This document shows positions 1 through 64,000 of a stretch of DNA of 64,000 bases, one piece after another. Every line of letters starts with the position of its first letter. Positions within the stretch are counted from its first letter, which is position 1. The stretch spans positions 4,254,438-4,318,437 of the forward strand of contig JARUPZ010000021.1 of assembly GCA_031213475.1 (NCBI GenBank), in the 5' to 3' direction. A model generated the notes under the pieces. The model was not told the origin of the DNA. It saw nothing but the letters and a program-made list of their open reading frames with translations, and did no database searches. The position numbers were made by a program, and so were the translations under genes. The stretch comes from Nereocystis luetkeana. Its lineage: Eukaryota; Sar; Phaeophyceae; Laminariales; Laminariaceae.

Positions 1-265
1 CCGGCCTTAGGAACGCGTCAAGGCCCCTTTCGACATTAATATACTAGTTTTAGAGTGCATCGTCGTTCAGTCGAGGGGTCAAACTACGGTCTCGAGCGAC
101 CGAAGACGCTGTTCAAAATAGATGACCCGTACTTTTAGACGCGTCAAGGTTTCTTTCTCTTTCGTCCCTTAACGTACTAGGATTATCACGCAAAGTCTGT
201 CAGTCAAGGAGTCAAAACGGTCAATCAAGGAGTTGTACGTCGCGTCCCCCCTCTTCTTGTCTTAC
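1..265 (-). other. Intron 1 of the S-formylglutathione hydrolase gene
   Basis: It begins with GTAAG (complement of 261-265) directly after the coding segment. I see no continuation of the esterase reading frame here, so exon 2 is outside the window. Confidence 0.6.
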
Positions 266-694
266 CGGCACAGCAGGTGTCCTGGACGCCGTACGAGGTA
301 GGAACACTGAGAAAGTCATGGGCGTTTTCGTAGCAACGGACTGGTGAACGTAGCGCAGCAGCCTCCCGCCGAAGCACGAGGTCTCGCTCTTGAGCTCGAG
401 GTCAGAAGAGCTAGAGCTAGCCTCCCCGGCGGCCGCCATGGCGGTGTCGGTGCCGACTGAACGTGATCGGCAGCTGGATCTAAATAATGACTGTTTTGCT
501 GCTAGCTTTTGCCGACTGTTATTGCAATTGCTGTGCGAGGTCAAGCCCGGTCTTGATGCTTGTGCTGTTGCGGCAGGAAGTGCCGCCGGGGTGAATGCTG
601 CAACGCAATGGAGCAACAGAGCGAGCTGCAAAGCAATCGACGCTTGTCCTCTTCGGGTCATGGATGGGAAGAGGTACGGGGACAGAACCCACAT
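266..694 (-). CDS. S-formylglutathione hydrolase, first exon (partial), probably plastid-targeted
   Basis: Hydrolyses S-formylglutathione to formate and glutathione, the second step of glutathione-dependent formaldehyde detoxification (family knowledge). Seen: 143 codons from ATG at 694 to a GTAAG donor just below 266, ending in phase 0. Residues about 105-143 match the start of the esterase D/FGH fold: a Ser-Cys-Phe-Gly-Gly motif, then a His-x-Ser segment, then a Met-x-Phe-Ser-Val-Phe-Leu-Pro strand. In the family this is followed by the YWLSGLTC segment, expected in the next exon left of the window. Residues 1-50 are a leader: basic residues, a hydrophobic core (ALQLALLLHCVAAF), then Ala-Ala-Phe-Thr-Pro, which resembles the ASAFAP plastid-targeting motif of stramenopiles. 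A second Met at residue 12 gives a more usual signal-peptide start. The leader is Ser/Ala-rich afterwards, like a transit peptide. Plastid location is inferred. Confidence 0.8.
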
Positions 695-922
695 CAGGTA
701 TCATTGATATGATACACATGCCCTGCTTAGACACGCCTATTCGTTGTTGAAAACCCTAGGAAAAAGAATATCCTCCATCCACGATGCACTCTCTGTTGTT
801 CTCTGCTGCCCATCCGTGCTCCCTCGGAATCGAGACTAGGTGAAACCGTTCGCACGCCCCTGATATATATCGGCTGCTTAGTGGGGTTCTATTCTCTGGC
901 GTGTTGGTTCTCGGTGACAATC
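695..922. promoter_or_regulatory. Candidate divergent promoter region
   Basis: About 230 bases lie between the minus-strand hydrolase start (694) and a plus-strand ATG followed by a signal-anchor-like peptide (923). A TATA-like stretch (TGATATATAT) sits at about 861-870. If the ORF at 923 is real, the two genes share this region. No further motif is recognised. Confidence 0.25.
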
Positions 923-1099
923 ATGGGGCGGCGTGGGGTGAGCGTCATCTTCGTCTACTGCTGCTGCTGTGTGCTGCTTTTGGACCGCACCACAGCTCAA
1001 CCGGCGACTGTTGTATCAATGATAACAAGGGATCGACGAGAGGTCAGAGAGAGGGAGGGTAGAAAGAGAGGACGAGAGAGAGGGCTGCGGCGGCAGTGA
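923..1099 (+). CDS. Candidate exon with signal-anchor-like N-terminus
   Basis: From ATG at 923 the frame reads a basic start (MGRR), a hydrophobic stretch VSVIFVYCCCCVLLL, then DRTTAQ and an Arg/Glu-rich tail that is probably past a splice donor. Gal-3-O-sulfotransferases are usually type II Golgi proteins with such an N-terminal anchor, so this could be the first exon of the sulfotransferase gene whose catalytic exons start near 8.1 kb. The link is inference; the intervening distance is long. It could also be a chance ORF. Confidence 0.25.
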   Translation: MGRRGVSVIFVYCCCCVLLLDRTTAQPATVVSMITRDRREVREREGRKRGRERGLRRQ

Positions 1100-2677
1100 C
1101 CCATAACTGCTGTAGACAGCGCGTTTCTCCAGCCCGTTCGGATGATGTAGGCCAGATACATGCGTAGCCGCGACAAGGCAGTGAGGCAGCAGTGCTCCCT
1201 GGCCTTGCCCCTTCCCGTTACCGTGCGGCGTGCGGTCAATCCTGCAAACGTCTGGTACCCGTTTAGTTTCGTAGTCAACCTTGCGCTGTTCCAACCTTGC
1301 TCCATTTCTCACTTGCTGCTTACTGCATCTGCTGTTTGGTTTGGTAGACCTGTGAGCCGGCACGTAGGACTCCGCTGCGACTACGATGCAGTAATACAGT
1401 TATAGCAGTACCTAAATAATCGCCAGGCGCTTGCCTCGCCAGCTGACGCCACCCGACTTGCCGAGGAAAGATCATGCGGGCGGACTCACAGCTCTTCTCT
1501 ATCTACGTACTATTATGCTGTTGTTTGATGTTTGTGGTTTGTGGTACGACACCACCGTATACACGTCTCACATCAAGACACAACACTGCTGTCACGTTGG
1601 TTGGGCGTCACGCACGGGGTCAGTTCATACCGGGCTACTACTCGTAGTCCGCAGGGCCTGCCTCAAGCCTCAAGGCCCTACGAGAAGCCTTGCTCGAGAG
1701 CCACGACGCCACGACACATGGCACGAACCCAACCATGCCGCCTCTGCTTCTATTAATAGTCCATCTGTTTAATCCAGTACTCCTACATACTTGTACGAAG
1801 ATGTTTACGGAAGTATTATTGCTGTCTTCGGTGGTACGTGGGGAGTAGGGATGCCCTTCGCTTATATCTGGTACCAGTACCTGTGACACCTGGTATTTGA
1901 CGGCGGAAAATTATCGCGCGAGAGCGTCCCGCGAATGCATGCGGCAGAACGGCAGAAGTACTCGGAGTCTCGTAGTAAACATACAGCATACTCGTACTAC
2001 TCGTAGACGACGACTGCTACTGACTGTCAAGCTGCAAAGCTGTCACAAAAACAACCCGTCGACCAGTCGGGTTCAAAGACATGTCTATAAACCAGGTATC
2101 GAGCAACACAAGCCGTGCGCTGTCGAGGGTGTAGGGCCGAGTGTTCAACCCTAGAACCTACTTGAATAGTTCGGTGTCAGTCAAGGCGTGTCAAGGCAAA
2201 GTGGCCTTCTGTTAGGTGAAAGTGCTGTCGCCTGACTCCTGACATCTTTGGTCGGGTGGTTGATTGTAATGGCCCTTGCATATCATACATCCTAGGTCCT
2301 ACAACAGCAGTAGGTACAGTATTGCACGAGTATAGGTATGATTCTACAGCAGTAGCTAATATTATACGTACCTGATACCTGGTACCAGGTGTATGCCGGT
2401 AGTACATGCCCAGGTGAGTACCAGGTGTCTTGTATCTGCTATCACCATTGAGAATGAGCTTGAGGCAACATGGGCAGCAAGCAGCAATCCCAACATTTAT
2501 AGCGACCACCCGCCTAAATTACGAGTGTTGCATACCCCGGCACGACCAGATAAACTGAAGGAGTGCCGGAGGGTGCCACACTGACTGCTTCGTTCAACTC
2601 GTAGTCCTCTCCGTTTTTCATCACAAGCATACCGGGTGATGAATAAGCGACACACACGGGAGGGGAGCCCCGGAAGC
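1100..2677. other. Non-coding stretch, no recognisable gene
   Basis: Only short overlapping ORFs without domain character. It contains scattered ACCTGGTA / TACCAGGT motifs (about 2370-2420), which recur throughout the window. Probably intergenic or intron. Confidence 0.4.
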
Positions 2678-2779
2678 TATTACGGGGAGCCATAGTAAAT
2701 AGGACCTTTGGGACAATAAAATATTTACCTATTTTTACTCACAATATTTGGTCCTATTTACTATGGTTCCCCGTAATAG
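2678..2779. mobile_element. Family A MITE-like element, copy 1
   Basis: Family A is a ~110-bp near-palindrome. The ends read TATTACGGGGGACCATAG and its complement, followed inward by T(T/A)AATAGGACC, and the core is AT-rich (CAATATTTGGTCC on the right side). This copy has both arms, with GGGGAGCC replacing GGGGGACC. Outer TA dinucleotides would fit a TA target duplication (inference). Confidence 0.8.
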
Positions 2780-3274
2780 GGAGTGCGACAACTAGGGGGG
2801 GGTGATAACGGAGGCGTCAATGGTTGCCAAGGAGTATGAGCAGACCCCGGCCAGGTTGCATGGGGTGCGCCAACGAGGGGTGTGATGAGAAGGACGAGGG
2901 GTTGAAAACAAGGGGGGTCACGACGCGTGAGAGACTTCGGCCTGCAGACCGGTTTTATTTTCCATCCCCACGCAATGGCGGGGGGTGGTAGGCCCTCCTC
3001 TGAAACCCGGGGATGCCTGTAAAAATCCCCGCCTTGCCGCGGTATGTACCGGAAAACGGTCACCGGTATTTTTACGGTTTTTCTGATGAACCTCGCTGCT
3101 GTCGGTGGCTCAGGTGAATTAACCGGTACGAAGCTGTATCGGTAGTCGGGGCACGGCTGTAGGAGTAATTTAGCACACGTGGTGCGGATAGTGAAGGTAA
3201 GTGGACTATTTGCCTGAAACAACAATCGTCGTACTCGTACTGGTACGCATCGAACAAATCACTATCTATGTATG

Positions 3275-3384
3275 TGGGACCATAGTAATCAGGACCCATC
3301 ATCTACTCGAAAACCTATATATTTCAGCATTTCTGTTCAGCATATTTAGTCCCGATTACTATGATATGTTTCCTCGTATTACAG
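3275..3384. mobile_element. Family A element, diverged copy
   Basis: Both arms are recognisable (GTGGGACCATAGTAATCAGG on the left; GATTACTATGATATG on the right), but substitutions weaken the pairing. Confidence 0.6.
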
Positions 3385-3456
3385 TAGATCATCTACTGTC
3401 AATAGGTAGATCCCCATTTCTAACATTTTGATGTGTTATGCGGGCTTCCTGTGGTA

Positions 3457-3590
3457 GATGTTGTGGTACATGCCCAACCCAGGCAACATGAGCTAGATCG
3501 TGCAGACTAAACGGCCTCCACCCGGCGACATGAGCTAGATCGTACAGATCATACATATCACACAGATCAGGAACCTTTCTGCCCCGAAAT
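3457..3590 (+). repeat. Family E GATC-rich dispersed repeat
   Basis: The core 'CAACCCAGG(A)CAACATGAG' is followed by AGATCGTACAGATCATACAT. Related copies lie near 13.3, 23.0, 39.1, 54.2, 55.1 and 56.1 kb, sharing the blocks 'AACCCAGGAAACATG', 'CCCGGCAACATGA' and 'AGATCATACATAT'. Nature unknown; possibly a non-autonomous transposon. Confidence 0.6.
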
Positions 3591-3679
3591 ACCTGCAACA
3601 GTAGATATTGAGGTGGGGATCTATCTGATCTGATCTGTGTCTGTCCGATGTGTGAAACGATGTGATCGTCGCTATTAAT

Positions 3680-3788
3680 ATTATGGGGGATCATAGTTAA
3701 TAGCACCAAATATTGTTAGTAAAAATGGTCAAATATATAGGTTTTTATTTATACCATAGGTTCCATTAACTATGGTCCCCCGTAATAG
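3680..3788. mobile_element. Family A element, near-intact
   Basis: Ends are TATTATGGGGGATCATAG and CTATGGTCCCCCGTAATA, with core AAATATTGTTAGTAAAAATGG. Subtype with TTAATAG arms. Confidence 0.8.
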
Positions 3789-4621
3789 TAGGCACCGCTG
3801 ATGACGCCGGCGCAGGTTCGTTCTCTAGGCCCACAGCTGTTCTGATGGGGGCGGGCAGTTGCCTCCGTGCCTGTGCTTGTTGTGGTTTGAATGGCTTCCA
3901 CAGGCCGGTGTGATACGTACACTCTTCTATATTTGGGAGTTACACTGTTTTTACAGGCGCAACTCCCGCGGGGGGGGGGGGGGGGGGGGGATAGGGTGGT
4001 ATTCGGCGTACCCCCCGGTGAAAAAAAGTGATGGGTGGGAAGAAAAAGTGTACACAGTACATCCCCGGCGTGTGCTATTAATTATGTGTGCGACCTCTGG
4101 GTAGTGTGCTATCATGCGTGTTTCGCTGTTGTATGCTCGAAGTATATGAGTAAGAGAATAAGCGCTGAGGAAGCCGGGCTGATATTGAACGGGGAAAACA
4201 AGAAATACACTGTTCGTTGCAATTTACAATGAAAACGCACCGATTCTCAAACGTAAAATCCACCCTGGATCAGCTGCGTGTCCTGTTTCTTTCTATTCTT
4301 TCGACGATGTCCCGAATAGCTGTCAGACGTATCGTAGTAGTCCCGAATTGTGTTTTTGCTGCAAAGCTATCCACGTATTTCTGCCCTATTTATATGGGCC
4401 GTCAACTGGCGTAATGATACACGGCGTAATGATTTTTTTCAACATAACAAAAGTTTGGAATTTCCGAATTTTCGCCACAGAGACCCTACATGGTAACTTA
4501 CGTACTCCGAATATAGTCAACTATTACTACAACACAGTATGGGTCCGTCGACAAAAAGCCTAACCTGACCAAGCCTCAGAATCGTGTTGTGACACCATGC
4601 TTGTATGGCGTTGAGCATATA
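3789..4621. other. Non-coding stretch with a G tract
   Basis: A run of about 20 G at 3970-3990 is followed by unremarkable sequence. Short ORFs show no family signature. Confidence 0.4.
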
Positions 4622-4743
4622 CTACTATCACGGGACGCCACAGCAATCAGGACTCACCACATAGACAAAAACCTACCAGGTATAGAATATAGTATTTTTA
4701 CTGAGAAAATTTGATCCTGATAAGCATGTTCCCCCGTGATAAG
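4622..4743. mobile_element. Family A element, degenerate with insertion
   Basis: Left arm ACTATCACGGGACGCCACAG and right arm CCCCCGTGATAAG are retained. The middle has gained ACCAGGTATAGAATA-type sequence. Confidence 0.5.
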
Positions 4744-4972
4744 TTTTATGATTCGGGATTGCACTCGCAGAGCACATTTTCTTGATCCAATTTTCTTTGT
4801 GTCAAGACACAAAAGTGAACCTTAAACCTATGCCAATGGGAAAGCGAAGTATCAACAAAAAAAATGAATTTCAAAGATACCCTCCAGATTTTTCTAGAAC
4901 ACGCTTCCTATGGGCCCGTTTAGAAAAAAAAAAGTTCCAAACTTTTGGAAAAGCCCGAAAAAAGAAAATCTG

Positions 4973-5022
4973 GGGCCGATGTCGGGCCAACCCGATGTCG
5001 GGCCAACCCGATGTTGGGCCTA
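4973..5022 (+). repeat. Short tandem repeat, 17-bp unit
   Basis: The unit CCGATGTCGGGCCAACC occurs about 2.5 times, with variants GATGTTGGGCC. It contains the small palindrome GGGCC. Confidence 0.6.
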
Positions 5023-5317
5023 CATCGGCTTGAGAAAAACTCAGGCCGATCTTTGGTTCGAAGCGGCGAGATTCCGAGCCCTCGACAAACATCGATCGAC
5101 AAAACCAACGGCTGCGTCATGAATTGTGAACGGAGTGCGCTCGTTAGGGGCTCCGACCCTCCCTAGGGCCACCGTGTTCACACAATGGCCGGTGTCATGT
5201 GGCGGGAGCTGACGAGGCGTATGATAAAAAAACATTTGGCCGCTGGTTTGCACAAAACAGGAGACAAAACTTCTCCATCCGTCTCGAATGGCAAAAAAGT
5301 AGGTTTTTTTTTTCAGG

Positions 5318-5690
5318 TTTGGGAGGATACCGAAGGACGCCGCCGGCAAGCTCTCGCCCCCTAGACCATGGACCCACCTCGATATCTTCGAGGCCGTTTT
5401 CTCTATTCGTTGGCCTTGCCGGACACCGAGCGGGTTGGCCGTGGGCTGCGTCTATGTTGAGATCGAGCGTCGCTCGTCTCACGAGCATGTTGGTTTCTAT
5501 CAGCGTGTTGACAATTTGCAAGCAGAAAAAACAATTTGCGCCGCCGCCTGCAGCCGTTGGGGGAAAAAATAAGGAAAAATTAAACATTTTTTCTCTCTTT
5601 TTCCCACCGCGGCGGTACGAGGAAATTTTCTGCTTTTCTTTGAAAGCAATATGTTTGAAAAAAAACTTTTCAACTTCGCGTTTCCATTGA
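5318..5690 (+). other. Coding-like segment of unknown origin
   Basis: Downstream of a T-rich tract ending in CAG at 5315-5317, one frame stays open to a stop near 5690. It reads, with protein-like composition, ...KLSPPRPWTHLDIFEAVFSI... and ...GCVYVEIERRSSHEHVGFYQ.... I recognise no family. It could be an exon, a transposon remnant or chance. Confidence 0.2.
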
Positions 5691-6167
5691 CATAGGTTTT
5701 GTGCTCTTCTCAACTTTTTTATTTTTTTATTTTTCGTGTGGGCCTATATGCTGTATGGCGTGTTGTGTATGGTGCGGTGCAACGTGCCGTAGCAGGAGGG
5801 GCCATCAGCGGGGGCTAGCGGGGTCGACCCGGGCGGGGAAGGCGTCTGGTGGTGGAACGTCGGTGTCGGTGATGCTGATGTTGCTGCCAATGGTGATGCT
5901 GGAGCTGGCGCTGCTGTTGGTGCTACTGCAGCCTCAGGTAAGGTGCATGCGCGTGCATGCGCGTGCGTTGCGCACCGTGACCATTTTCGTGCCTGTAGTG
6001 CTTCGCCATGGTTGATTTTTTATGGCGCAGTATGGGTATGGGATGTATCCGTTCGCTTATGCGTTGCATTTAGATATCCGCGATTCTGAGAGTAGCTACA
6101 GTACGTACCTGGTATATATCTGTATGTGTACGGTCCTCTAATAGTGTTGGATTTAACAATTTCCAAT

Positions 6168-6239
6168 AGACTACTACTATTAAGACTACTATTGCTACTA
6201 CTACTATTACTACTGCTACTACGTCTACTGCTGCTGCTT

Positions 6240-6276
<37 letters not shown>

Positions 6277-6296
6277 TACTGCTGCTACTTCTACTG

Positions 6297-6329
<33 letters not shown>

Positions 6330-6334
6330 TTAAT
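6168..6334 (+). repeat. (ACT)n triplet repeat
   Basis: About 165 bases of nearly continuous ACT/CTA triplets with a few TGC and TTC interruptions. This creates artificial poly-Leu and poly-Val ORFs. Confidence 0.95.
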
Positions 6335-6464
6335 ACAACTAAATAATTAGTATGACTACCATACTGCTGGTTGAGCAATACCCAATAGACTACTGACCTC
6401 GCTCCGTGTTCCATCCCTCGGGATGGAAGGATGGATGGATGGACGGGTGGATTAATGATGGATA

Positions 6465-6700
6465 GAGGGGGAGGGGGGGTACTCAATATCAGGCATGGCC
6501 GTAGTCCGTAGTCGTATGACCATAGACCCTCGCATCCCTACTGCCGGGACGGAGCATATCGGCTTTTTCACCGACCAGGCAGACAGTGCTTGCACCAAGC
6601 GCGAAGCGAAACTTGAGGTGTTGGGCGAGTCGCATGAAGCGCGAGCTGCACCCTACTAAAAACCGCTTTTGAGACGGACTTACACGTGGATGACAGCTTC
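6465..6700 (-). repeat. Family B poly(C)-tailed dispersed repeat, full-length copy
   Basis: Family B (sense strand) starts near GCTGTCATCC and passes AAGCGGTTC, TAGTAGGATGCAGCTCACC, GTCGGTGAAAACCCGAC, GCTCCGTCCCGGCATTGTAG and GGATGCGAGGGTCTATGGTC. It ends GCCATGCATGATATCGAGTA plus a poly(C) run. Here it is on the minus strand, so the tail is seen as G at about 6465-6479. All landmarks are present. Confidence 0.8.
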
Positions 6701-6862
6701 CAATAAGATAACTTGTTTTCCGGTGTGGTTCTCTTCCAGGACAGAGGGGGTGGATCATTGGATGGACGGGTGAACGGATGGATGTAACGATGGGTGTATG
6801 GCTGGATACATGTACGGATCGATCAGTGCATGCTGTTGTCGGGTTTTTTCGGTCCATTGCAG

Positions 6863-6934
6863 GATGGCGAGCGCGGGGTCGACGACGGGACGCCTCCGAG
6901 GCTGGAGGCCTGGCAGCAGCTTCGGCAAGGCGGG
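6863..6934 (+). CDS. Candidate exon (sulfotransferase stem region?)
   Basis: A T-rich tract ends in CAG at 6862 and a GTATGG donor follows 6934. The 72 bases between read DGERGVDDGTPPRLEAWQQL plus RQGG in phase 0, the phase used by most introns of the downstream sulfotransferase gene. No domain is recognised; membership in that gene is inference. Confidence 0.25.
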
Positions 6935-7379
6935 GTATGGCGGAGGTGGAGATGGAGGGGGTGGAGGGGGTGGAGGGAGCGGAGGGAGCGGAGGGAGCGG
7001 GCGGGGGAGGTACGAGCTCTGTGTTTGTCGTGACGCATGCTAAAGTTTGCGAGGCTCTTAACCTGAGGAGTTCATACGCCACCCTAAAATTGAAAATAGT
7101 AGTAAAAGAGTCGAAATTGCAACCCGAGGAACATTGCCCACAACCTATATAGGTACATCACGAAAGATGTTGTGAAACAAAACGCGGAATTCTGACAATA
7201 TTTGGTCAAGGAGCCCGGTCGGTCAGCAAAAATATTGGCCAGAAAGTGCTGTCCTTATTATGGTAGCAAGCGTCTTCTTCGTCGTCGGTTTTGGTTTACC
7301 GATATCTCTGTTGGTTTGCAGTGCGCGGTTAGTCCTGTTTTCTCTCTTTTTTCTCTTTTTGTCGTGCTTCTTCTCTTGT

Positions 7380-7670
7380 CTCTTGTCTCGTTCCATTGCT
7401 GTCTCTTGTCTGTCTGTCTGTCTGTCTCTCTGTATTGTTGTTGCTGATGGTGGTGTCGGTGGTTGATGCTGGTATTGTTGTTGCTGATGGTGATGTCGGT
7501 GGTTGATGCTGGTATTGTTGGTGATGGTGTTGGTGGTTGATGCTGGTGTTGGTGGTGTTGGTGGTGGTGGTGTTGGTGGTGTTGGTGGTGGTGTGGGTGG
7601 TGTTGGTGGTGTTGGTGATTGTGTGTTGTTGGTGGTGGTGGTGGTGGTGGTGGTGGCGGTGAGTGTTGGT
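7380..7670 (+). repeat. TCTG run followed by GGTGTT/GTTGAT minisatellite
   Basis: (TCTG)n at about 7405-7430 runs into GT-rich units such as GGTGTTGGTGGT and TTGATGCTGGT. The open frames across it are simple-sequence artefacts. Confidence 0.9.
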
Positions 7671-7804
7671 GTCGTTCTCGTTGCTATTATCATCGTTGTC
7701 TTCGTTCTGTTTCTTGTTCTCGCCATCGTCTCGCGCGCATGTTGGACCGTATCGTGGTTCGTCGGGGTGCTGTGCTGTCTCGGCGTCACACGTTTTTCCC
7801 GTGC

Positions 7805-8060
7805 CTTTTCTAACCTCCTCCTGCTCCTCCTTCTCCTCCTCTTCCTCCTCCTCTTCCTCCTCCTGGTCTTCCCCTTCCCCCCCCCCCCATTCCCCCCTTC
7901 CTCCTCCCCCCCCTCCTCCTCCTCCTTTTCTTGCCCCCACCCGCCCCCGCACCCGCCTTCCCGTTCCTCGTCCCCCCCCCCCCGCTCCCCCGCCCGCTCC
8001 TCCTCCTCCTCCTTGTTCCCCTCTTCCCCTTCCCCATCCCCCCCCCCCCCCCCCTGGCCC
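7805..8060 (+). repeat. Pyrimidine-only tract
   Basis: About 250 bases of C and T with very few purines (CTCCTC units and C runs up to about 14). Similar tracts lie at 8330-8450 and 8840-8945. Mirror-symmetric purine/pyrimidine strands can form triplex DNA (established for such tracts). They flank or supply polypyrimidine for the sulfotransferase exons. Confidence 0.9.
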
Positions 8061-8155
8061 CTACTTCGCCATACCGCCCTTGCCCCGCCTCTGCTTCCGC
8101 ATCCACCTCGCCCTCATCTCGCGCGCACCTGCTCGTGCTCCGCGACGCGACGAAG

Positions 8156-8229
8156 ATGAGGAGCTGGTGAGGGAGCGCGACTATCTAAACGGCCTCGTTG
8201 CTGAGAGCGTGTCGAGGACAAGGGGGCAG
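8156..8229 (+). CDS. Probable exon of the sulfotransferase gene, upstream of the KTHKTAS exon
   Basis: It follows a long polypyrimidine tract and an AG at 8154-8155 and ends CAG before GTGTGT. After two leading bases it reads EELVRERDYLNGLVAESVSR then TRGQ, ending in phase 0. The next exon (8502) starts in phase 0. The sequence is charged and helix-prone with no domain of its own. Its upstream partner exon was not identified with certainty. Confidence 0.4.
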
Positions 8230-8501
8230 GTGTGTGACGGCCTCCGATCCGGTCGAAGCCGGCCGGACCTCTGAAATCGCTGTGAAGGGCGCAGGTGTTG
8301 TTTTCCACAAACAGCGCGGTTGGAGTGCGCACCCCACCGCTTCCTACCCCACCCCACCCCACTTCACTCCACTCCAACCCAACCCAACCCACCTCACATC
8401 ACCCGGGCCCGATTCACCCCATCTACCCCACCCTCACGCCACCCCACCCACCCCCCGACCTCGCTGCCCGTGCGGCCGTTTCCTATTCATGTTCGTTGCA
8501 G

Positions 8502-8594
8502 GCCTGCAACGTTGCCTTTGCGAAGACGCACAAGACCGCTTCCACGACCCTGGCGATGATCCTAGTGCGATACGCCCGTCGACACGACAAGAAG
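8502..8594 (+). CDS. Sulfotransferase exon with PAPS-binding KTHKTAS motif
   Basis: 31 codons, ACNVAFAKTHKTASTTLAMI then LVRYARRHDKK, between GTTGCAG and GTACGC, phase 0 on both sides. The Lys-Thr-His-Lys-Thr-Ala-Ser loop corresponds to the 5'-phosphosulfate-binding loop of Gal-3-O-sulfotransferases. Confidence 0.9.
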
Positions 8595-10581
8595 GTACGC
8601 AGGGGCTGGTCTTCGGTCGTCAGTGGACGCTGCGCATTCTCGTGTGTCTGTCGCTCCCTTTTGTTGCTGACCGCTGCTCTTTCTTGTCGGTGCCCGAAAC
8701 TATGCTACCGACCGCACCTCGAGCTATATGGAATATAGACCGCGCCACCCATTGCATCTACTGGCTCATTTTTAATTTTTTTTGCTGTTGTTGTTGTTGT
8801 TGCAGTTACCTCCCATTTTCTGAACCTCAAGGTCTCGCCTCGCTTCTCCCTCCCTCCTCCATACCCTTCTCCCCTCCCCCCTTTCCCTCCTCCCTCCTCC
8901 CCCTCCCCCCCTTTTCCCTCCTCCCTCCTCCCCCTCCCCCCTATTTCCTGTCTCCCGCCACACCCTCTTGGCTGGGCGCTCGATGGTGACTTCCCAGCTT
9001 GCATCCTTTGGAGGACCACATGTGTCGGCTATTCCACTAGAAGAGGCTGTTGAGCAGGCGAGTTTTTTCTTTGCTTTTTGCTTTTGAATGTGGCCCACGC
9101 TTATTGTCGCCCTCGAGGAAGAACACGGGCGGCAGGGGCGGGGGGGGGGGGGGGGGGGGGGGGGCGGGGGGCGGGGGGGTACTCGATGTCATGCATGGCC
9201 GTAGTCGTATGACCACAGACCCTCGCATCCATGCAGTGCCGGGACGGAGCATGTCGGGTTTTCACCGACCAGGCAGACATTGCTTGCTTGCACCGAGCGC
9301 GAAGCGAAAAGGTGAGGTGAGGTGTTGGGCGAGTCGCATGAAGGGTGGGCTGCATCCTACTAAATTCCGCCTCTGAGGCGGACTTGCATATGGATGACAG
9401 CTTCGGTTGAATTGATGGGGGGGGGGGGGGGGAGGGGGGGGTGACTCGATAGGCGAGATGTACTCGATGGGGGGGGGGGGGGGGGGGGAGAAGGGAAGGG
9501 AGGGGGGGAGGAAGGAGTGTGGAGCGAGGAAGAGGAGGGAGAGTGGGGTGGGGGGGGGGGGGGGGGTACTCGATACCGTGCATGGCCGGAGGGGGGGGGG
9601 GGGAGGGGGGAGAGGAGGGAAGGGGGGGAAGGGGGGGGGGGGGGGGTATTTCTAGCCTCGAGCCTTCGTTATTGTGGCAGTTGAGAACGTCCTGCAGATT
9701 TGATGGAACTGGGGGGAAGCTGGGGGTCTCGACCGCCGATCGGCTTGCCTGCTGGAGTGTCGACCATTTGGTATCGTCCGTCGGCCGAGCCCGCGGAGGA
9801 ATCGGCCATAAACCCGTTTTCCGTCCCCCTACCCTGGAAAGCATGAATGGAAAGCACAGGCCGTCTTACGCGCGCGCTTATACGCCGAAGACCTTCCCCC
9901 CCCCCCCCCCCCAGCCTACCCCCGAACACCCCTCTTGCCCCCCCCCCGGATGCGAGGGTCTATGGTCATAAGACTACGGCCATGCATGAGATCGAATATA
10001 TCTCTCCTATCGAGTACACCCCCCCCCCCACACCCCCCCCCCCCCCCCCCCGCCCCTTTTTTACTCCCCCTCCACTCCGTCTCGAAAGGGATACGTGGTC
10101 AATAGCCAATTCACTAATGCAAGCAACAAATGAGTACCCTACGCCTAGATCAACTCCAACCCCCCCCCCCGGGTGGGCACGGGCGGCGAAACGGGAAGGA
10201 GATGAGATGAGATACGTAAGGTAAAAGTGTCTCATGTAGTTTATGGAAAATACGTAATGAGCACCCCATGTGATGTGCTGCAGGTGTCGTCTTTTTTACT
10301 CTTACGGCTGTTTTATTACGGGGGACCTAGAGTAACCCAGGACCAACAAATTCTTATTACGGGGGACCATAGTATATAGGCCGAATGTTGTTCGTAAAAT
10401 AGGGAATGTATACCTGGTAGGTTTTTTGTGTGTACCGTGGGTCATGTTTACTATGCCCCCCCCGTAATAGTAAACATACTGGAAATTATGGGACCTGATT
10501 TCTGTGGCCTCCACAAAAGGGGGTATCATGGCTATGCGGGGCCAATGGTCGAATGACTAAGGAGAGCATCAATGAGACCCT

Positions 10582-10612
<31 letters not shown>

Positions 10613-13600
10613 AAAAAAAAAAACGACATGCTGCGTCCCGGCATTGTAGGGCTACGGCCATGCATGAGATCGAGCACATCTCTCCTATCGAGTACACCCC
10701 CCCCCCCCCCCCCCACCCGTTTTTCTCGTGGTTCAAGGTATGTCCGCTAGGTCGGTGAAAACCCGACGTTCTCGGTCGCTGGATTGTATATAGGGATGCG
10801 AGGGTCTAAGGTCATGCGACTGCGGCCATGCATGACATGAGTACACGCCCTCCCCCCACCCCCCATCCCCCGTGAGCATACGACCACGGCCATACATGAG
10901 ACGGGTACATATCTCCCATCAAGTACCCCCCCCCCCCCCCCTCCCCCTAAACCCCCCCCCCCGCCTCCCCCCGGCCAACATTGGTGTCAGGTTCACGCGA
11001 GTGGCCAACGCGTTGACGTGATGCACTATCACTACACCATCTCGGGGACGTTCCAAGGACGCTGGGAGGAGGCGACGTCCAGTTACAGGCAGATCATGCA
11101 GGATGGGAGAGGATAAGCTACGTCACCGTCGTCCGGAACCACCGGGAGCACTTCTTGAGCTACTACTACTACTTTGTCAGCCGGAGGTTCAGGTGGGGGG
11201 GAGGGGGGGGGGGGGGGGGTACCCGGTAGGAGAGATGTACTCGATCTCATGCATGGCCGTAGTCGTATGACCGTAGACCCTCGCATCCGGCGCATGTCGG
11301 GTTTTCACCGACCGGGCAGACATTGCTTGCACCAAGCGCGAAGCGCCTTGAGGTGTCCGGCGAGTCGTATGGAGGGTGAGCTGCATCCTACTAAGAACCG
11401 CTTTAGAGGCGGATTTTCTTGCATGTGGATGACAGCATCAATGAATTGGTTTAATTTCTGGGGTGGACACTGGGGGGGAGGGGGGAGGGTGGGGGCTGGC
11501 GGGCGGGAGGGGGGGTGAGGAGGTGGAGCAGGAGAGGCGACGGGGGTGGGTGGGTGGGTGGGTGGGTGTGGAAGGAAGCGGAGCATGCACTCGATATCAT
11601 GCATGGCCGTAGTTGTATGACCATCGAACGGGGAAGGGGGAGGGGGGGTGGAGGGGGGCGGAGAGGGAGGAGCGGAGGAGGTGGGTGATTGGAGAGTGGA
11701 GGAGTTGGAGGGGGGGGAGCGGGGGGGGGGGGGGGGGCAGGGCGTACACATTTTTTGCTTGTCTTGGTAATTTGACCATTGACCCCGCATCCCGTTCGAG
11801 TGGAGATGGGGGGGGGGGATGGATAAGTGGGTTCAGGCGAGGCGGGGGGGCGGAGGGGGGGCGACGGGTGAAGGAGATAAGGGTTGTGTGGAAAGGAAGA
11901 GAGCCGGGGCGAGCAAGGAGGAGAGGGGGGTGCAGGCGGCGTGGTAGCGTTCTGAGGGTCCCTCGCGTGTTGGGAAAAAAAAACGTTCATCGTCTTGTTA
12001 AAAGCTCCCGACACTGCCCCACCCCCGCCCCCGCCGGAGGCACTTTGCGCGACTCGAACACTACTCCGAACGGTAATATAGGCTCCGTTTGATGTTCATA
12101 TTTGGGCACCAAACGGTGTTTATATTCCCGGTCAAAGTGGTACACGGTAAGAATTTCGGGGGACCATAGTTAATAGGACCTGTGGTGTACTTAAAAACCT
12201 ACATATTTAACCATTTCTACCAACAATATTTGGTCCTATTAACTATGCCCCCCCGTGAGTAGTTCGTCCTCCCCTCCTTCTCCACAGCTGGAACGGGTCC
12301 GGATAGTCTTTCTGATGGATGCCCTCTGTTTCCGTGTCGGGACTTGCGTCGGGACTACGACGGCGCGGAAGGAGGGTTGGGATGCACCGCACGATAGAGG
12401 GTGCAACTAAATCATTCCTGAGGCTCCCTTGTTTTGATTAGGAGCTCTGCACTATTTGTAAAGTCGCCCTAAACCCGCCTGAGAAACAACGGATGATTTT
12501 TACGGCCAACTTTTAGTAGTGGTCCCTCTGTAATGCCGGTTGGGTAGTGCCGATCGACCCACTCTTACGTGGTGCCGAGGTGGAATCGCTCGGCACACAT
12601 CGCGATTTCACGAGGTAGAGGGAAAGTGCGCGGAGGGGTCCCGGTTAATCGCTGCTGTTGTGTTATCGTGTCCGTATTTTTGGCACTGTAGAGGGACCGT
12701 CGCTATTTGCAGGTGCAGCCCCGTGGACAACGCCGCGGCTTTTTTGTCAGGCATCATAGAACACGCGATGCGAATGATATACCAGTGGCAGCGAGTAAGA
12801 GGAATGGTATCCCAGTGACATTGGGTAATGTTTCCTCGGTCGAGAAGCTCCGCCGGTAGCCCAAAGTCGCGGGGGGGTGGAAATAACGTGAAGAACGTTT
12901 TGAACCCGCACGCAGGGGTCGGTGGGTGCGCGATCGTTTTTTTCGCGAGCGATTGTTTTTTTTTTTTTTCACCAGAACGGGGGGGGGGGGGGGGGGGGGG
13001 AAGGAAGGTCGGTCGCCGGTACATACCGAGCAAAAGGTACGAAGGCGTTTTCGGAAATGGCTGCCTGGTCATGAGAGAGCCTGCTGACAACATAGTTTGT
13101 TCGGCTTTGTTGTAGAAGCGCCCTTCCTTGCCGGTCGTTTGATGTTTTAGAGAAAAACGAGCGCTGAAAAGAAGGGTCGCACCACTGCTGTGTGTGCACT
13201 CAACGCCCTTTACCCTTCCCGGTAGTTTTGGCCGAAAAATTGCCGCCCCCACCGTGGGGCACGCTCTTTCGCCGCAGAAGGCAAATGAAGGTACTCTAAG
13301 CACACCTCGAACAGATCATCGATTCGCACGGTGGGATCTATATGATCTGTAGAGCACATAGATTGGTGATCTGTGTGTAGCTCGTGTCTGTTATCATCTG
13401 CACGATCAAAGGTAGGACATGTTTCCTGGGTTGGATCTGTACTATGCAGATCCCGCACGTCCACCTCAGAACGGCAGGATAGGAGCTAGATTATATATCT
13501 GTAGATGATATATCTGTAGATGATATATCTGTTGATGTATCAGTAGATGATTTATCTGTAGATGCTGTATCTGTAGATGATGTATCTGTAGGTGGTGTAT

Positions 13601-16600
13601 GAGTAGATGATGTATATGTAGATGATCTCTCTGTAGATGATCCATCTGTATATGAAGTATCTTTAGATGATCTATCTGTAGATGAGCTATCTGTAGATGA
13701 TATATATCTGTAGATGGACTATCTTTAGATGAACTATCTTTAGATCTCTATCTGTAGAGGCTCTAGCTCTCTGACGTGTGAAAGTGCCTCTCTCTCCCTC
13801 TACCTCCCTCCCTCCCTTATCCTTCGTTACGTGGAAACCTCCGTGTTTGTGTGGGAAGCTCTCTGTGGCGCACTTCTTCCAGAGCAACCGGAAAGACAAG
13901 ACTTATCGGCTTCAACGAGAGCGTCTGAGTAATCCGCTATGCTCGGAGTTTGGCATCCGCACAGAGGAGGAGCTAGAACACTTTATCCAGGCGGAGCTCC
14001 CGGACTTTCGATTGGTGAGAGATGACTAACAACATCGACGGACTGAAATTATGACTTTCGATTGGTGAGAGATGACTAACAACATCAACGGACTGAAATT
14101 ATCAACGGATACATCACTCAAGGGATCAACCATTGGACGGGTAAAAAAAAAAATGACGGGTGAGGGAAGAGGCCGCGAACCCGCTCACCTGTCTTCTTTT
14201 TTTATTTTCGTTTTTATGCGGAAGAGGGGGATGGAGGGCAAGACCCGCTCGATACGATATATCGAAACGTTCGATAACATATGTATTAATAGGACTATTA
14301 CGGGAGACCATAGAAAAATAGGACCAAGTGTTGTTGGTAAAAAGAGGTGAATACATAGGTTTTTGTGTCTACCGGAGGTGCTATCTACTATGCCCCCCCC
14401 CCTAATAGTCGTAGGAGGTAGTCCTTCCCCCCCCCCCCCCCCCCCTCCTCTTATTGGGCGAAACATATCAACGGAAAAACGTCAACCGGAAGACAGGCAA
14501 CGGATAGAATTGTGCCGTATTAACGACCGAAAAAAACAACGGAATACAGTTATCAAGCGAGCGAAGAAACTCGACCGAAAAGAAAAAGGATAAAAAGGTC
14601 GATCAGTTGGTGGCTCTAGCGGTATAGTCATGTTCTACTTCTTAGTCGGCGTGGTGCCTTGCTGCCCTGTCTGCCATCACCTTCCTACTTTCGCCCACCG
14701 CAGTTTCCCTTCTACCCCTTCCTGTTCACCCCCCTCTCCGCATTCCCTTGGTCGGGTTTTCTGCCACTCTTCCTGTTGCCTCCCCCCCCCCCCCCCCCAT
14801 TCCCTTGGACATCACATACAAATAATATCGATACGTGCCTGATACCAACGGATGAAAGAGGAAACTCGTGATCGGTTGATGTCAACGAGCCGCAGAATTT
14901 CACGACCAAAACAAGCAATGAACGTTAGTACAACAGCGCTATTAATAGTACGAGAAAAAAAAAACCGATATCACAGTCTCTGGTAGTGGCCGCGCACCAG
15001 AAGATAGATTGACTCCTTGCAGCTGTCATCCGCATGCAGGTCCGCCTCACAAGCGGTTCGTAGTAGGATGCAGCTCACCCCTCATGCGACTCGCCAGACA
15101 CCTCACGGCGGGCGCTTCACGCTTGGTGCAAGCTAGCAATGTCTGCCTGGTCGGTGAGAACCCGACGTGCTCCGTCCCGGCATTGTAGGGATGCGAGGGT
15201 CTATGGTCATACGACTACGGTCATGCATGATATCGCGTACCCTCCTCCTCCCCCCCCCCCCTAAGTATACCTGATATGCAGAAACAGCTTGTCAGTGTGA
15301 ATTATATTTCTACTGCGACGCGGGGTAGTGGGGGGTTGGGGGTGGATGTGCTCAGGTTGTGTGGTGGACGGAGAAACGTGAGAGAGCAAGGGAGAGAGAG
15401 AGCAAAAGAGAGAGACCATAACAAAAAGTACAACACCGAAAACAGCAACATCAGTGTCAACAGCGGCAACAGCCGCCAGGCCACGCTACCACGTACAACA
15501 GAAAAACACGAAGCTAGAACAGCAGCGGGCAGCCACAACCACAAGCACCACCACACCGAACCACCACCCCAGGCACAGCCAGCGACAACAGCAGCGACAA
15601 CCACCGCTATATACAACAGAAAATAAGGAACACCAACAACAACGACCGAAAACGGAACCAAAAACGCCACCACAGCAACAACACCGCTCTACACCTACGA
15701 AAAAGAAAACGATAGCAGCAGCTGCTGTAGCGACAACGACCACATCAACAAGCCTTAAATCACAACAAACATCTACAATTTTAATTCAGCCATAGCGACA
15801 GCAACAACCCGAACGGATCGCAACAACGACCACAACAATAACAAACAGCAACAACAACCACAACCACAACCACAACCTACAGCAACAACCAACAGCAACA
15901 ACGACCACAACAACGACCAACAGCAACAACGAACCCAACAACAACCAACAGCAACCAACAACAACAACAACCACAACAATAACCGTTTCGTCGTGCCCTA
16001 CCCGTTTCACAGGTGATACTCACGGAGGCGTTCGACGAGGGGCTGATGGTGCTGAGACGCCTAATGGGCTGGGAAATGATCGACATGACCTACTCGCGCA
16101 TGATGGAAACCAAAGCCGGCTCGCGTCGCTGGGACGGGAAAGATCTGAAGAACGTTCCCCACTTTGACGACCTCAACCCGTCGGTGAGCGGCAGCGTTGG
16201 TGGAAGTATCAGTACAACACGCGTCGGAACAATGACGACCTGTACCGTAGTAGAACATCTGGTCATGCTTTTGGTCTCTTTTATGTGGCCCCCAATAGGA
16301 ATAAAAGAAGTTGTGTCCACCTCCACCGATCGGTTTAACCCCCCCCCCCCCCCGCACTATTTTACTGCCTCCTCGCAGATTCAAAAGGCCATCGACGATA
16401 ATACTTCCCTGGACGGGAGGCTGTACGCAGCCGCGTCGGTGTTGTACGAAGAGGTAGGGAGGCGCGTGCCACCAGCGCCCATTGGGGAGGGAAGAGGGAC
16501 GGAGGAGGGGTAGCGAGGGAGGGATGGGGGGGGGAGCGTACTCGTGTGTTGCTTGCCTTAGTCATTTGACCATTGACCACACACACACACCACTTTCGAG

Positions 16601-18552
16601 GCGGGGGAGGGGGGGGGGGGGGGGGATGGGGGGGGGGGGGGGGGGGGTACCTACAGACTGCTGTGTAAACGAAAACCCGGCTTCGACAAGAGGGTTGAAA
16701 TATAATTGACTTTTTCACGCGCTAGCCTTAGCCCTGACCCCGAAACCCAGTTATGATTTCGGCAGCGAATCAAGCAGTGTGGTACCCCGAGATCGTAGCG
16801 ACCGAAACAATGGTTGGTAGGTCTTGGTGTTCTCAGGCGCCCACGGGCAGCGCGAGTCAGCGCCCAGCAGCAGCGCGGGTAGAGTCGTAGGGCCATGTTG
16901 CTCCCCGTGCTGGGCGACTCCTTGCGTCAACCATGGTATTATCCCTCTTGAATCACGCGGTGGCCGCAACGGTTGCTGTATTACGCCACTTGTTTATCGT
17001 CGTAAGTTTCTTTTTTTCCCCATCTGGAGTGCTGAGAGGGCCAAGCGAGTTAAAAAAAGCCAGGGCAAGGTAGAGGGGGGGGAGGGGGGGGGGGGGGGCA
17101 CGTACTCATTTGTTGCTTGCCTTAGTCGTTTGACCATTGACCACGCATCCCTTTCGAGACGGACCACCGTTCCTACTCCTACTAGAGACACCTTCAACAG
17201 TTGGGCGCTCGTCACGTTTCCATATATTACATGAAAGCTTTTCGCTGATCTTACCCCCTTCCTGTTTCGCCGCATGTGGCTGAGGTAGAGGGGGGGGGGG
17301 GGGGGGTAGTTTCGGGGCTACGGTACGTATTTCTTCCTCGTCGCCTGAAGTCGCCTGGGGATGGGGTACAGTACCTGTGCACGTACGTACCACTTTATTT
17401 TCATTCCTGTTTGTTCTTCGCTCTATTACGGGGGACCATAGTTAATAGGACCTATGGTATACATAAAAACCTATATATTTAACCGTTTTTACTAACAATC
17501 TTTTGGTCCTATTAACTATGGTCCCCCGTAATAACATAAACTCTTTGTTTGTGGGGGCCGGGGGGGGGTGGGGGAAGGGAGCTCCCAACTTGTTTTTCAG
17601 AAAAAGTTTGTCAGTTTTGTATGGGGCGTAGAGCTTCTCATCTTTCGGAACCCCAAGAAAAACTATGTACCCCCAAAAGAAGGCTTGAAGCTTTTTTATG
17701 TAGAAGTCTAGTATTACTTGTTTCTAAAAGGTTGTTAAGAGTACCTGTCTCCCCCTCCCCCCTCCCTACCGTACCATAGTTCCCAACGGATATATTGAAA
17801 TGCTCGCCCCCTACCGTACCATGGTTCCGAACGGACATATTGAAACGCCCGCCCCCCACCGTACCATGGTTCCCAACGGACTTATGAATGAAAACGGTCT
17901 TGTCACGGCTGCTGTAGTTGTCAAATGGGCGGTGAAAAGTAAGCCAACTGTTCGATAACGGGCTTGCTACTTGTAGCGTTTTGGTCGATAGAAACACAAA
18001 ACCGAAAGAGCGACCACCGCCCCGGATCAAATCTGAATACACCAAGCGCGCGGGACTCTGCAGACACCTAGCCAATTAGTAACTACAGTAATACCCAGCC
18101 AACTGCGTAGTCGGTGGTTTATATTACGGGGGGCCATAGTTAATACCCTGGTAGGACCTATGGTCTACACGAAAACCTATATATTTACCTTTACTCACAA
18201 TATTTGGTCCTATTTACTATGGTCCCCCGTAATAGTAAGCCAACTACTACTATACGGGGGGACCATAGTTAACAGGACCTATGGTATACATAAAAAAAAA
18301 CTAGATGTTTAACCATTTTTACTAACAATATTTGGTCCTGTTAACTATGCCCCCCCCCCGTAATAGTGTGTACCGGTAGTCGGCGGCTTACGGTCAGTAA
18401 TCTGACAGCCCTGTTCGCTCGCTCGCTGGTGTCAGAGGAAGGCAGTCGTCGCTATCGAGATAGAGGAGGAGCTCGAGGAGTTCGAGAAGCTGCAGGCGGT
18501 CATGAACGGCTACCTACAGAAGAACAGCTCCAGCGAGGCCGTCAAATGGTGA
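8502..18552 (+). CDS. Gal-3-O-sulfotransferase-like gene (multi-exon; span of confirmed exons)
   Basis: Members transfer sulfate from PAPS to C3 of galactose in Golgi glycans. In brown algae homologues are candidates for sulfating wall polysaccharides such as fucoidan (inference). Exons: 8502-8594, 8998-9057, 10991-11192, 13883-14014, 16013-16183, 16379-16453, 18436-18552. Nearly all join in phase 0. Landmarks in order: VAFAKTHKTASTTLAMILVR (5'-phosphosulfate loop), MHYHYTISGTFQG, SYVTVVRNHREHFLSYYYYF (3'-phosphate region), NPLCSEFGIRTEEEL, VILTEAFDEGLMVLRRLMGW, then DGRLYAAASVLYEE, and a charged C-terminus ending EAVKW and TGA at 18550. Oddities: an apparent 2-bp insertion near 11111 stops exon 3; its donor phase (2) does not fit exon 13883, so a small exon may be missing or the donor is GTCAGC at 11174. 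The N-terminal anchor is not certain. It may be a functional gene with a sequence error or a recent pseudogene. Confidence 0.85.
8998..9057 (+). CDS. Sulfotransferase short exon with GC donor
   Basis: 20 codons LASFGGPHVSAIPLEEAVEQ between TTCCCAG and CAG|GCGAGT. Phase 0 on both sides fits the neighbours exactly. No GT donor is available that keeps the frame, so a GC-AG intron is inferred. Confidence 0.6.
9136..9404 (-). repeat. Family B repeat, full-length copy with ~45-base G tract
   Basis: All family landmarks are present. The tail appears as a very long G run at about 9135-9178 with single C or A interruptions. The copy lies in the intron after the GC-donor exon. Confidence 0.85.
9412..9650 (+). 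repeat. Cluster of G-rich tracts
   Basis: Repeated G runs of 8-25 bases separated by TACTCGATA-like or GGAAGG spacers. These look like stacked, mostly tail-only Family B fragments. Confidence 0.7.
9949..10052 (+). repeat. Family B repeat, 5'-truncated
   Basis: Begins at GGATGCGAGGGTCTATGGTC and ends with TCTCTCCTATCGAGTAC followed by C runs. Only the tail-proximal part is retained. Confidence 0.8.
10074..10140 (+). repeat. Family C poly(C)-end repeat
   Basis: Family C consensus (sense strand): CGTCTCGAAAGGGATGCGTG, GTCAATGGTCAAATGACTAA, GCAAGCAACAAATGAGTACG, then C. Here the sense copy ends ATGAGTACCC without a long run. Confidence 0.75.
10313..10471. mobile_element. Family A element nested beside a second left end
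   Basis: Two left ends (ATTACGGGGGACC at about 10316 and 10363) precede a single right end (GCCCCCCCCGTAATAG). A younger copy seems to have landed in or next to an older one. Confidence 0.7.
10625..10717 (+). repeat. Family B repeat, 5'-truncated
   Basis: Starts at GACATGCTGCGTCCCGGCAT directly after an A run and ends TCCTATCGAGTAC plus about 20 C. Confidence 0.8.
10744..10940 (+). repeat. Two further truncated Family B copies in tandem
   Basis: The first begins TAGGTCGGTGAAAACCCGAC and ends GAGTACACGCCC. The second (about 10873) begins GTGAGCATACGACCACGG and ends ATCAAGTACCCCCC. Confidence 0.7.
10991..11192 (+). CDS. Sulfotransferase exon with apparent frameshift
   Basis: Frame 1 reads VHASGQRVDVMHYHYTISGT ... 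SSYRQIMQDGRG and stops at TAA 11114-11116. The family match resumes in a shifted frame with ISYVTVVRNHREHFLSYYYY. Removing two bases of GGGAGAGGATAAG at about 11107-11113 restores a continuous match (..QDGR-ISYV..). The exon ends CAG|GTGGGG in phase 2, or earlier at TTT|GTCAGC in phase 0. Homopolymer-rich flanks make a sequencing error possible. Confidence 0.75.
11195..11436 (-). repeat. Family B repeat, full-length copy
   Basis: The G tract at 11195-11219 abuts the splice donor of the sulfotransferase exon ending at 11192. The copy runs to GCATGTGGATGACAGC. Confidence 0.85.
11450..11730 (+). repeat. G-rich tracts with a tail-end fragment of Family B
   Basis: Long purine-only stretches (GGGGGAGG, GGGTGGGTGGGT) surround a short TACTCGATATCATGCATGG fragment at about 11588-11625. 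No gene. Confidence 0.6.
11721..11805 (-). repeat. Family C repeat
   Basis: A G tract, then GTACACATTTTTTGCTTG, TTTGACCATTGACCCCGCAT and CCGTTCGAG. Diverged copy. Confidence 0.7.
12150..12258. mobile_element. Family A element
   Basis: Ends are TTCGGGGGACCATAGTTAAT and TTAACTATGCCCCCCCGTGA, with core CCAACAATATTTGGTCC. Confidence 0.8.
12259..13299. other. Intron stretch without a recognised exon
   Basis: Sequence between the sulfotransferase exons at 11192 and 13883. A small exon with phases 2 to 0 may be hidden here, but I could not identify one. A G tract lies at 12979-13000. Confidence 0.4.
13300..13460 (-). repeat. Family E GATC-rich repeat
   Basis: Contains GATCTATATGATCTGTAG, ACATGTTTCCTGGGTTGGAT and CTGTACTATGCAGATC, the complement of the family core. 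Confidence 0.6.
13490..13765 (+). repeat. 15-bp minisatellite
   Basis: About 18 diverged copies of ATCTGTAGATGATNT. It ends about 110 bases before the sulfotransferase exon at 13883. Confidence 0.9.
13883..14014 (+). CDS. Sulfotransferase exon (NPLCSEFGI segment)
   Basis: 44 codons from AGC after TTCCAG to TTG before GTGAGA, phase 0. It includes LSNPLCSEFGIRTEEELEHF and ELPDFRL, the conserved segment before the FDE motif. The last 12 exon bases plus donor are duplicated 50 bases downstream. Confidence 0.85.
14003..14102 (+). repeat. 50-bp direct duplication across a splice donor
   Basis: Copies start at 14003 and 14053 and differ at one base. Each contains GACTTTCGATTG|GTGAGAGA, i.e. the exon end and the donor. 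An in-frame TAA between them means only the first donor can be used. Confidence 0.9.
14292..14409. mobile_element. Family A element
   Basis: Left end TATTACGGGAGACCATAG. Right end CTACTATGCCCCCCCCCTAA, slightly diverged. Confidence 0.75.
15022..15261 (+). repeat. Family B repeat, full-length copy in sense orientation
   Basis: The best sense copy. It runs from GCTGTCATCCGCATGCAGG through AAGCGGTTCGTAGTAGG, GGTCGGTGAGAACCCGAC and CCGTCCCGGCATTGTAGG to TATCGCGTACCC and a C run. Confidence 0.85.
15420..15990 (+). repeat. CAA/ACC-rich simple sequence
   Basis: About 550 bases of A/C-rich triplets (CAACAA, ACCACA) with almost no T. It ends just before the sulfotransferase exon at 16013. Confidence 0.85.
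16013..16183 (+). CDS. Sulfotransferase exon (TEAFDEGLVLL segment)
   Basis: 57 codons between CACAG and GTGAGC, phase 0. It reads VILTEAFDEGLMVLRRLMGW and continues to NVPHFDDLNPS. This matches the family segment in which a Glu-x-Phe-Asp-Glu precedes a Leu-rich helix and a Trp. Confidence 0.9.
16379..16453 (+). CDS. Sulfotransferase exon (LDGRLYAAA helix)
   Basis: 25 codons IQKAIDDNTSLDGRLYAAAS then VLYEE between TCGCAG and GTAGGG, phase 0. It corresponds to the 'N..D..LY..a' helix near the C-terminus of the family. Confidence 0.85.
16527..16604 (-). repeat. Family C repeat
   Basis: GTACTCGTGTGTTGCTTGCC, then TTTGACCATTGACC, with an AC microsatellite inserted, then TTTCGAGGCGGG. Long G tracts follow at 16602-16647. 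Confidence 0.8.
17078..17163 (-). repeat. Family C repeat, typical copy
   Basis: G tract, CACGTACTCATTTGTTGCTT, TTTGACCATTGACCACGCAT, CCCTTTCGAGACGGAC. The tail is on the left as G. Confidence 0.85.
17424..17533. mobile_element. Family A element, intact
   Basis: Perfect ends TATTACGGGGGACCATAG and CTATGGTCCCCCGTAATA over 110 bases. Confidence 0.9.
17763..17880 (+). repeat. Short tandem repeat, ~50-bp unit
   Basis: Three copies of CCCCCTACCGTACCATGGTT followed by CC(C/G)AACGGA(C/T)ATATTGAAA. No function seen. Confidence 0.8.
18122..18235. mobile_element. Family A element
   Basis: Intact ends, with a small insertion (CCTGG) in the left arm after TTAATA. Confidence 0.85.
18251..18366. mobile_element. 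Family A element, 15 bases from the previous copy
   Basis: Ends TATACGGGGGGACCATAG and CCCCCCCCCGTAATAG. It carries the variant GTTAACAGG. Confidence 0.85.
18436..18552 (+). CDS. Sulfotransferase terminal exon
   Basis: It starts after GTGTCAG and reads RKAVVAIEIEEELEEFEKLQ, then AVMNGYLQKNSSSEAVKW and TGA. The acidic helix followed by a Ser-rich end is plausible as the C-terminus. Phase 0 matches the previous exon. Confidence 0.7.
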   Translation, partial: RKAVVAIEIEEELEEFEKLQAVMNGYLQKNSSSEAVKW

Positions 18553-18569
18553 GAGAGGGGGGTGGCCGG

Positions 18570-18666
18570 TTAACCCTTTTAGAACCGCACTCCCTTATGT
18601 GGGGACAATTCACTCTAAATATGAGTAGTTTGTCCCCAAAACGGGACTGGGGTCCTAAAAGGGTTA
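18570..18666. mobile_element. Family D palindromic element
   Basis: Family D is a ~97-bp near-palindrome starting TTAACCCTTTTAGAACCGCA, then GTCCCGTTTTGGGGACAAA. It has an AT-rich centre and the complementary right arm. This copy begins 18 bases after the sulfotransferase stop codon, so it may lie in the 3' untranslated region. Confidence 0.8.
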
Positions 18667-18850
18667 AGGGGGTTGGGGGGGGGTGACATAACTTAGCTCG
18701 GGTGGGTGCGTGGGTGGGTGGGTGGATGGGTGGGTGGGATGGTCAGCAACTTCGCTTCCAACTCCCGACCTCAGCTCTCTCGCCCTATCTATATCTATAT
18801 ATATATAATATATATATTATTAAATAATATATATATTATACCAGGTATAC

Positions 18851-18969
18851 TTCAACGGTACCAATATAATATATATATAATATAATGTAATAATATATTA
18901 TATAATATATATATATTAATAATATATATACCGTATATAATATATATATTATATATTGGTACCGTTGAA
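18851..18969. repeat. AT-rich inverted repeat with TTCAACGGTACC arms
   Basis: Arms TTCAACGGTACCAATATA at both ends enclose almost pure AT sequence. Pure TATA sequence also precedes it from 18785. MITE-like or a cruciform-forming locus. Confidence 0.75.
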
Positions 18970-19117
18970 ATCGCAACGATCCAGGTGTGCGAGTCTTGTA
19001 ACGGGTATTTTTCGGCCCCAAAGCTTGGATGGAACCACCTCTGTCATCGCTGGGTCCGGACGGGGCCTCATGTTGACGGTGTTCTCTTCTCTACAAAACT
19101 CATCCCCGAGAATGTAG

Positions 19118-19227
19118 TATTACGGGTGGCCACAATAAATAGGACCAAATCTTGTTAGTAAAGATAGCGAATTATATAGGTTTTTGTGTGTACCGTAGGT
19201 CCTATTTAATATGGTCCCCCGTTATAG
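19118..19227. mobile_element. Family A element
   Basis: GTAAATAG-arm subtype in reverse, with GGTCCTATTTAATATGGTCC on the right. Ends intact. Confidence 0.8.
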
Positions 19228-19873
19228 CTCGTGGTGTCACAGACAGGACAGGCTTCCAAAAACTCCCTGGGATGGAAGAATACTTCAGGAAAAAAAATGA
19301 GATAGAATACCGTAGAGAGCGTTTTTCGCATCGGGGTGGGGTGGGGGGGGGGGGGGGGCGATCGTTTTTCAGCGTTTTTGATATATTTCTCCGAACAACG
19401 GAAAGGGGTGCTTGAAGTCGAACCTTGAATTTCGGGAAAGGCTCTAACACGGGGGGCGATACGAGCTGGGCCGGGCAAGACGCAAACATATAGGCTGAAC
19501 CGGATTTCCGAGACGGTTTTTGCGAATCAGAACCTGAAATTTTGACACGTGCTTTCGACTATCAATAGTATAACAAATATATTTACGGGAGTACCCGGTA
19601 CGTTTTTTTTTTTAATGTATTTATTTTCGTGAGCTATAGTCCGATATTAATAGAATTGGGGATTTTTGTTTCGAGACAAAAGTGATTGAAACAGAAAAAA
19701 AAAAAAATCAAAACGTACCACCGTGAGTATTTTTGTTAGGCCAAGTATTATGGGAAATTTTTGAGACGTTATTTCTGGCTTTTTCAGCGATCTCCGAAGC
19801 CCAAAAATCAGAACCATCTATTATGGGACAGGAAATCATCGATATTTTTGATCTCAGTTCCTGGAGGGGGCAA

Positions 19874-19927
19874 AAATCAGCAAAACCTCTCAGAACTGAG
19901 CTCAGTTCTGAGAGGTTTTGCTGATTT
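19874..19927. repeat. Perfect 54-bp palindrome without spacer
   Basis: Two 27-base arms meet at GAACTGAG|CTCAGTTC. The outer part also pairs imperfectly (GATCTCAGTTC with GAACTGAGAT), extending the hairpin. Confidence 0.95.
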
Positions 19928-20077
19928 CTGAGAACTGAGATTTTTCGTATTTTGGGTGCTACATCTCACTACTACTGCCAGCCCACCTATCTACCTGCGC
20001 ACCTGCCACCCGTCACCCACCACGCGAAAGCATCAAGCCGACGGCGGGCGGTAACTACGGCGCTTGTGTAAAGAGAG

Positions 20078-20235
20078 ATGGCTTCTCCTTCACATGGAAG
20101 CAATATTAGCGGTGGCAGCAGCAGCTGCAACAGCGGCACCAGCAGTAGCAGAAGCAGCAGCAGCACCGCCAGCAGCAGCAGCAGCAACAGCAGCACCAGC
20201 AGCACCGCCAGCAGCAGCAGCAGCAACAGCAGCAC

Positions 20236-20273
<38 letters not shown>

Positions 20274-20629
20274 GCAGCAGCGATGGCGACTCGATGTCGC
20301 CGGCGCTAATCCTCCCGTGTTTGGATGCTGAAACCACGCTCGCGGCCGCCGCTGCCTTCGCAACGTTTGAAGACGACGAGGAGGACGCTGAGACGCCTGC
20401 CGTAAAACGCTCGCGACGTGCCAAGCCACGCCCAGACTACAGAAAATCAACTTGGATGAAGATGCTACAGGCCGAAGCCAAGCTGTTGGACCCCACCTCA
20501 GACGAAGCCACGATCAACCAATACTATACAAAACCACTTTTAAAAATCAGAACCCATAATACACGTTATATATTTTCACCCACACTTTTCTGTAGCCCGA
20601 AAACTCACAAAATAAAAAGACAGAAATAA
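20078..20629 (+). CDS. Truncated transposase-like ORF inside the TIR element
   Basis: 183 codons. Residues 8-68 are Ser-rich, encoded by CAG/AGC repeats. Residues about 70-110 are Ala/acidic (FATFEDDEEDAETPAVKRSR). Residues 118-150 read RPDYRKSTWMKMLQAEAKLL then DPTSDEATINQYY, a W..ML...LLDP.S pattern that recalls regions before the catalytic domain of Harbinger-type transposases. After that the sequence runs into the right terminal region. No catalytic DDE residues are present. Probably non-functional or an accessory remnant. Confidence 0.45.
20106..20281 (+). repeat. CAG-type triplet repeat
   Basis: CAGCAGCA with CAACAGCACCAGCAG interruptions; about 175 bases, within the transposon ORF. 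Confidence 0.95.
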
Positions 20630-20813
20630 CGTCTCAAAAATTTCCCATAATACTTGGCCCTATTCTTATAAAAATCACCGTGTCAAAAAATTACATACAA
20701 GAACGTAAGAACTGAACCGGGAAATCGGGATGTTGTACCCCTCATCGTAACATCTTGACTTTGTAGTGCGGATCATAAAGACTGTATCTCTTGGCAGACA
20801 ACGGATTAGGCGC

Positions 20814-20925
20814 TATTACGGGGGGCCATAGTTAACAGGACCAAATATTGTTCGTAAAAATGGTTAAACATATAGGTTTTTATGTATACCATAGGTCCTA
20901 TTAACTATGGTCCCCCCCGTAATAG
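20814..20925. mobile_element. Family A element, intact
   Basis: Ends TATTACGGGGGGCCATAG and CCCCCCCGTAATA, with core AAATATTGTTCGTAAAAATGG. Confidence 0.9.
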
Positions 20926-21235
20926 TGAGGATATCGATCGTTTCGCCATGCCTCAAGGAATGGATGGCCACACCGAGAATCAGCGTCATCCCCAGTACAG
21001 ATTTTTGGCGGTTTCGCATAGGCTTTTAGTACGGAAATATTTTTTCGCGTGTGACGAGATTTGTTCGATTTGGCTTTTCTCGACGGCGTCAAAACTCGGA
21101 TTCGAAAACGTAGGGTTTTTTTTTTTGAAAGTGCGCTGTAAGCCACTCAGAAACGCGGTGGTCACATTTGGAGTCTGAAATATTTTCGAATGACCACAAA
21201 ACCGCCGATCGAATTAAAATCTGTTTTAGGGCTGG

Positions 21236-21351
21236 CCCAGCTCGTAGTAAATAGGACCAAATCTTGTTAGTAATAGTAAAAATAGGTAAATGTATTATAG
21301 TTTTTTTCTGCGTACCGTAGGTCCTATTTACTATGGTCCCCTGTACTACTA
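21236..21351. mobile_element. Family A element, left end truncated
   Basis: The left arm starts within CGTAGTAAATAGGACC. The right arm is complete (CTATGGTCCCCTGTA). Confidence 0.75.
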
Positions 21352-21434
21352 TTTTTAAATGGTATGCACCGAAGTACGGGGACCGCTTCTGTAGTAATAT
21401 TCCATACAAACGGTCCGTGCAAGTAGGGACAGAG

Positions 21435-21494
21435 AGTGGAATGGTACCTTTGGGTTAGGGTTAGGGTTAGGGTTATAGTGGAATGGTACCTTTG
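21435..21494 (+). repeat. Interstitial telomeric repeat flanked by 18-bp direct repeats
   Basis: Four GGTTAG units (the last is GGTTAT) at 21453-21476 lie exactly between two copies of AGTGGAATGGTACCTTTG (21435-21452 and 21477-21494). Confidence 0.9.
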
Positions 21495-21588
21495 TTCGGT
21501 ATTGGCCACACCTATGAGGAAAAAAAGAAGCGATCGCACTCCTGCGCGAGCTCAACACTGTTTTACGGTGCCTGGTAATGCCGGGTTA

Positions 21589-21790
21589 GGGGGGGGGGAG
21601 GGGAGGGTACTCGTTGTCGTGCATGGCCGTAGTCGTATGTATGACCATAGACCCTCGGCCTCCCTACAGTGCCGGGACGGAGCACGTCGGGTTTTCACCG
21701 ACGAGGCAGACATTGCTAGCTTGCACCAAGCGCGAAGCGAAACGTGAGGTGTTGGGCGAGTCGCTTGAAGGATGAGCTGTATGCATCCTG
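21589..21790 (-). repeat. Family B repeat, slightly 5'-truncated
   Basis: The tail is seen as G at 21590-21606. The body runs to GAGCTG and a partly duplicated ATGCATCC. Confidence 0.8.
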
Positions 21791-21811
21791 GATGAGCAGT
21801 ATCCATTTTAC

Positions 21812-21929
21812 TATTGCGGGGGGCTATATGAAATAAGACCTTCGGTAAACACAAAAAAGCTATCATGGTATATACTTCCCTGTTTTATCCACAATATTTG
21901 GTCCTATTTACTATCGTCCCCCGTAATAG
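21812..21929. mobile_element. Family A element
   Basis: Left end TATTGCGGGGGGCTATAT, diverged. Right end CTATCGTCCCCCGTAATA. Confidence 0.75.
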
Positions 21930-22037
21930 GGGGGGGAGGGGGTGTACACGATAGGGGGGGGTTATTATATCGCCGGACAGAGTGGTATGCATGTATGTTT
22001 TGAGCCTTTCAGTACCACACTACCAACACGCCTACAT

Positions 22038-22149
22038 ACTATTAGGGGGGCCATAGTAAATAAGACCTATGGTACAAACAAAAACCAATACATGCCCCCA
22101 CTTTTACTAACAATGTTTGGTCCTATTTACTATGCCCCCCCGTAATAGT
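22038..22149. mobile_element. Family A element
   Basis: Left end TATTAGGGGGGCCATAGTAA. Right end TTTACTATGCCCCCCCGTAA. A CCCCC insertion is in the core. Confidence 0.8.
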
Positions 22150-22202
22150 TTTATTCCCAAGCAACTCTTCCCCTTGACGGGATTGCACTCCTGAACGGGT
22201 CA

Positions 22203-22390
22203 ATACCAGGTAGTTACCAGGTACTGGTAATAGGTACCTGGTATCAGGTAACCCTTTTTACCAGGTAATCCTTTTTACCAGGTAACCCTTTTTACCAGGT
22301 AACCCTTTTTACCAGGTAACCCTTTTTACCAGGCAACCCTTTTTACCAGGTAACCCTTTTGACCAGGTAACCCTAGTTACCGGGTAACCC
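22203..22390 (+). repeat. 17-bp minisatellite TAACCCTTTTTACCAGG
   Basis: About eight consecutive copies with few changes follow a cluster of TACCAGGTA / TACCTGGTA inverted motifs. The same ACCAGGTA motif recurs singly all over the window. Confidence 0.9.
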
Positions 22391-22960
22391 CTGTGCGAGC
22401 GAGCTCAACGCTGTTTTACGGTAGAATAGACCAGGCATGAAACAGTGCGATACAAATCATAACTGTAAGCATATCGTACACCTGCCCCCTTCATTTGCCC
22501 TCCCCGATTGTTTTTTCTTTTTTTTTTCGAGTATTGCATAGCCCTTACTCGACCACCAGACTGGGATCAATTGCATCACCCAAACTTTCTGTCCCTCAAT
22601 CGTACTGCCGAGGGACAGCAGCTATATGTACAGCAGCTACGCACAGCAACATGGGAGACAGGCTGCGCATACCTCCCCACACGTCGGTACAGATAGATCA
22701 TCGTCTAGATCGGCTAGATCATCTAGATCCCGGCTTCCCGTCAAGAGATGCTGTTGCGGGATTTGAATTTGCAGCACGGAGGTCCTTGAGTAAATACTTC
22801 GGCCAAAGCACACTCCACTTAGGTGCGTTTTATCTCGAGAACTACGGCGTGGATCGAAAATGTCGTCTGAGAAGGAAAAAAAAAACGCGGTTGATGATGG
22901 GCGTTCCATCGATGCTACGTTTGTATTTTCGTAAAGATATTGGGAAGCCTCTCTTCCCAA
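22391..22960. other. Stretch without a recognised gene
   Basis: Contains AGATCATCGTCTAGATCGG-type GATC-rich sequence at about 22690-22730. Longer open frames have no family character. Confidence 0.35.
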
Positions 22961-22969
22961 GATTCGGGG

Positions 22970-23215
22970 CCTACCCGGTATCTATATACCAGGGGCCATC
23001 GGGACAGTACATATGCAACCTGTCCTACTGTAGTAGATCATGTAGATTATACGGCCCCCCACCGAGCAACATGAGCTAGATCATACATACCACACAGATC
23101 GTACATATCAGGAATAAATCTCTCTGTCTGCCCTGAACGATCTATATCATCGAAAGTGGTGGGAATGATCTGTAGATGATCTGGTCTGTAGATGATCTGG
23201 TCGATGTGTGGAAGT
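22970..23215 (+). repeat. Family E GATC-rich repeat
   Basis: Carries GGGACAGTACATATGCAACC, AGATCATGTAGATTATACGG, CACCGAGCAACATGAGCTAG and AGATCATACATACCACACAG, followed by GATCTGTAGATGATCTGG tandem units. Confidence 0.65.
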
Positions 23216-23965
23216 CTCTACCTGGTACACCGCAACGCAGTTCCCCCAGACTCTCCAAAAACTGAAGCAGGCAGAGAACAGTATGTGCGTATTTTACCGT
23301 TGGGGGGGGTGGGGGGGGGGGGGTGCTCTTTATCATGCATATCCGTAGTCGTGTGACCGGCGCGGGGGGGTGGGGGGGGGGGGGGGGAGGGCAAGCGCGC
23401 GCTAGAAAGGATCGCAACTTGACACGATGTCTGATCATACATGATAATGAACAAGGATATGAACCGGTATAAAATAAGGAGTATCTGGTATAAGGTGGGT
23501 GTATTCGTAGATCTTCATACTGCAGTCCAATACGATGAAATATAATAAAATGAGGAATAATGATATTCAAAATTGCTCCTCGCGTCAGAACTGAAACGGA
23601 TTTGACGCTGACAAAAGCGATAAGCGAGACCTCCGTTACCCCCCTGATGCCCACCGATCCCCCCCTCTTTCCCCTATCCCCGGGTTTCCAGGTATTCGGG
23701 CAGCGTACAACCATACTTGGGGGGCCCACCCTTCCATCCGTTTTGACCCCGGACTCGAAACGCCTCCAAATCGCTCCTGTGGAATTTTTTCGGCGTCTTG
23801 GCGTTGGGTGAAAACCAGTCGGTTGAGTAAAAGGGTCGGTATGAAGCATGACACGAGTAAGGGCAGGGGTGGAATCGATTTCGTGCAATATATACATATA
23901 TATATTGGAGGGGGAGGGGTGTGTTCTCGAAATCATGCATGGCGGTAGTCGTAAGGCGGGGCGGG

Positions 23966-24056
23966 GGGCGGGGGGAGGGGGGGGGGGGGGGGCATACTCA
24001 TATGTTGCTCGGCTATGTCAGTTGACCACTGACCACGCATCCCTTTCGAGACGGGG
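23966..24056 (-). repeat. Family C repeat
   Basis: G tract, GCATACTCATATGTTGCTCG, GTTGACCACTGACCACGCAT, CCCTTTCGAGACGGGG. Confidence 0.8.
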
Positions 24057-24227
24057 CGTGGAAAAGGGCTGTGATCGCGCTCACGTACATAACGCGCGCA
24101 AGACAATACCCCTCCTTCTGCTGGGTTGACTTTCCGACCCGTTTTTTTCTTCCTCTTTTTTCCCCCGAAATAGGGGGGGGGCAAACACAGGGGAGATGTT
24201 GGCAATATATAGTTATCTCCGTCTTAT

Positions 24228-24335
24228 GGCGGCCTTCGGAAAGTTCTCCGTTTCATGGTGAATTCGGAGAGACCTCCAAGTCGTGATGGGCTTTCGGAAA
24301 GATCTCCATGTGTGTGGTGGCTTTAGAGAGGGCTC
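24228..24335 (+). repeat. Degenerate ~35-bp tandem repeat
   Basis: Four units of TTCGGA(A/G)AG(T/A)(T/C)CTCC spaced 30-45 bases apart (CTTCGGAAAGTTCTCCGTTT, ATTCGGAGAGACCTCC, CTTTCGGAAAGATCTCC). Confidence 0.6.
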
Positions 24336-24776
24336 GATTTTTTGCGTTGGCCATGGGAAGGTCTCGTCGACATCTTTCCTTGGACGCGTCGCTCGGTTGT
24401 TTCCACGCCCCCCCCTTGCCGTCGAAAAAACTCATGCTGGAAAAATCGTCTGATGGGATGTGTGTTGAGTTGCGTGTTACGGGGGTCTATTGATAGTATC
24501 TGTCTGTCTGTTTTGTCTTTTTGTGTGTTCGTTTGTTTGTGTGTTGTGTTTTTTGTTTTGTTTTTTCGGAGCCTGTCCTGTGACCATGAACTCACAAAAT
24601 TTGGACGTGGCTTGATGCGAGAACAACAGCAGTGTATCACACAGTCTCCGGGCGAGCCGTGTATGTAGATGCCTCTCCTTTTTTTGTTTTCTCGGTCTCT
24701 GGTTCAATGGCGTTGCGGTTGTACGCCCCTCCCTCAATGAGATCGCGTAGCTTGGGGGGCGCTTGGGTGTGCCCTG

Positions 24777-24778
<2 letters not shown>

Positions 24779-24810
<32 letters not shown>

Positions 24811-24870
24811 ACTCGTTGTCATGTATGACCATAGACCTTCACATCCCTATAATGCCGGGACGGAGCACGA
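24779..24870 (-). repeat. Family B repeat, strongly 5'-truncated, long tail
   Basis: About 30 G, then TACTCGTTGTCATGTATGACC and AATGCCGGGACGGAGCACG, where the match stops. More G tracts follow to 24963. Confidence 0.8.
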
Positions 24871-25015
24871 GGGAGGGCAAGGGGCGAGGTGGAGAGGGAG
24901 AGGCGGGGGTAGGGGGTGGCGGGGGGGGGGGGGGGGGGTAGGAGGGGGGGGGGGGGGGCGGGGGCGTTTAATAGTTGGACAGCTGCGGCATTTAGATGGA
25001 TGTGTTACGGAGTTT

Positions 25016-25430
25016 TCTACACGTCGGACAGATCAGATCTTATCATATCAGATTGGACACAATAGTTCCCCATTTGACACGTCGGACTGATCAGATCAGA
25101 TCAGATTGGGCAGATCAGATCCCTATTTTACACATCTGACAGATCAGGTCAGATTGGACAGATCAGATCCCCATTTTACAGATAGGATAAGTCAGATCCC
25201 CATTCTACACATCGGACAGATAATATCAGATCAGATCAGATGGAACAGAACAGTTCCCCATTTTACAGATAGGACAGATCAGATCCCCATTCTACACATC
25301 GGACAGATCAGATCAGATCAGATTAATTTGATTGGACAGATCAGTTCCCCATGTTACAGATAGGACAGATCGGATTCCCATTCTACACATCGGACAGATC
25401 AGATCAGATCAGATTCCCATTTATTTCATG
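25016..25430 (+). repeat. GATCAGATCAGATC-rich tandem array
   Basis: Repeating blocks of GGACAGATCAGATC, CCCCATTTTACA(G/C)AT and CATTCTACACATC. High density of GATC sites. Confidence 0.9.
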
Positions 25431-25809
25431 ACCTACCATAATAGACCAGTCGGGGCCCATAGATCCCTGATCTACAGTATATTTGTGATTGATCAGTACG
25501 ATGTAGATCGTGCGTTGCCGGGTGGGTTGGATCTGTTCGAAACAGCTCTCTTGCGGCATGTGATGCTTGCCGGGCCGGGTGGGGTACGTGGTACGGCGCG
25601 GCTCTTTCGCACGAAAAACGTATCTCGAAACGGCAGATCGAGTACTTGTTCACTGGTCATCTACTGTACAGGTAGATCATGATCTGTAAGCTGTGGGCCA
25701 GCAGAGGCGCTGTAGAAAGAGCACCGGTTGGTACGATTGACATCGAAGACGTACGTAGAGCTGTACGGTTTTGTCGAAGAGGCGAGAGCGGGGAGGGGGA
25801 AGGGGTGTG

Positions 25810-25921
25810 TGGGGTGTACTCATGTCATGCATGGCCGTACGTAATCGTATGACCATAGACCCTTTGCATCCCGACAATGCCGGGACAGAGCAGGTCGGGT
25901 TTTCACCAACCTGGCAGGCGT
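25810..25921 (-). repeat. Family B repeat, 5'-truncated
   Basis: GTGTACTCATGTCATGCATGG to TTTTCACCAACCTGGCAGGC. The tail is a mixed G/T-G run rather than pure G. Confidence 0.75.
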
Positions 25922-25939
25922 TGGAGTGAAGGGGGATGG

Positions 25940-26420
25940 GGTTCGTAGAGACACCGCCCGGTCCTATAACCTTGAGCTCCCAACAACATAAAACAAGATG
26001 CGTTACGTTTGTTGCCAATGCTCGTGTGCGCGGTGGAGTGGATGGGGGGGGGGGGAAGGCCGCCGGGTCCCAAGTCTGAGCTTCCAATCACAGGGTGGGA
26101 TCGCTTTAATCTCTGCCAAGAGTCGTGTATCGGGAGGGGGGGGGGGGGGGGGGGGGGAGTACTAACCCTAAGCTTCCAATATCATGGTGAGTGTGTTTGA
26201 ATCGTTGTCAAGACACCGTGTGAGGGCAGGGGGGGGGGCGCCCCGTGCCGAGCCCAAGCCTTTAAAAAACAGCGCGGATGTGTTTCAATCGCTGTCAAGA
26301 CTCGTCTGCAGGGGGGCGGGGGGGAGGGGTAGCCCCGCCCTATAGCCTGCGCTTTTCAAGATGCAGCGTGGCGTAAGCATCTCCCCCGAGGCTTTGTCCT
26401 GAGAGGGGGAGGGGGAGGGG
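25940..26420 (+). repeat. ~105-bp degenerate tandem repeat
   Basis: Four to five units, each with a G tract, then GAGC(C/T)T(C/T)CCAA-like sequence, then TTTAATC(G/T)CTGTCAAGA-like sequence (TTTGAATCGTTGTCAAGA, TTTCAATCGCTGTCAAGA). Confidence 0.75.
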
Positions 26421-27178
26421 GGGTGAGTCTGAGCCCACACGCAAGATAGACTCCTTGTAGTAGACTGTGACGTTTCTTTCGACGGTCGGGAGGGTTGTAG
26501 AGGCGCGGCTTTTCGCGCCTATTATAGGCGGCAGGCGGTGTTTTTTTTCCTTTCTTTTTTCTGGCGGTAGGTAGATGGTGTCCCTCTCTTTTATTTTCGG
26601 CGATGGGTGTTTCTGTCGCCGCCGGTTTCGAGGTTTTGTTCCCCCTAAATGAACATCACCCGCGTTTAAACCGCGTGAAAATCAGAGCCTCGGGATAATT
26701 TTTGCAGAGGTACAAGGCTTAAGCTACTTTTGGAATCGGAGTTGGACGGGTATGATTTTTTTTCAGTGACATCAGGAAGAGTTAATGTTTTGGTCTATAG
26801 CTTGGTTGTCCCCGTCGGGTATATTATATATATATATATATACCCACCACGCGGATCCCCGCCTTCCCCCCCCTGTCGAGCACTCTCATGACTTTGGTTG
26901 ATGACGCATGGGAAAGTGTTTCAGGCTTTTAACAACCGAGGAATATTGATAAGACCTTGGCCCAGCTACGTACGCCGAAACAGATGGAAAACGTCTACCA
27001 GGTGTGAAGCTGTACAACGGCAGCCTTGTCGAGCACGAACGTGTCGGCTGTTCGTATAGTTTAGCCTATGCGGTCCCAGCCAAATGTTGAAGAGTGCTTG
27101 CCGGACCTAAACCGGACCATCAAACCGACGCCCTTGGTGTACACCTCATGCGAAGCCGAAATCGGGCCAGGCTCTTGC
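26421..27178. other. Stretch without a recognised gene
   Basis: Contains an ATATAT run at 26823-26841. No ORF with family character. Confidence 0.35.
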
Positions 27179-27315
27179 CATCATCGCGGTCGCCTGCAGA
27201 GGGCCGGTTGAGCTCAGCTGCCTCGGTGAGCGGCGGCTGTAGTGTTGGGCATCGCGGTCGCCTACATAAGAGCCTGTCGACCTGAGCAGCTGCCTTGGGT
27301 GTCGTGTTGGTGCCC
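27179..27315 (+). repeat. Two-copy degenerate tandem repeat, ~70-bp unit
   Basis: CATCGCGGTCGCCT begins each copy (27180 and 27249), and CAGCTGCCT(C/T)GG lies near each end. Confidence 0.7.
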
Positions 27316-27459
27316 GTTTTTTCTTCGAGCTTTATTTTTCGCGGTGTCTGCATGATTATCCGAGAGGAAAAAGCTACGTACGCCCCTCGCTTCTCTCGTC
27401 TCCCGCGTTCCCTTCCGTCGGGAACTCGTCTGGCCTATTCATAGATTTTCCTTGTTTTG

Positions 27460-27850
27460 GCCATCAGCGTGTTCGCTCGTAAAGACGCAGTCCTGCTCTG
27501 CGGAAAGCGAAACGCTCAGCTGGAGGCCGAAACGTCGCGTGATAAAGCCCGCCATTACTACTGGCGGTGCCCCGTTTTTTTTTCTGCGTACGTTCGTGCC
27601 CGTTTTCTCCCGCGTTTTTTTTTTTTTTTTTGTCCGTGGGAAAAGCGGTCGACCTGCTTGTTCTTTTTGGCCAGGTGTTCCTTCGGGCGCTTTCTTTTTG
27701 CCTGCCAGTGTATTCACTCGTAAGGATGCTGCCAGCGGCAGACTTCCCTCGCCAAAAACGAAACGCTCGGTCTCCCGAAACGTCCGCCGTTATAATCTTT
27801 GTGGTCGTTTTTTTTTTTCGAGTTTTGTTTATCGAGGTATTTCTGGAGAG
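27460..27850 (+). repeat. Two-copy degenerate tandem repeat, ~255-bp unit
   Basis: TTCGCTCGTAAAGACGC at about 27471 matches TTCACTCGTAAGGATGC at about 27713. Both are followed by AACGCTC, GAAACGTC, and a T run 110-130 bases on. The 185-codon open frame across it seems to be a by-product; I see no domain. Confidence 0.65.
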
Positions 27851-28206
27851 CTACGTACTACCTCTTTTTTTCCCGCTTTCTCCCGCGCTTCCATTTCCAT
27901 TTGCCGCCCTTGCTTGGCTTCGGTTCTTGGCCTCCCTCGTATGAACGCAACGCAGTTGCCGGTGTGCGGCCTGCTTTTTTTACTGAACACGAAACTTTAC
28001 GTTACGTGAAGCCACGCCTTCTGCTGTACTGCACTCGCTGAACGGTCGGTCGAGGGGGGGAGTGGTTGCGCGCGCGGGAGAGAGGGTCATCTCACTGCTG
28101 AGAGCGCGTCGTTCGTTTGATTCCACGGTCGGCCTGTTGCGTGCGTGTTGCACCGTTTTCCGTGCGTCATACATACAGGATAGTTTTGTGTATCTAACGC
28201 GTCGCT

Positions 28207-28207
<1 letters not shown>

Positions 28208-28254
<47 letters not shown>
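28208..28254 (+). repeat. (CTG)15 triplet repeat
   Basis: Uninterrupted CTG run of about 46 bases. Confidence 0.95.
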
Positions 28255-28255
<1 letters not shown>

Positions 28256-29381
28256 TATGTGTAGAGACTTACTTGCGGAAAATATTTGATTGCGAATGGT
28301 TGTGCATTTTTTGTGTCTGGTCTGCCTTCTTCTTCTCGTGGCGATCTGTTTTTGGGGCTATTCAAATTCCTTCAGGATTCAGTTTCTTCTTCGGCAAAAA
28401 AAAAAAAAACTCGAAAAAGCCACGACCGCGTCCTCGCGGCGGGGGCTTCACGCATGCCACCCGCCGCTCCCCGGGAAGTCTCTCGGTTCTGCTCGGTAAG
28501 GTCGGCGAGCAGTCGCATTCCCCCCGTCTGTAAAATTTGTATTCCGCTTCATCAAATACTATTAATAGAGTGACAATTTCAAGACAATACACGTGAGGAA
28601 GCCGTGATTTATGGCCTGATTACTGTATTTTGGCTTTTTTTGCCTGTTTCGAAAAATCTTCACAGTAATCATGATTATTTGAGATGATATTTAACCATGT
28701 GTAATCATGGTAAACACGCGAAAAACAACACGCCACGAGCAGTGTTTTTGCCCATGTGAGAAATCACAAGCAGATACATATATTTTTAGGACCTGAACAG
28801 CTTATACAGTAGTGGACGTGCGGCCTCCAAAACCTGACGCGTGTTGTTTTCGTGAGGGTATATAGGTACCACGCTCGGACCCGCGAAGAGTCACCACAAG
28901 CTTCGCTCTCTTTTGGTTGATCGACGTACCTCCTGCCGCTCCTTTGGCACAGCCAAACGCCTTCGTCAAGACGCCACCTTCAACCTCCACACGGCATGCC
29001 TCCTGCTCCCGCTTTTACCGCAGCGTCAAAATGCCGTCAGCAGGACACAACACACCGTACTTTACGTGGCGCTTGCGGACGTCGACAAGGAAGAAGTGTT
29101 GTTTTTTTAGACAGCTTCGTACTGAGCGTGATTGTTACTTTGTTTCTTGTTTGGTGTTGGTCGGTTTTTGACGCTGATGCACAAAGGGAGGTATAATTAG
29201 ATTTGGTTCACCAGGTATAGTTTTCGAAGCTGGAATTCCTTTTTTTTTCGAGGATTTGAATTCGGAATTGATTATACTGGAAAGACCGATCTAAAGCCAA
29301 CATTCAAAGCTCAAAAAATCTTTCCTTGGTCTGAGCTTTCAGAGTGTTTTATAAGAGGCGTTTTCACGCTCTTTTTTGTGG
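28255..29381. other. Stretch without a recognised gene
   Basis: Short ORFs only. The 28915-29110 stretch is less repetitive and could hold an exon, but no family is recognised. Confidence 0.3.
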
Positions 29382-29490
29382 TATTACGGGGGACCATATT
29401 AAATAGGACCTACGGTACACACAAAAACGTATATATTCGCTATTTTTACTAACTATATTTGGTCCTATTTGCTGGGGTCCCCCGTGATAG
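29382..29490. mobile_element. Family A element
   Basis: Ends TATTACGGGGGACCATATTA and GGGGTCCCCCGTGATAG. Confidence 0.85.
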
Positions 29491-30350
29491 TATGGTTGGA
29501 TAAAGGTCATCATGACTGTAAATCGAACAGGGGGACAATGCGATTTTCTCGTTCTATAGTCTGATTGAGCTGGTTGATGTGCTTTGTGTAACTGCCATTG
29601 ATTTACGGAGATTATGGTGGGTTTATTTGTCTCCTGTGGTGAGCTTGGTTTTCTCTAGCGTTTAGTATGGACGGTTTGTTTTCATTGATAATTAGTATCT
29701 GCGCGAGGGTTTCAATGGAGATTATTAGGATGTCTGCTCGAGGGTACTCGCGGTTTAGGCTAAACTATCGGAAAGATGCTTCCAGACCACGTCTACTCGA
29801 CTTCTCTCTCCGGTTTGGACGTGAGCGATATGATGGAGAAAATATGAGGTCATGTCAGAGAGAATAAGTATAGTAGTAGACCAATCAGCAGCAGTACCTA
29901 GGAGGGATTCACGTAATAAATGCTACCCAGAAGATAGCGACGGCAGAACGGGGGTGTGATGGAGAGAGGATGTTGGGGTCTATTCTTGTTCCGCCTCTCG
30001 GCACGGGAGAGACGTCCGTCAACAGCTAGCTTGAGGTGGATCAACTCTCCTTCCAAAACTCACCCGGATAAAATAGGAAGAGAACAAAAGGAGCAGCTTT
30101 TTTTTTTTTTTTTTCCTCATCCCATTTATTATCTTCGCACATCTTCTTCTCTCTCCTTCCAACTCGTAACTCAGATCCGGGGTCACATGGCAGGCTCTTC
30201 TCCCCCCTTCCCGCTACGGTACGTGCCTTCATTTTTATCGCGAGAAGATTTCAGCCTTTTCTTCTCTCGTCGACTCGCATCGAATTGTGCCTACCCACGC
30301 TGCAAGGCGCTCTCAACAATTGAATCCTTTTTTTATTTTTGCAAATAAAG
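29491..30350. other. Stretch without a recognised gene
   Basis: A T run at 30097-30113. No convincing coding frame on either strand. Confidence 0.35.
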
Positions 30351-30353
30351 TCA

Positions 30354-30437
30354 AAGTCCGACCCACCTGGGGCTCGAACCCTGGACTCAAACAAGTAGAA
30401 TTCGAGGTTAACCACTTGAACCACCGGGGCGACCGGC
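30354..30437 (-). ncRNA. tRNA-like sequence (degenerate tRNA or tRNA-derived SINE head)
   Basis: On the minus strand TGGTTCAAGTGG fits the tRNA A box and GGTTCGAGCCC the B box, at normal spacing. A D-stem GGTT/AACC and an anticodon stem CGAAT/GTTTG with loop TCTACTT can be drawn. The T stem has one mismatch (CAGGG/CCCAG). The acceptor stem pairs poorly and position 33 is not T, so it is unlikely to be a working tRNA. Confidence 0.4.
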
Positions 30438-30779
30438 TAGGTTTTGGAATAGCGAAACGAGCGAGTCGGGAGTGTCGCCCACTCCCCATCGCTCAGCCCG
30501 CCTTCGTCCCCCAGCTATGACACCATCAGAGACAAGCAATGTATTTTTTTTATATGCCTGAAAAATATAAGCCGATGTTCTAGCACAACGAGTCTCTACC
30601 TCGGCACCATCCAGCTGCCCCTCAGGGTACGCACAGCAGTCTCCTTTCGCCACCCCGGCGTCCATTGCAGTTCTGTTTTATTCTCGGTTCCTACATGGTT
30701 TCCGTAGTTAAGACCCGCGCGCGTGCTAGAGCGGGCCCGTATAACGCCGAGGACTGTAGATGTCTAGGAGATACGTGTC

Positions 30780-32320
30780 GCGGCAGCTAAAGCGCGCCTT
30801 CGTAGCTCCGGCACCGGGGGGGGGTAAGCCCTCGTGGAACGGCTGTGGAGGGTGGTGGCCCCTCGAAAGAAACGCGTGGGCAGGCGGCCGAATTTTGTTC
30901 CGCTCAAAGAAGCAGTGCTCATGAGGTCGCCCCTCGCGTGCCTGCCCAAGTTTCCGCGGCCTACTCCATCCCCTCGCCGCCGCCGATGAAGCTTTCCCTC
31001 GCACGAAGTAGCGCCGCTCCTTTCGCAGGCCGACGCGTGATCCGTAGCGGTAAGGTAGTGTCCGCCCAAGCAATGTCCGCCCGTCGCACCGCATCCACTG
31101 CGGCCCCCGGTCGCCGCGCCGTGCCCATCGCCGTTTCATCGCCCGATGACAAACCGCTGCTCTCTTTGGATCTATCGCCGTCGCTTGTTTCCTCACCCTT
31201 TTTGCGTGATATACCTCCATCGCCGTGAAAAAACGGTTCGACGCTTTCCTTTTCCGTCTCGTCTCCCCTGCCCCTGTGAAGCGGCAACGGAAAGGGCCAA
31301 GCCCCTCCGTCGCCGGAGGTGGTTCCCTGGCCGGAGGGAAAAGGCCCGGCGCCGAGCTCGGTGGGTGCTGCTCGCGCGGGTCCTGCCGCCGCCACACCGG
31401 ACGACCGGGTGAGTAACCGGGAGGACCGTTCCGTACGAGATTATATGATCGACAACGTTCGGTCCATTTTTTTAATAGAAGGGTTGTTCTCTGACGACAA
31501 GTAAAGTGCCAAGTGGTTGGAATCGAACCGAGTAAGGCGGGGATCACAGTTGACACGGCGGCAGGTGCCGATGGTGCTATCGTCGCTGTCAACGTACCAG
31601 CCGGCCGGAACGTCCCGCCCGGTGTGACGCACGGCAAGGGTAAGCAGACATCGGTATCCCCGCCTGCTTTGTCCTTGGATGAAAATTTCCTCGCGCGAGC
31701 TCTGCAAGAGGAGGAACAAGCTGTGGCCGATAGGGTAGACGCGGCTGTTGAGGACGATTTTTTGACACGGTCCTTGTCGGCGTCGGGCTCCCCTGTCCTG
31801 TCTTGTACCGACCCATGAATTGCCCCTCAGCCACGCTAGCTCTCCAATGAGCCCCTGGAGTTCACCTGTGCGTCACGTATCTCAGTACAAGAACCCATGC
31901 TCGCTGTTGGTCTCGCCCCGCCCGAGGCACGCTGAACCGTCTCTGGCCAAGAAGGCCAGGGCCGTGAAAAAGACGAGACTACCTTGTCCTTTCAGGAGGA
32001 CCGGGCAGCTCGGTGCGCAGCCGCGGCGAACTGTACCCACGCGGCCTCCGCCTTGGTGGATGGCCGTGCGGAGGACCAGCGCCTTGGGCGCGAGATCCGA
32101 CTCCTCGCCACGGTCCGCCGACAGACGGAGGCCAACGACCAGGAGACCCTCTAGAAAACCCCTGGGCGGGAGGCGCAGGAGCACCGCCCCTAAAACGCCG
32201 GACTGGAAACTCATCGAGCTCGCAGGAGACCTTTACCTCGTACGCGTCGAGCTCAAGAAGAAGCAAAGTGGTACCTTCTGTCGCGAAGGGTGATGCCTTG
32301 TTCTGTGATTTGGGTTCATA
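30780..32320 (+). other. GC-rich coding-like block, possibly a decayed transposon or pseudogene
   Basis: This block lacks the homopolymer tracts of its surroundings and has several protein-like open segments on the plus strand. One (about 31680-31818) reads LDENFLARALQEEEQAVADR. Another, after TCCTTTCAG at about 31988-31996, reads EDRAARCAAAANCTHAASAL and continues through RLGREIRLLATVRRQTEAND to a stop at 32151-32153. The pieces are in different frames with stops between. No family is recognised; gag-like coiled coil is one guess. Confidence 0.3.
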
Positions 32321-32352
32321 TTCACCATTCCTGGAACCATATCCCCACAGAG

Positions 32353-32650
32353 TAGGCTTAGCAATCTGGGAGAAGGGATCTTTAGGGATGTTTTAGACTT
32401 GAAAAATGCGTAGCGTGGTCTGCACTTCGGAATCATCCTCCGCAACTGAGAAATTGCAAACGCGGCGCAGCCGCGTTTATGGCGAGTTTGGCCCGTTTTG
32501 GCTGCGGTTTGGGGTTAGGGTTGGGGTCAGGGTTAGGGTTAGGGTTAGAGTCAGGGGTTGGGTTGGGTCTTCGCCCGTACCTTGATCCCAACAGGAACCA
32601 AAACACCTGAACAGCCTACCACAACCTAAAGATCCCTTCTCCCAGATTGT
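32353..32650. mobile_element. ~290-bp element with 25-bp inverted ends
   Basis: CAATCTGGGAGAAGGGATCT... at 32362-32386 is repeated inverted at 32625-32649 without mismatch. The interior holds a TTAGGG-like array (32513-32560). It could be a MITE or a foldback element. Confidence 0.7.
32505..32565 (+). repeat. Degenerate telomere-like repeat
   Basis: GGGTTAGGGTTGGGGTCAGG followed by three clean GGGTTA units and variants. Confidence 0.85.
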
Positions 32651-32814
32651 TAAAGGCCCTCTCCCCACATTCAGCACTGGTCTACAAGTCGGAAAATATC
32701 CTGCCATCCTGCCTGTGTTTATTTTTCAGGCTCCGCAGGGCTCTCGACGGTAGCACTCGCGGAAGGCCCCAGCCCTGTAATCTAAAATTTTCAGGGTTCT
32801 TTACGGTGCGGCTT

Positions 32815-33190
32815 TTCCTATCAGTTCGGTGCGGTTCGGGGCGGTTAACCGCACCGCACCGAACCGTAGGATTTTTGCCCCTCGAAAATCGCACCTTCTA
32901 CGAAATAGGAAAACCGCACCGAACCGCACCGTAGGACTTCAAATATAATCGAACCGCACCGTAGGGTTCCCGACATCTGAAAACCGCACCGAACCGCACC
33001 GTAGCATTTACGATATTTTAAAACCGCACCGAAGCGCACCGTAGTATATGTCACAGCACCGAACCGCACCGTAGGATTCACAATATCTGAAAACAGCACC
33101 GGACCGCACCGTAAGACTCCTGATTTCTTAAAACCGCATCGAACCGCATCGTAGGAATGCTATCGAAACCGCACCGGATCGTGTGCGTCA
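32815..33190 (+). repeat. Family F minisatellite (GAACCGCACCGTAGGA)
   Basis: About nine units of 35-45 bases containing AACCGCACCGAACCGCACCG followed by TAGGAnTT and an AT-rich spacer. The same array type is at 34.87-35.21 kb. Confidence 0.9.
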
Positions 33191-33194
33191 AGAT

Positions 33195-34140
33195 ACCTTG
33201 CCAAAAACCGTTAGATCGGTCATTCAACGGCGCGGTTAACTTGAAACCGTAGAAAAACCGCCGTTCCATCGGCCGCGAAAAGGTGCAACAGGGTCACGGT
33301 TTCGCACGGTTCATGATGGTTTCTGTACGCTTTCCTGTCAAAAGTGTTCCCACTGGCTTGGTTGATCTTATGGTATTTCATATTTTGAATATTTTTGTGG
33401 TTGAAAAACAAAAAAAAAAAGGTTAAATAGTTTATATTTATATATACCTGGTATCTGTTACCAGGTATATTACATACTCCGAGTCTCCAGAAGTACACCT
33501 GCCGGAAAATACGAAAATATCAGAAAAAAATTGGATATCTGTAAAACTGAACATTTTATCAGAAACGTTGAGTGTCTGCGCATATAGTATTTCTGTGTAT
33601 AAAGGATTTCCGTCGGAAAGATGGTCAAAATCGAAAGCCTTCCGGCATGCGCATGATCGGAGACGAAAAATTATTGCTGAATATTGGATTCTTATGTTGG
33701 AAAAATAAACACTTGCAGCAGCGGCAGCACTTTTGCAGCACCCAACGAGCAGAACAGAAATAAAAGTCGTGCAAACAGCAGTACCTACCTGCAGCACAGC
33801 AGCAGCAGCAGCAGCAACAAACAGCAGTGAGCAGCAGCAACCACCAACAGGCAGACGTGCGATCTAACTTGCGCTCCTCGACACTCGCTGTGCAAGCAAC
33901 GCCGCCACAACGAGAAAATCGACCCTCCTTCTTGTTCGTTGTCCTCTCTGCCCGAGAAGGGATCGTAGCGGCGAACATCACAGGAGCGTGGCGGCAAGGG
34001 TGCACGCGCTTGCAGCAGCAGCAGCAGCAAGCAGCAGCCGCAAGAAGTAGCACAGCGCCTTATTAAACAGCGCTTGCAGCAGCGCTTGCTTATTGAGGTG
34101 GCTCTCTTGCTTGCGGTAGTATAGCACTTACTTGCTTGCA
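33195..34140. other. Stretch with CAG runs, no recognised gene
   Basis: Short CAGCAGCAG runs at about 33796-33815 and 34014-34035. GCTTGCAGCAGCGCTTG-type repeats continue to 34150. Confidence 0.4.
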
Positions 34141-34149
34141 GCAGCGCTT

Positions 34150-34815
34150 GTTTGTAACGGTTTCGTTAGTGTAGTGCGTGAGTGCCCCGAGGAAAAGCGT
34201 CGGAAACCGCACGAAATCGCGGTTTTGTACGGTTTATTTCATGCGCTGCCTGTAGTGGTTTCGTCAGAGCGTTAGGGCCCCGAGAAAAAGCGTCGGAAGC
34301 CAAACGAAACCTCGCTTTTGTACGGTTTATTAATATATATATATATATGTGGTGCACCGTAGAGAAACAGCGGTTGTTGCTTAGTGCCCCGAGAAAAAGC
34401 CTGAGAACCGTACGAAACCGCGGTTTTGTACGGTTCATTCATACGGTGCACCGTAGGGAAACAACGGTTTCGTTAGTGCCCCGAGGAAAAGCGTCGGAAA
34501 CCGTACGAAACCGCGGTTTTGTACGGTGTATTCATACGCTGCCTGTATAGCGGTTTCGTTAGTGCGTTCGGGCCCCGAGAAAAAGCGCCAGAAGCCTGAC
34601 GAAGCCGTGGTTTTGTACGGTTTATTCATACGGTGCCCCGTAGAGAAACAGCGGTTTCGTTATAGTGCCCCGAGAAAAAGCGTCAAAAGCCAAACGAAAC
34701 CGCGGTTTTGTACGCTTCATTCATACGGTGCACCGTAGAGAAAAACAGCGGTTTCGTTAGTGCTCAGATTCGTACGGTTTATATATATATATACGGTGCA
34801 CCGTATAGAGAAGAA
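34150..34815 (+). repeat. ~90-115-bp satellite-like tandem array
   Basis: Six to seven copies of a unit with AGTGCCCCGAGAAAAAGCGT, GAAACCGCGGTTTTGTACGG and TTCATACGGTGCACCGTAG. The palindrome AACCGCGGTT is in most units. The open frames here just repeat the unit. Confidence 0.9.
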
Positions 34816-34869
34816 CGTGTGTGTTGTACGGCTTCCCCACTGGGATTAGAACCCCAAAAACGAGTAGAA

Positions 34870-35215
34870 AAATCGATTCAACGGGGAACCGAACCGAACC
34901 GGACCGTATGATATATCACAAAAAAAACGAACACCATCGTAAGATTTCTGATTTTCTAAAACCGCACCGAACCGCACCGTACTGGTAGGATTTCCGGTTT
35001 TTGAAGACCGCACCGAACCGCACCGTAGGATTTATCACAAAAAAAAAAAAACGAACCGCCCCAACCGCCGTAGGATTCACAATATATATCTGAAAACCGC
35101 ACCGAACCGCACCGTAGGATTTCCGATTTTTGAAAACCGCTACCGTAAGATTTCCGATCTTCTCAAACCGCACCGAACTGGACCGTACAGATTTTCGAAA
35201 AAACCGCACCGTGCA
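34870..35215 (+). repeat. Family F minisatellite, second array
   Basis: About eight units of AACCGCACCGAACCGCACCG plus TAGGATTTCCGATTTT-like spacers, same orientation as the array at 32.8 kb. Confidence 0.9.
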
Positions 35216-35586
35216 CATAAATAAGGATAAGATCCCTGAAAAAAATATTCTGGGCGAAACTGCTGTGTATCATCATTCTCTCTCGAGTCTTGAGTGCTTT
35301 TTTTTAAGTCAATCACCCTATCGCCCCCCCACCTGAGTATTCTTTTCACCGTGTTATACAGCTCTTCTTGTCCGGAACCAGTGATTCCCTCGTATATCTG
35401 CCATCGATGATCGCAGCTGGTGGCGAGCGAATTTTATAAAATAATGAAATACGTCAGCAGCTGCTGCGAGCGAATTTTAGATGTACGGGTGTGGCGAGCC
35501 CAGAAGAAGGCACCGAGCCGTTTCGCCGTTTCACGTTTCCTTCACAAAGTCAGAGAAACGCCGCTGGATAAGCATGAACTCCTGTC

Positions 35587-37368
35587 ATGACATTCCCTCC
35601 ACCCACCACACACCACTCAAAGACAGCTTTGTCCCAAGCTCTACCGATGTCGAAGCGCTACGTCCTCGCCAAAGCCGATGGCAATGGCCCGAGGCCATGT
35701 GCCTTCTTCGTCTCCGTGGCAGGGTGCAGAAACGGCGAGGGCTGCAAGTTTTTGCATGGCGACCAACCCACGGCCGGCAGCCTTGCTGCGGCGTCGACCC
35801 CTGTTCCACCCACCAAGCCAGCCACAAGCAACCTTGTAAGCTCGAAGCCGGTGCCGGAGGCTCGGGTTGCTTCAGAGCTGCCGTCGCCTTCGCCTGCGAA
35901 CGGACAGGTGGTGGTGGACGACGACGCAGAGAGGAAAGCCCGGAAAAAGGCGAAGAAGCAGGCGAAGAAGGAGAAGGAGGCGATCAAGAATGCGGCTGCT
36001 CTTAAGGCAGCTGCAGCAGCGACCGCACCGCCCCCCGTGTCTGTTGCCGTGGCTCCACCAGTTGCGGCGGTGGAGACGGTGGCTCTACCGGTTTCTGCTG
36101 CTGCTGTTGGTTCCTCTGCCGCCTCTGCTCTTGCTGCCGCAGAGCAACTGCTGTCGCCAACTAAGGCGAAGAAGCAAGCCTTTCGAGAAAAGGCGGCGCG
36201 AAAGGCCGAGGCTGCTGCTGCCAAGGCTGCGGGCGTGGCGGCCACTTCACCTCCCGCTGCTGCTGCTCCTGCTGCTGCTGCTGTTTGCACTCCTGCCTCT
36301 TTAGCCCCGGCCGCTACCGTGTCTACTCAGGTTGCTGGTCCTCCTCCTGCTGCTGTAACAGGAGCCTCGTCAGAAGGAGGTGAGGTCAAGGTGGTACTTT
36401 CCCAGAAGCAAAAACGCAAGAACAAGAAAAAGGCAGCTGTTGCAGCAGCGGCAGCAGCCGCAGCGGCAGCCGCGCCGACACCTCCACCAGCTGCGGCAGC
36501 CCCAGCGGCAGCTGCTGCTCAAAACGGCGCACCTCCCACTCGGCCACCGACGAGGCCCTTTCGCGCAATGCCACCGACGTTGACGCCTTCTCCTTCGGCG
36601 GCGCCGGCGGCGGCAAAATCGACAAGGGTGTGCTCTTTCTTCAACAAGAAAAAGGGGTGCCAGACCGGTGCGCTCTGCCCGTTCCTGCACACGGGCGTGG
36701 AAGGCGGTGGCTTTGGGGGCACCAGGGGACGAGCCCAGCCGCCGCCCCCCTCGCCGGCCGCGGTACCGTCTTCGGTGCCTGGGTTGCCGTCGCTCCAGCA
36801 GCAACAGCTCCAGCAGCAGCAGCAGCTGCAGCAACAGCAGGAGATTCAACTTAAGCAGCTCCAGCAGCAGCAGCAGAAGGAGCTAAAGCAGCAGCAGCAG
36901 AAAGAGCTAGAGCAGCAGCAGCAGCAGCAGGAAGAGCAGCAGCGAAAGCAACGGCAGCTGGAGCAGCAGCAACAGAAACAACGGCAGCAGGAGCAGCAGC
37001 AGGAGAAAAAGCGGCAGCAGCAGGCGGCAGCAGCAGCAGCAGCAGCAGCCACCGCCGCCGCCAATACCGCTGCCGCAAATGCTGCAGCGGCAGCAGCAGC
37101 AGCGACGGTGCCAACCTCCACGGCCGACGAAACTCCCCGCCGCACAAGGAAACGGGGACGATCAGAATCCGCCGCCGCCTCCGCCTCCAAGACGGGCCGC
37201 GGCAAAGCCGCTGGCGGCGCAGGCGGGTTTTTCGACGGACTTCCCGTCAGCCCGTTCGTACCGCCGGCAGCCTCGGGAAGCCCGTTAGCGCAGGCTGCCG
37301 CGGCGGGGGTTGGTGTGGGAGTGGGAGTGAAGACGAGGATTCCGCACGTCAGGGCGGACCCGTGGGCG
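35587..37368 (+). CDS. Exonuclease exon 1: two CCCH fingers and Gln/Ala-rich linker
   Basis: 594 codons ending RADPWA before GTGAGC (phase 0). Both fingers are C-x8-C-x5-C-x3-H, the RNA-binding spacing. Between them lie Lys/Ala-rich helices (RKKAKKQAKKEKEAIKNAA). CAG repeats at 36796-37040 encode poly-Gln with Lys/Glu. An overlapping frame starting at 35574 could act as an upstream ORF. Confidence 0.9.
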
Positions 37369-40300
37369 GTGAGCAGACGACCACTTAAGAATTGCCCCCA
37401 TTTTGCTGGGGGCAACTACTACTAATAGTATATATGTACAGTACTGAACGGTTTTTGATGCCGTTAAAGGCTTTTCGTGAGTGTCATTTTTCTCTGCGTG
37501 CTTGTTGTCGTGGAGGTTGTGGCTGCACGACACCGACCTGTTCTTTCGCCCGATTTTTTCGGGTTGAGATTCTCAGATGATATTCGTTCGAACGGAACGC
37601 TCGGTCCGCGCGCATAACCGCATGCCTTACGAACATACTTTTCAAGTATTGTATCCGGGGCTATCATGTATATACGTCCTGGTAGTTTGCCGCATTTTTT
37701 TCGAATATGGAAGAACCAGACATATCACCAGCAGATCCAGTCATACCTGGTTCACATTAGCTTTATGTCTCCGCAATGATACTTCAATTTTTCGGGAGAT
37801 CCCACAACAGGTGTTTTTTGTCACTGTGTATCCTGCTTGACACGCCGCAGGCGGTACCTCTTACCGGTAGCTGGTGTACCGGTACATGCGAACTCGTCTT
37901 TCTCTCTGTCTCATGCCTACGCTTCCTCCTCGTGCCATGTTTTGGTCGCCTTCTTTCGTTCGCGAAGGCTCTGGTTGAGCGCACCCGGACCCACCCCAAG
38001 TTCACCGCAAACTATTCGTTTGTGAAGGATGCGAGTTGGATCACGGCCCCCCCCTGCGGAGATGACTGCGGAGGCCTCCCGCAGGTCGTGGCTCTGGACT
38101 GCGAGATGTGCTTGAGTGAGGTACGGCACGCTTGTCTTCGGCATGGTGCTGTTGTAGTGAGTGCTACGTACGGTCCGGGTGATGTACATGTATACGGGTA
38201 TGGTATGTAGTATGGTACGGTATTATTTGTGGAGATGGGTCCTCTGGTTTCCCGCGGGTCGTGTCTTTCTGGACTGGGATATGTGCTTCTGACTGAAGTA
38301 CGGTACCCTACTTCGGATATTTATTATCGTACCGGGTATACGGTATGGAACAGTATGATAAACAGTATGGAATACGGTATGGTACAGTATGGCACGGTCC
38401 TTCGTTTGCAGATGACTGCGCGGAGCGAAGATGACTGCGCCCGTCTCCCGCTGATCGTGGCTCTGGGCTCCGAGCTGTGCTTGAGGGAGGTACGGTACAA
38501 TACGGTGTAGTGCTGTAGGATACGGGTATTTTTGGTATTGCACCAGCGACGCGCTGTAGTCTGGTACTATCATAGGTATTTGGTCTGGTTCGGTGTTCCT
38601 TAGAGAGATGGCTGCGCCTTTTCCCCGCAGGTCGTGGCGATGGACTGCGAGATGTGGTTGAATGAGATACTGTACGGCGGTGTAGTGCTGTGGGGTACGT
38701 GATACTAGTGCGTACCGGGTGCTTGGTATGTTTCACGGTATTTTCGGCGTGATACATACGGTACGGTGTAGTGCTGCACGGTACGGAACATTACGAGTGT
38801 AGTACCGTATACGGCGTGCACGGTATGGTACGGTTATCCGTGCGGAGGTGGCTGCGAAGGTCTCCCGCAGGTCGTGGGTCTTGGACTGCTATCTTTATGG
38901 ATGTGCTCGGGTGAGGTATTACGCCTTCTGTGTACGTCCTCAGCAGGGGTGTGCAGACCTTGGCCCAGCTTGGAAAATATTATTCATGCGTTGGACAGAT
39001 CACGATCTATCTTATCTACAGATATACCATGTATAACCTCACCTACCGTTGTGTATGAGGTTGTGCAGGATCTGTATAGAACAGATCTAACCCAGGAAAC
39101 ATGTCCTAGATCATCAGATTACACGGCTCCCTCCCGGCAACATGAGCTGCTGTGGATTATACATATCGTACAGATCAGTGATCTATCTGCCCTGAAAGAT
39201 CTTACAGATCATACAGATCATGCAGATCATGAAGTGGGAGTCGATGATTCGTCCCAGATATGAAATTGTTGAAGTTATACTCAGCTGGTTACGTAAGCCC
39301 CTACCCTGTGACCTTAACCCTGCTGAAACTGTCGAACATCCACGAATCTCAGGATCCGGTGAGCAAATCCCTTAACGGCAAGGAGCTGGTGAGGCTCAGC
39401 ATCATTAACGGCGCCAACGGAGAGCCGCTGATGGACACTCTCGTGCGCCCCGGGAACCCGGTCGTGGACTGGCGCACCAGCATCCACGGTGTAGCCCCTG
39501 AGCACGTGGAAGGCGTTCTTTTCACGCACAGGTACATGATCATCATACTACTTGTATTTGCTGTACGTATGGTGAGCGTTACTGCAGTACGAGTAGGTGC
39601 TCGTCTTTAAGGGACGCTGTAAATACTGCGCTAGGAATCGGAAGTCCCTTGTGTACTACCCTCCCTAGTCCGAGTTGCAGCACCGGTCCCTTTACGCACG
39701 AGGTAATCAAGAGTTGGATAAAAACGGTGTGCTTAAACTTAAGGTCCGTTTTGACTCGGTTTTCCTTTATCATTTCGGGGTCTCTTAAGCCCTTTAGTCC
39801 TGCAGTCCCAACTTTGGGACGAAAGACTCTAGTTCCAAGTAGTTTGCCCCCAAAACGGGACTGCAGCCCTCAAAGCGTTAACAGGGACTATTCTAAGTGC
39901 TGCATCTTTGTATTTCGATGGTAAAAGTCTGTAACGATGGGTTGGCGTTCCGGAAACGGGGCGAATTTTGCTGTTTCGTTAGGTGTTGTGTAGTGTTGTC
40001 AGGCGTGTTTTTGGCCACCGCCATCCAGGGGGCGGCCGCTGATTACGTGGAAGGTGTTATTTTCAAGCACAGGTGCGTACAGTATACCTGACGAGGGTGC
40101 ATTTTTCATTGTACATATAGATGGGAGTTTGCGGAGAGGGGAAGGGTGGACAAGAGGGAGGGGGAGAGGGGGGGGGGGCACTCATGTCATGGATGGCCGT
40201 AGTGGTATGAACATAAACCCTCGCATCCCTACAATGCCGGGACGGAGCACGTCCGGTTTTCACCGAGCGGGCAGGCACTGCTTGCACCAAGCGAGTCGCA

Positions 40301-43300
40301 TGAAGGGTGAGCGGCAGGCATCCTACCGAGAACCGCTTGTGAGGCGGTCTATCTTGCATGTGGATGACCGCGTCGAATGAACATGTTTTCTGAAATGATG
40401 TTTTCTGGTGTGGCCGCTTCAATAGACAGAAATGCGTATACTCTGTACTTCCCCCTTGGGCACTTTACCGTATGCACACTAGGTAATACAATCATTCCCC
40501 TTGGGCGGAGTTGAGGTCCTCGATCCCGCACGAAAGATGCAACTCGACCACCAGCGGTGACCGCCCCAAAGCAAAGGGGGGTCGTCTTATTGGTTTGCGT
40601 AATGTTGTCAGGCATGTTTGTGGTCCTCGATATCCATCATGTAGCCTACGAGAAAATGGAAGGCGTTCTCTTCACGCACAAGACGCAACAGCAATGGGGT
40701 TTGCATGCTGATGGTGGGGTGTGGAAGGGGGAGGCGGTTCTCCGTGTGGAACGGTCGCGTAAAGTCTTGTTGCCGCTGCCGAAGATCGAACACCGCCGAT
40801 TGGTTAATTTTATTGACTTGACTGATTGGCTGATGTATTGGTTGCTCGATCGGCACACCTATTCACCCATACCACACGAACGTATTGTCCGGGCGCAACT
40901 GTCGATAGACACGAGCCTGTAAGAGAAAACCACAGGTCGGTCACTATACTAGTCTTAGTGTTGTCCCCGTTTTTGGTGTGGCCGTCGTCGTGGAAACCCC
41001 GACTACGGTAGACAAAGTCGCGTGGAAGCAGGGTGTCTCTGGTGGGCCCTTCCGGCGGCTATTTATACTTCTGCACAACATTTCCGGGGGGGCATAGTAA
41101 ATAGGACCTACGGTACACACAAAAACCTATATATTTCCCTATTTTTACTAAGAATATTTGGTCCTATTTACTGCGGCCCCCCGTAATAAATGGGAGCAGG
41201 GGGTCAAGTGGGAGCAGGTCCGGGTGGGATCAGGTCGCCAGAGTGGGAGTAGGTCCGAGTGGGATCAGGTCGCCAAGTGGGAACAGGGTCGGTAACAGCG
41301 TCGACCTGTAAAAGTATCTGACTGGCTCGTGGCTCCAAGTATTTCCTGCCCGTATGTCTCTCTGTAGCGCGATATGATCGCCACCGGGTTTCGGCTTCAG
41401 GCGTGTTTTCGGTCTATATAATGTAGCGACCGGTTTATGTCCGAGGGTGGGGAAGGTAGAAGGGGGGTAGGGGTTGTGCCATTTGTTACCGTTAAGCGTC
41501 GCGGCGAAACCGAATTTTGACGGCAACCCCTTCCTCCGCTCCGGGCTCTCCGCCCTCGCCCTGCGTCGCTCTGCGCCCCCCCCTCGATCCCCTGCCTCCG
41601 TACGAAGGCATGCGCAAGCAGCTATCGCCCGCATCTGCTGCCAGCACACGGTCATCATCGGCCACGCTCTGAACAACGACCTCGAGTCGCTGAAGGTGGG
41701 ACTTGAGTGTTTTGGGTGAGACAACCATTGGCGTATTCCCTTTTCGACCCTACGGTGCTTGTTCAGTCCCACCACCACCGCCCGCCAACAACAGTAACCA
41801 CGATCACTCTGATGGCCATGATTATCACCACGACCGTTGGCAGGAGGGCTTGAGGGCGGGGGGGGGAGGGGGTGTACTCGATATCATGCTCGGCCGTAGT
41901 CTTATGACCGTAGACCCTAGCAGCCCTACATTGCCGGGACGGGGCACGTTGGGTTTTCATCGACCAGGCAGACATTGCTTGCTTGGGGGGGGGGGGGGGT
42001 GAGTTCTGCGTGCCCGGAGCGGTCGCTGTGTTGTATGTAACTGGTACGTCTTCAGGTGGAACTACGCCTTTAGTGGAGCACGCCAATAGTGTACGTAAAA
42101 CACGCCCTGACAACGCCGCCTCCCCCCCCCCCCCCCCCCTGTCATCCGTATGCTAGAATGCACGCACAAGGTGCCGACTCCCTCCTCACGAGCAGTTCTT
42201 ATTACGGGGGACCATAGCAAAAAGGACAAGATATTGTTATTAATATTAGCGACGTATATAGGTTATTGTATGTACCGTAGGTCCTTTTTAGTATGCCCCC
42301 CCGTAATAGTGTTAGGACGAAGCTCGCCCTTTGTGCGGCTCGCCGAACACCCACGGCGCTTCGCGCGTGGTGCGATCAATGCCTGCTTGGTCGGTGAAAA
42401 CCCGACCCCGCTCCGTCCCGGCATTATAGGGACACGATAGTCCCTACGGTCATACGACTACGGCCATGCATGAGGTCGAGTACCCCCCCCCCCCCCCCCC
42501 CCCCCCCGCCCATGAAAACCGGACGTGCTCCACCCCGGCGTTGTAGAGACACGAGGGTCTATGATGTTGAGACTACAGCCCTGCATGATAGTGAACTCCC
42601 CGCCCCATGCTCGCGTGAAAACCCGACGTACTCCGTCCCGGCGTGTAGGAAGGATGCGAGGGTCTGGTTATACGACTACAGTCATGCATGACAACTGAGG
42701 ACACGACTACGGCGATGCATGACAAGGAGTAACCCCCCCCCCCCCCCCCCCCTCCTCCCCTCCTCCCCCTCCCCTTTTCACGACGCGCTCCAGATGACGC
42801 ACGACAGGATCGTGGACACATCGTTCCTTTTCCAGACCAGCGGCAGGAAGGACGGCACGCCTAGCCTGAAGGACGTCGTCAAGGCCACCCTCGGGAGGAC
42901 GATTCAAGGCGGCGCCCACGACTCCGTCACCGATGCCAAGGTGCGGGAGAGGGGTTCCCCCGAGGGGATGTCTTATCGTGCGCGTTTACACGATAGATAC
43001 CTGGTGCGCGGTACCTATTACGGGGGACCATAGTTAATAGGACCAAATATTGTTGGTAAAAATGGTTAAACATACAGGTTTTTATGTATACCATAGGTCC
43101 TATTAACTATGGTCCCCCGTAATAGTGGTCCCCTCTATTCTGCCGGTATGGGCCAGGCTACTACACCGGCACTATATACAGCGGCCACCGGCATTATTCC
43201 GCACGCTTCTACTCTGGTGAATCCTACTGTATGTTCAATACTATGCAAGAGTGCCCGGCCACAAGAATCGAGCCATACCTGGTATACTGAAACTAAGCAA

Positions 43301-45100
43301 CTACCAGGCAATGCTTCGTTTTTTTTTTGTGCGTTCTTCTCCGCACTAAAAGTCCAAATCTCCACGCCGCATTTTCAGATGATCAACCCGTGACTTTTTT
43401 TGCAGGCGTGTTTTTGCTCACCTTCTTCTTAAGGGACTGGCCTGGGTTTTTGGTTTTTTCTTTCGCCGAAAACGTTTGGTCTAATGGTCTCTCTCGCCGC
43501 TATGGAGGGTCATGCAAAGCCTGCCGATATGGCGTCCACTGGTGCCCCCTTCTGACGGTTGGGGGGAGCCGGCAGTCCGCTCGTCCTCCGGTGGACGAAT
43601 CTGGGTTGCGGGCATCGTTTTCCCCCGTTTTTTTGTTGCATGAATGTTGTTTTAGTTAACCCTGTGTGTCAAAAGTTTTTCTGCCGGCGACTACATCGGG
43701 CACCGGCATTGTACGAGTAGTAGAGGGACCCCCTGCTTTCCTACACGGTATAAAGTGCAGCAAACCTATCCTGCAGAGCGACTGGTGCGGTCTATTATAA
43801 ACCCTCTATTTCGGGGGGGACCATATTAAATAGGACCTACGGGAGACACAAAAACCTATCTGTTTCCCTATGTTTTTCTCACAATGTTTGGTCCTATTTA
43901 CTGTGGCTCCCCGTAACAGGAAGAGCATGTGCAGCACTTGCGGTAGTTTGAGTGCGACAGTACGGCGCAACTCCTCGTTCTGCGCGCGTGTCGCGTCTGT
44001 GTCTCTTTCCGTTTTTGCGCATGCGTAGCATCCCCTGTTTTACCCCAGCTCAACCCGGCTTCGCTACGAATATGTACGTCACATACGTTTGTACTCGGGC
44101 ACGAGTACTAGTATTGTACACAGGACAACTATTATCACGGGGGGCCATAGTAAATAGGACCTACGGCAAAGACAAAAACCTATATATTTACCTTTTTTTA
44201 CTGACAATATTTGGTCCTATTAACTATGGTCCCCCGTAATAGTAAGGAAGCAACCGGAAAGAAAAGGAAGGCTGAGGCTTGCAGGAAGATGAGAAAATTC
44301 GGGAGTCGTTGTACCGAAGCTTTGTTGTACTTTTGTGTACCTGGTACTGTAGAACGCACCTTCATCAAATAAGAATCCAGCCTGGGTCACCTTCCTTGTT
44401 TCGTGTTGGGTTGTCCTGTCCTGCCGCCGTATCGTCTCTTTGTTTCGGCGCTTTTTTTCCTCCTGTGCTACAATCAAGTAAAATAAGCCCCTGAGGGGTG
44501 AAATATACCTGGTACCTGGTATATAGACCACTCTTCTCGTACGGTAGTTCTACGTGTAGCACTTGTCTCCTGTGTATAAATATGGGTGCTTTTGGTGCTG
44601 AGGCCCCCTATCCTGCCGGAAAACACATTCTACATTAGTTCCAAGAGGGTTTTCCCCCAAAGCTGGGGCGCAGTTGTAAAAGTGGCCAATTTCGTGGTTG
44701 ACCGGGGCAAGTGCACAGACCCTTTGAACAGTTTTTTTTTTCGCGGTTTTAGATCTTCCCATTCCCCCGCGCATCCCCCCCCCCCCCCCCCCCCCCCCCG
44801 CGCCGCTGCTCTCCCTTTCGTGGAAACCTTCGGACCCTCAACATACCCCCAACGCCCTGGATGCAGCGAGGTACGCTCTCGTCAACAGTGTTTATGTTCT
44901 GCACCCTCCGCCCCCCCCCCCCCCCCCCCCGCCCCCCCCCACCCACCCCGTCGGCCCTCTACATACAATAAAACACGAAGCGCGAGTTCTCAAAGACATT
45001 TTTTTAATCATATCAAATCCCCGCCGACGTGCTCCGTCCCGACATTGTAGGGATGCGAGGGTCTATGGTCATACGACTACGACCATGCATAACAATGATT

Positions 45101-45142
<42 letters not shown>

Positions 45143-48100
45143 TTTCCCTCCCCCTCCCTACCCCCGCCACCTCCTTTCTTGGAAACCCTTTACAGTGTAC
45201 CCTGGACGCAGCGAAGTACGCCCTGAACAACGCAGGCGCGCCCCTCGCCACCATCGCGAGCTCGAAAAAGTTGAAGAGGTCCCGCCCTAGCTCCGACGCG
45301 AGCAACGGAAAGGTGGACGCTAATGGAAGGGAGAAGAAGAGGAGGGAGGAGAGGTCGCTGATGGTGCACCGATTGCCCGCGGGTACGACGCTCGAGCAGC
45401 TGTCGAGGGTTATGCAGAAGAAGACTCACGTCGTCGCGATTGAGGTGGAGCCCATCTACTTTTCCGGGAGCACTGGGAAGACTCAGGTAGCTAGCTGCAC
45501 CTGATAAATTATGAATATATATATAGATGAACGAGGGTGGGTTTGGTAGGTCGTGTAGGCTGGGGATACCCGGGTATCTACTCGAATATGATCTACGCAT
45601 CCAGGTCTGATACCCGGGTATGTACCCCAGAGTGTATTCATTCCCTTTCGAAGCACACCCGAGTATGCATGGTACCGGGTAGGGGTCAAGATTTGATACT
45701 TTCTTTTTGTTTGTTTTCAGCGCTGACGATATCCGACATATCGGCGAATCCGTCGTGCAGTGCGTGAATCCTTGTTTTGAATTGGTTGTTTGACGATAGA
45801 TGTGGGTGATATCATCACTTTTTTTTAGTCGTGCAAATCGGGATTATGCGCTTTGCCGATATGTTGCCGATTTTTTTGGCGGGTATCGATTCCGATTTTG
45901 AATCTCTCCGATTAAATTGGGTGAATCGGCTCCGATCGCCGATGCTCCGATTTACACCCTACTGTTACACTCGGAGTACTTTCATTACGTTGTCTGACAC
46001 CAGGTATGTTTGAGGTCTGACAGCTCGGTGGATGGTGGGCGTGAAAGCACGCTCGAGCCTGTTCACTATTTGCTGACAGCCGCCACCACCTCCACCCTTT
46101 CATCTCTCGAGTTTGCTTAACGAAAAGCACTCCCCGCCCGCCTGCACGCCTCCGTCTCTCGAAAATGGACGCGTAGTCAGCGGTGAAATGACTGAGGCAA
46201 GCGACAAATGAGTACACCCCCCCCCCCCCCAACCTCGCCCCGCCCTCGCACGAGGTGCCGAAGTCCGCCTCACAAACGATTTTTAGCAGGATGCAGCTAG
46301 CCATTCATGTGACTCTCGCCGAGCACCTTACGGTCTGCTTCGCGCGCTTGGCGCGAGCAATGTCTGCCTGGTCGATGAAAGCCCGACGTGCTCCGCACTG
46401 GTATTATGCAGATGCGAGGAGGGTCTAAGGTCACACGACAGCGGCCATGCATTACAGGAGTACCCCCCCCCCCCGCCCCGCTCCCAGGCTTTTTGTGATA
46501 TATGGAAAAAAACGTGGTGAGGCATCTCTAGATTAGGAGACTAGGAGCAGGGACGGTGCTCCATCTTAAAAGGGATGCGTGGTCAATGGTCCATTGACTA
46601 AGGCAAGCATTACATATGTACGCCCTCCCCCCCTCCTCCCCCTATCCTGTCTCCGCAGGTAGTCTACGCGTCGAGGGCTCAGGCAGACATCGCGTTCAAC
46701 GGCATCTCGACCTCAGCCCACGAGGACGCGTCCGGGAGGTTGGAGAAGAAAATTTTCATCTCCGGAGACGGCCAGAAGTATATCAAGGTGGGCTTTCCCT
46801 TTTTTCTTATTTTTTTTTTGGGTAGTGGTCCCTTTATGGTTCGGGTTGAGTAACCGCCGGTGTGCTCGCTGTATGCAGTGCCGGTTGCCGCTACAGAGCC
46901 CGGTACATATTGGCTGTATTTGCTTTTAGTGGGGGGGGAGAGGGGGAGGGGGGGGGGGGGGGGACTCTCATCTCTGAACACCGTCTTACCGTAGGTGTTG
47001 AGATTACCGGAAAGAGCTCTCTGATTTCTCACGGGAGGTGCGATCATTTTTCAGCGGTGCTTGAAAGTCTTGATATAATATTCCAGGTATTATATATATA
47101 GTATATGGTATATCCATAACATTTTTTTTTTTCTTCATTTTTTTCGGAAAAGCTCTCGATCAGATATTTCCCGGAAATAAATAACACCATCAGGTTGTAG
47201 TTCGGTAAACGGCAACCTTAACCTTCCCGTTCTGGAATAAAAAATCGGGAGCCGATAAACGATCCCCCCCCCCCCCGATAATCGCGATCTCAGCGGTATT
47301 TTCGGGTACCCCCTGTTGACGACTTCATCAGAGGTGGAAAGAGACCTTTTCGATGAAAAATTACGGTTACAGCACGATGAGGATGTGGTGCCTTACGGAC
47401 TACGTTTTCGAGTTATACGATGCAAGGGGTCGTACGGCGCGGACGCGACGTGAATCCTGACACCCCTTTTTAGCTGCTGGACGCTCACGACGCCTGTGTA
47501 TGTAGGTAGGGATGGGGCAGGTTTGGTTATCACCAGAATTTACCACTGTTCCGGTTGTTACGTCGGGTATGGCGGCACTTGTTGCACTGCTGTCGTAGGG
47601 TTAGCACTCTTCGGCCACAAATGTCTCTGGGACTGACCGAGCTCCCGAACTCTTTTATTGTGGGTGGGGGGCATATTATATACCAGGTAGGACCTACGGT
47701 ACACACAAAAACCTAAATATTTCGCAATTTTTACAATTTTACGGGGACCATAGTAAATAGGACCAAATATTGTTAGTAAAAATAGCGAAATGTGTAGGTT
47801 TTTGTGTGCACCGTAGGTCCTATTCAATATGCTCCCCCGTGGTGCCGTAGTAAATAGGACCAAATATTATTAGTAAAAATAGCTAAATATATACCTCGTA
47901 TGTTTTTTATGGGTGCCGTAGGTCCTATTTACTACGGTCCCCCCTAATAATAATATTTGGCCCTATGAGTTTTGACTAGGGTCCCCCGTAATAGTATATA
48001 GCTGCAGTCCGTTTGGGCGACAGACCTCTCAAAAATTCTAAGTACGAAGTTCGTTCCGAAAAGGGAACCGCGATACTACTTTACGGGCGGCCATAGTAAA

Positions 48101-49183
48101 CAGGACCAAATATTCTTGGTAAAAAGAGGGTAATATATCGGGTTTTTGTGTGTACTGTAGGTCCTATTTACTATGGTCCCCCGTGATAGAAGGGATTGTA
48201 AGCCCTTTCGGAAATGGTGGAGGTAGCGAGACTTATATTAATCGTAACTTTGGTGTTGTCAAAACCGTCTCGTCCCCAAAACGGGGCTGCTATACTACTA
48301 AAAAGGGTTATAAGCCCTTTGGAAATGGTGGAGGTATTATGGCGACAAAGTGAACGATAACTTTGATGTTATCAAAACCGTCTGCGAGCAGCGAGAGGGA
48401 ACGCCCAGCAGCAATCAGTACGGGTGTATATAGCAGGGTCGTGTTGCGCCCCGTGCCGCGCTATATATACTCCGTGCGTTGTAGCCCGGACACCGATGTT
48501 GTGTCATAATCCCCCCAAAGCACCAGTGGGCGTCGCCGTAATCCAAGCCACTTTTTTTTTAATCGCTATTAGTTTGTTCCCCCTCTACGGTCCCGAAAAG
48601 GGTCACGATTTTTCCGTCTGAAGTCCAAAAAGGGTTAATAAAAGCTTGAAAAAAATACGAGTTTATTTCTCGTTTTTAAGGACGCTATTCTGTTTTATAA
48701 AGTCCAACGACCCCCCCCCCCCCCCCCCCCCCCCCTTGCAAAAGAAAAAGGCCTCCGGGTTTGTCGTTAATTTCAATGATTTGTGTTGTTTTTTTATCGT
48801 GTTTCGAATGTATATATATATTTTCGTTTTTTTATTTCCTTCTGCCTTGTTTTAGTTCGTCTGTTGTTACCATTTTTTTCGTGTTTTGTTCTGTGTCGTC
48901 TTTGTTTAAGTTTATCACTTCAATTTATTCAAGTTTGCTTTTGTTTTTTTTTCAATTAATTTGTTTTTTCGAATTATTTCGTATCGGTTTCATTTCTTTT
49001 GACCATATATATATTTATTTATTTTCATCTTCGTTTGTGTTTTTTGTTTTTTGTTTCGGGTTTTGCGATGGCCAGGTAAGACACAGCGTCCCAATGGGCA
49101 AAGAGCCCGGGGAAGGAGGAGAAGAAGGGTTGGCCTCTTTTTCCTTCGACTCCGACACTTCTTCCTCGAGCGAGGACGCATAG
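35587..49183 (+). CDS. DEDDh RNA exonuclease (REXO/SDN type) with CCCH zinc fingers and RRM-like C-terminus; complete eight-exon gene
   Basis: Predicted 3'-5' RNA exonuclease. Exons 35587-37368, 37968-38120, 39353-39531, 41608-41695, 42794-42940, 45196-45486, 46659-46787, 49076-49183 give 958 codons plus TAG. All junctions are GT-AG with matching phases. Two CCCH fingers: C38-C47-C53-H57 and C349-C358-C364-H368. Residues about 400-510 are Gln- then Ala-rich. DEDDh core: D638/E640 (VVALDCEMC), D729 (IIGHALNNDLESLK), H776/D781 (HDSVTDA); all catalytic residues are present. Basic patches near 808-835 suggest nuclear location. Residues about 835-930 (SLMVHRLPAGTTLEQLSRVM, then VVYASRAQADIAF) resemble the RRM fold that follows the nuclease in plant SDN proteins. 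C-terminus is acidic/Ser-rich. Met21 (35647) is an alternative start. By family, it trims or degrades small or structured RNAs; the exact substrate is unknown. Introns carry decayed copies of its exons. Confidence 0.92.
37968..38120 (+). CDS. Exonuclease exon 2: ExoI motif
   Basis: 51 codons, starting ALVERTRTHPKFTANYSFVK and ending LPQVVALDCEMCLSE before GTACGG. D638 and E640 are metal ligands. The acceptor is CGCGAAG. Confidence 0.9.
38232..38303 (+). pseudogene. Decayed copy of exonuclease exon 2 (copy 2)
   Basis: GAGATGGGTCCTCTGGTTTC, CGCGGGTCGTGTCTTTCTGG and ACTGGGATATGTGCTTCTGA correspond base for base, with changes, to the exon 2 end, and are followed by a GTACGG-like donor. The frame is broken (TGA). 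Confidence 0.8.
38411..38495 (+). pseudogene. Decayed copy of exonuclease exon 2 (copy 3)
   Basis: GATGACTGCG... CGTCTCCCGCTGATCGTGGC TCTGGGCTCCGAGCTGTGCT TGAGGGAG|GTACGG. The Asp codon GAC is replaced by GGC, so the metal ligand would be lost. The donor is retained. Confidence 0.85.
38604..38675 (+). pseudogene. Decayed copy of exonuclease exon 2 (copy 4)
   Basis: CCCCGCAGGTCGTGGCGATG GACTGCGAGATGTGGTTGAA TGAG. The Asp-Cys-Glu-Met codons are intact (VVAMDCEMWLNE), but the donor has become ATACTG. Confidence 0.85.
38841..38918 (+). pseudogene. Decayed copy of exonuclease exon 2 (copy 5)
   Basis: GGAGGTGGCTGCGAAGGTCT CCCGCAGGTCGTGGGTCTTG GACTGC, then an insertion, then ATGTGCTCGGGTGAGGTATT. 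The frame is broken; a donor-like GGTGAG is present. Confidence 0.8.
39050..39235 (+). repeat. Family E GATC-rich repeat
   Basis: CAGATCTAACCCAGGAAACA, TCCTAGATCATCAGATTACA, CCCGGCAACATGAGCTG, CAGATCATACAGATCATGCA. In the intron before exon 3. Confidence 0.65.
39353..39531 (+). CDS. Exonuclease exon 3
   Basis: Begins DPVSKSLNGKELVRLSIING after TCTCAG. Includes LMDTLVRPGNPVVDWRTSIH, the family 'D.LV.P..PV.D.RT...G' segment. Ends HVEGVLFTH plus two bases before GTACAT (phase 2). Confidence 0.92.
39785..39881. mobile_element. Family D element
   Basis: TAGTCCTGCAGTCCCAACTT and its partner CCCAAAACGGGACTGCAG. Left arm diverged. Confidence 0.7.
40005..40073 (+). pseudogene. Copy of the 3' end of exonuclease exon 3 (copy 2)
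   Basis: ATCCAGGGGGCGGCCGCTGA TTACGTGGAAGGTGTTATTT TCAAGCACAG|GTGCGT aligns with the exon 3 end and its donor. The frame is open (AADYVEGVIFKHR). Confidence 0.8.
40161..40372 (-). repeat. Family B repeat, small internal deletion
   Basis: G tail at 40163-40178. The body lacks the GCGAAGCG...TGAGGTGTT part (CCAAGCGAGTCGCATGAAGG is joined directly). The 5' end TGGATGACCGC is retained. Confidence 0.8.
40610..40690 (+). pseudogene. Copy of the 3' end of exonuclease exon 3 (copy 3)
   Basis: GTTGTCAGGCATGTTTGTGG matches the upstream part of copy 2. ATCCATCATGTAGCCTACGA followed by ATGGAAGGCGTTCTCTTCAC matches exon 3. The donor GT is lost (CACAAGACG). Confidence 0.75.
41080..41188. mobile_element. 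Family A element
   Basis: TTCCGGGGGGGCATAGTAAA and TTTACTGCGGCCCCCCGTAA ends. Confidence 0.8.
41608..41695 (+). CDS. Exonuclease exon 4: ExoII motif
   Basis: The first base completes an Arg codon. Then HAQAAIARICCQHTVIIGHA and LNNDLESLK, ending before GTGGGA (phase 0). D729 is the third acidic ligand. Confidence 0.9.
41858..41987 (-). repeat. Family B repeat, 5'-truncated
   Basis: From a G run through TACTCGATATCATGCTCGGC to CAGACATTGCTTGCTTG, where a second G run abuts. Confidence 0.8.
42199..42308. mobile_element. Family A element
   Basis: Ends TATTACGGGGGACCATAGCA and TAGTATGCCCCCCCGTAATA. Confidence 0.85.
42320..42507 (+). repeat. Family B repeat, partly 5'-truncated
   Basis: CGCTTCGCGCGTGGTGCGAT, GGTCGGTGAAAACCCGACC, GTCCCGGCATTATAGG, ATGCATGAGGTCGAGTACCC plus about 24 C. 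Confidence 0.8.
42508..42752 (+). repeat. Two or three stacked 5'-truncated Family B copies
   Basis: Starts near 42512 (ATGAAAACCGGACGTGCTCC) and 42614 (GTGAAAACCCGACGTACTCC). The last ends GATGCATGACAAGGAGTAAC then about 20 C at 42732-42752. Confidence 0.75.
42794..42940 (+). CDS. Exonuclease exon 5: ExoIII motif
   Basis: MTHDRIVDTSFLF... to GGAHDSVTDAK between CTCCAG and GTGCGG, phase 0. H776 and D781 have the five-residue spacing of DEDDh enzymes. A Family A element lies 75 bases downstream. Confidence 0.93.
43016..43125. mobile_element. Family A element, intact
   Basis: Perfect TATTACGGGGGACCATAG / CTATGGTCCCCCGTAATA ends. It lies just after exonuclease exon 5. Confidence 0.9.
43136..43290 (+). 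repeat. CCGGCACTAT dispersed repeat
   Basis: ACTACACCGGCACTATATAC, CGGCATTATTCCGCACGC and CTCTGGTGAATCC also occur, with variants, repeatedly at 57.6-58.1 kb and near 59.6 kb. Confidence 0.7.
43808..43918. mobile_element. Family A element
   Basis: TTTCGGGGGGGACCATATTA left, ACTGTGGCTCCCCGTAACA right. Confidence 0.75.
44130..44242. mobile_element. Family A element
   Basis: TATTATCACGGGGGGCCATA left, CTATGGTCCCCCGTAATAG right. Confidence 0.8.
44820..44891 (+). pseudogene. Decayed copy of the start of exonuclease exon 6
   Basis: GTGGAAACCTTCGGACCCTC, ACGCCCTGGATGCAGCGAGG and TACGCTCTCGTCAACAG align with the intron end and first 40 bases of exon 6 (CTGGACGCAGCGAAGTACGC). The acceptor AG is not conserved. 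Confidence 0.75.
45024..45142 (+). repeat. Family B repeat, 5'-truncated, ~40-base C tail
   Basis: Starts GACGTGCTCCGTCCCGACAT and ends CATGCATAACAATGATTACC plus C run 45103-45142. It lies directly upstream of exonuclease exon 6, so the tail may serve as part of the polypyrimidine tract. Confidence 0.85.
45196..45486 (+). CDS. Exonuclease exon 6: end of nuclease domain, basic patch, start of RRM-like region
   Basis: 97 codons, CTLDAAKYALNNAGAPLATI onward. The first 12 residues complete the family helix after the His motif. Then KKLKRSRPSSD and REKKRREER, then SLMVHRLPAGTTLEQLSRVM. Flanked by TTACAG and GTAGCT. Confidence 0.9.
46145..46231 (+). repeat. Family C repeat
   Basis: CGTCTCTCGAAAATGGACGC, GTGAAATGACTGAGGCAAGC, GACAAATGAGTACACCCC. 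Confidence 0.8.
46256..46474 (+). repeat. Family B repeat, almost full length
   Basis: GCCGAAGTCCGCCTCACAAA to TTACAGGAGTACCCCCC. The copy begins directly after the C-rich end of the preceding Family C element. Confidence 0.8.
46561..46640 (+). repeat. Family C repeat directly before exonuclease exon 7
   Basis: TCTTAAAAGGGATGCGTGGT, CCATTGACTAAGGCAAGCAT, ATGTACGCCC. Its pyrimidine-rich end runs into the acceptor of exon 7. Confidence 0.75.
46659..46787 (+). CDS. Exonuclease exon 7: RRM-like continuation
   Basis: 43 codons VVYASRAQADIAFNGISTSA to GDGQKYIK between CCGCAG and GTGGGC, phase 0. The pattern 'V.Y.S...A..AF' is typical of RRM strand 3/helix 2. Confidence 0.85.
46788..47655. other. 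Intron 7, first part
   Basis: A G tract at 46931-46963, a T run near 47125, nothing else recognised. Confidence 0.5.
47660..47997. mobile_element. Cluster of three to four nested or abutting Family A elements
   Basis: Successive arms: ATTTTACGGGGACCATAGTA at 47736; GCTCCCCCGTGGTGCCGTAG at 47831, where two elements touch; then TACGGTCCCCCCTAATAATA and GGGTCCCCCGTAATAG. Confidence 0.8.
48080..48189. mobile_element. Family A element
   Basis: TTTACGGGCGGCCATAGTAA left, CTATGGTCCCCCGTGATAG right. A diverged Family D-like arm pair follows at 48190-48380. Confidence 0.8.
48190..48380 (+). repeat. Degenerate Family D-like tandem copies
   Basis: 'AAGCCCTTT(C)GGAAATGGTGGAG' occurs twice (about 48200 and 48311), with CCCCAAAACGGGGCTGCTAT between. 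Confidence 0.6.
48381..49075. other. Intron 7, last part, T-rich
   Basis: A C run of about 24 at 48712-48735. The last 300 bases before exon 8 are more than half T, a long polypyrimidine-like region. Confidence 0.5.
49076..49183 (+). CDS. Exonuclease exon 8: acidic C-terminus
   Basis: VRHSVPMGKEPGEGGEEGLA then SFSFDSDTSSSSEDA and TAG. It starts after GGCCAG in phase 0. The stop is about 160 bases before the assembly gap. Confidence 0.8.
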   Translation, partial: VRHSVPMGKEPGEGGEEGLASFSFDSDTSSSSEDA

Positions 49184-49204
49184 ACGTTGAGCAGAGACAA
49201 CGCG

Positions 49205-49341
49205 ACGAAAACTGCTCGCGGGCAAGAAAGGGGCGGGAGGAGGAGAGGGGGGGAGGGGTGGAGGATAAGGAGCTGCTCGCGGGGGGAAAAGGGGCGGGAG
49301 GGGGAGAGGGGGGGAGGGGTGGAGGATAAGGAGGGGGTAAA
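49205..49341 (+). repeat. G-rich two-copy tandem repeat before the gap
   Basis: GGGGCGGGAGG(A/G)GGAGAGGGG and GAGGGGTGGAGGATAAGGAG occur twice, about 65 bases apart. Confidence 0.85.
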
Positions 49342-49441
49342 NNNNNNNNNNNNNNNNNNNNNNNNNNNNNNNNNNNNNNNNNNNNNNNNNNNNNNNNNNN
49401 NNNNNNNNNNNNNNNNNNNNNNNNNNNNNNNNNNNNNNNNN
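49342..49441. other. Assembly gap (100 N)
   Basis: Exactly 100 N between two G-rich sequences. The true length is unknown; polymer-rich DNA probably broke the assembly. Confidence 0.98.
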
Positions 49442-49442
49442 C

Positions 49443-49522
49443 GGGGGGGGGGGGGGGGGGGGGCGTACTCATGTGTGAAATGCCCTTTATCATTTGACCG
49501 TTGACCATCCCTTTCGAGGCGG
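49443..49522 (-). repeat. Family C repeat next to the gap
   Basis: G tract, GTACTCATGTGTGAAATGCC, ATTTGACCGTTGACC, ATCCCTTTCGAGGCGG. Confidence 0.75.
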
Positions 49523-49734
49523 AGGGGGGGAGGGGTGTTCTCATGTCATGTATGGTCGTAGTCGTATGACCTTATAGATCCTCGCATCCCTGTGTACAAT
49601 GCCGGACGAAACTCGTCGGTTTTAACCGACCGGGCAGGGATTGCTTGCACCAAGCGCGAGGCGCCGTGAGGTGTTCGGATAGAGTCGCGGGAAGGTTGAG
49701 CAGCTTCGTCCTACAAAGAACCGCTTGTTTAGAG
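49523..49734 (-). repeat. Family B repeat, diverged
   Basis: GTTCTCATGTCATGTATGG, GTCGTATGACC, AATGCCGGACG, CGTCGGTTTTAACCGACCGG, GAACCGCTTG. Confidence 0.75.
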
Positions 49735-51490
49735 AGGGGGGAGGGGGAAGGGGGGGGGTGGAGAATAAGCCCCCCTTAGTTGCCCAGTATGAGCTTTTAG
49801 GAAATACCTCGTGGAAAGGAGGTGTGACTGCGGGCTGAGGAGCGCAAAGGCGAGGCAACAGAGAGGCATTGACCCCTGTGACCACGGCTAAAGTCGTCCC
49901 ACTCTCAAGGGCCGTTATTTTGGGCGTTTTTTTTTTTTCAAGAACTTCCAAAATTTTGGATTTTTTTGAAGTTTGTATCGAAAGATACGGAGGCGGTCTG
50001 TCACGATTCGTGAAATTCTTCAGAGGAAAAAATAACAGAAAAGTTAAATTTCACAAGGTTTCGGGAAACTAAACCAGGAAAAATCTGCAAGATGAAAAAA
50101 ATATCAAGAACAAAAAAAAAACTGAAAAAAATCTCGACTTTTTGGGGGGGAAAAAACTCTCGGGTATACGTAGCGGTCTTGATTCCAAATATTTCGTCCC
50201 CAAAATCGGGAGAGGAGTGACAAAGGAGAGAAGAGCGGGTTGGGTTGTTGGAGGAGGATAGAGGGGGAGGAGCGGGGTGGAAGACGAGCGCTCACCATCG
50301 CCTGTGATTTTGGGCTTTAGCAAGCAGCTCATCGATAAAAAAAACTACCCACGTATGTACCCACCCCTTTGGCGTATGCGTTTTTGGAAAATGGCAGCGT
50401 TGGCGGCAAAGCCTAACTAACCCCTTCCACTCGTGAGCGATGATTCTGTCACCATCACCATCACCATCAGCAGCTGCTGTAAACAAGACAGCCCGGGGTT
50501 TCACGCCACCCTCGTAATTGTCCCTTTTCCGTTTTTTTTTTTTTTTCGTTTTTTAGTGTCTTCTTTTCTCCCAGAGGGGTCCTTTTCTTTCTGTCGTCCA
50601 CCGTGCGTGATGATAGCTGAAGCCGCCGGGTGGACGTGCGATTTGTACTCCACCCCTTTCCCGGTTCTTTTTTTGTTTGGCGGAAGAAGGCGTTCGTTTT
50701 TTCCTGTTCGATGTTGCACCGGGAGGGGCGCAGCAGTGCAGCAGCTACTGGTAGCTCGCCCACCCCACCAAAAACTGAAACCACTTTTTTGGAATAGATG
50801 CATACACCTCGAGAGTTGCAACTTTTTTTTTCGGGACATTACTTGGAACTACGGTAGTGTGAGACTTATTTTTCAGTAGTGGAAGGGGTCGCGGCGCGGG
50901 CGTGCATGCATGCCGCAAGCTGCCGCCCGTCTAAGGGGAGGTAAGCGCGCGCGCGGGGGGGGGGGGGGGGGGGGGGGTGGGGGGGGGGGGGGGGTACGTA
51001 CGCTTTGAAACCACGCAAATATTGTGGAAAACCCGGCCACAAGACTCTCTAATTTTTGGGGGGTTGATGGGTGCGCGCGCGCTAAAGGACGGATTGATCC
51101 AGCGGAGGAATGGGGGGGTGGCGCGTTCTTTCTAGGGTTGGAGAAGCTACGCGGGCCGACCTGAAGGTCTGTGGAGAGGTGGATGGCTGTTCGCGGTGGC
51201 ACCTGCTTGTGCTTCGCCTCCCCGCTTGTTTTTGCGTTTCCGTAAAGAAAGGGTACTTTTGGCGAATGGGAGCAGCAAAAAGGACCTCGGGGTTTCTGCC
51301 AAAAAGGACCTGCAATAACTTCGAATCACTCGTGCAGCGTTAAAAAGAAAAAAACGCAGCGAATGAAGACGCACACATGTCAATTGTTGAAAGGGGAGCT
51401 ACAATCCTTTTGGGATGCATGCCACGCTAGGCATGTACCTACACCTGATCTCAAAGGAGCGCTATGCACCTCACCCAAAGTCCCCAAAGC
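49735..51490. other. Stretch without a recognised gene
   Basis: Homopolymer tracts (G at 50956-50994 with one T) and short ORFs only. A longer open frame at 50433-50879 has no family character. Confidence 0.35.
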
Positions 51491-51497
51491 TGATGTT

Positions 51498-51592
51498 TAA
51501 CTCTTTAAAGACCGCAGTGCCGTTCTGGGGACAAACTACTTGAATTTGGAGTGGTTCGTTCCCAAAACGGGACTGCGGTTCTAAAAGGGTTC
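51498..51592. mobile_element. Family D element
   Basis: TTAACTCTTTAAAGACCGCA left, CGGGACTGCGGTTCTAAAAG right. Confidence 0.8.
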
Positions 51593-51693
51593 AGAAAGCT
51601 TCAAGTGCAAGTCGATGAGGTCTCCTAAGTCTATTGTGGGTGTATCCCCGACAATGTAGTGAAAAAAACATGATGGTTTTCCGACGAAATTGG

Positions 51694-51790
51694 GTTAACC
51701 CTTTTAGTACTGCAGTCCCGTTGTGGGGACAATCCAGTCTAATCCCAAGTGTTTTGTACCCAAAGTGGGACTGCGGTTCTAAACGGGTTA
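51694..51790. mobile_element. Family D element
   Basis: GTTAACCCTTTTAGTACTGC left, TGGGACTGCGGTTCTAAACG right. About 100 bases from the previous copy. Confidence 0.85.
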
Positions 51791-51794
51791 AGAA

Positions 51795-52690
51795 CCCCCC
51801 CCCGTCAGCCAGAAATTGCTTCGGCCAAAAAAAACAATCCCTGTCGTAGCTTTCCTAGAAAGGGGTATTATTGTGCAGTAGCACTTTTTTTGCCTTTTGA
51901 GGCAATATTTCTGACTAAATACCCAACATCGTTGCGTTTTTACCATATATATATGTATGCATGATTGATCGTTACCTGGTGGTACACTTTCGACTCATAT
52001 CGGGGGTGCAGCACTTTCAGTTTTTCTCGGTCTTGATAACGTTTAGTAAAAACTGGTAGCATAGAGCCGCCTCAACCGACGAGGAGCCTGAGAAACAAAT
52101 TGCGAGCAGGTCCGCCCACAACCCCTAGGCTAGTGACCAACAAGCACAGTGTGTCAGTTTGGTGTATTGATAGTCATCCGACCACGAGTACGTAAAGTAT
52201 ACTGGTATACCCCTATAACGAGCGAGATGGCCTACACCCCCCCCCGACCCCCCTCCATTCCGAGCCGAGTTTTTCTCCAAACCCCAGGGGGTCACCCACG
52301 CGACGACAGTGATGGTCGTGGCTTTTTGGAAAGGATCTCGACCGGATATCTTCCCATGTGATGGACGCATCGCCATGCGTGCTTGTACGCTTAGGACCAT
52401 GCCACGCAGGGGCCGGTGCTGCAAACCTGTGGTCGTCGTTTTTTTTCACCTCCGAGAGGTCCCAGCAGGGTGTATGTACGACCATGCCGTACCCCCACAC
52501 AGTCATGAATCAATAGGCGAAATAAAAAGTGCACACTCCAGACAGAAGTGAGACTCTATACTGTATGCATGCACCACACACAGCGGACTGACTGCGTAGA
52601 ACCAGGACCCCTCCGCCGTGGTTCGAACTTCCTTGGTTAAACCTATACTTATATACGTCCTACGCGGCAGTTACGCTAGAACCACGCGAT
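51795..52690. other. Stretch without a recognised gene
   Basis: No convincing coding frame. TATATATATGTATGCATG at about 51945. Confidence 0.35.
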
Positions 52691-52694
52691 GATG

Positions 52695-53040
52695 GGGGTC
52701 AACCGACCGACCGCCAACGAACCAACCAACCAACGAAAAAAAAAAAGAGTTCAACCATGTGAATCAACCAACCAACCGACTAGGCCAATCAACCTGATCA
52801 ACAATTAAGTATTCAACCGACCAACCAACGAAGTCAAAGGGCCCACCGAATAAATCCACCAACCCCAGCATCGACCAAGTCCGTCTAAACCAACAGTTCA
52901 CTCACCTATCGAGGTATTAATCCGCTGGGCTACTCGTGAAAGGTTGATCAATCGCCTGCCCGAACCGAGCCTTCATCACACAACCGACCAACAACCAAGT
53001 CAACCAACCGATCAACCAAAACAACCAACAAATTTCAAAC
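52695..53040 (+). repeat. ACCAACCGACC-rich degenerate simple sequence
   Basis: Irregular repeats of ACCAACCAACC, CAACCGACCAACC and ATCAACC over about 350 bases. Confidence 0.8.
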
Positions 53041-53375
53041 AACGGAGTCAGTCCGAGAACGTATCGTACGTGTTCCATTCCGACTTGAATCGAATGTCTA
53101 CTAATAATATTAATACCGCAGCAGCAATACTAATTGTCCCTCTTTCTGCTATCACTCTTGCCCCGCTTTCCCCTCTTCAGGGCTCCTACTTGCACCTTTC
53201 TCCCTCGGCAGGCCCTCGTTTACCCTACTATGCTCCTCGTCGAACGTGTCATCCCCGCGTCGGCGAACAATTCAAATCAACCACACAAAAAAGCCAAATC
53301 CAACACCGAAACAACCGACAGGTCACAGCCACAGAAAAACAAACCAACAAACGACTCAACCAACCAGTTACTTAC

Positions 53376-53473
53376 TTAACCCCTTTAGAACCGCAGTCCC
53401 GTTTTGGGGACAAACTACTTGAAATTTGAATGCTTTGTCCCCACATATGGGACTGCGGTTCTAAAAGGGTTAA
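53376..53473. mobile_element. Family D element, best copy
   Basis: TTAACCCCTTTAGAACCGCA left, GGGACTGCGGTTCTAAAAGG right, with CCCGTTTTGGGGACAAACTA inside. Confidence 0.9.
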
Positions 53474-53667
53474 GGCCCACCGATCGACCTCGATTATATC
53501 GATCGACTTTGACCAGCCCTATACAGCACAAAAAAATCAAAATGCACAGCAGCTGTGAAGGCAATATATATCACCCTACAGCAGTACCACTGCTCATCAA
53601 CATTTGTTGTGTAGTGTATATGTATTTATGGTGACGTCTGCTCGCAGTTCTCAACACATCAACCATT

Positions 53668-53770
53668 ATTTTTAGAACTGCAGTCCCGTTTTGGGGACAA
53701 ACCACTCAAATTGGAAGTACTGCTGGAGTTTTGCCCCCAAAGCGGCACTCACTGCAGTCCTGAAAAAAAG
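53668..53770. mobile_element. Family D element, diverged
   Basis: TTTTAGAACTGCAGTCCCGT left, AAAGCGGCACTCACTGCAGT right. Confidence 0.7.
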
Positions 53771-53794
53771 TTGGAAAAAAACAAAATCGGAACA

Positions 53795-53925
53795 AGAAAA
53801 AGCGACACCGAGCGCGGTCTACTTCAGGCATTGGGACCCCAGGCAGACGTAGCGAGCTGAAAAGCAACACCTAGCGCGGTCTACTTCAAAAATTGGGACC
53901 CCAGTTACACATGTCGAGCTAAAAA
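53795..53925 (+). repeat. Two-copy tandem repeat, ~60-bp unit
   Basis: GCGACACCGAGCGCGGTCTA / GCAACACCTAGCGCGGTCTA, each followed by CTTC, ATTGGGACCCCAG and CGAGCT. Confidence 0.85.
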
Positions 53926-54119
53926 GGAACAAGAAGATCGGTCTCTGCTTCTTCAACAGGGAACACGCAAACAAACGAGAAAACCCTACCTGATATATTT
54001 TTTCGGTCGCCATGCTCGCCGTGCAGTCACAGCAACAACAAAAAAGAAAAACTCCCTACTTCTTCGTTTTTCGTCACGTTCTCCCTCTGAAGCCTCCCCT
54101 AAAAAAAATCCATAGAAAG

Positions 54120-54320
54120 ATCGGAAAGATCATCTACAGATCATTTCCACCACTATCGATTATCTAGATCTTTCAGGGCAAATACATGGATCTATTCCTG
54201 ATCTGTACGATCTAGCTCATGTTGCTCGGTGGGGGCCGCACAACCTGCACGACCTGTACGACTGCTGCACGTAGGGCATGCTTCCTGGGTTAGATCTGCA
54301 ACTGCACAGACCATGTTTTC
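54120..54320 (-). repeat. Family E GATC-rich repeat
   Basis: GATCTTTCAGGGCAAATACA, GATCTAGCTCATGTTGCTCG, CATGCTTCCTGGGTTAGATC. Confidence 0.65.
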
Positions 54321-54439
54321 GGGTTGGGGATCTGTTACTGCACAGATCCTTCACAGCAATTCCCACCTGGAAACACACATACATGCTACTACGGTAGAGG
54401 CGGCACCTACTTTTTCTGAGTCTCCTGACTTGGAAGAGA

Positions 54440-54920
54440 TCTACCATAAACCTCGTCCATTTTTTTTCTGTCTTTTGCGAATCAACTTTGTCTACAATGC
54501 CTCTCGTCCAAAAAACTGTTTAGTTTTTTTGCGAAACAAATTTGTCTACAATAATAATACCTCGTCCGAAAACTTTGTTTTTTCGGTTGCGAAACAAATA
54601 GTACAACGATCCCGAGGCCTAGGTTTGGCTATCGTACGAAAATCTCGTTGAACAAAAAAAAGAGCATAAAACTGACGGTATCGCGACGACAAGGTGTGGG
54701 TAGTTCGTCTGCATAAAACACTTGTGGCCGGCAAAATGCTACAAAAGAGTTGACCGAAAAAGTGCCGGACAACGATCCCATATGGTCTACTTGGTTGGGA
54801 GAAAAAAAAAGCACAAACTAACGATGTCGCGACGGCAATGTGTGGGTAGTTCGTCAGCAGAAAACAGTTGTGGCAAAAAAAAATGCCACGGCACAAAACA
54901 GAGTTGGGCGAAAAAGTGCT
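54440..54920 (+). repeat. Degenerate tandem repeats without gene
   Basis: TTGTCTACAATGCCTCTCGTCC / TTGTCTACAATAATAATACC, then two ~130-base units beginning AAAAAAAAGAGCATAAAACT / AAAAAAAAGCACAAACTAAC (TGTGGGTAGTTCGTC in each). Confidence 0.7.
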
Positions 54921-54964
54921 ATTGCCCCTACGTGTGGTAGCACGCGTCCTAACGGCAGGTTGTA

Positions 54965-55240
54965 GGATTCAACAGATGATCTACAGATAGATTTCGCGAT
55001 CTGTCGAGACGCGCCAGGGGTTCAGGTTCCCAGATTCTGAAGGTGCACGCCCATTATACTCCCGGTGTCCGTGTTTCCTCTGGGACAGATCTGCACTTTG
55101 CAGAATCTAGATCCTGCATGCACAGCGTATCATGTTCCCGCGCGGGTTGGATCTGTGATGATCTGTACGTGTACAGATCCTGCACGGCCCAGCCTAACGG
55201 CAGATTCGGATCGCACAGATGATCTACATATAGATTGCGT
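54965..55240 (-). repeat. Family E GATC-rich repeat
   Basis: AACAGATGATCTACAGATAG, TTTCCTCTGGGACAGATCTG and GATCATC blocks; two overlapping copies. Confidence 0.6.
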
Positions 55241-55286
55241 GATGTCTCCGACGTTGTGGAAAGGATATATGCTCACACCCCACCAA

Positions 55287-55483
55287 TCACTTCATCTGCC
55301 CGTCAGCGTCGAAAAGTCCGAAGTGCTTCTCGTGCGGCGCCCCCTCCTTCCTGCTCTCGTCGTACAGCTCGAAGAGGTAGAGGTGCATGCGTCCCGGTCT
55401 CAGCGGCGTCCCCTTGATGCTCGCGGCGCACACGCCCGCGGTGAACCGTCGCGCGCTCTCGCAGTCGGTCATGCTAGACCCAG
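55287..55483 (-). CDS. GH17 terminal exon
   Basis: Two bases complete a split Ala codon, then GSSMTDCESARRFTAGVCAA, SIKGTPLRPGRMHLYLFELY, DESRKEGAPHEKHFGLFDAD and GQMK, stop at 55289-55287. Acceptor AAAAAG. A CATGTGTCA repeat lies just upstream. Confidence 0.92.
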
Positions 55484-56310
55484 CTTTTTGTGTGTGTGTG
55501 TGTGTGTTTGTTTTTTTCATGTTACCAGGTATCATGTATGTGAGCATGTGTCATGTGTCAAATCCAAGAGTCACGTGTCATGTGAGCATGTGACAGGTAA
55601 GCATGTGTCACATGTCCCATGTGTCATGTCCATGTGTCATCACATGTCCATACATCATGTGCCATGTTCATGTGCATCGTTGAAAGGCAGAGGAGAACAA
55701 TTGTTGGGGAAAAAAAAAAAAAAAAACGACGACGACGACGACGACGACGGTTGCGGGGGGGGAGGGGGGGGGGGGGGAGGCAGCACGTAAGTAAGTCACG
55801 AGGTGTTCATGCCGGGACAAAACAACAAAAAAGAAGCGAAATCGAGTACATTACTTTCAGTTGAGAGCGTGCTGCTCCTAGTCGCACCGCGCGGACCTTC
55901 GTTCGGTGAAATATATGTAACACGTGGGACAGAAAATGATCTACCAGGTATTGAATATTATACCACCATCTAGATCCTAGCCCGTCGTTTCGACCTGTTG
56001 CGGAGGGAGCTGTGTAGTACAGATCATGTACGGCACAGATCCAACCCAGGAAACATGCATGTCCTATATCATGCGGGTTATACTGCTCCTTCCCGGCAAC
56101 ATGACCTAGATCATACATATGATACAGATGATACAGATCAGGAATACATCTACCTTGAAAAATCTAGATCACAGAACATGCCCGAGGTTTAAAAGAAGCG
56201 AGCGGTTACGGGGGCCTCAAAACGCGCGAGAATCAAGCGAGTTTTTCGTTCATGGTTTTAAAAAAAAGTTTGTTTTTATCGCTGCTTCTCAGTGGTGCTG
56301 CTGCTCGCTG

Positions 56311-56345
<35 letters not shown>

Positions 56346-56409
56346 GCTGTGCTGCTGCTGCTGCTCGCTGTGCTGCTGCTGCTGCTCGCTGTGCTGCTGC
56401 TGCTCGCTG

Positions 56410-56442
<33 letters not shown>

Positions 56443-59400
56443 AGCGGCGACGGCGGAGCGAACTACCGCTGTGTGATACTAGCCCCTTTAAACTCTTTTT
56501 AGAACTGCGGACCCGTTTTGGGGGATAAACCACTCGAATTCTACTGCAGGGTAGGTTGCCCCCAGAAGCGGAACGTCAGCCTTAAGGAGGGTTGAGGAAA
56601 GCCCGCGGTGGAGGTAAACGGTGTACACCGGGCCTCATTTTTCTGCCCACCATTTTTTCCCACGACTGACTTGGAAGAGGCCGGTACTACGTACAGTAAC
56701 TCTGACAAGGGATGTTGGTGCCTACATGAGGCAACCTCCGAATACTGAACGCACTACCTGGAGGGATTTCTGTGGTAAGTACGAGCTACTTTCATGTTTG
56801 TGGGTGGAGGTGAAACGAAAAACATGGTGGCTTTGGAAAGAGCGCTCGAACAGACGCTTCCAACGCACTAGACGCATCCCTCGGCGTTTCCCCCCCCTCT
56901 TCCCATGCTGTCGGGGGGCAAGGTACCACCTTGCAGCAGGCTTTTTTTTTGTTTTCCCTCCTGGAAGTCCAAACTCGAAAATCGAAAATCGCGCAGGAAA
57001 CGAAACGGAAGCTCTTTTTAAAAAAGCGCCGGACAAAACGAAAGATCTAAAAAAAGGATTCGTTACGGCCTGGGAAAAATCTAAAATAATCCGGTCCAGT
57101 CTGGCTGGGTGCGCGTGTTTCAACCAGGGCTCGCGTGCTGTACGCGACAGTAGACTGTCACCGCTGGGGTGCACGGATAGATCGGGTCAAGGGCGCAGGC
57201 GATGGTAAAGTTGTGCAGGTACCACACACAGCCTACACCACTTTCTCACAACCACGGACTGCGCCTTCTTCTTCTTTTTTTTTTTCACTGTGTTGGTACA
57301 GCCCGCACCGATCTGTTCGCGAAAGAAGAAACACCACCGACGGTGTTTAACTCGACCAATATTGCCGCCCCCGGCGATACCACCTGTCGTATCAATCAGC
57401 AGCACGAAAACAAAAGCCGACAAGAAGCAAAAAGGCCGTGTTTTTTCTTGTTTTTTTAGTCATTGAGTAACCGTCAAAAAACCGTATTGAAAAAAAAAAA
57501 AAAAAACGTTGTGCGGCTTAAGACACGACGCCACGTGCAACACGTGCAACGGCAGGCGTTGGTTGCACTGACGGCGCTACTCAACCATCGCAACCGGCAC
57601 TATCCGGCCGGTACTATAGAGGGGCCACCCCTGTGTACACTCCGTACCTTATTTCATCATATATCTGACCCATTTGATTGCCTATACAGTAGTAGAGGTC
57701 CCTGTATTGCGCCGGCATGCGTCAAGCCTACAACAATACCGGCACTATATGTAGCGGCAACCGGCACTATTATTCCGCACACCACCACACCGGAGAATCC
57801 CATACGTGCCCAGCGTTTCCAGAGGCACTATACCGGCCAACAGGCACTATAGAAGGACCACCCTTGCAATATCTTTCACATGGCGCACTAGATACCGAAC
57901 GCATTGGATTGAGTGCCTCGCACAGCTTATGCAGTAGTAATGGTATCTCTATAGTCCCGGTATGCGCCTGCCAACTATACTGGCATTATATCGGCGACCG
58001 GCACTATTCCGCGCACTACCACACCGGTGCATCCCACCTGTGCCAAGCGATTCCACAGGCACTATAGCGGCGCTACTAAAAAAAACGGCACAACAGAGGG
58101 GCCTAACCCATGGGATTGTGTATCGAGCATACCAAAGCTTTACATCCGTTTTTGAATCAAAGTCGCTTCCTATTGCCGGCCGTGTCCTTTCTCTCTGTCC
58201 TGAATGAGAGTTCAACCTCGACCGAGCTCGCTCTCTCTCCTACTCGCATGTATCCCCTAATCCTGATCGAAACATGCCTTCCATGTATAGGTGAAGATAC
58301 AATCCCTCTCCGCAAACCCCAGGTTCCAGATTCCTTACACGTAATCTGACACGTAGGACTAGTGAGGAGCCCCTCAAAAACGTGGGTGATACACACACAG
58401 TCACTTAGATATCCCATCGTATAAGGGGTAAAACAAGTGAAGGATGTCGGGAACGGGCACATGCTACCCGCATACCTACCGGGATTATCCGAAGCATCGG
58501 TCTTGAACTCGCCGTGTGTACTTGCACGCAGGGCAGAAAAACAAACAACCGAGTCTTTCGTGACGAAGGAAAAACGAAAAAAACAGAAAAAAAAACGAGC
58601 CTTCTCGCCTGAAAAAACGCAAGGACCGAAAAGCACCAAACGCTGCTCGTTCCTTGTATCGCCCTGCCCCCTCCCTTATCCCCCCCCTTATCCCCCCCCC
58701 CCCCCCCCCCCATCGACTATTAATACTACACATCGAGAGGGCTCTGTCTCTCTTTCTCTCTCTCTGTTTCCTCTTACCGGAAGGCCAGCCCACTTCCGTC
58801 ACCACCACCTCCATCTGATCCGCCCCCACCACACCCAGCTTCGAGATCGCGGCTACCATGGCGTCGTACTGGGCCGAAAACATGTCCGTGTAACGCAACC
58901 TCGCCCCGTCTGTGTACCCCCGGTCCGGGCCGAACAGCACGAAGTCCTGGGAGCGCAGCAGTGGGGAAGCAGCAGGGTCGTGTTTTGGTTGACCATTACG
59001 GGGGACCATAGTTAATAGGACCTATGGTATACATAAAAACCTATATATTTAACCATTTTTACCTACATATTTGGTCCTATTAACTATGGTCCCCCGTAAT
59101 AGGAGTCGCCGACTATTCACTTAAGAGGGGCGTACGTTACCGGTTCCAGTTCTTGCGCGGTTGTAAAATATCACGGAGGTTTTCGATCTCTTCGCTTATC
59201 TTGATTTCGGGGGGTTTCCGTCTCCTTAGGTAGCAAGTAACGCTTCTACGTTTGGGGCGCGAGTGTGTCCATCTTGCCGCAAACGGGGATGATGATGGAG
59301 ACCAATCCCCTGACAGACAAAAACACGCCTTTTTGAGGGTTCGAGGTCTGAGGTTTTCGAGAGAGGTTCTGACAATTGGCCGTTTTTTGCGGGAAAAAAA

Positions 59401-62400
59401 AAAGGACAGGGGGGTACACGTTCTTTTTTTCTCTCATTTGCGACACACGCATTTTGAACAGCCTTGGTCACTAGCTGGCTATGCCAGCCATCGCAGATAC
59501 AAAATAGTTGCGCGAGGCGTTTCGCGGGGTTCCGCGTCTTTGTATGCGTATGCACGAGCGGTTCGTCCGAGGCAACAGTGGTGCGGTAGTAGTGATCCCT
59601 CTATAGTGCCGGCTGAGTACTAATAGTGCCGGGTGCCCACACTTAAGAGCACCAGTGAAACAGTCTGTCACAGATGGGATTAACCGGTGTGGTAGGGTGC
59701 GGAGCGGCGCCGGTGTTGCTGACACCCGTACATGTATCGGCCCTACAGAGGGAATCGTTATTACTGTATCACTCTCTGGCCAAAGCCTTTCTGACTGATG
59801 GGCTCCGAGGCTGAGGCACTGCCCAATAAGCCACGGGCTATCGTTGGGATCACATCCATTTTTTACAATATCCGGAGGATTTTTCGTCGGACTAAGGGCG
59901 TGTCTTAACCCCCTCCAGAGAGCATTGGAACGAGCCGAATGAAATATTGTTTGCCACAGGAGTTGGTGCTGAGTTAGTTACGGGAAACGAATAGATTTTC
60001 GTGCAGCCCGAGAAAAACAGCAGTACCAGGTATTTAAGGGAAGAGGAAGAAGAAGTGTCGCACCTGTAACCTGTAACGCCTTTTCTTGTTTGGGGGGACC
60101 GAACGGCCCGACCGAACGGGAACAAACAGCATCCCGTTTGATGTAGATGGACACCACCGAAGAGGGACGAGGACACCATTTCGCGCACAACAGCGTTTGG
60201 GTTGTCGTGACATGTGCAAAATTTACCGTTCTTACTGATACGGCTGGCGAGGCCCAGGATTCTGCGTGGACCCAAACACGATTTTGTGCTTTGGGAACGG
60301 AACGAATGACCACGAGCAGCCTAGTTCCGTTCCGCTCGCTCCCCTGCTCTTCCAAGGGAGTTAAGACACGCCCTAAGACTCATGCTGCAATAGAAACGCA
60401 CTTCCCCCCCCCCCCGAAGAAGCTCCCCGTTTGAGGAACTCGTAGGATGTTGTTCCCTACACGTTTTCTTTTTTTCCCCGATACGATTTGAGCTTAATCA
60501 GCCAATCGCAGACGTGCGCTTCTCAGAATGAGTCCACGTGCTCTCCGAGAGGTACGCAGATAAAAAGATATGTTTCTCCGCCGGTGCAGTGATCGCAAAA
60601 AAAATCTGAATTACCCCCGAATCCAAAAACAGACCTATTTTCGGATGCGAGGGTACTAAAAATCTGAATTACCTCCGAATCCAAAAACAGACCTATTTTC
60701 GGATGCGAAGGACAGCTTCAGAATTTTTTTTCGTCAGATTATGCACCGTGGTCAAAAACTCGAACTACGCCTCTGGAGAAGCGAATTTCTAAGCTGGGCA
60801 CCCCTCGGGGAGACTCTGGCTTCGTTGCGATAAGTGTATGGCTGCTTCCCTCAGTCTATCGGGCAAAAACGAGCATACAGCGTCAGAAAAGTCGACATCA
60901 AATCGAAAAAACAAAAAAAAACCCGCATACTCGCACGCAGGAAACAACCTTATAGGCTCACCCAAAAAAACTGACGTGAAAAAGAAAAATCAAAGCGCAC
61001 TGGTTGATGAATAATATCATGGCCGAGGCATGCGAAGAAATATTTTTGCAAAAACAAGAACGGAATCCTGACGATTTCGGGTCACAAGAAGCACCGTCAT
61101 TCAGAACCTATTTTTTAGCCAAAACTACATGGTAGCACGCGTCTTACTGTAAGTGTACCTGATGCCATTCAATAGTATTCGGGGGTGAGGTATGTCGAGC
61201 TCCTTGACCCATTTAGGACCGCAGTCCCGTTTTGGGGACAAAACTACTTGAACTTCGAGTGGTCTGTTCCCAAAACGGGACTGCGGCTCTAAAAGGGTTG
61301 ACCCCCTTTGGAGCTTTCACGGAAGAAACAAAAAAAATACCAGGGTGCGTCCGAAAAAAACATATATGTTATTTCAGCAAATGGCCACTCACTGCACGTT
61401 TTGGGAGACGATGATACAAGTTGGTGTCCGAACTTTTCGGAACGCAAGGAGTCGTGCGGAACACGGGGCGCAACGTTTATCCTGCTACCACTCTGTCCCG
61501 AAATATAATGACCGTTGGGTTAAAAAATTAGTGCAACACCAGTTGTCATAAAAAGGGACAGAGTGGTAACTCGCACTGTCGGGCCCTCGCGCACGCTGAT
61601 CGTGGAAGGTTGATAGCACCTCTAGAGTTTCCAACCATTGCTTCGATCGCTATTCCTTGAAATGAGCCCCACGCGGCGGGGGGTAAGCGAGGAGCCTGTC
61701 AGAAGAGGACACGTGCACACCTACCTACCCCGGCATGCCAAAAAAATAGGGACCCCTTTCGAGATGGTTGAAGCTACCGACCGACCGACCGACCGACCGA
61801 CCGACCGACCGACCGACCGACCGACCCACCGACCCACCGACCGGGAACCACCAGCCGACCGGGAACCACCAACGCACGCAAGCTGGCGACAGTTACTACC
61901 ATCCTGCCGCGCGAGATTTTAGCTTTAGCTAAGCATTAAAATAATGGGGGGGAAGAAACAGCTGTGATGGGAGATCGAAATCGACAGGGTACAACCATTC
62001 TGCTGCGCGAGTTTCTACTGTAGCTACTTTACAATGAAACGATGGGGTGGTGGTGGTGGTGGGGGGGGGGGGTGTACTCGATAGGAGAGATATACTCGAT
62101 CTCATGCATGGCTGTAGTCGTATGACCATAGACCCTCGCATCCCTACAATGCCGGGACGGAGCATGTCGGGTTTTCACCGACCAGGCAGATGGGGAGTGT
62201 GGGGGGCATTCGCTGTGACGGTAGATCGAGGACGTCGTCCAGACTCGTCTTTGCAACCTGCGTGTAATATACTTCGATCGCGCGTATATGCTACAGACGG
62301 GGTTTCATATGACCTTACGAGGGATACGCATTCATTCCTTGTTGAGGGTAGCATATTCCGTACATACACTCATCTTGGTATAAATACAAACGACGTGTGG

Positions 62401-62844
62401 TTCAATGCTTTTAGGACTGCAGCCACCGAAGTGGGGACAAAAACACTTGCAGTTAGAGTCGGGTTCAAGTTTCGGCACACTGCAGCACGATCAAATACGT
62501 GAAAAGGTGTACCTGGTAAGTAAGCAAGTCCGCTGATTTTCGGCTCACGGCGTGTACCCGACAAAAATCTACGCAACTAGCCCGTAAAAAGTCCAGGCAA
62601 CCCACAGCCCGAATCACGCGCATACCTGGGAGGCGTGCTCGCGGGCGAAGAACGGGTGGACGTTGACGCAGAACGGCGAGCCTATCTTCACCAGAAAGCG
62701 CACCACATCCGTCACCACGGCGACGTGAGCCCCGGACACGTGCCCCGCGCTGGGAGGGTACGAGCACCCGAGGATCGACATCTGCAGAGGGGTCACAATT
62801 TTGACTCGGTCGGCGAGCCCCGTCTCCCTCAGAGCGGCATGCAC
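55287..62844 (-). CDS. GH17 endo-1,3-beta-glucanase, 3' part (three exons)
   Basis: Hydrolyses or remodels beta-1,3-glucans; in a brown alga laminarin or cell-wall callose would be natural substrates (inference). Exons on the minus strand: 62844-62626, 58946-58778, 55483-55287, giving 194 codons plus TGA. Phases match at both junctions (0 and 1). The first reads VHAALRETGLADRVKIVTPL ... GSPFCVNVHPFFA. The second carries the GH17 signature with nucleophile Glu (MEVVVTEVGWPS). The third has GTPLRPG and FELYDE...EKHFGLFDADG, the family's C-terminal end. The acid/base Glu, normally in VGNE further upstream, is not in these exons. The 5' exons were not found within 62845-64000. No C-terminal anchor or CBM43 follows; the protein ends soon after the catalytic barrel. 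Introns are 3.3-3.7 kb and repeat-filled. Confidence 0.9.
55525..55680 (+). repeat. CATGTGTCA tandem motif
   Basis: About 12 occurrences of CATGTGTCA or ACGTGTCATGTG in the last GH17 intron, close to the terminal exon. Confidence 0.85.
55726..55785 (+). repeat. (ACG)n followed by G tract
   Basis: A run, (ACG)8, then GGGGGGGGAGGGGGG. Confidence 0.9.
56005..56175 (+). repeat. Family E GATC-rich repeat, good copy
   Basis: GTACGGCACAGATCCAACCC, AGGAAACATGCATGTCC, TTCCCGGCAACATGACCTAG, ATCATACATATGATACAGAT. Confidence 0.7.
56297..56443 (+). repeat. CTG repeat with regular TCGCTG interruptions
   Basis: Blocks of CTGCTGCTG are separated by CTGCTCGCTGTGCTG five times at 24-45-base steps, suggesting growth of a larger unit rather than triplet slippage alone. 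Confidence 0.9.
56489..56598. mobile_element. Family D element, diverged
   Basis: TTTTTAGAACTGCGGACCCG left, GAAGCGGAACGTCAGCCTTA right. Confidence 0.65.
56600..57590. other. GH17 intron stretch without a recognised opposite-strand gene
   Basis: A 195-codon plus-strand frame (56621-57208) has no recognisable domain and no repeat character. I do not call it a gene. Confidence 0.4.
57595..58085 (+). repeat. CCGGCACTAT repeat array
   Basis: Diverged units of 90-130 bases with ACCGGCACTATATGTAGCGG, CCGGCACTATTCCGC and ACCACACCGGTGCATCCC. Related sequence lies at 43.14 kb and 59.60 kb. Confidence 0.8.
58086..58777. other. GH17 intron stretch
   Basis: C run at 58694-58711 and a CTCT microsatellite at about 58745-58770 adjoining the donor of the nucleophile exon. 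Confidence 0.5.
58778..58946 (-). CDS. GH17 exon with catalytic nucleophile
   Basis: DFVLFGPDRGYTDGARLRYT, DMFSAQYDAMVAAISKLGVV, GADQMEVVVTEVGWPS plus one base, between CTCCCAG and GTAAGA. The Glu in VTEVGWPS is the family nucleophile. A Family A element begins 48 bases upstream of the acceptor. Confidence 0.93.
58994..59102. mobile_element. Family A element, intact, close to GH17 exon acceptor
   Basis: Ends ATTACGGGGGACCATAG and CTATGGTCCCCCGTAATA. It occupies the region where the branch point of the minus-strand intron would be expected. Confidence 0.9.
59594..59720 (+). repeat. CCGGCACTAT-type repeat, single unit
   Basis: AGTGATCCCTCTATAGTGCC, GGGTGCCCAC and GGTGTGGTAGGGTGCGGAG match the units at 57.6-58.1 kb in reverse. 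Confidence 0.6.
59725..60590. other. Stretch without a recognised gene
   Basis: No coding frame with family character on either strand. Confidence 0.4.
60598..60712 (+). repeat. 57-bp tandem duplication
   Basis: AAATCTGAATTACC(C/T)CCGAA then TCCAAAAACAGACCTATTTT and CGGATGCGA occur twice with about two differences. Confidence 0.95.
60713..61204. other. Stretch without a recognised gene
   Basis: A-rich runs near 60905-60925 and 61320. Nothing else. Confidence 0.4.
61205..61300. mobile_element. Family D element
   Basis: TTGACCCATTTAGGACCGCA left, GGGACTGCGGCTCTAAAAGG right. Confidence 0.85.
61774..61860 (+). repeat. (GACC)n tetranucleotide repeat
   Basis: About 15 ACCG units, then CACCGACC variants and a GGGAACCACCA duplication. 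Confidence 0.95.
61881..62047 (+). repeat. Two-copy degenerate tandem repeat, ~103-bp unit
   Basis: GACAGTTACTACCATCCTGC / GACAGGGTACAACCATTCTG, both followed by GCGCGAG, TAGCT and AATGGGG-like ends. Confidence 0.75.
62061..62191 (-). repeat. Family B repeat, 5'-truncated
   Basis: G run, GTACTCGATAGGAGAGATAT (the alternative tail-proximal variant), to TTCACCGACCAGGCAGAT. Confidence 0.85.
62192..62625. other. GH17 intron stretch with a Family D remnant
   Basis: TTTTAGGACTGCAGCCACCG at 62409 is a diverged Family D arm. Confidence 0.5.
62626..62844 (-). CDS. GH17 exon, barrel middle
   Basis: 73 codons: VHAALRETGLADRVKIVTPL, QMSILGCSYPPSAGHVSGAH, VAVVTDVVRFLVKIGSPFCV, NVHPFFAREHASQ. Donor GTATGC, acceptor GACAG, phase 0 at both ends. 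Confidence 0.93.
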
Positions 62845-63260
62845 CTGTCGTCGCGCCGTGATCGCGTAGTTTTATGTGAGTGTTTTTCTTTTCTTTTTTC
62901 GTTTTTTAAGACGTTTACGGCGGTATACTACGGGGGGGCTACGCTTTTAGTCATTTTCGTGCCCGCCGCAGTGTGCAGAAACGTATAAGTTTGACTCGAA
63001 TTCCAAGTGATTTGCCCCCGCAACGGGACTGCACTCCGAATAGCCCCTGCAGAGGCTTCAAGATGTTCCACTCCGCGCGGAAAGGCGAGGAAGGACCCGT
63101 CCTGTCTCGACGTTTATACTACAGTACAACTGTTCCTCGCGTTTTACCTCTCCAGAAAAGGCACTGCCGTATCGTTTTTTTAGAGAACACGAGTTTCGTT
63201 ATGAGAGAGGCCAACACCGCTTGGCGCGCCTGTCTCGCCTTACCGAAATAAGACGACATC
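62845..63260. other. Sequence upstream of the first visible GH17 exon
   Basis: Expected to be intron. I searched the minus strand for the VGNE segment and did not find it. Confidence 0.4.
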
Positions 63261-63324
63261 GGATTCGACCCTTTTAGGGCACACTGCAGTCACCTTTTGG
63301 GGACGAACCACTCAAATTCCAGGG

Positions 63325-63505
63325 CTGTTCACGGGTCGGGTAAAACCTCGCGGGTCGGGTCGGATGGGGCCTCACCTAAACCGACCCGTCCCGTGATATA
63401 TCGAATACCACAGTGACCCGATCCGATCCGACCCGATCCGACCCGACCCGACCAATGGGTAGTCCGCAGGTCGGGTCGTGACCCGTGACCACCCCTGTGA
63501 AATCC
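63325..63505 (+). repeat. GACCCG/CGGGTC repeats in inverted orientation
   Basis: CGGGTCGGGT blocks (63335-63365 and 63470-63480) and GACCCGATCCGATCCGACCC (63416-63450) can pair across about 60-100 bases. Confidence 0.8.
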
Positions 63506-63529
63506 CAAGCATATAGCCCCCGAAACGGG

Positions 63530-63930
63530 GCTGTAGTAATACTTACTGTAAATAGGTTAATAACGCCTTTTCGACTGCACTCCCGTTTCGAGGACAAAAT
63601 GGGGCAACATATATAATATCTATGACTATATATATATATATGACTAGCCACGTCAAATTCCAAGTATTTTGTTCCCAAAACAGGGCTGCATTACTACTCA
63701 CTGTACATGGGTTAATAATCCCTTTTGGACTGCACTCTCGCTAAGAGGCTAAAATGGGGAAACATGTCCTTCGTACATATATGACTTGGAGGAATTAAAG
63801 TCAGGTACATGTTTCTGTGCAACGCACTGGTAAACGGTTAGAACCCTCTTAGGACCGCGGTCCCATTTCGGGGACAAATTACTTAAATTTTTAGTGATTT
63901 GTCTCCGAAACGGGACTGCGATTGTAAAGG
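63530..63930. repeat. Family D cluster
   Basis: Three related, diverged elements. CCGAAACGGGGCTG at 63519 with TGCACTCCCGTTTCGAGGAC at 63575; AACAGGGCTGC at 63679 with TGCACTCTCGCTAAGAGG at 63729; and a clearer copy at 63837-63930 (AGAACCCTCTTAGGACCGCG). Confidence 0.65.
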
Positions 63931-64000
63931 TTGTATCAGGTGTTCAGTTCGCCAGGCGCACCTCTCTCTTAAACCGTAGCCCCCACTGTACGGGAGGACG

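Follow-up and report, generated by a model that had tools for sequence, protein, structure and literature searches.

The window analysed here, a 64-kb (64,000-nucleotide) stretch of the Nereocystis luetkeana genome, contains 22 chains of a dispersed repeat, family B (nine on the + strand and 13 on the − strand); a related family, A, contributes 10. A sequence-only reading of the window had described about 20 copies of B in both orientations, which agrees with our count, and had given six points at which copies are cut at their 5' end (42512, 45024, 10625, 9949, 24870 and 62191); all six are confirmed by the ends we detected (42513, 45024, 10618, 9948, 24867 and 62190, respectively), the largest difference being 7 bases. 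All B copies of the window are truncated. The longest (40180..40565, − strand) matches positions 105–496 of the B consensus, and the youngest-looking (62074..62190, − strand) matches the consensus at 98% in its best aligned piece and ends in GAGTACA plus C12. Other copies on the − strand are found at 6479..6726 (5'-truncated; its 5' end was shifted 18 nt outward by extension), 9179..9404 (5'-truncated; its tail includes G25, C25 in the sense direction, at 9140–9164), 11219..11464 (G17 tail, 11203–11219), 21607..21782 (no C-run in the preceding 25 nt), 25815..25923, 41873..41982 (following a C15 run at 41985–41999) and 49529..49728. Short B 3' fragments are present on the same strand at 9444..9468 (very short, flanked by C-tracts), 11585..11627 (C-rich surroundings) and 23922..23953 (after an A copy with a C-rich tail). 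The aligned part of the − strand copy at 24778..24867 covers 24823–24867 (consensus 426–470), and its shortened end, CATGACAACGAGTAC, leads into a C32 tail at 24778–24809.

On the + strand, the B copy at 9948..10017 has a C10 run immediately before it and is followed head to tail by an A 3' fragment (10075..10129). Next come a weak A match (10172..10269, consensus 1498–1585) that stops short of the 3' end, an A 3' fragment without a preceding C-run (10534..10572), and the B copies at 10618..10695 (C18 tail, 10697–10714) and 10729..10926 (two 3' fragments in one chain; C16 tail, 10926–10941). A head-to-tail cluster of three B copies comprises 42313..42483 (C25 tail, 42483–42507), 42513..42588, which is inserted behind that tail in the same orientation, and 42615..42691. 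The B copy at 46261..46452 comes after an A 3' fragment at 46150..46207, and another A 3' fragment lies at 46542..46609. The + strand also contains B copies at 14995..15240, with no preceding C-run, and at 45024..45142 (aligned part 45024–45090). The A 3' fragments of the − strand are those at 11752..11800 (following a C11 run; its flanks match over 8 nt), 16547..16583 (C20 and C17 runs upstream), 17110..17280, 24003..24057 and 49484..49524 (adjoining a B copy, directly behind its C-rich end). The fragment at 17110..17280 has a 15-nt target-site duplication, CCCCCCCCTCTACCT; the duplicated target begins at the C17 run (17290..17306, − strand) on its 5' side.

The window contains the sequence GAGTACCCCC six times; 100 shuffles gave 0.08 on average, and none reached six. 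In the 465-Mb assembly (1,987 contigs), the light-harvesting family PF00504 has 68 matches, one of which is most similar to the PDB chain FCP17 (9ygv, E 6.5e-119), with other fucoxanthin chlorophyll a/c proteins far behind; these proteins mark an alga with antennae of the fucoxanthin type and, together with the genome size, make a brown alga probable. Genome-wide counts were made on this assembly: the 14-base end GAGTACCCCCCCCC occurs 5,968 times (2992 + 2976), compared with 33 (21 + 12) for the control read backwards, and a 25-nt B start, allowing up to 2 mismatches, occurs 5,621 times, compared with 0 for its control. The dispersed repeat with the GAGTAC–poly(C) end is confirmed as real. For the ends of the copies we used the window and a set of loci around GAGTAC+C8 sites on contig C1, selected among the first 100 listed of the 5,968 and taken in part from the + strand; three loci (L003, L009 and L010) overlapped others and were dropped before counting, leaving 45. 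Tail length is biased in these loci because they were chosen by GAGTAC+C8, but the window was not so chosen. In total, 155 chains were obtained from the window and the 45 loci (118 B and 37 A). Leaving out the chains cut by a locus edge, the 3' end is intact in 103 of 112 B chains and in 33 of 37 A chains; the earlier statement that every copy keeps the GAGTA–poly(C) end is therefore nearly, though not wholly, correct for B. The 5' ends are BLAST borders, uncertain by some bases (re-extension shifted 2 of 127): in 21 of 115 B chains the start lies no more than 15 nt from that of the full-length element, and the remaining 94 starts are scattered along it. Truncation is thus one-ended, on the 5' side, with a fixed 3' end, which is what target-primed reverse transcription predicts. 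The B consensus, built from 11 copies, has a full length of 516 nt plus the tail, not the body of about 235 bp proposed from the window; the B end is located at consensus position 498, or at 516 where the end is duplicated.

Comparison of 48 upstream regions revealed a shared sequence of more than 1,380 nt in five loci (L004, L017, L020, L024 and L042), ending in ...AGCAACAAATGAGTAC. All five shared regions translate as a reverse transcriptase (RT) followed, by eye, by a cysteine–histidine motif, at which the Pfam search found no family; the stop codon starts six bases ahead of the element's own poly(C). The element, LINE A, has a length of about 5.9 kb, its longest copy being C1:12076858-12082729 (5,872 nt). 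An RT domain (PF00078, 1.4e-18) is found in the copy in L024, and an APE endonuclease domain (PF03372, 9.8e-6, 25.9 bits with a cut-off of 24.5) in the copy L079/L020, while PF14529 remained below its own cut-off. Relatives of the RT in the PDB are R2 (1.8e-12) and L1 ORF2p (5e-8). The frames are broken in all three LINE A copies (three 7-kb stretches were examined). Upstream of the frame, the 5' part of L079/L020 contains tandem units of about 120 bp; such units resemble the promoter monomers of some LINEs. The A 3' end AGCAACAAATGAGTAC has 3,301 exact matches genome-wide against 36 near-exact A 5' ends, so long copies are either rare or have diverged beyond the pattern. Judged by these sequence features, family A is an APE-type LINE with an RT, an upstream endonuclease, 5' truncation and a constant 3' end. 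A LINE sharing the GAGTAC–poly(C) end had been suggested as something to look for, and family A has that end together with both enzymatic domains.

A second family with RVT_1 matches was rejected as a partner of B: none of 30 loci has GAGTA+C4 within 1.5 kb on either side of its RT match. This second LINE family (L049–L078) has an RT and a weak endonuclease match, contains many frames of about 1,250 codons and looks recent; it fills the 150 best RVT_1 matches, most with identical scores (150 of 4,777 candidates scored).

Families A and B are similar at both ends. At the 3' end, B matches A over 54 nt at 74–78% (the local score of 40 compares with a maximum of 26 in 1,000 shuffles), and omitting the final 10 bases leaves a score of 38, against 26 in shuffles. 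Near the 5' end, the two match over 39 nt at 87%. This 5' block is the start of LINE A in the reference copy L085 and in all five other loci (six of the 36 were examined), and the LINE A similarity continues for at least 103 nt past the block, in L087 after a jump within the tandem units. Based on the two shared blocks, B consists of LINE-like ends around an unassigned core. The earlier reading had called B a SINE; a Pol III SINE is not supported. The Pol III A-/B-box pattern is found in none of 22 full-length B copies, no tRNA is found in the B consensus, and Rfam gave no family in the window at gathering score; in three loci containing full-length copies, nothing credible lay within B below that score either (most of the weak hits there are to miRNA models in tracts rich in C/G, and every one is far under its gathering score). 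Also, 19 of the 22 full-length copies contain a T-run of at least 5 at 60–150 nt, and a T-run is expected to stop Pol III. No HDV-like ribozyme was found in the shared 5' block of B or A, a negative which proves little as the crude descriptor also hits shuffled sequences (13 of 20). The structure that alifold gives for 21 B starts is weak (−8.7 kcal/mol). Terminal inverted repeats (TIRs), whose presence had been named as the sign of a DNA transposon, are seen in neither family: comparing the first 40 nt with the reverse complement of the last 40 nt gives a score of 4 for both B and A, with shuffle medians of 5 and 5. Reading B as a DNA transposon or MITE was rejected on the lack of TIRs and the one-ended truncation. 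B thus appears to be a LINE-derived non-autonomous element and not a proven SINE.

Both A and B end in GAGTAC, often plus one base, and then poly(C). Genome-wide, 2,537 of the 3,301 A 3' ends are followed by NCCCC and none by NAAAA; in the window, 28 of 30 copies have a C-run of at least 5 within 45 nt on the 3' side. C tails had been thought to explain most homopolymer tracts of the window. Of its 91 C/G runs of at least 8, however, 29 follow the 3' end of a detected A or B copy at a distance of up to 60 nt, a lower bound since very short copies escape detection; in all of these the sense strand carries C, and runs with sense G near A/B 3' ends number 0. The other 62 lie away from detected copies, so C-tracts have other sources too. 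These 62, together with the C-runs which flank most copies on both sides, favour an explanation in which poly(C) is the target only: the elements would stop at GAGTAC, their RNA would lack the C's, and they would enter pre-existing C-tracts. Long C tails behind copies with no 5' C-run are difficult to place there: the copy at 45024 is preceded only by CCCC and followed by the longest C-run found (41 bases, 45102–45142). Similarly, the 3' side of L002 carries 18 further C's ahead of its copy of the flank match CCCTACACC. Both point to a tail that is carried or has slipped, and we regard the target-only explanation as unlikely.

C-runs are also common before the 5' ends, so poly(C) is favoured as a place of insertion in addition to forming the tail. 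In 129 copies, the 25-nt stretch ahead of the 5' end is 52% C and holds a C-run of at least 5 in 67% of cases; 5,000 positions drawn at random from the same loci, outside copies, give 27% and 7.9%. G-runs show the opposite trend (0.8% before 5' ends vs 3.7% at random places). With re-extended 5' ends, 85 of 127 copies have such a C-run, compared with 9 of 126 at 200 nt further up (Fisher p 1e-24). The proportion is 21 of 30 in the window copies alone, whose tails are unselected, and by family it is 18 of 25 for A and 67 of 102 for B. All six LINE A 5' ends examined (including the reference L085) have a C-run before them, and three of these runs are, by eye, B tails. The preference is not strict, as 42 of 127 copies lack a C-run of at least 5 within 25 nt upstream of their 5' end, and the sequence in which the LINE copy in L080/L024 begins has none. 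Insertion of A and B into one kind of repeat is therefore far above chance, at about two thirds of copies, but not exclusive.

The reverse explanation is that poly(C) is a tail only, with insertion showing no sequence preference and the C-rich stretches on the 5' side arising from nesting or from C-rich neighbourhoods. Old tails are indeed plentiful as landing ground and some of the preceding C-runs belong to an older copy (a C-run is present in 38 of 50 cases with another copy within 120 nt upstream), but 46 of the 76 copies without such a neighbour still have a C-run, and the C-runs have largely disappeared 200 nt further up. The effect is also strand-specific: at a fixed position of the border, 1,124 of 2,591 B starts genome-wide have CCCC and 0 have GGGG. 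Close neighbours also share their strand without exception (45 of 45 pairs within 50 nt and 55 of 55 within 80 nt, then 70 of 75 within 300 nt and 87 of 97 within 1,000 nt). A tail-only explanation is for these reasons quite improbable. That poly(C) is both tail and target is the most likely reading, with the C-runs on the 5' side indicating the target, and the C41 tract and the additional C's at L002 indicating the tail.

Neighbours within clusters are often unlike in family and in truncation point; around L017, a LINE A piece is found 12 nt after the C-rich end of another LINE A piece. One local tandem duplication is present in a B cluster (L002:1748-2142), where a nearly identical 62-nt linker occurs twice, behind two copies of similar extent. 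It is the kind of event expected if clusters arose by tandem duplication or by exchange at C-tracts, a view we group with that of B as a DNA transposon, but the differences between cluster neighbours, the one-ended truncation and the TIR scores make this very improbable and disfavoured as a general cause.

Target-site duplications (TSDs), the search for which had been proposed, gave a mixed picture: there are a few clear cases and no clear overall excess. Readable TSDs are those of L024 (22 nt), of the window copy at 17110–17280 (15 nt) and of L002 (9 nt), and all begin with C's; the priming strand would then have G's at its end, which is required for it to pair with a C tail. A TSD score of at least 10 is reached by 13 of 113 copies, with 8.0 expected, and a score of at least 14 by 0, with 1.86 expected. 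Exact matches at the 5' border number 8 at 6 nt (8.0 expected), 3 at 9 nt (0.79 expected) and 2 at 12 nt (0.16 expected). These tests, to which duplications of C's alone are invisible, replaced a first one, in which 3 of 74 copies had at least 8 nt against 3.3 expected.

Target-primed reverse transcription, proposed earlier for B, is supported by the 5' truncation, the fixed 3' end with its C tail, the lack of TIRs and the LINE partner. We consider it likely that B, about 516 nt long, is a non-autonomous retroposon mobilised by the proteins of the 5.9-kb APE-type LINE A through priming at C/G tracts. Starting from the ends that A and B share, their one-ended truncation and C tails, the C-runs on the 5' side and the head-to-tail clusters on one strand, we infer the remaining steps as follows. 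The LINE endonuclease would nick the G strand of a C/G tract, and the freed G-run would pair with the poly(C) end of an A or B RNA and prime reverse transcription, which would often halt early. The C tail would be carried on the RNA, transcribed from a source copy that itself lies within a C-tract, and may lengthen by slippage. As insertions leave C's behind their 3' end, old tails would become landing sites for new copies. Tail, primer and target may in this way be one C/G homopolymer, and A and B a self-seeding LINE and its parasite, which spread poly(C) and build one-way nested clusters; we see the chances of this extended model as evenly balanced.

Pairs of a LINE and a short dependent element are known from other organisms. 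The non-autonomous element RTEX-N1_Ec32 of Ectocarpus is about 600 bp long, has more than 6,000 copies, and its 3' end is conserved with that of the autonomous RTE-X LINEs RTEX-1/2_Ec32; that study does not decide whether it is a SINE, since the origin of its 5' part had not been established (PMC12477816). Compared by description only, it resembles B in being short and non-autonomous with a 3' end shared with a LINE, and B/A and RTEX-N1_Ec32/RTE-X may be pairs of the same kind. They differ in that neither poly(C) nor insertion into C-tracts appears in the passages covered for RTEX-N1_Ec32, and in that the 5' block of B is traced to a LINE. In trypanosomatids, SIDER/RIME share the 5'-terminal block of the LINE ingi-L1Tc, which in trypanosomes contains a promoter and an HDV-like ribozyme (PMC4035085, PMC4748587, PMC8190864). 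As in B, the part in common with the LINE includes a 5' block and not the 3' end alone; unlike them, B has no HDV-like fold by the crude descriptor, and its tail and target are different. Stringent SINE/LINE pairs of green algae include SINEX/RandI and SINEX-3/L1-1_CR, in which, as in B/A, the 3' sequence of the partner LINE and the same simple repeat form the end of the short element (PMC3747384). The green-algal 3' repeats in the passages covered are (A)n, (ATT)n, (CTTT)n, (CTATTT)n, (CA)n, (CAA)n, (CATA)n, (TAA)n, (CCAT)n, (ACAATG)n and (CTTGTAA)n, and (C)n is not among them (PMC3747384). B also differs from the SINEX pairs in having no recognised tRNA part.

Among repeat-targeted LINEs are TRAS/SART and Waldo, and Zepp nests in its own copies. 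HERO families and Togen, the latter at (TG)n, are LINEs which insert into simple repeats (PMC4640811). HERO and Togen belong with the LINEs of the RLE type (PMC4640811), whereas family A is of the APE type and its target is a C homopolymer, with a loose preference (about two thirds of copies). In the literature covered, the 3' repeats of LINEs are poly(A) or short microsatellites; no poly(C)-tailed LINE or SINE was among the literature matches listed, which does not by itself establish its absence from print. We judge the mechanism class of the A/B pair as ordinary and its tail and target as unusual. If correct, a poly(C) tail combined with targeting of C-tracts would be a case of tail, primer and target as one homopolymer, and would account for part of the C/G tracts of the genome. 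B also offers a candidate answer to the question of the 5' origin of short LINE-dependent elements in brown algae (cf. PMC12477816), and the pairing of tail and target is directly testable in the A/B system.

Other repeats and tracts are also present in the window. A repeat with ...TATG–C-run–GTAATAG and GGGGGACCATAGT parts has an internal C-run and is found at 10440–10480, 12240–12260, 14380–14410 and 18340–18370; by eye, it is unrelated to A or B. The only N's of the window (100, at 49342–49441) lie directly behind a C21 tract (49443–49463), and C-tracts may therefore break the assembly. Long trinucleotide stretches, TACTACTAC and GGTGGTGTT, are found at 6180–6340 and 7440–7680.
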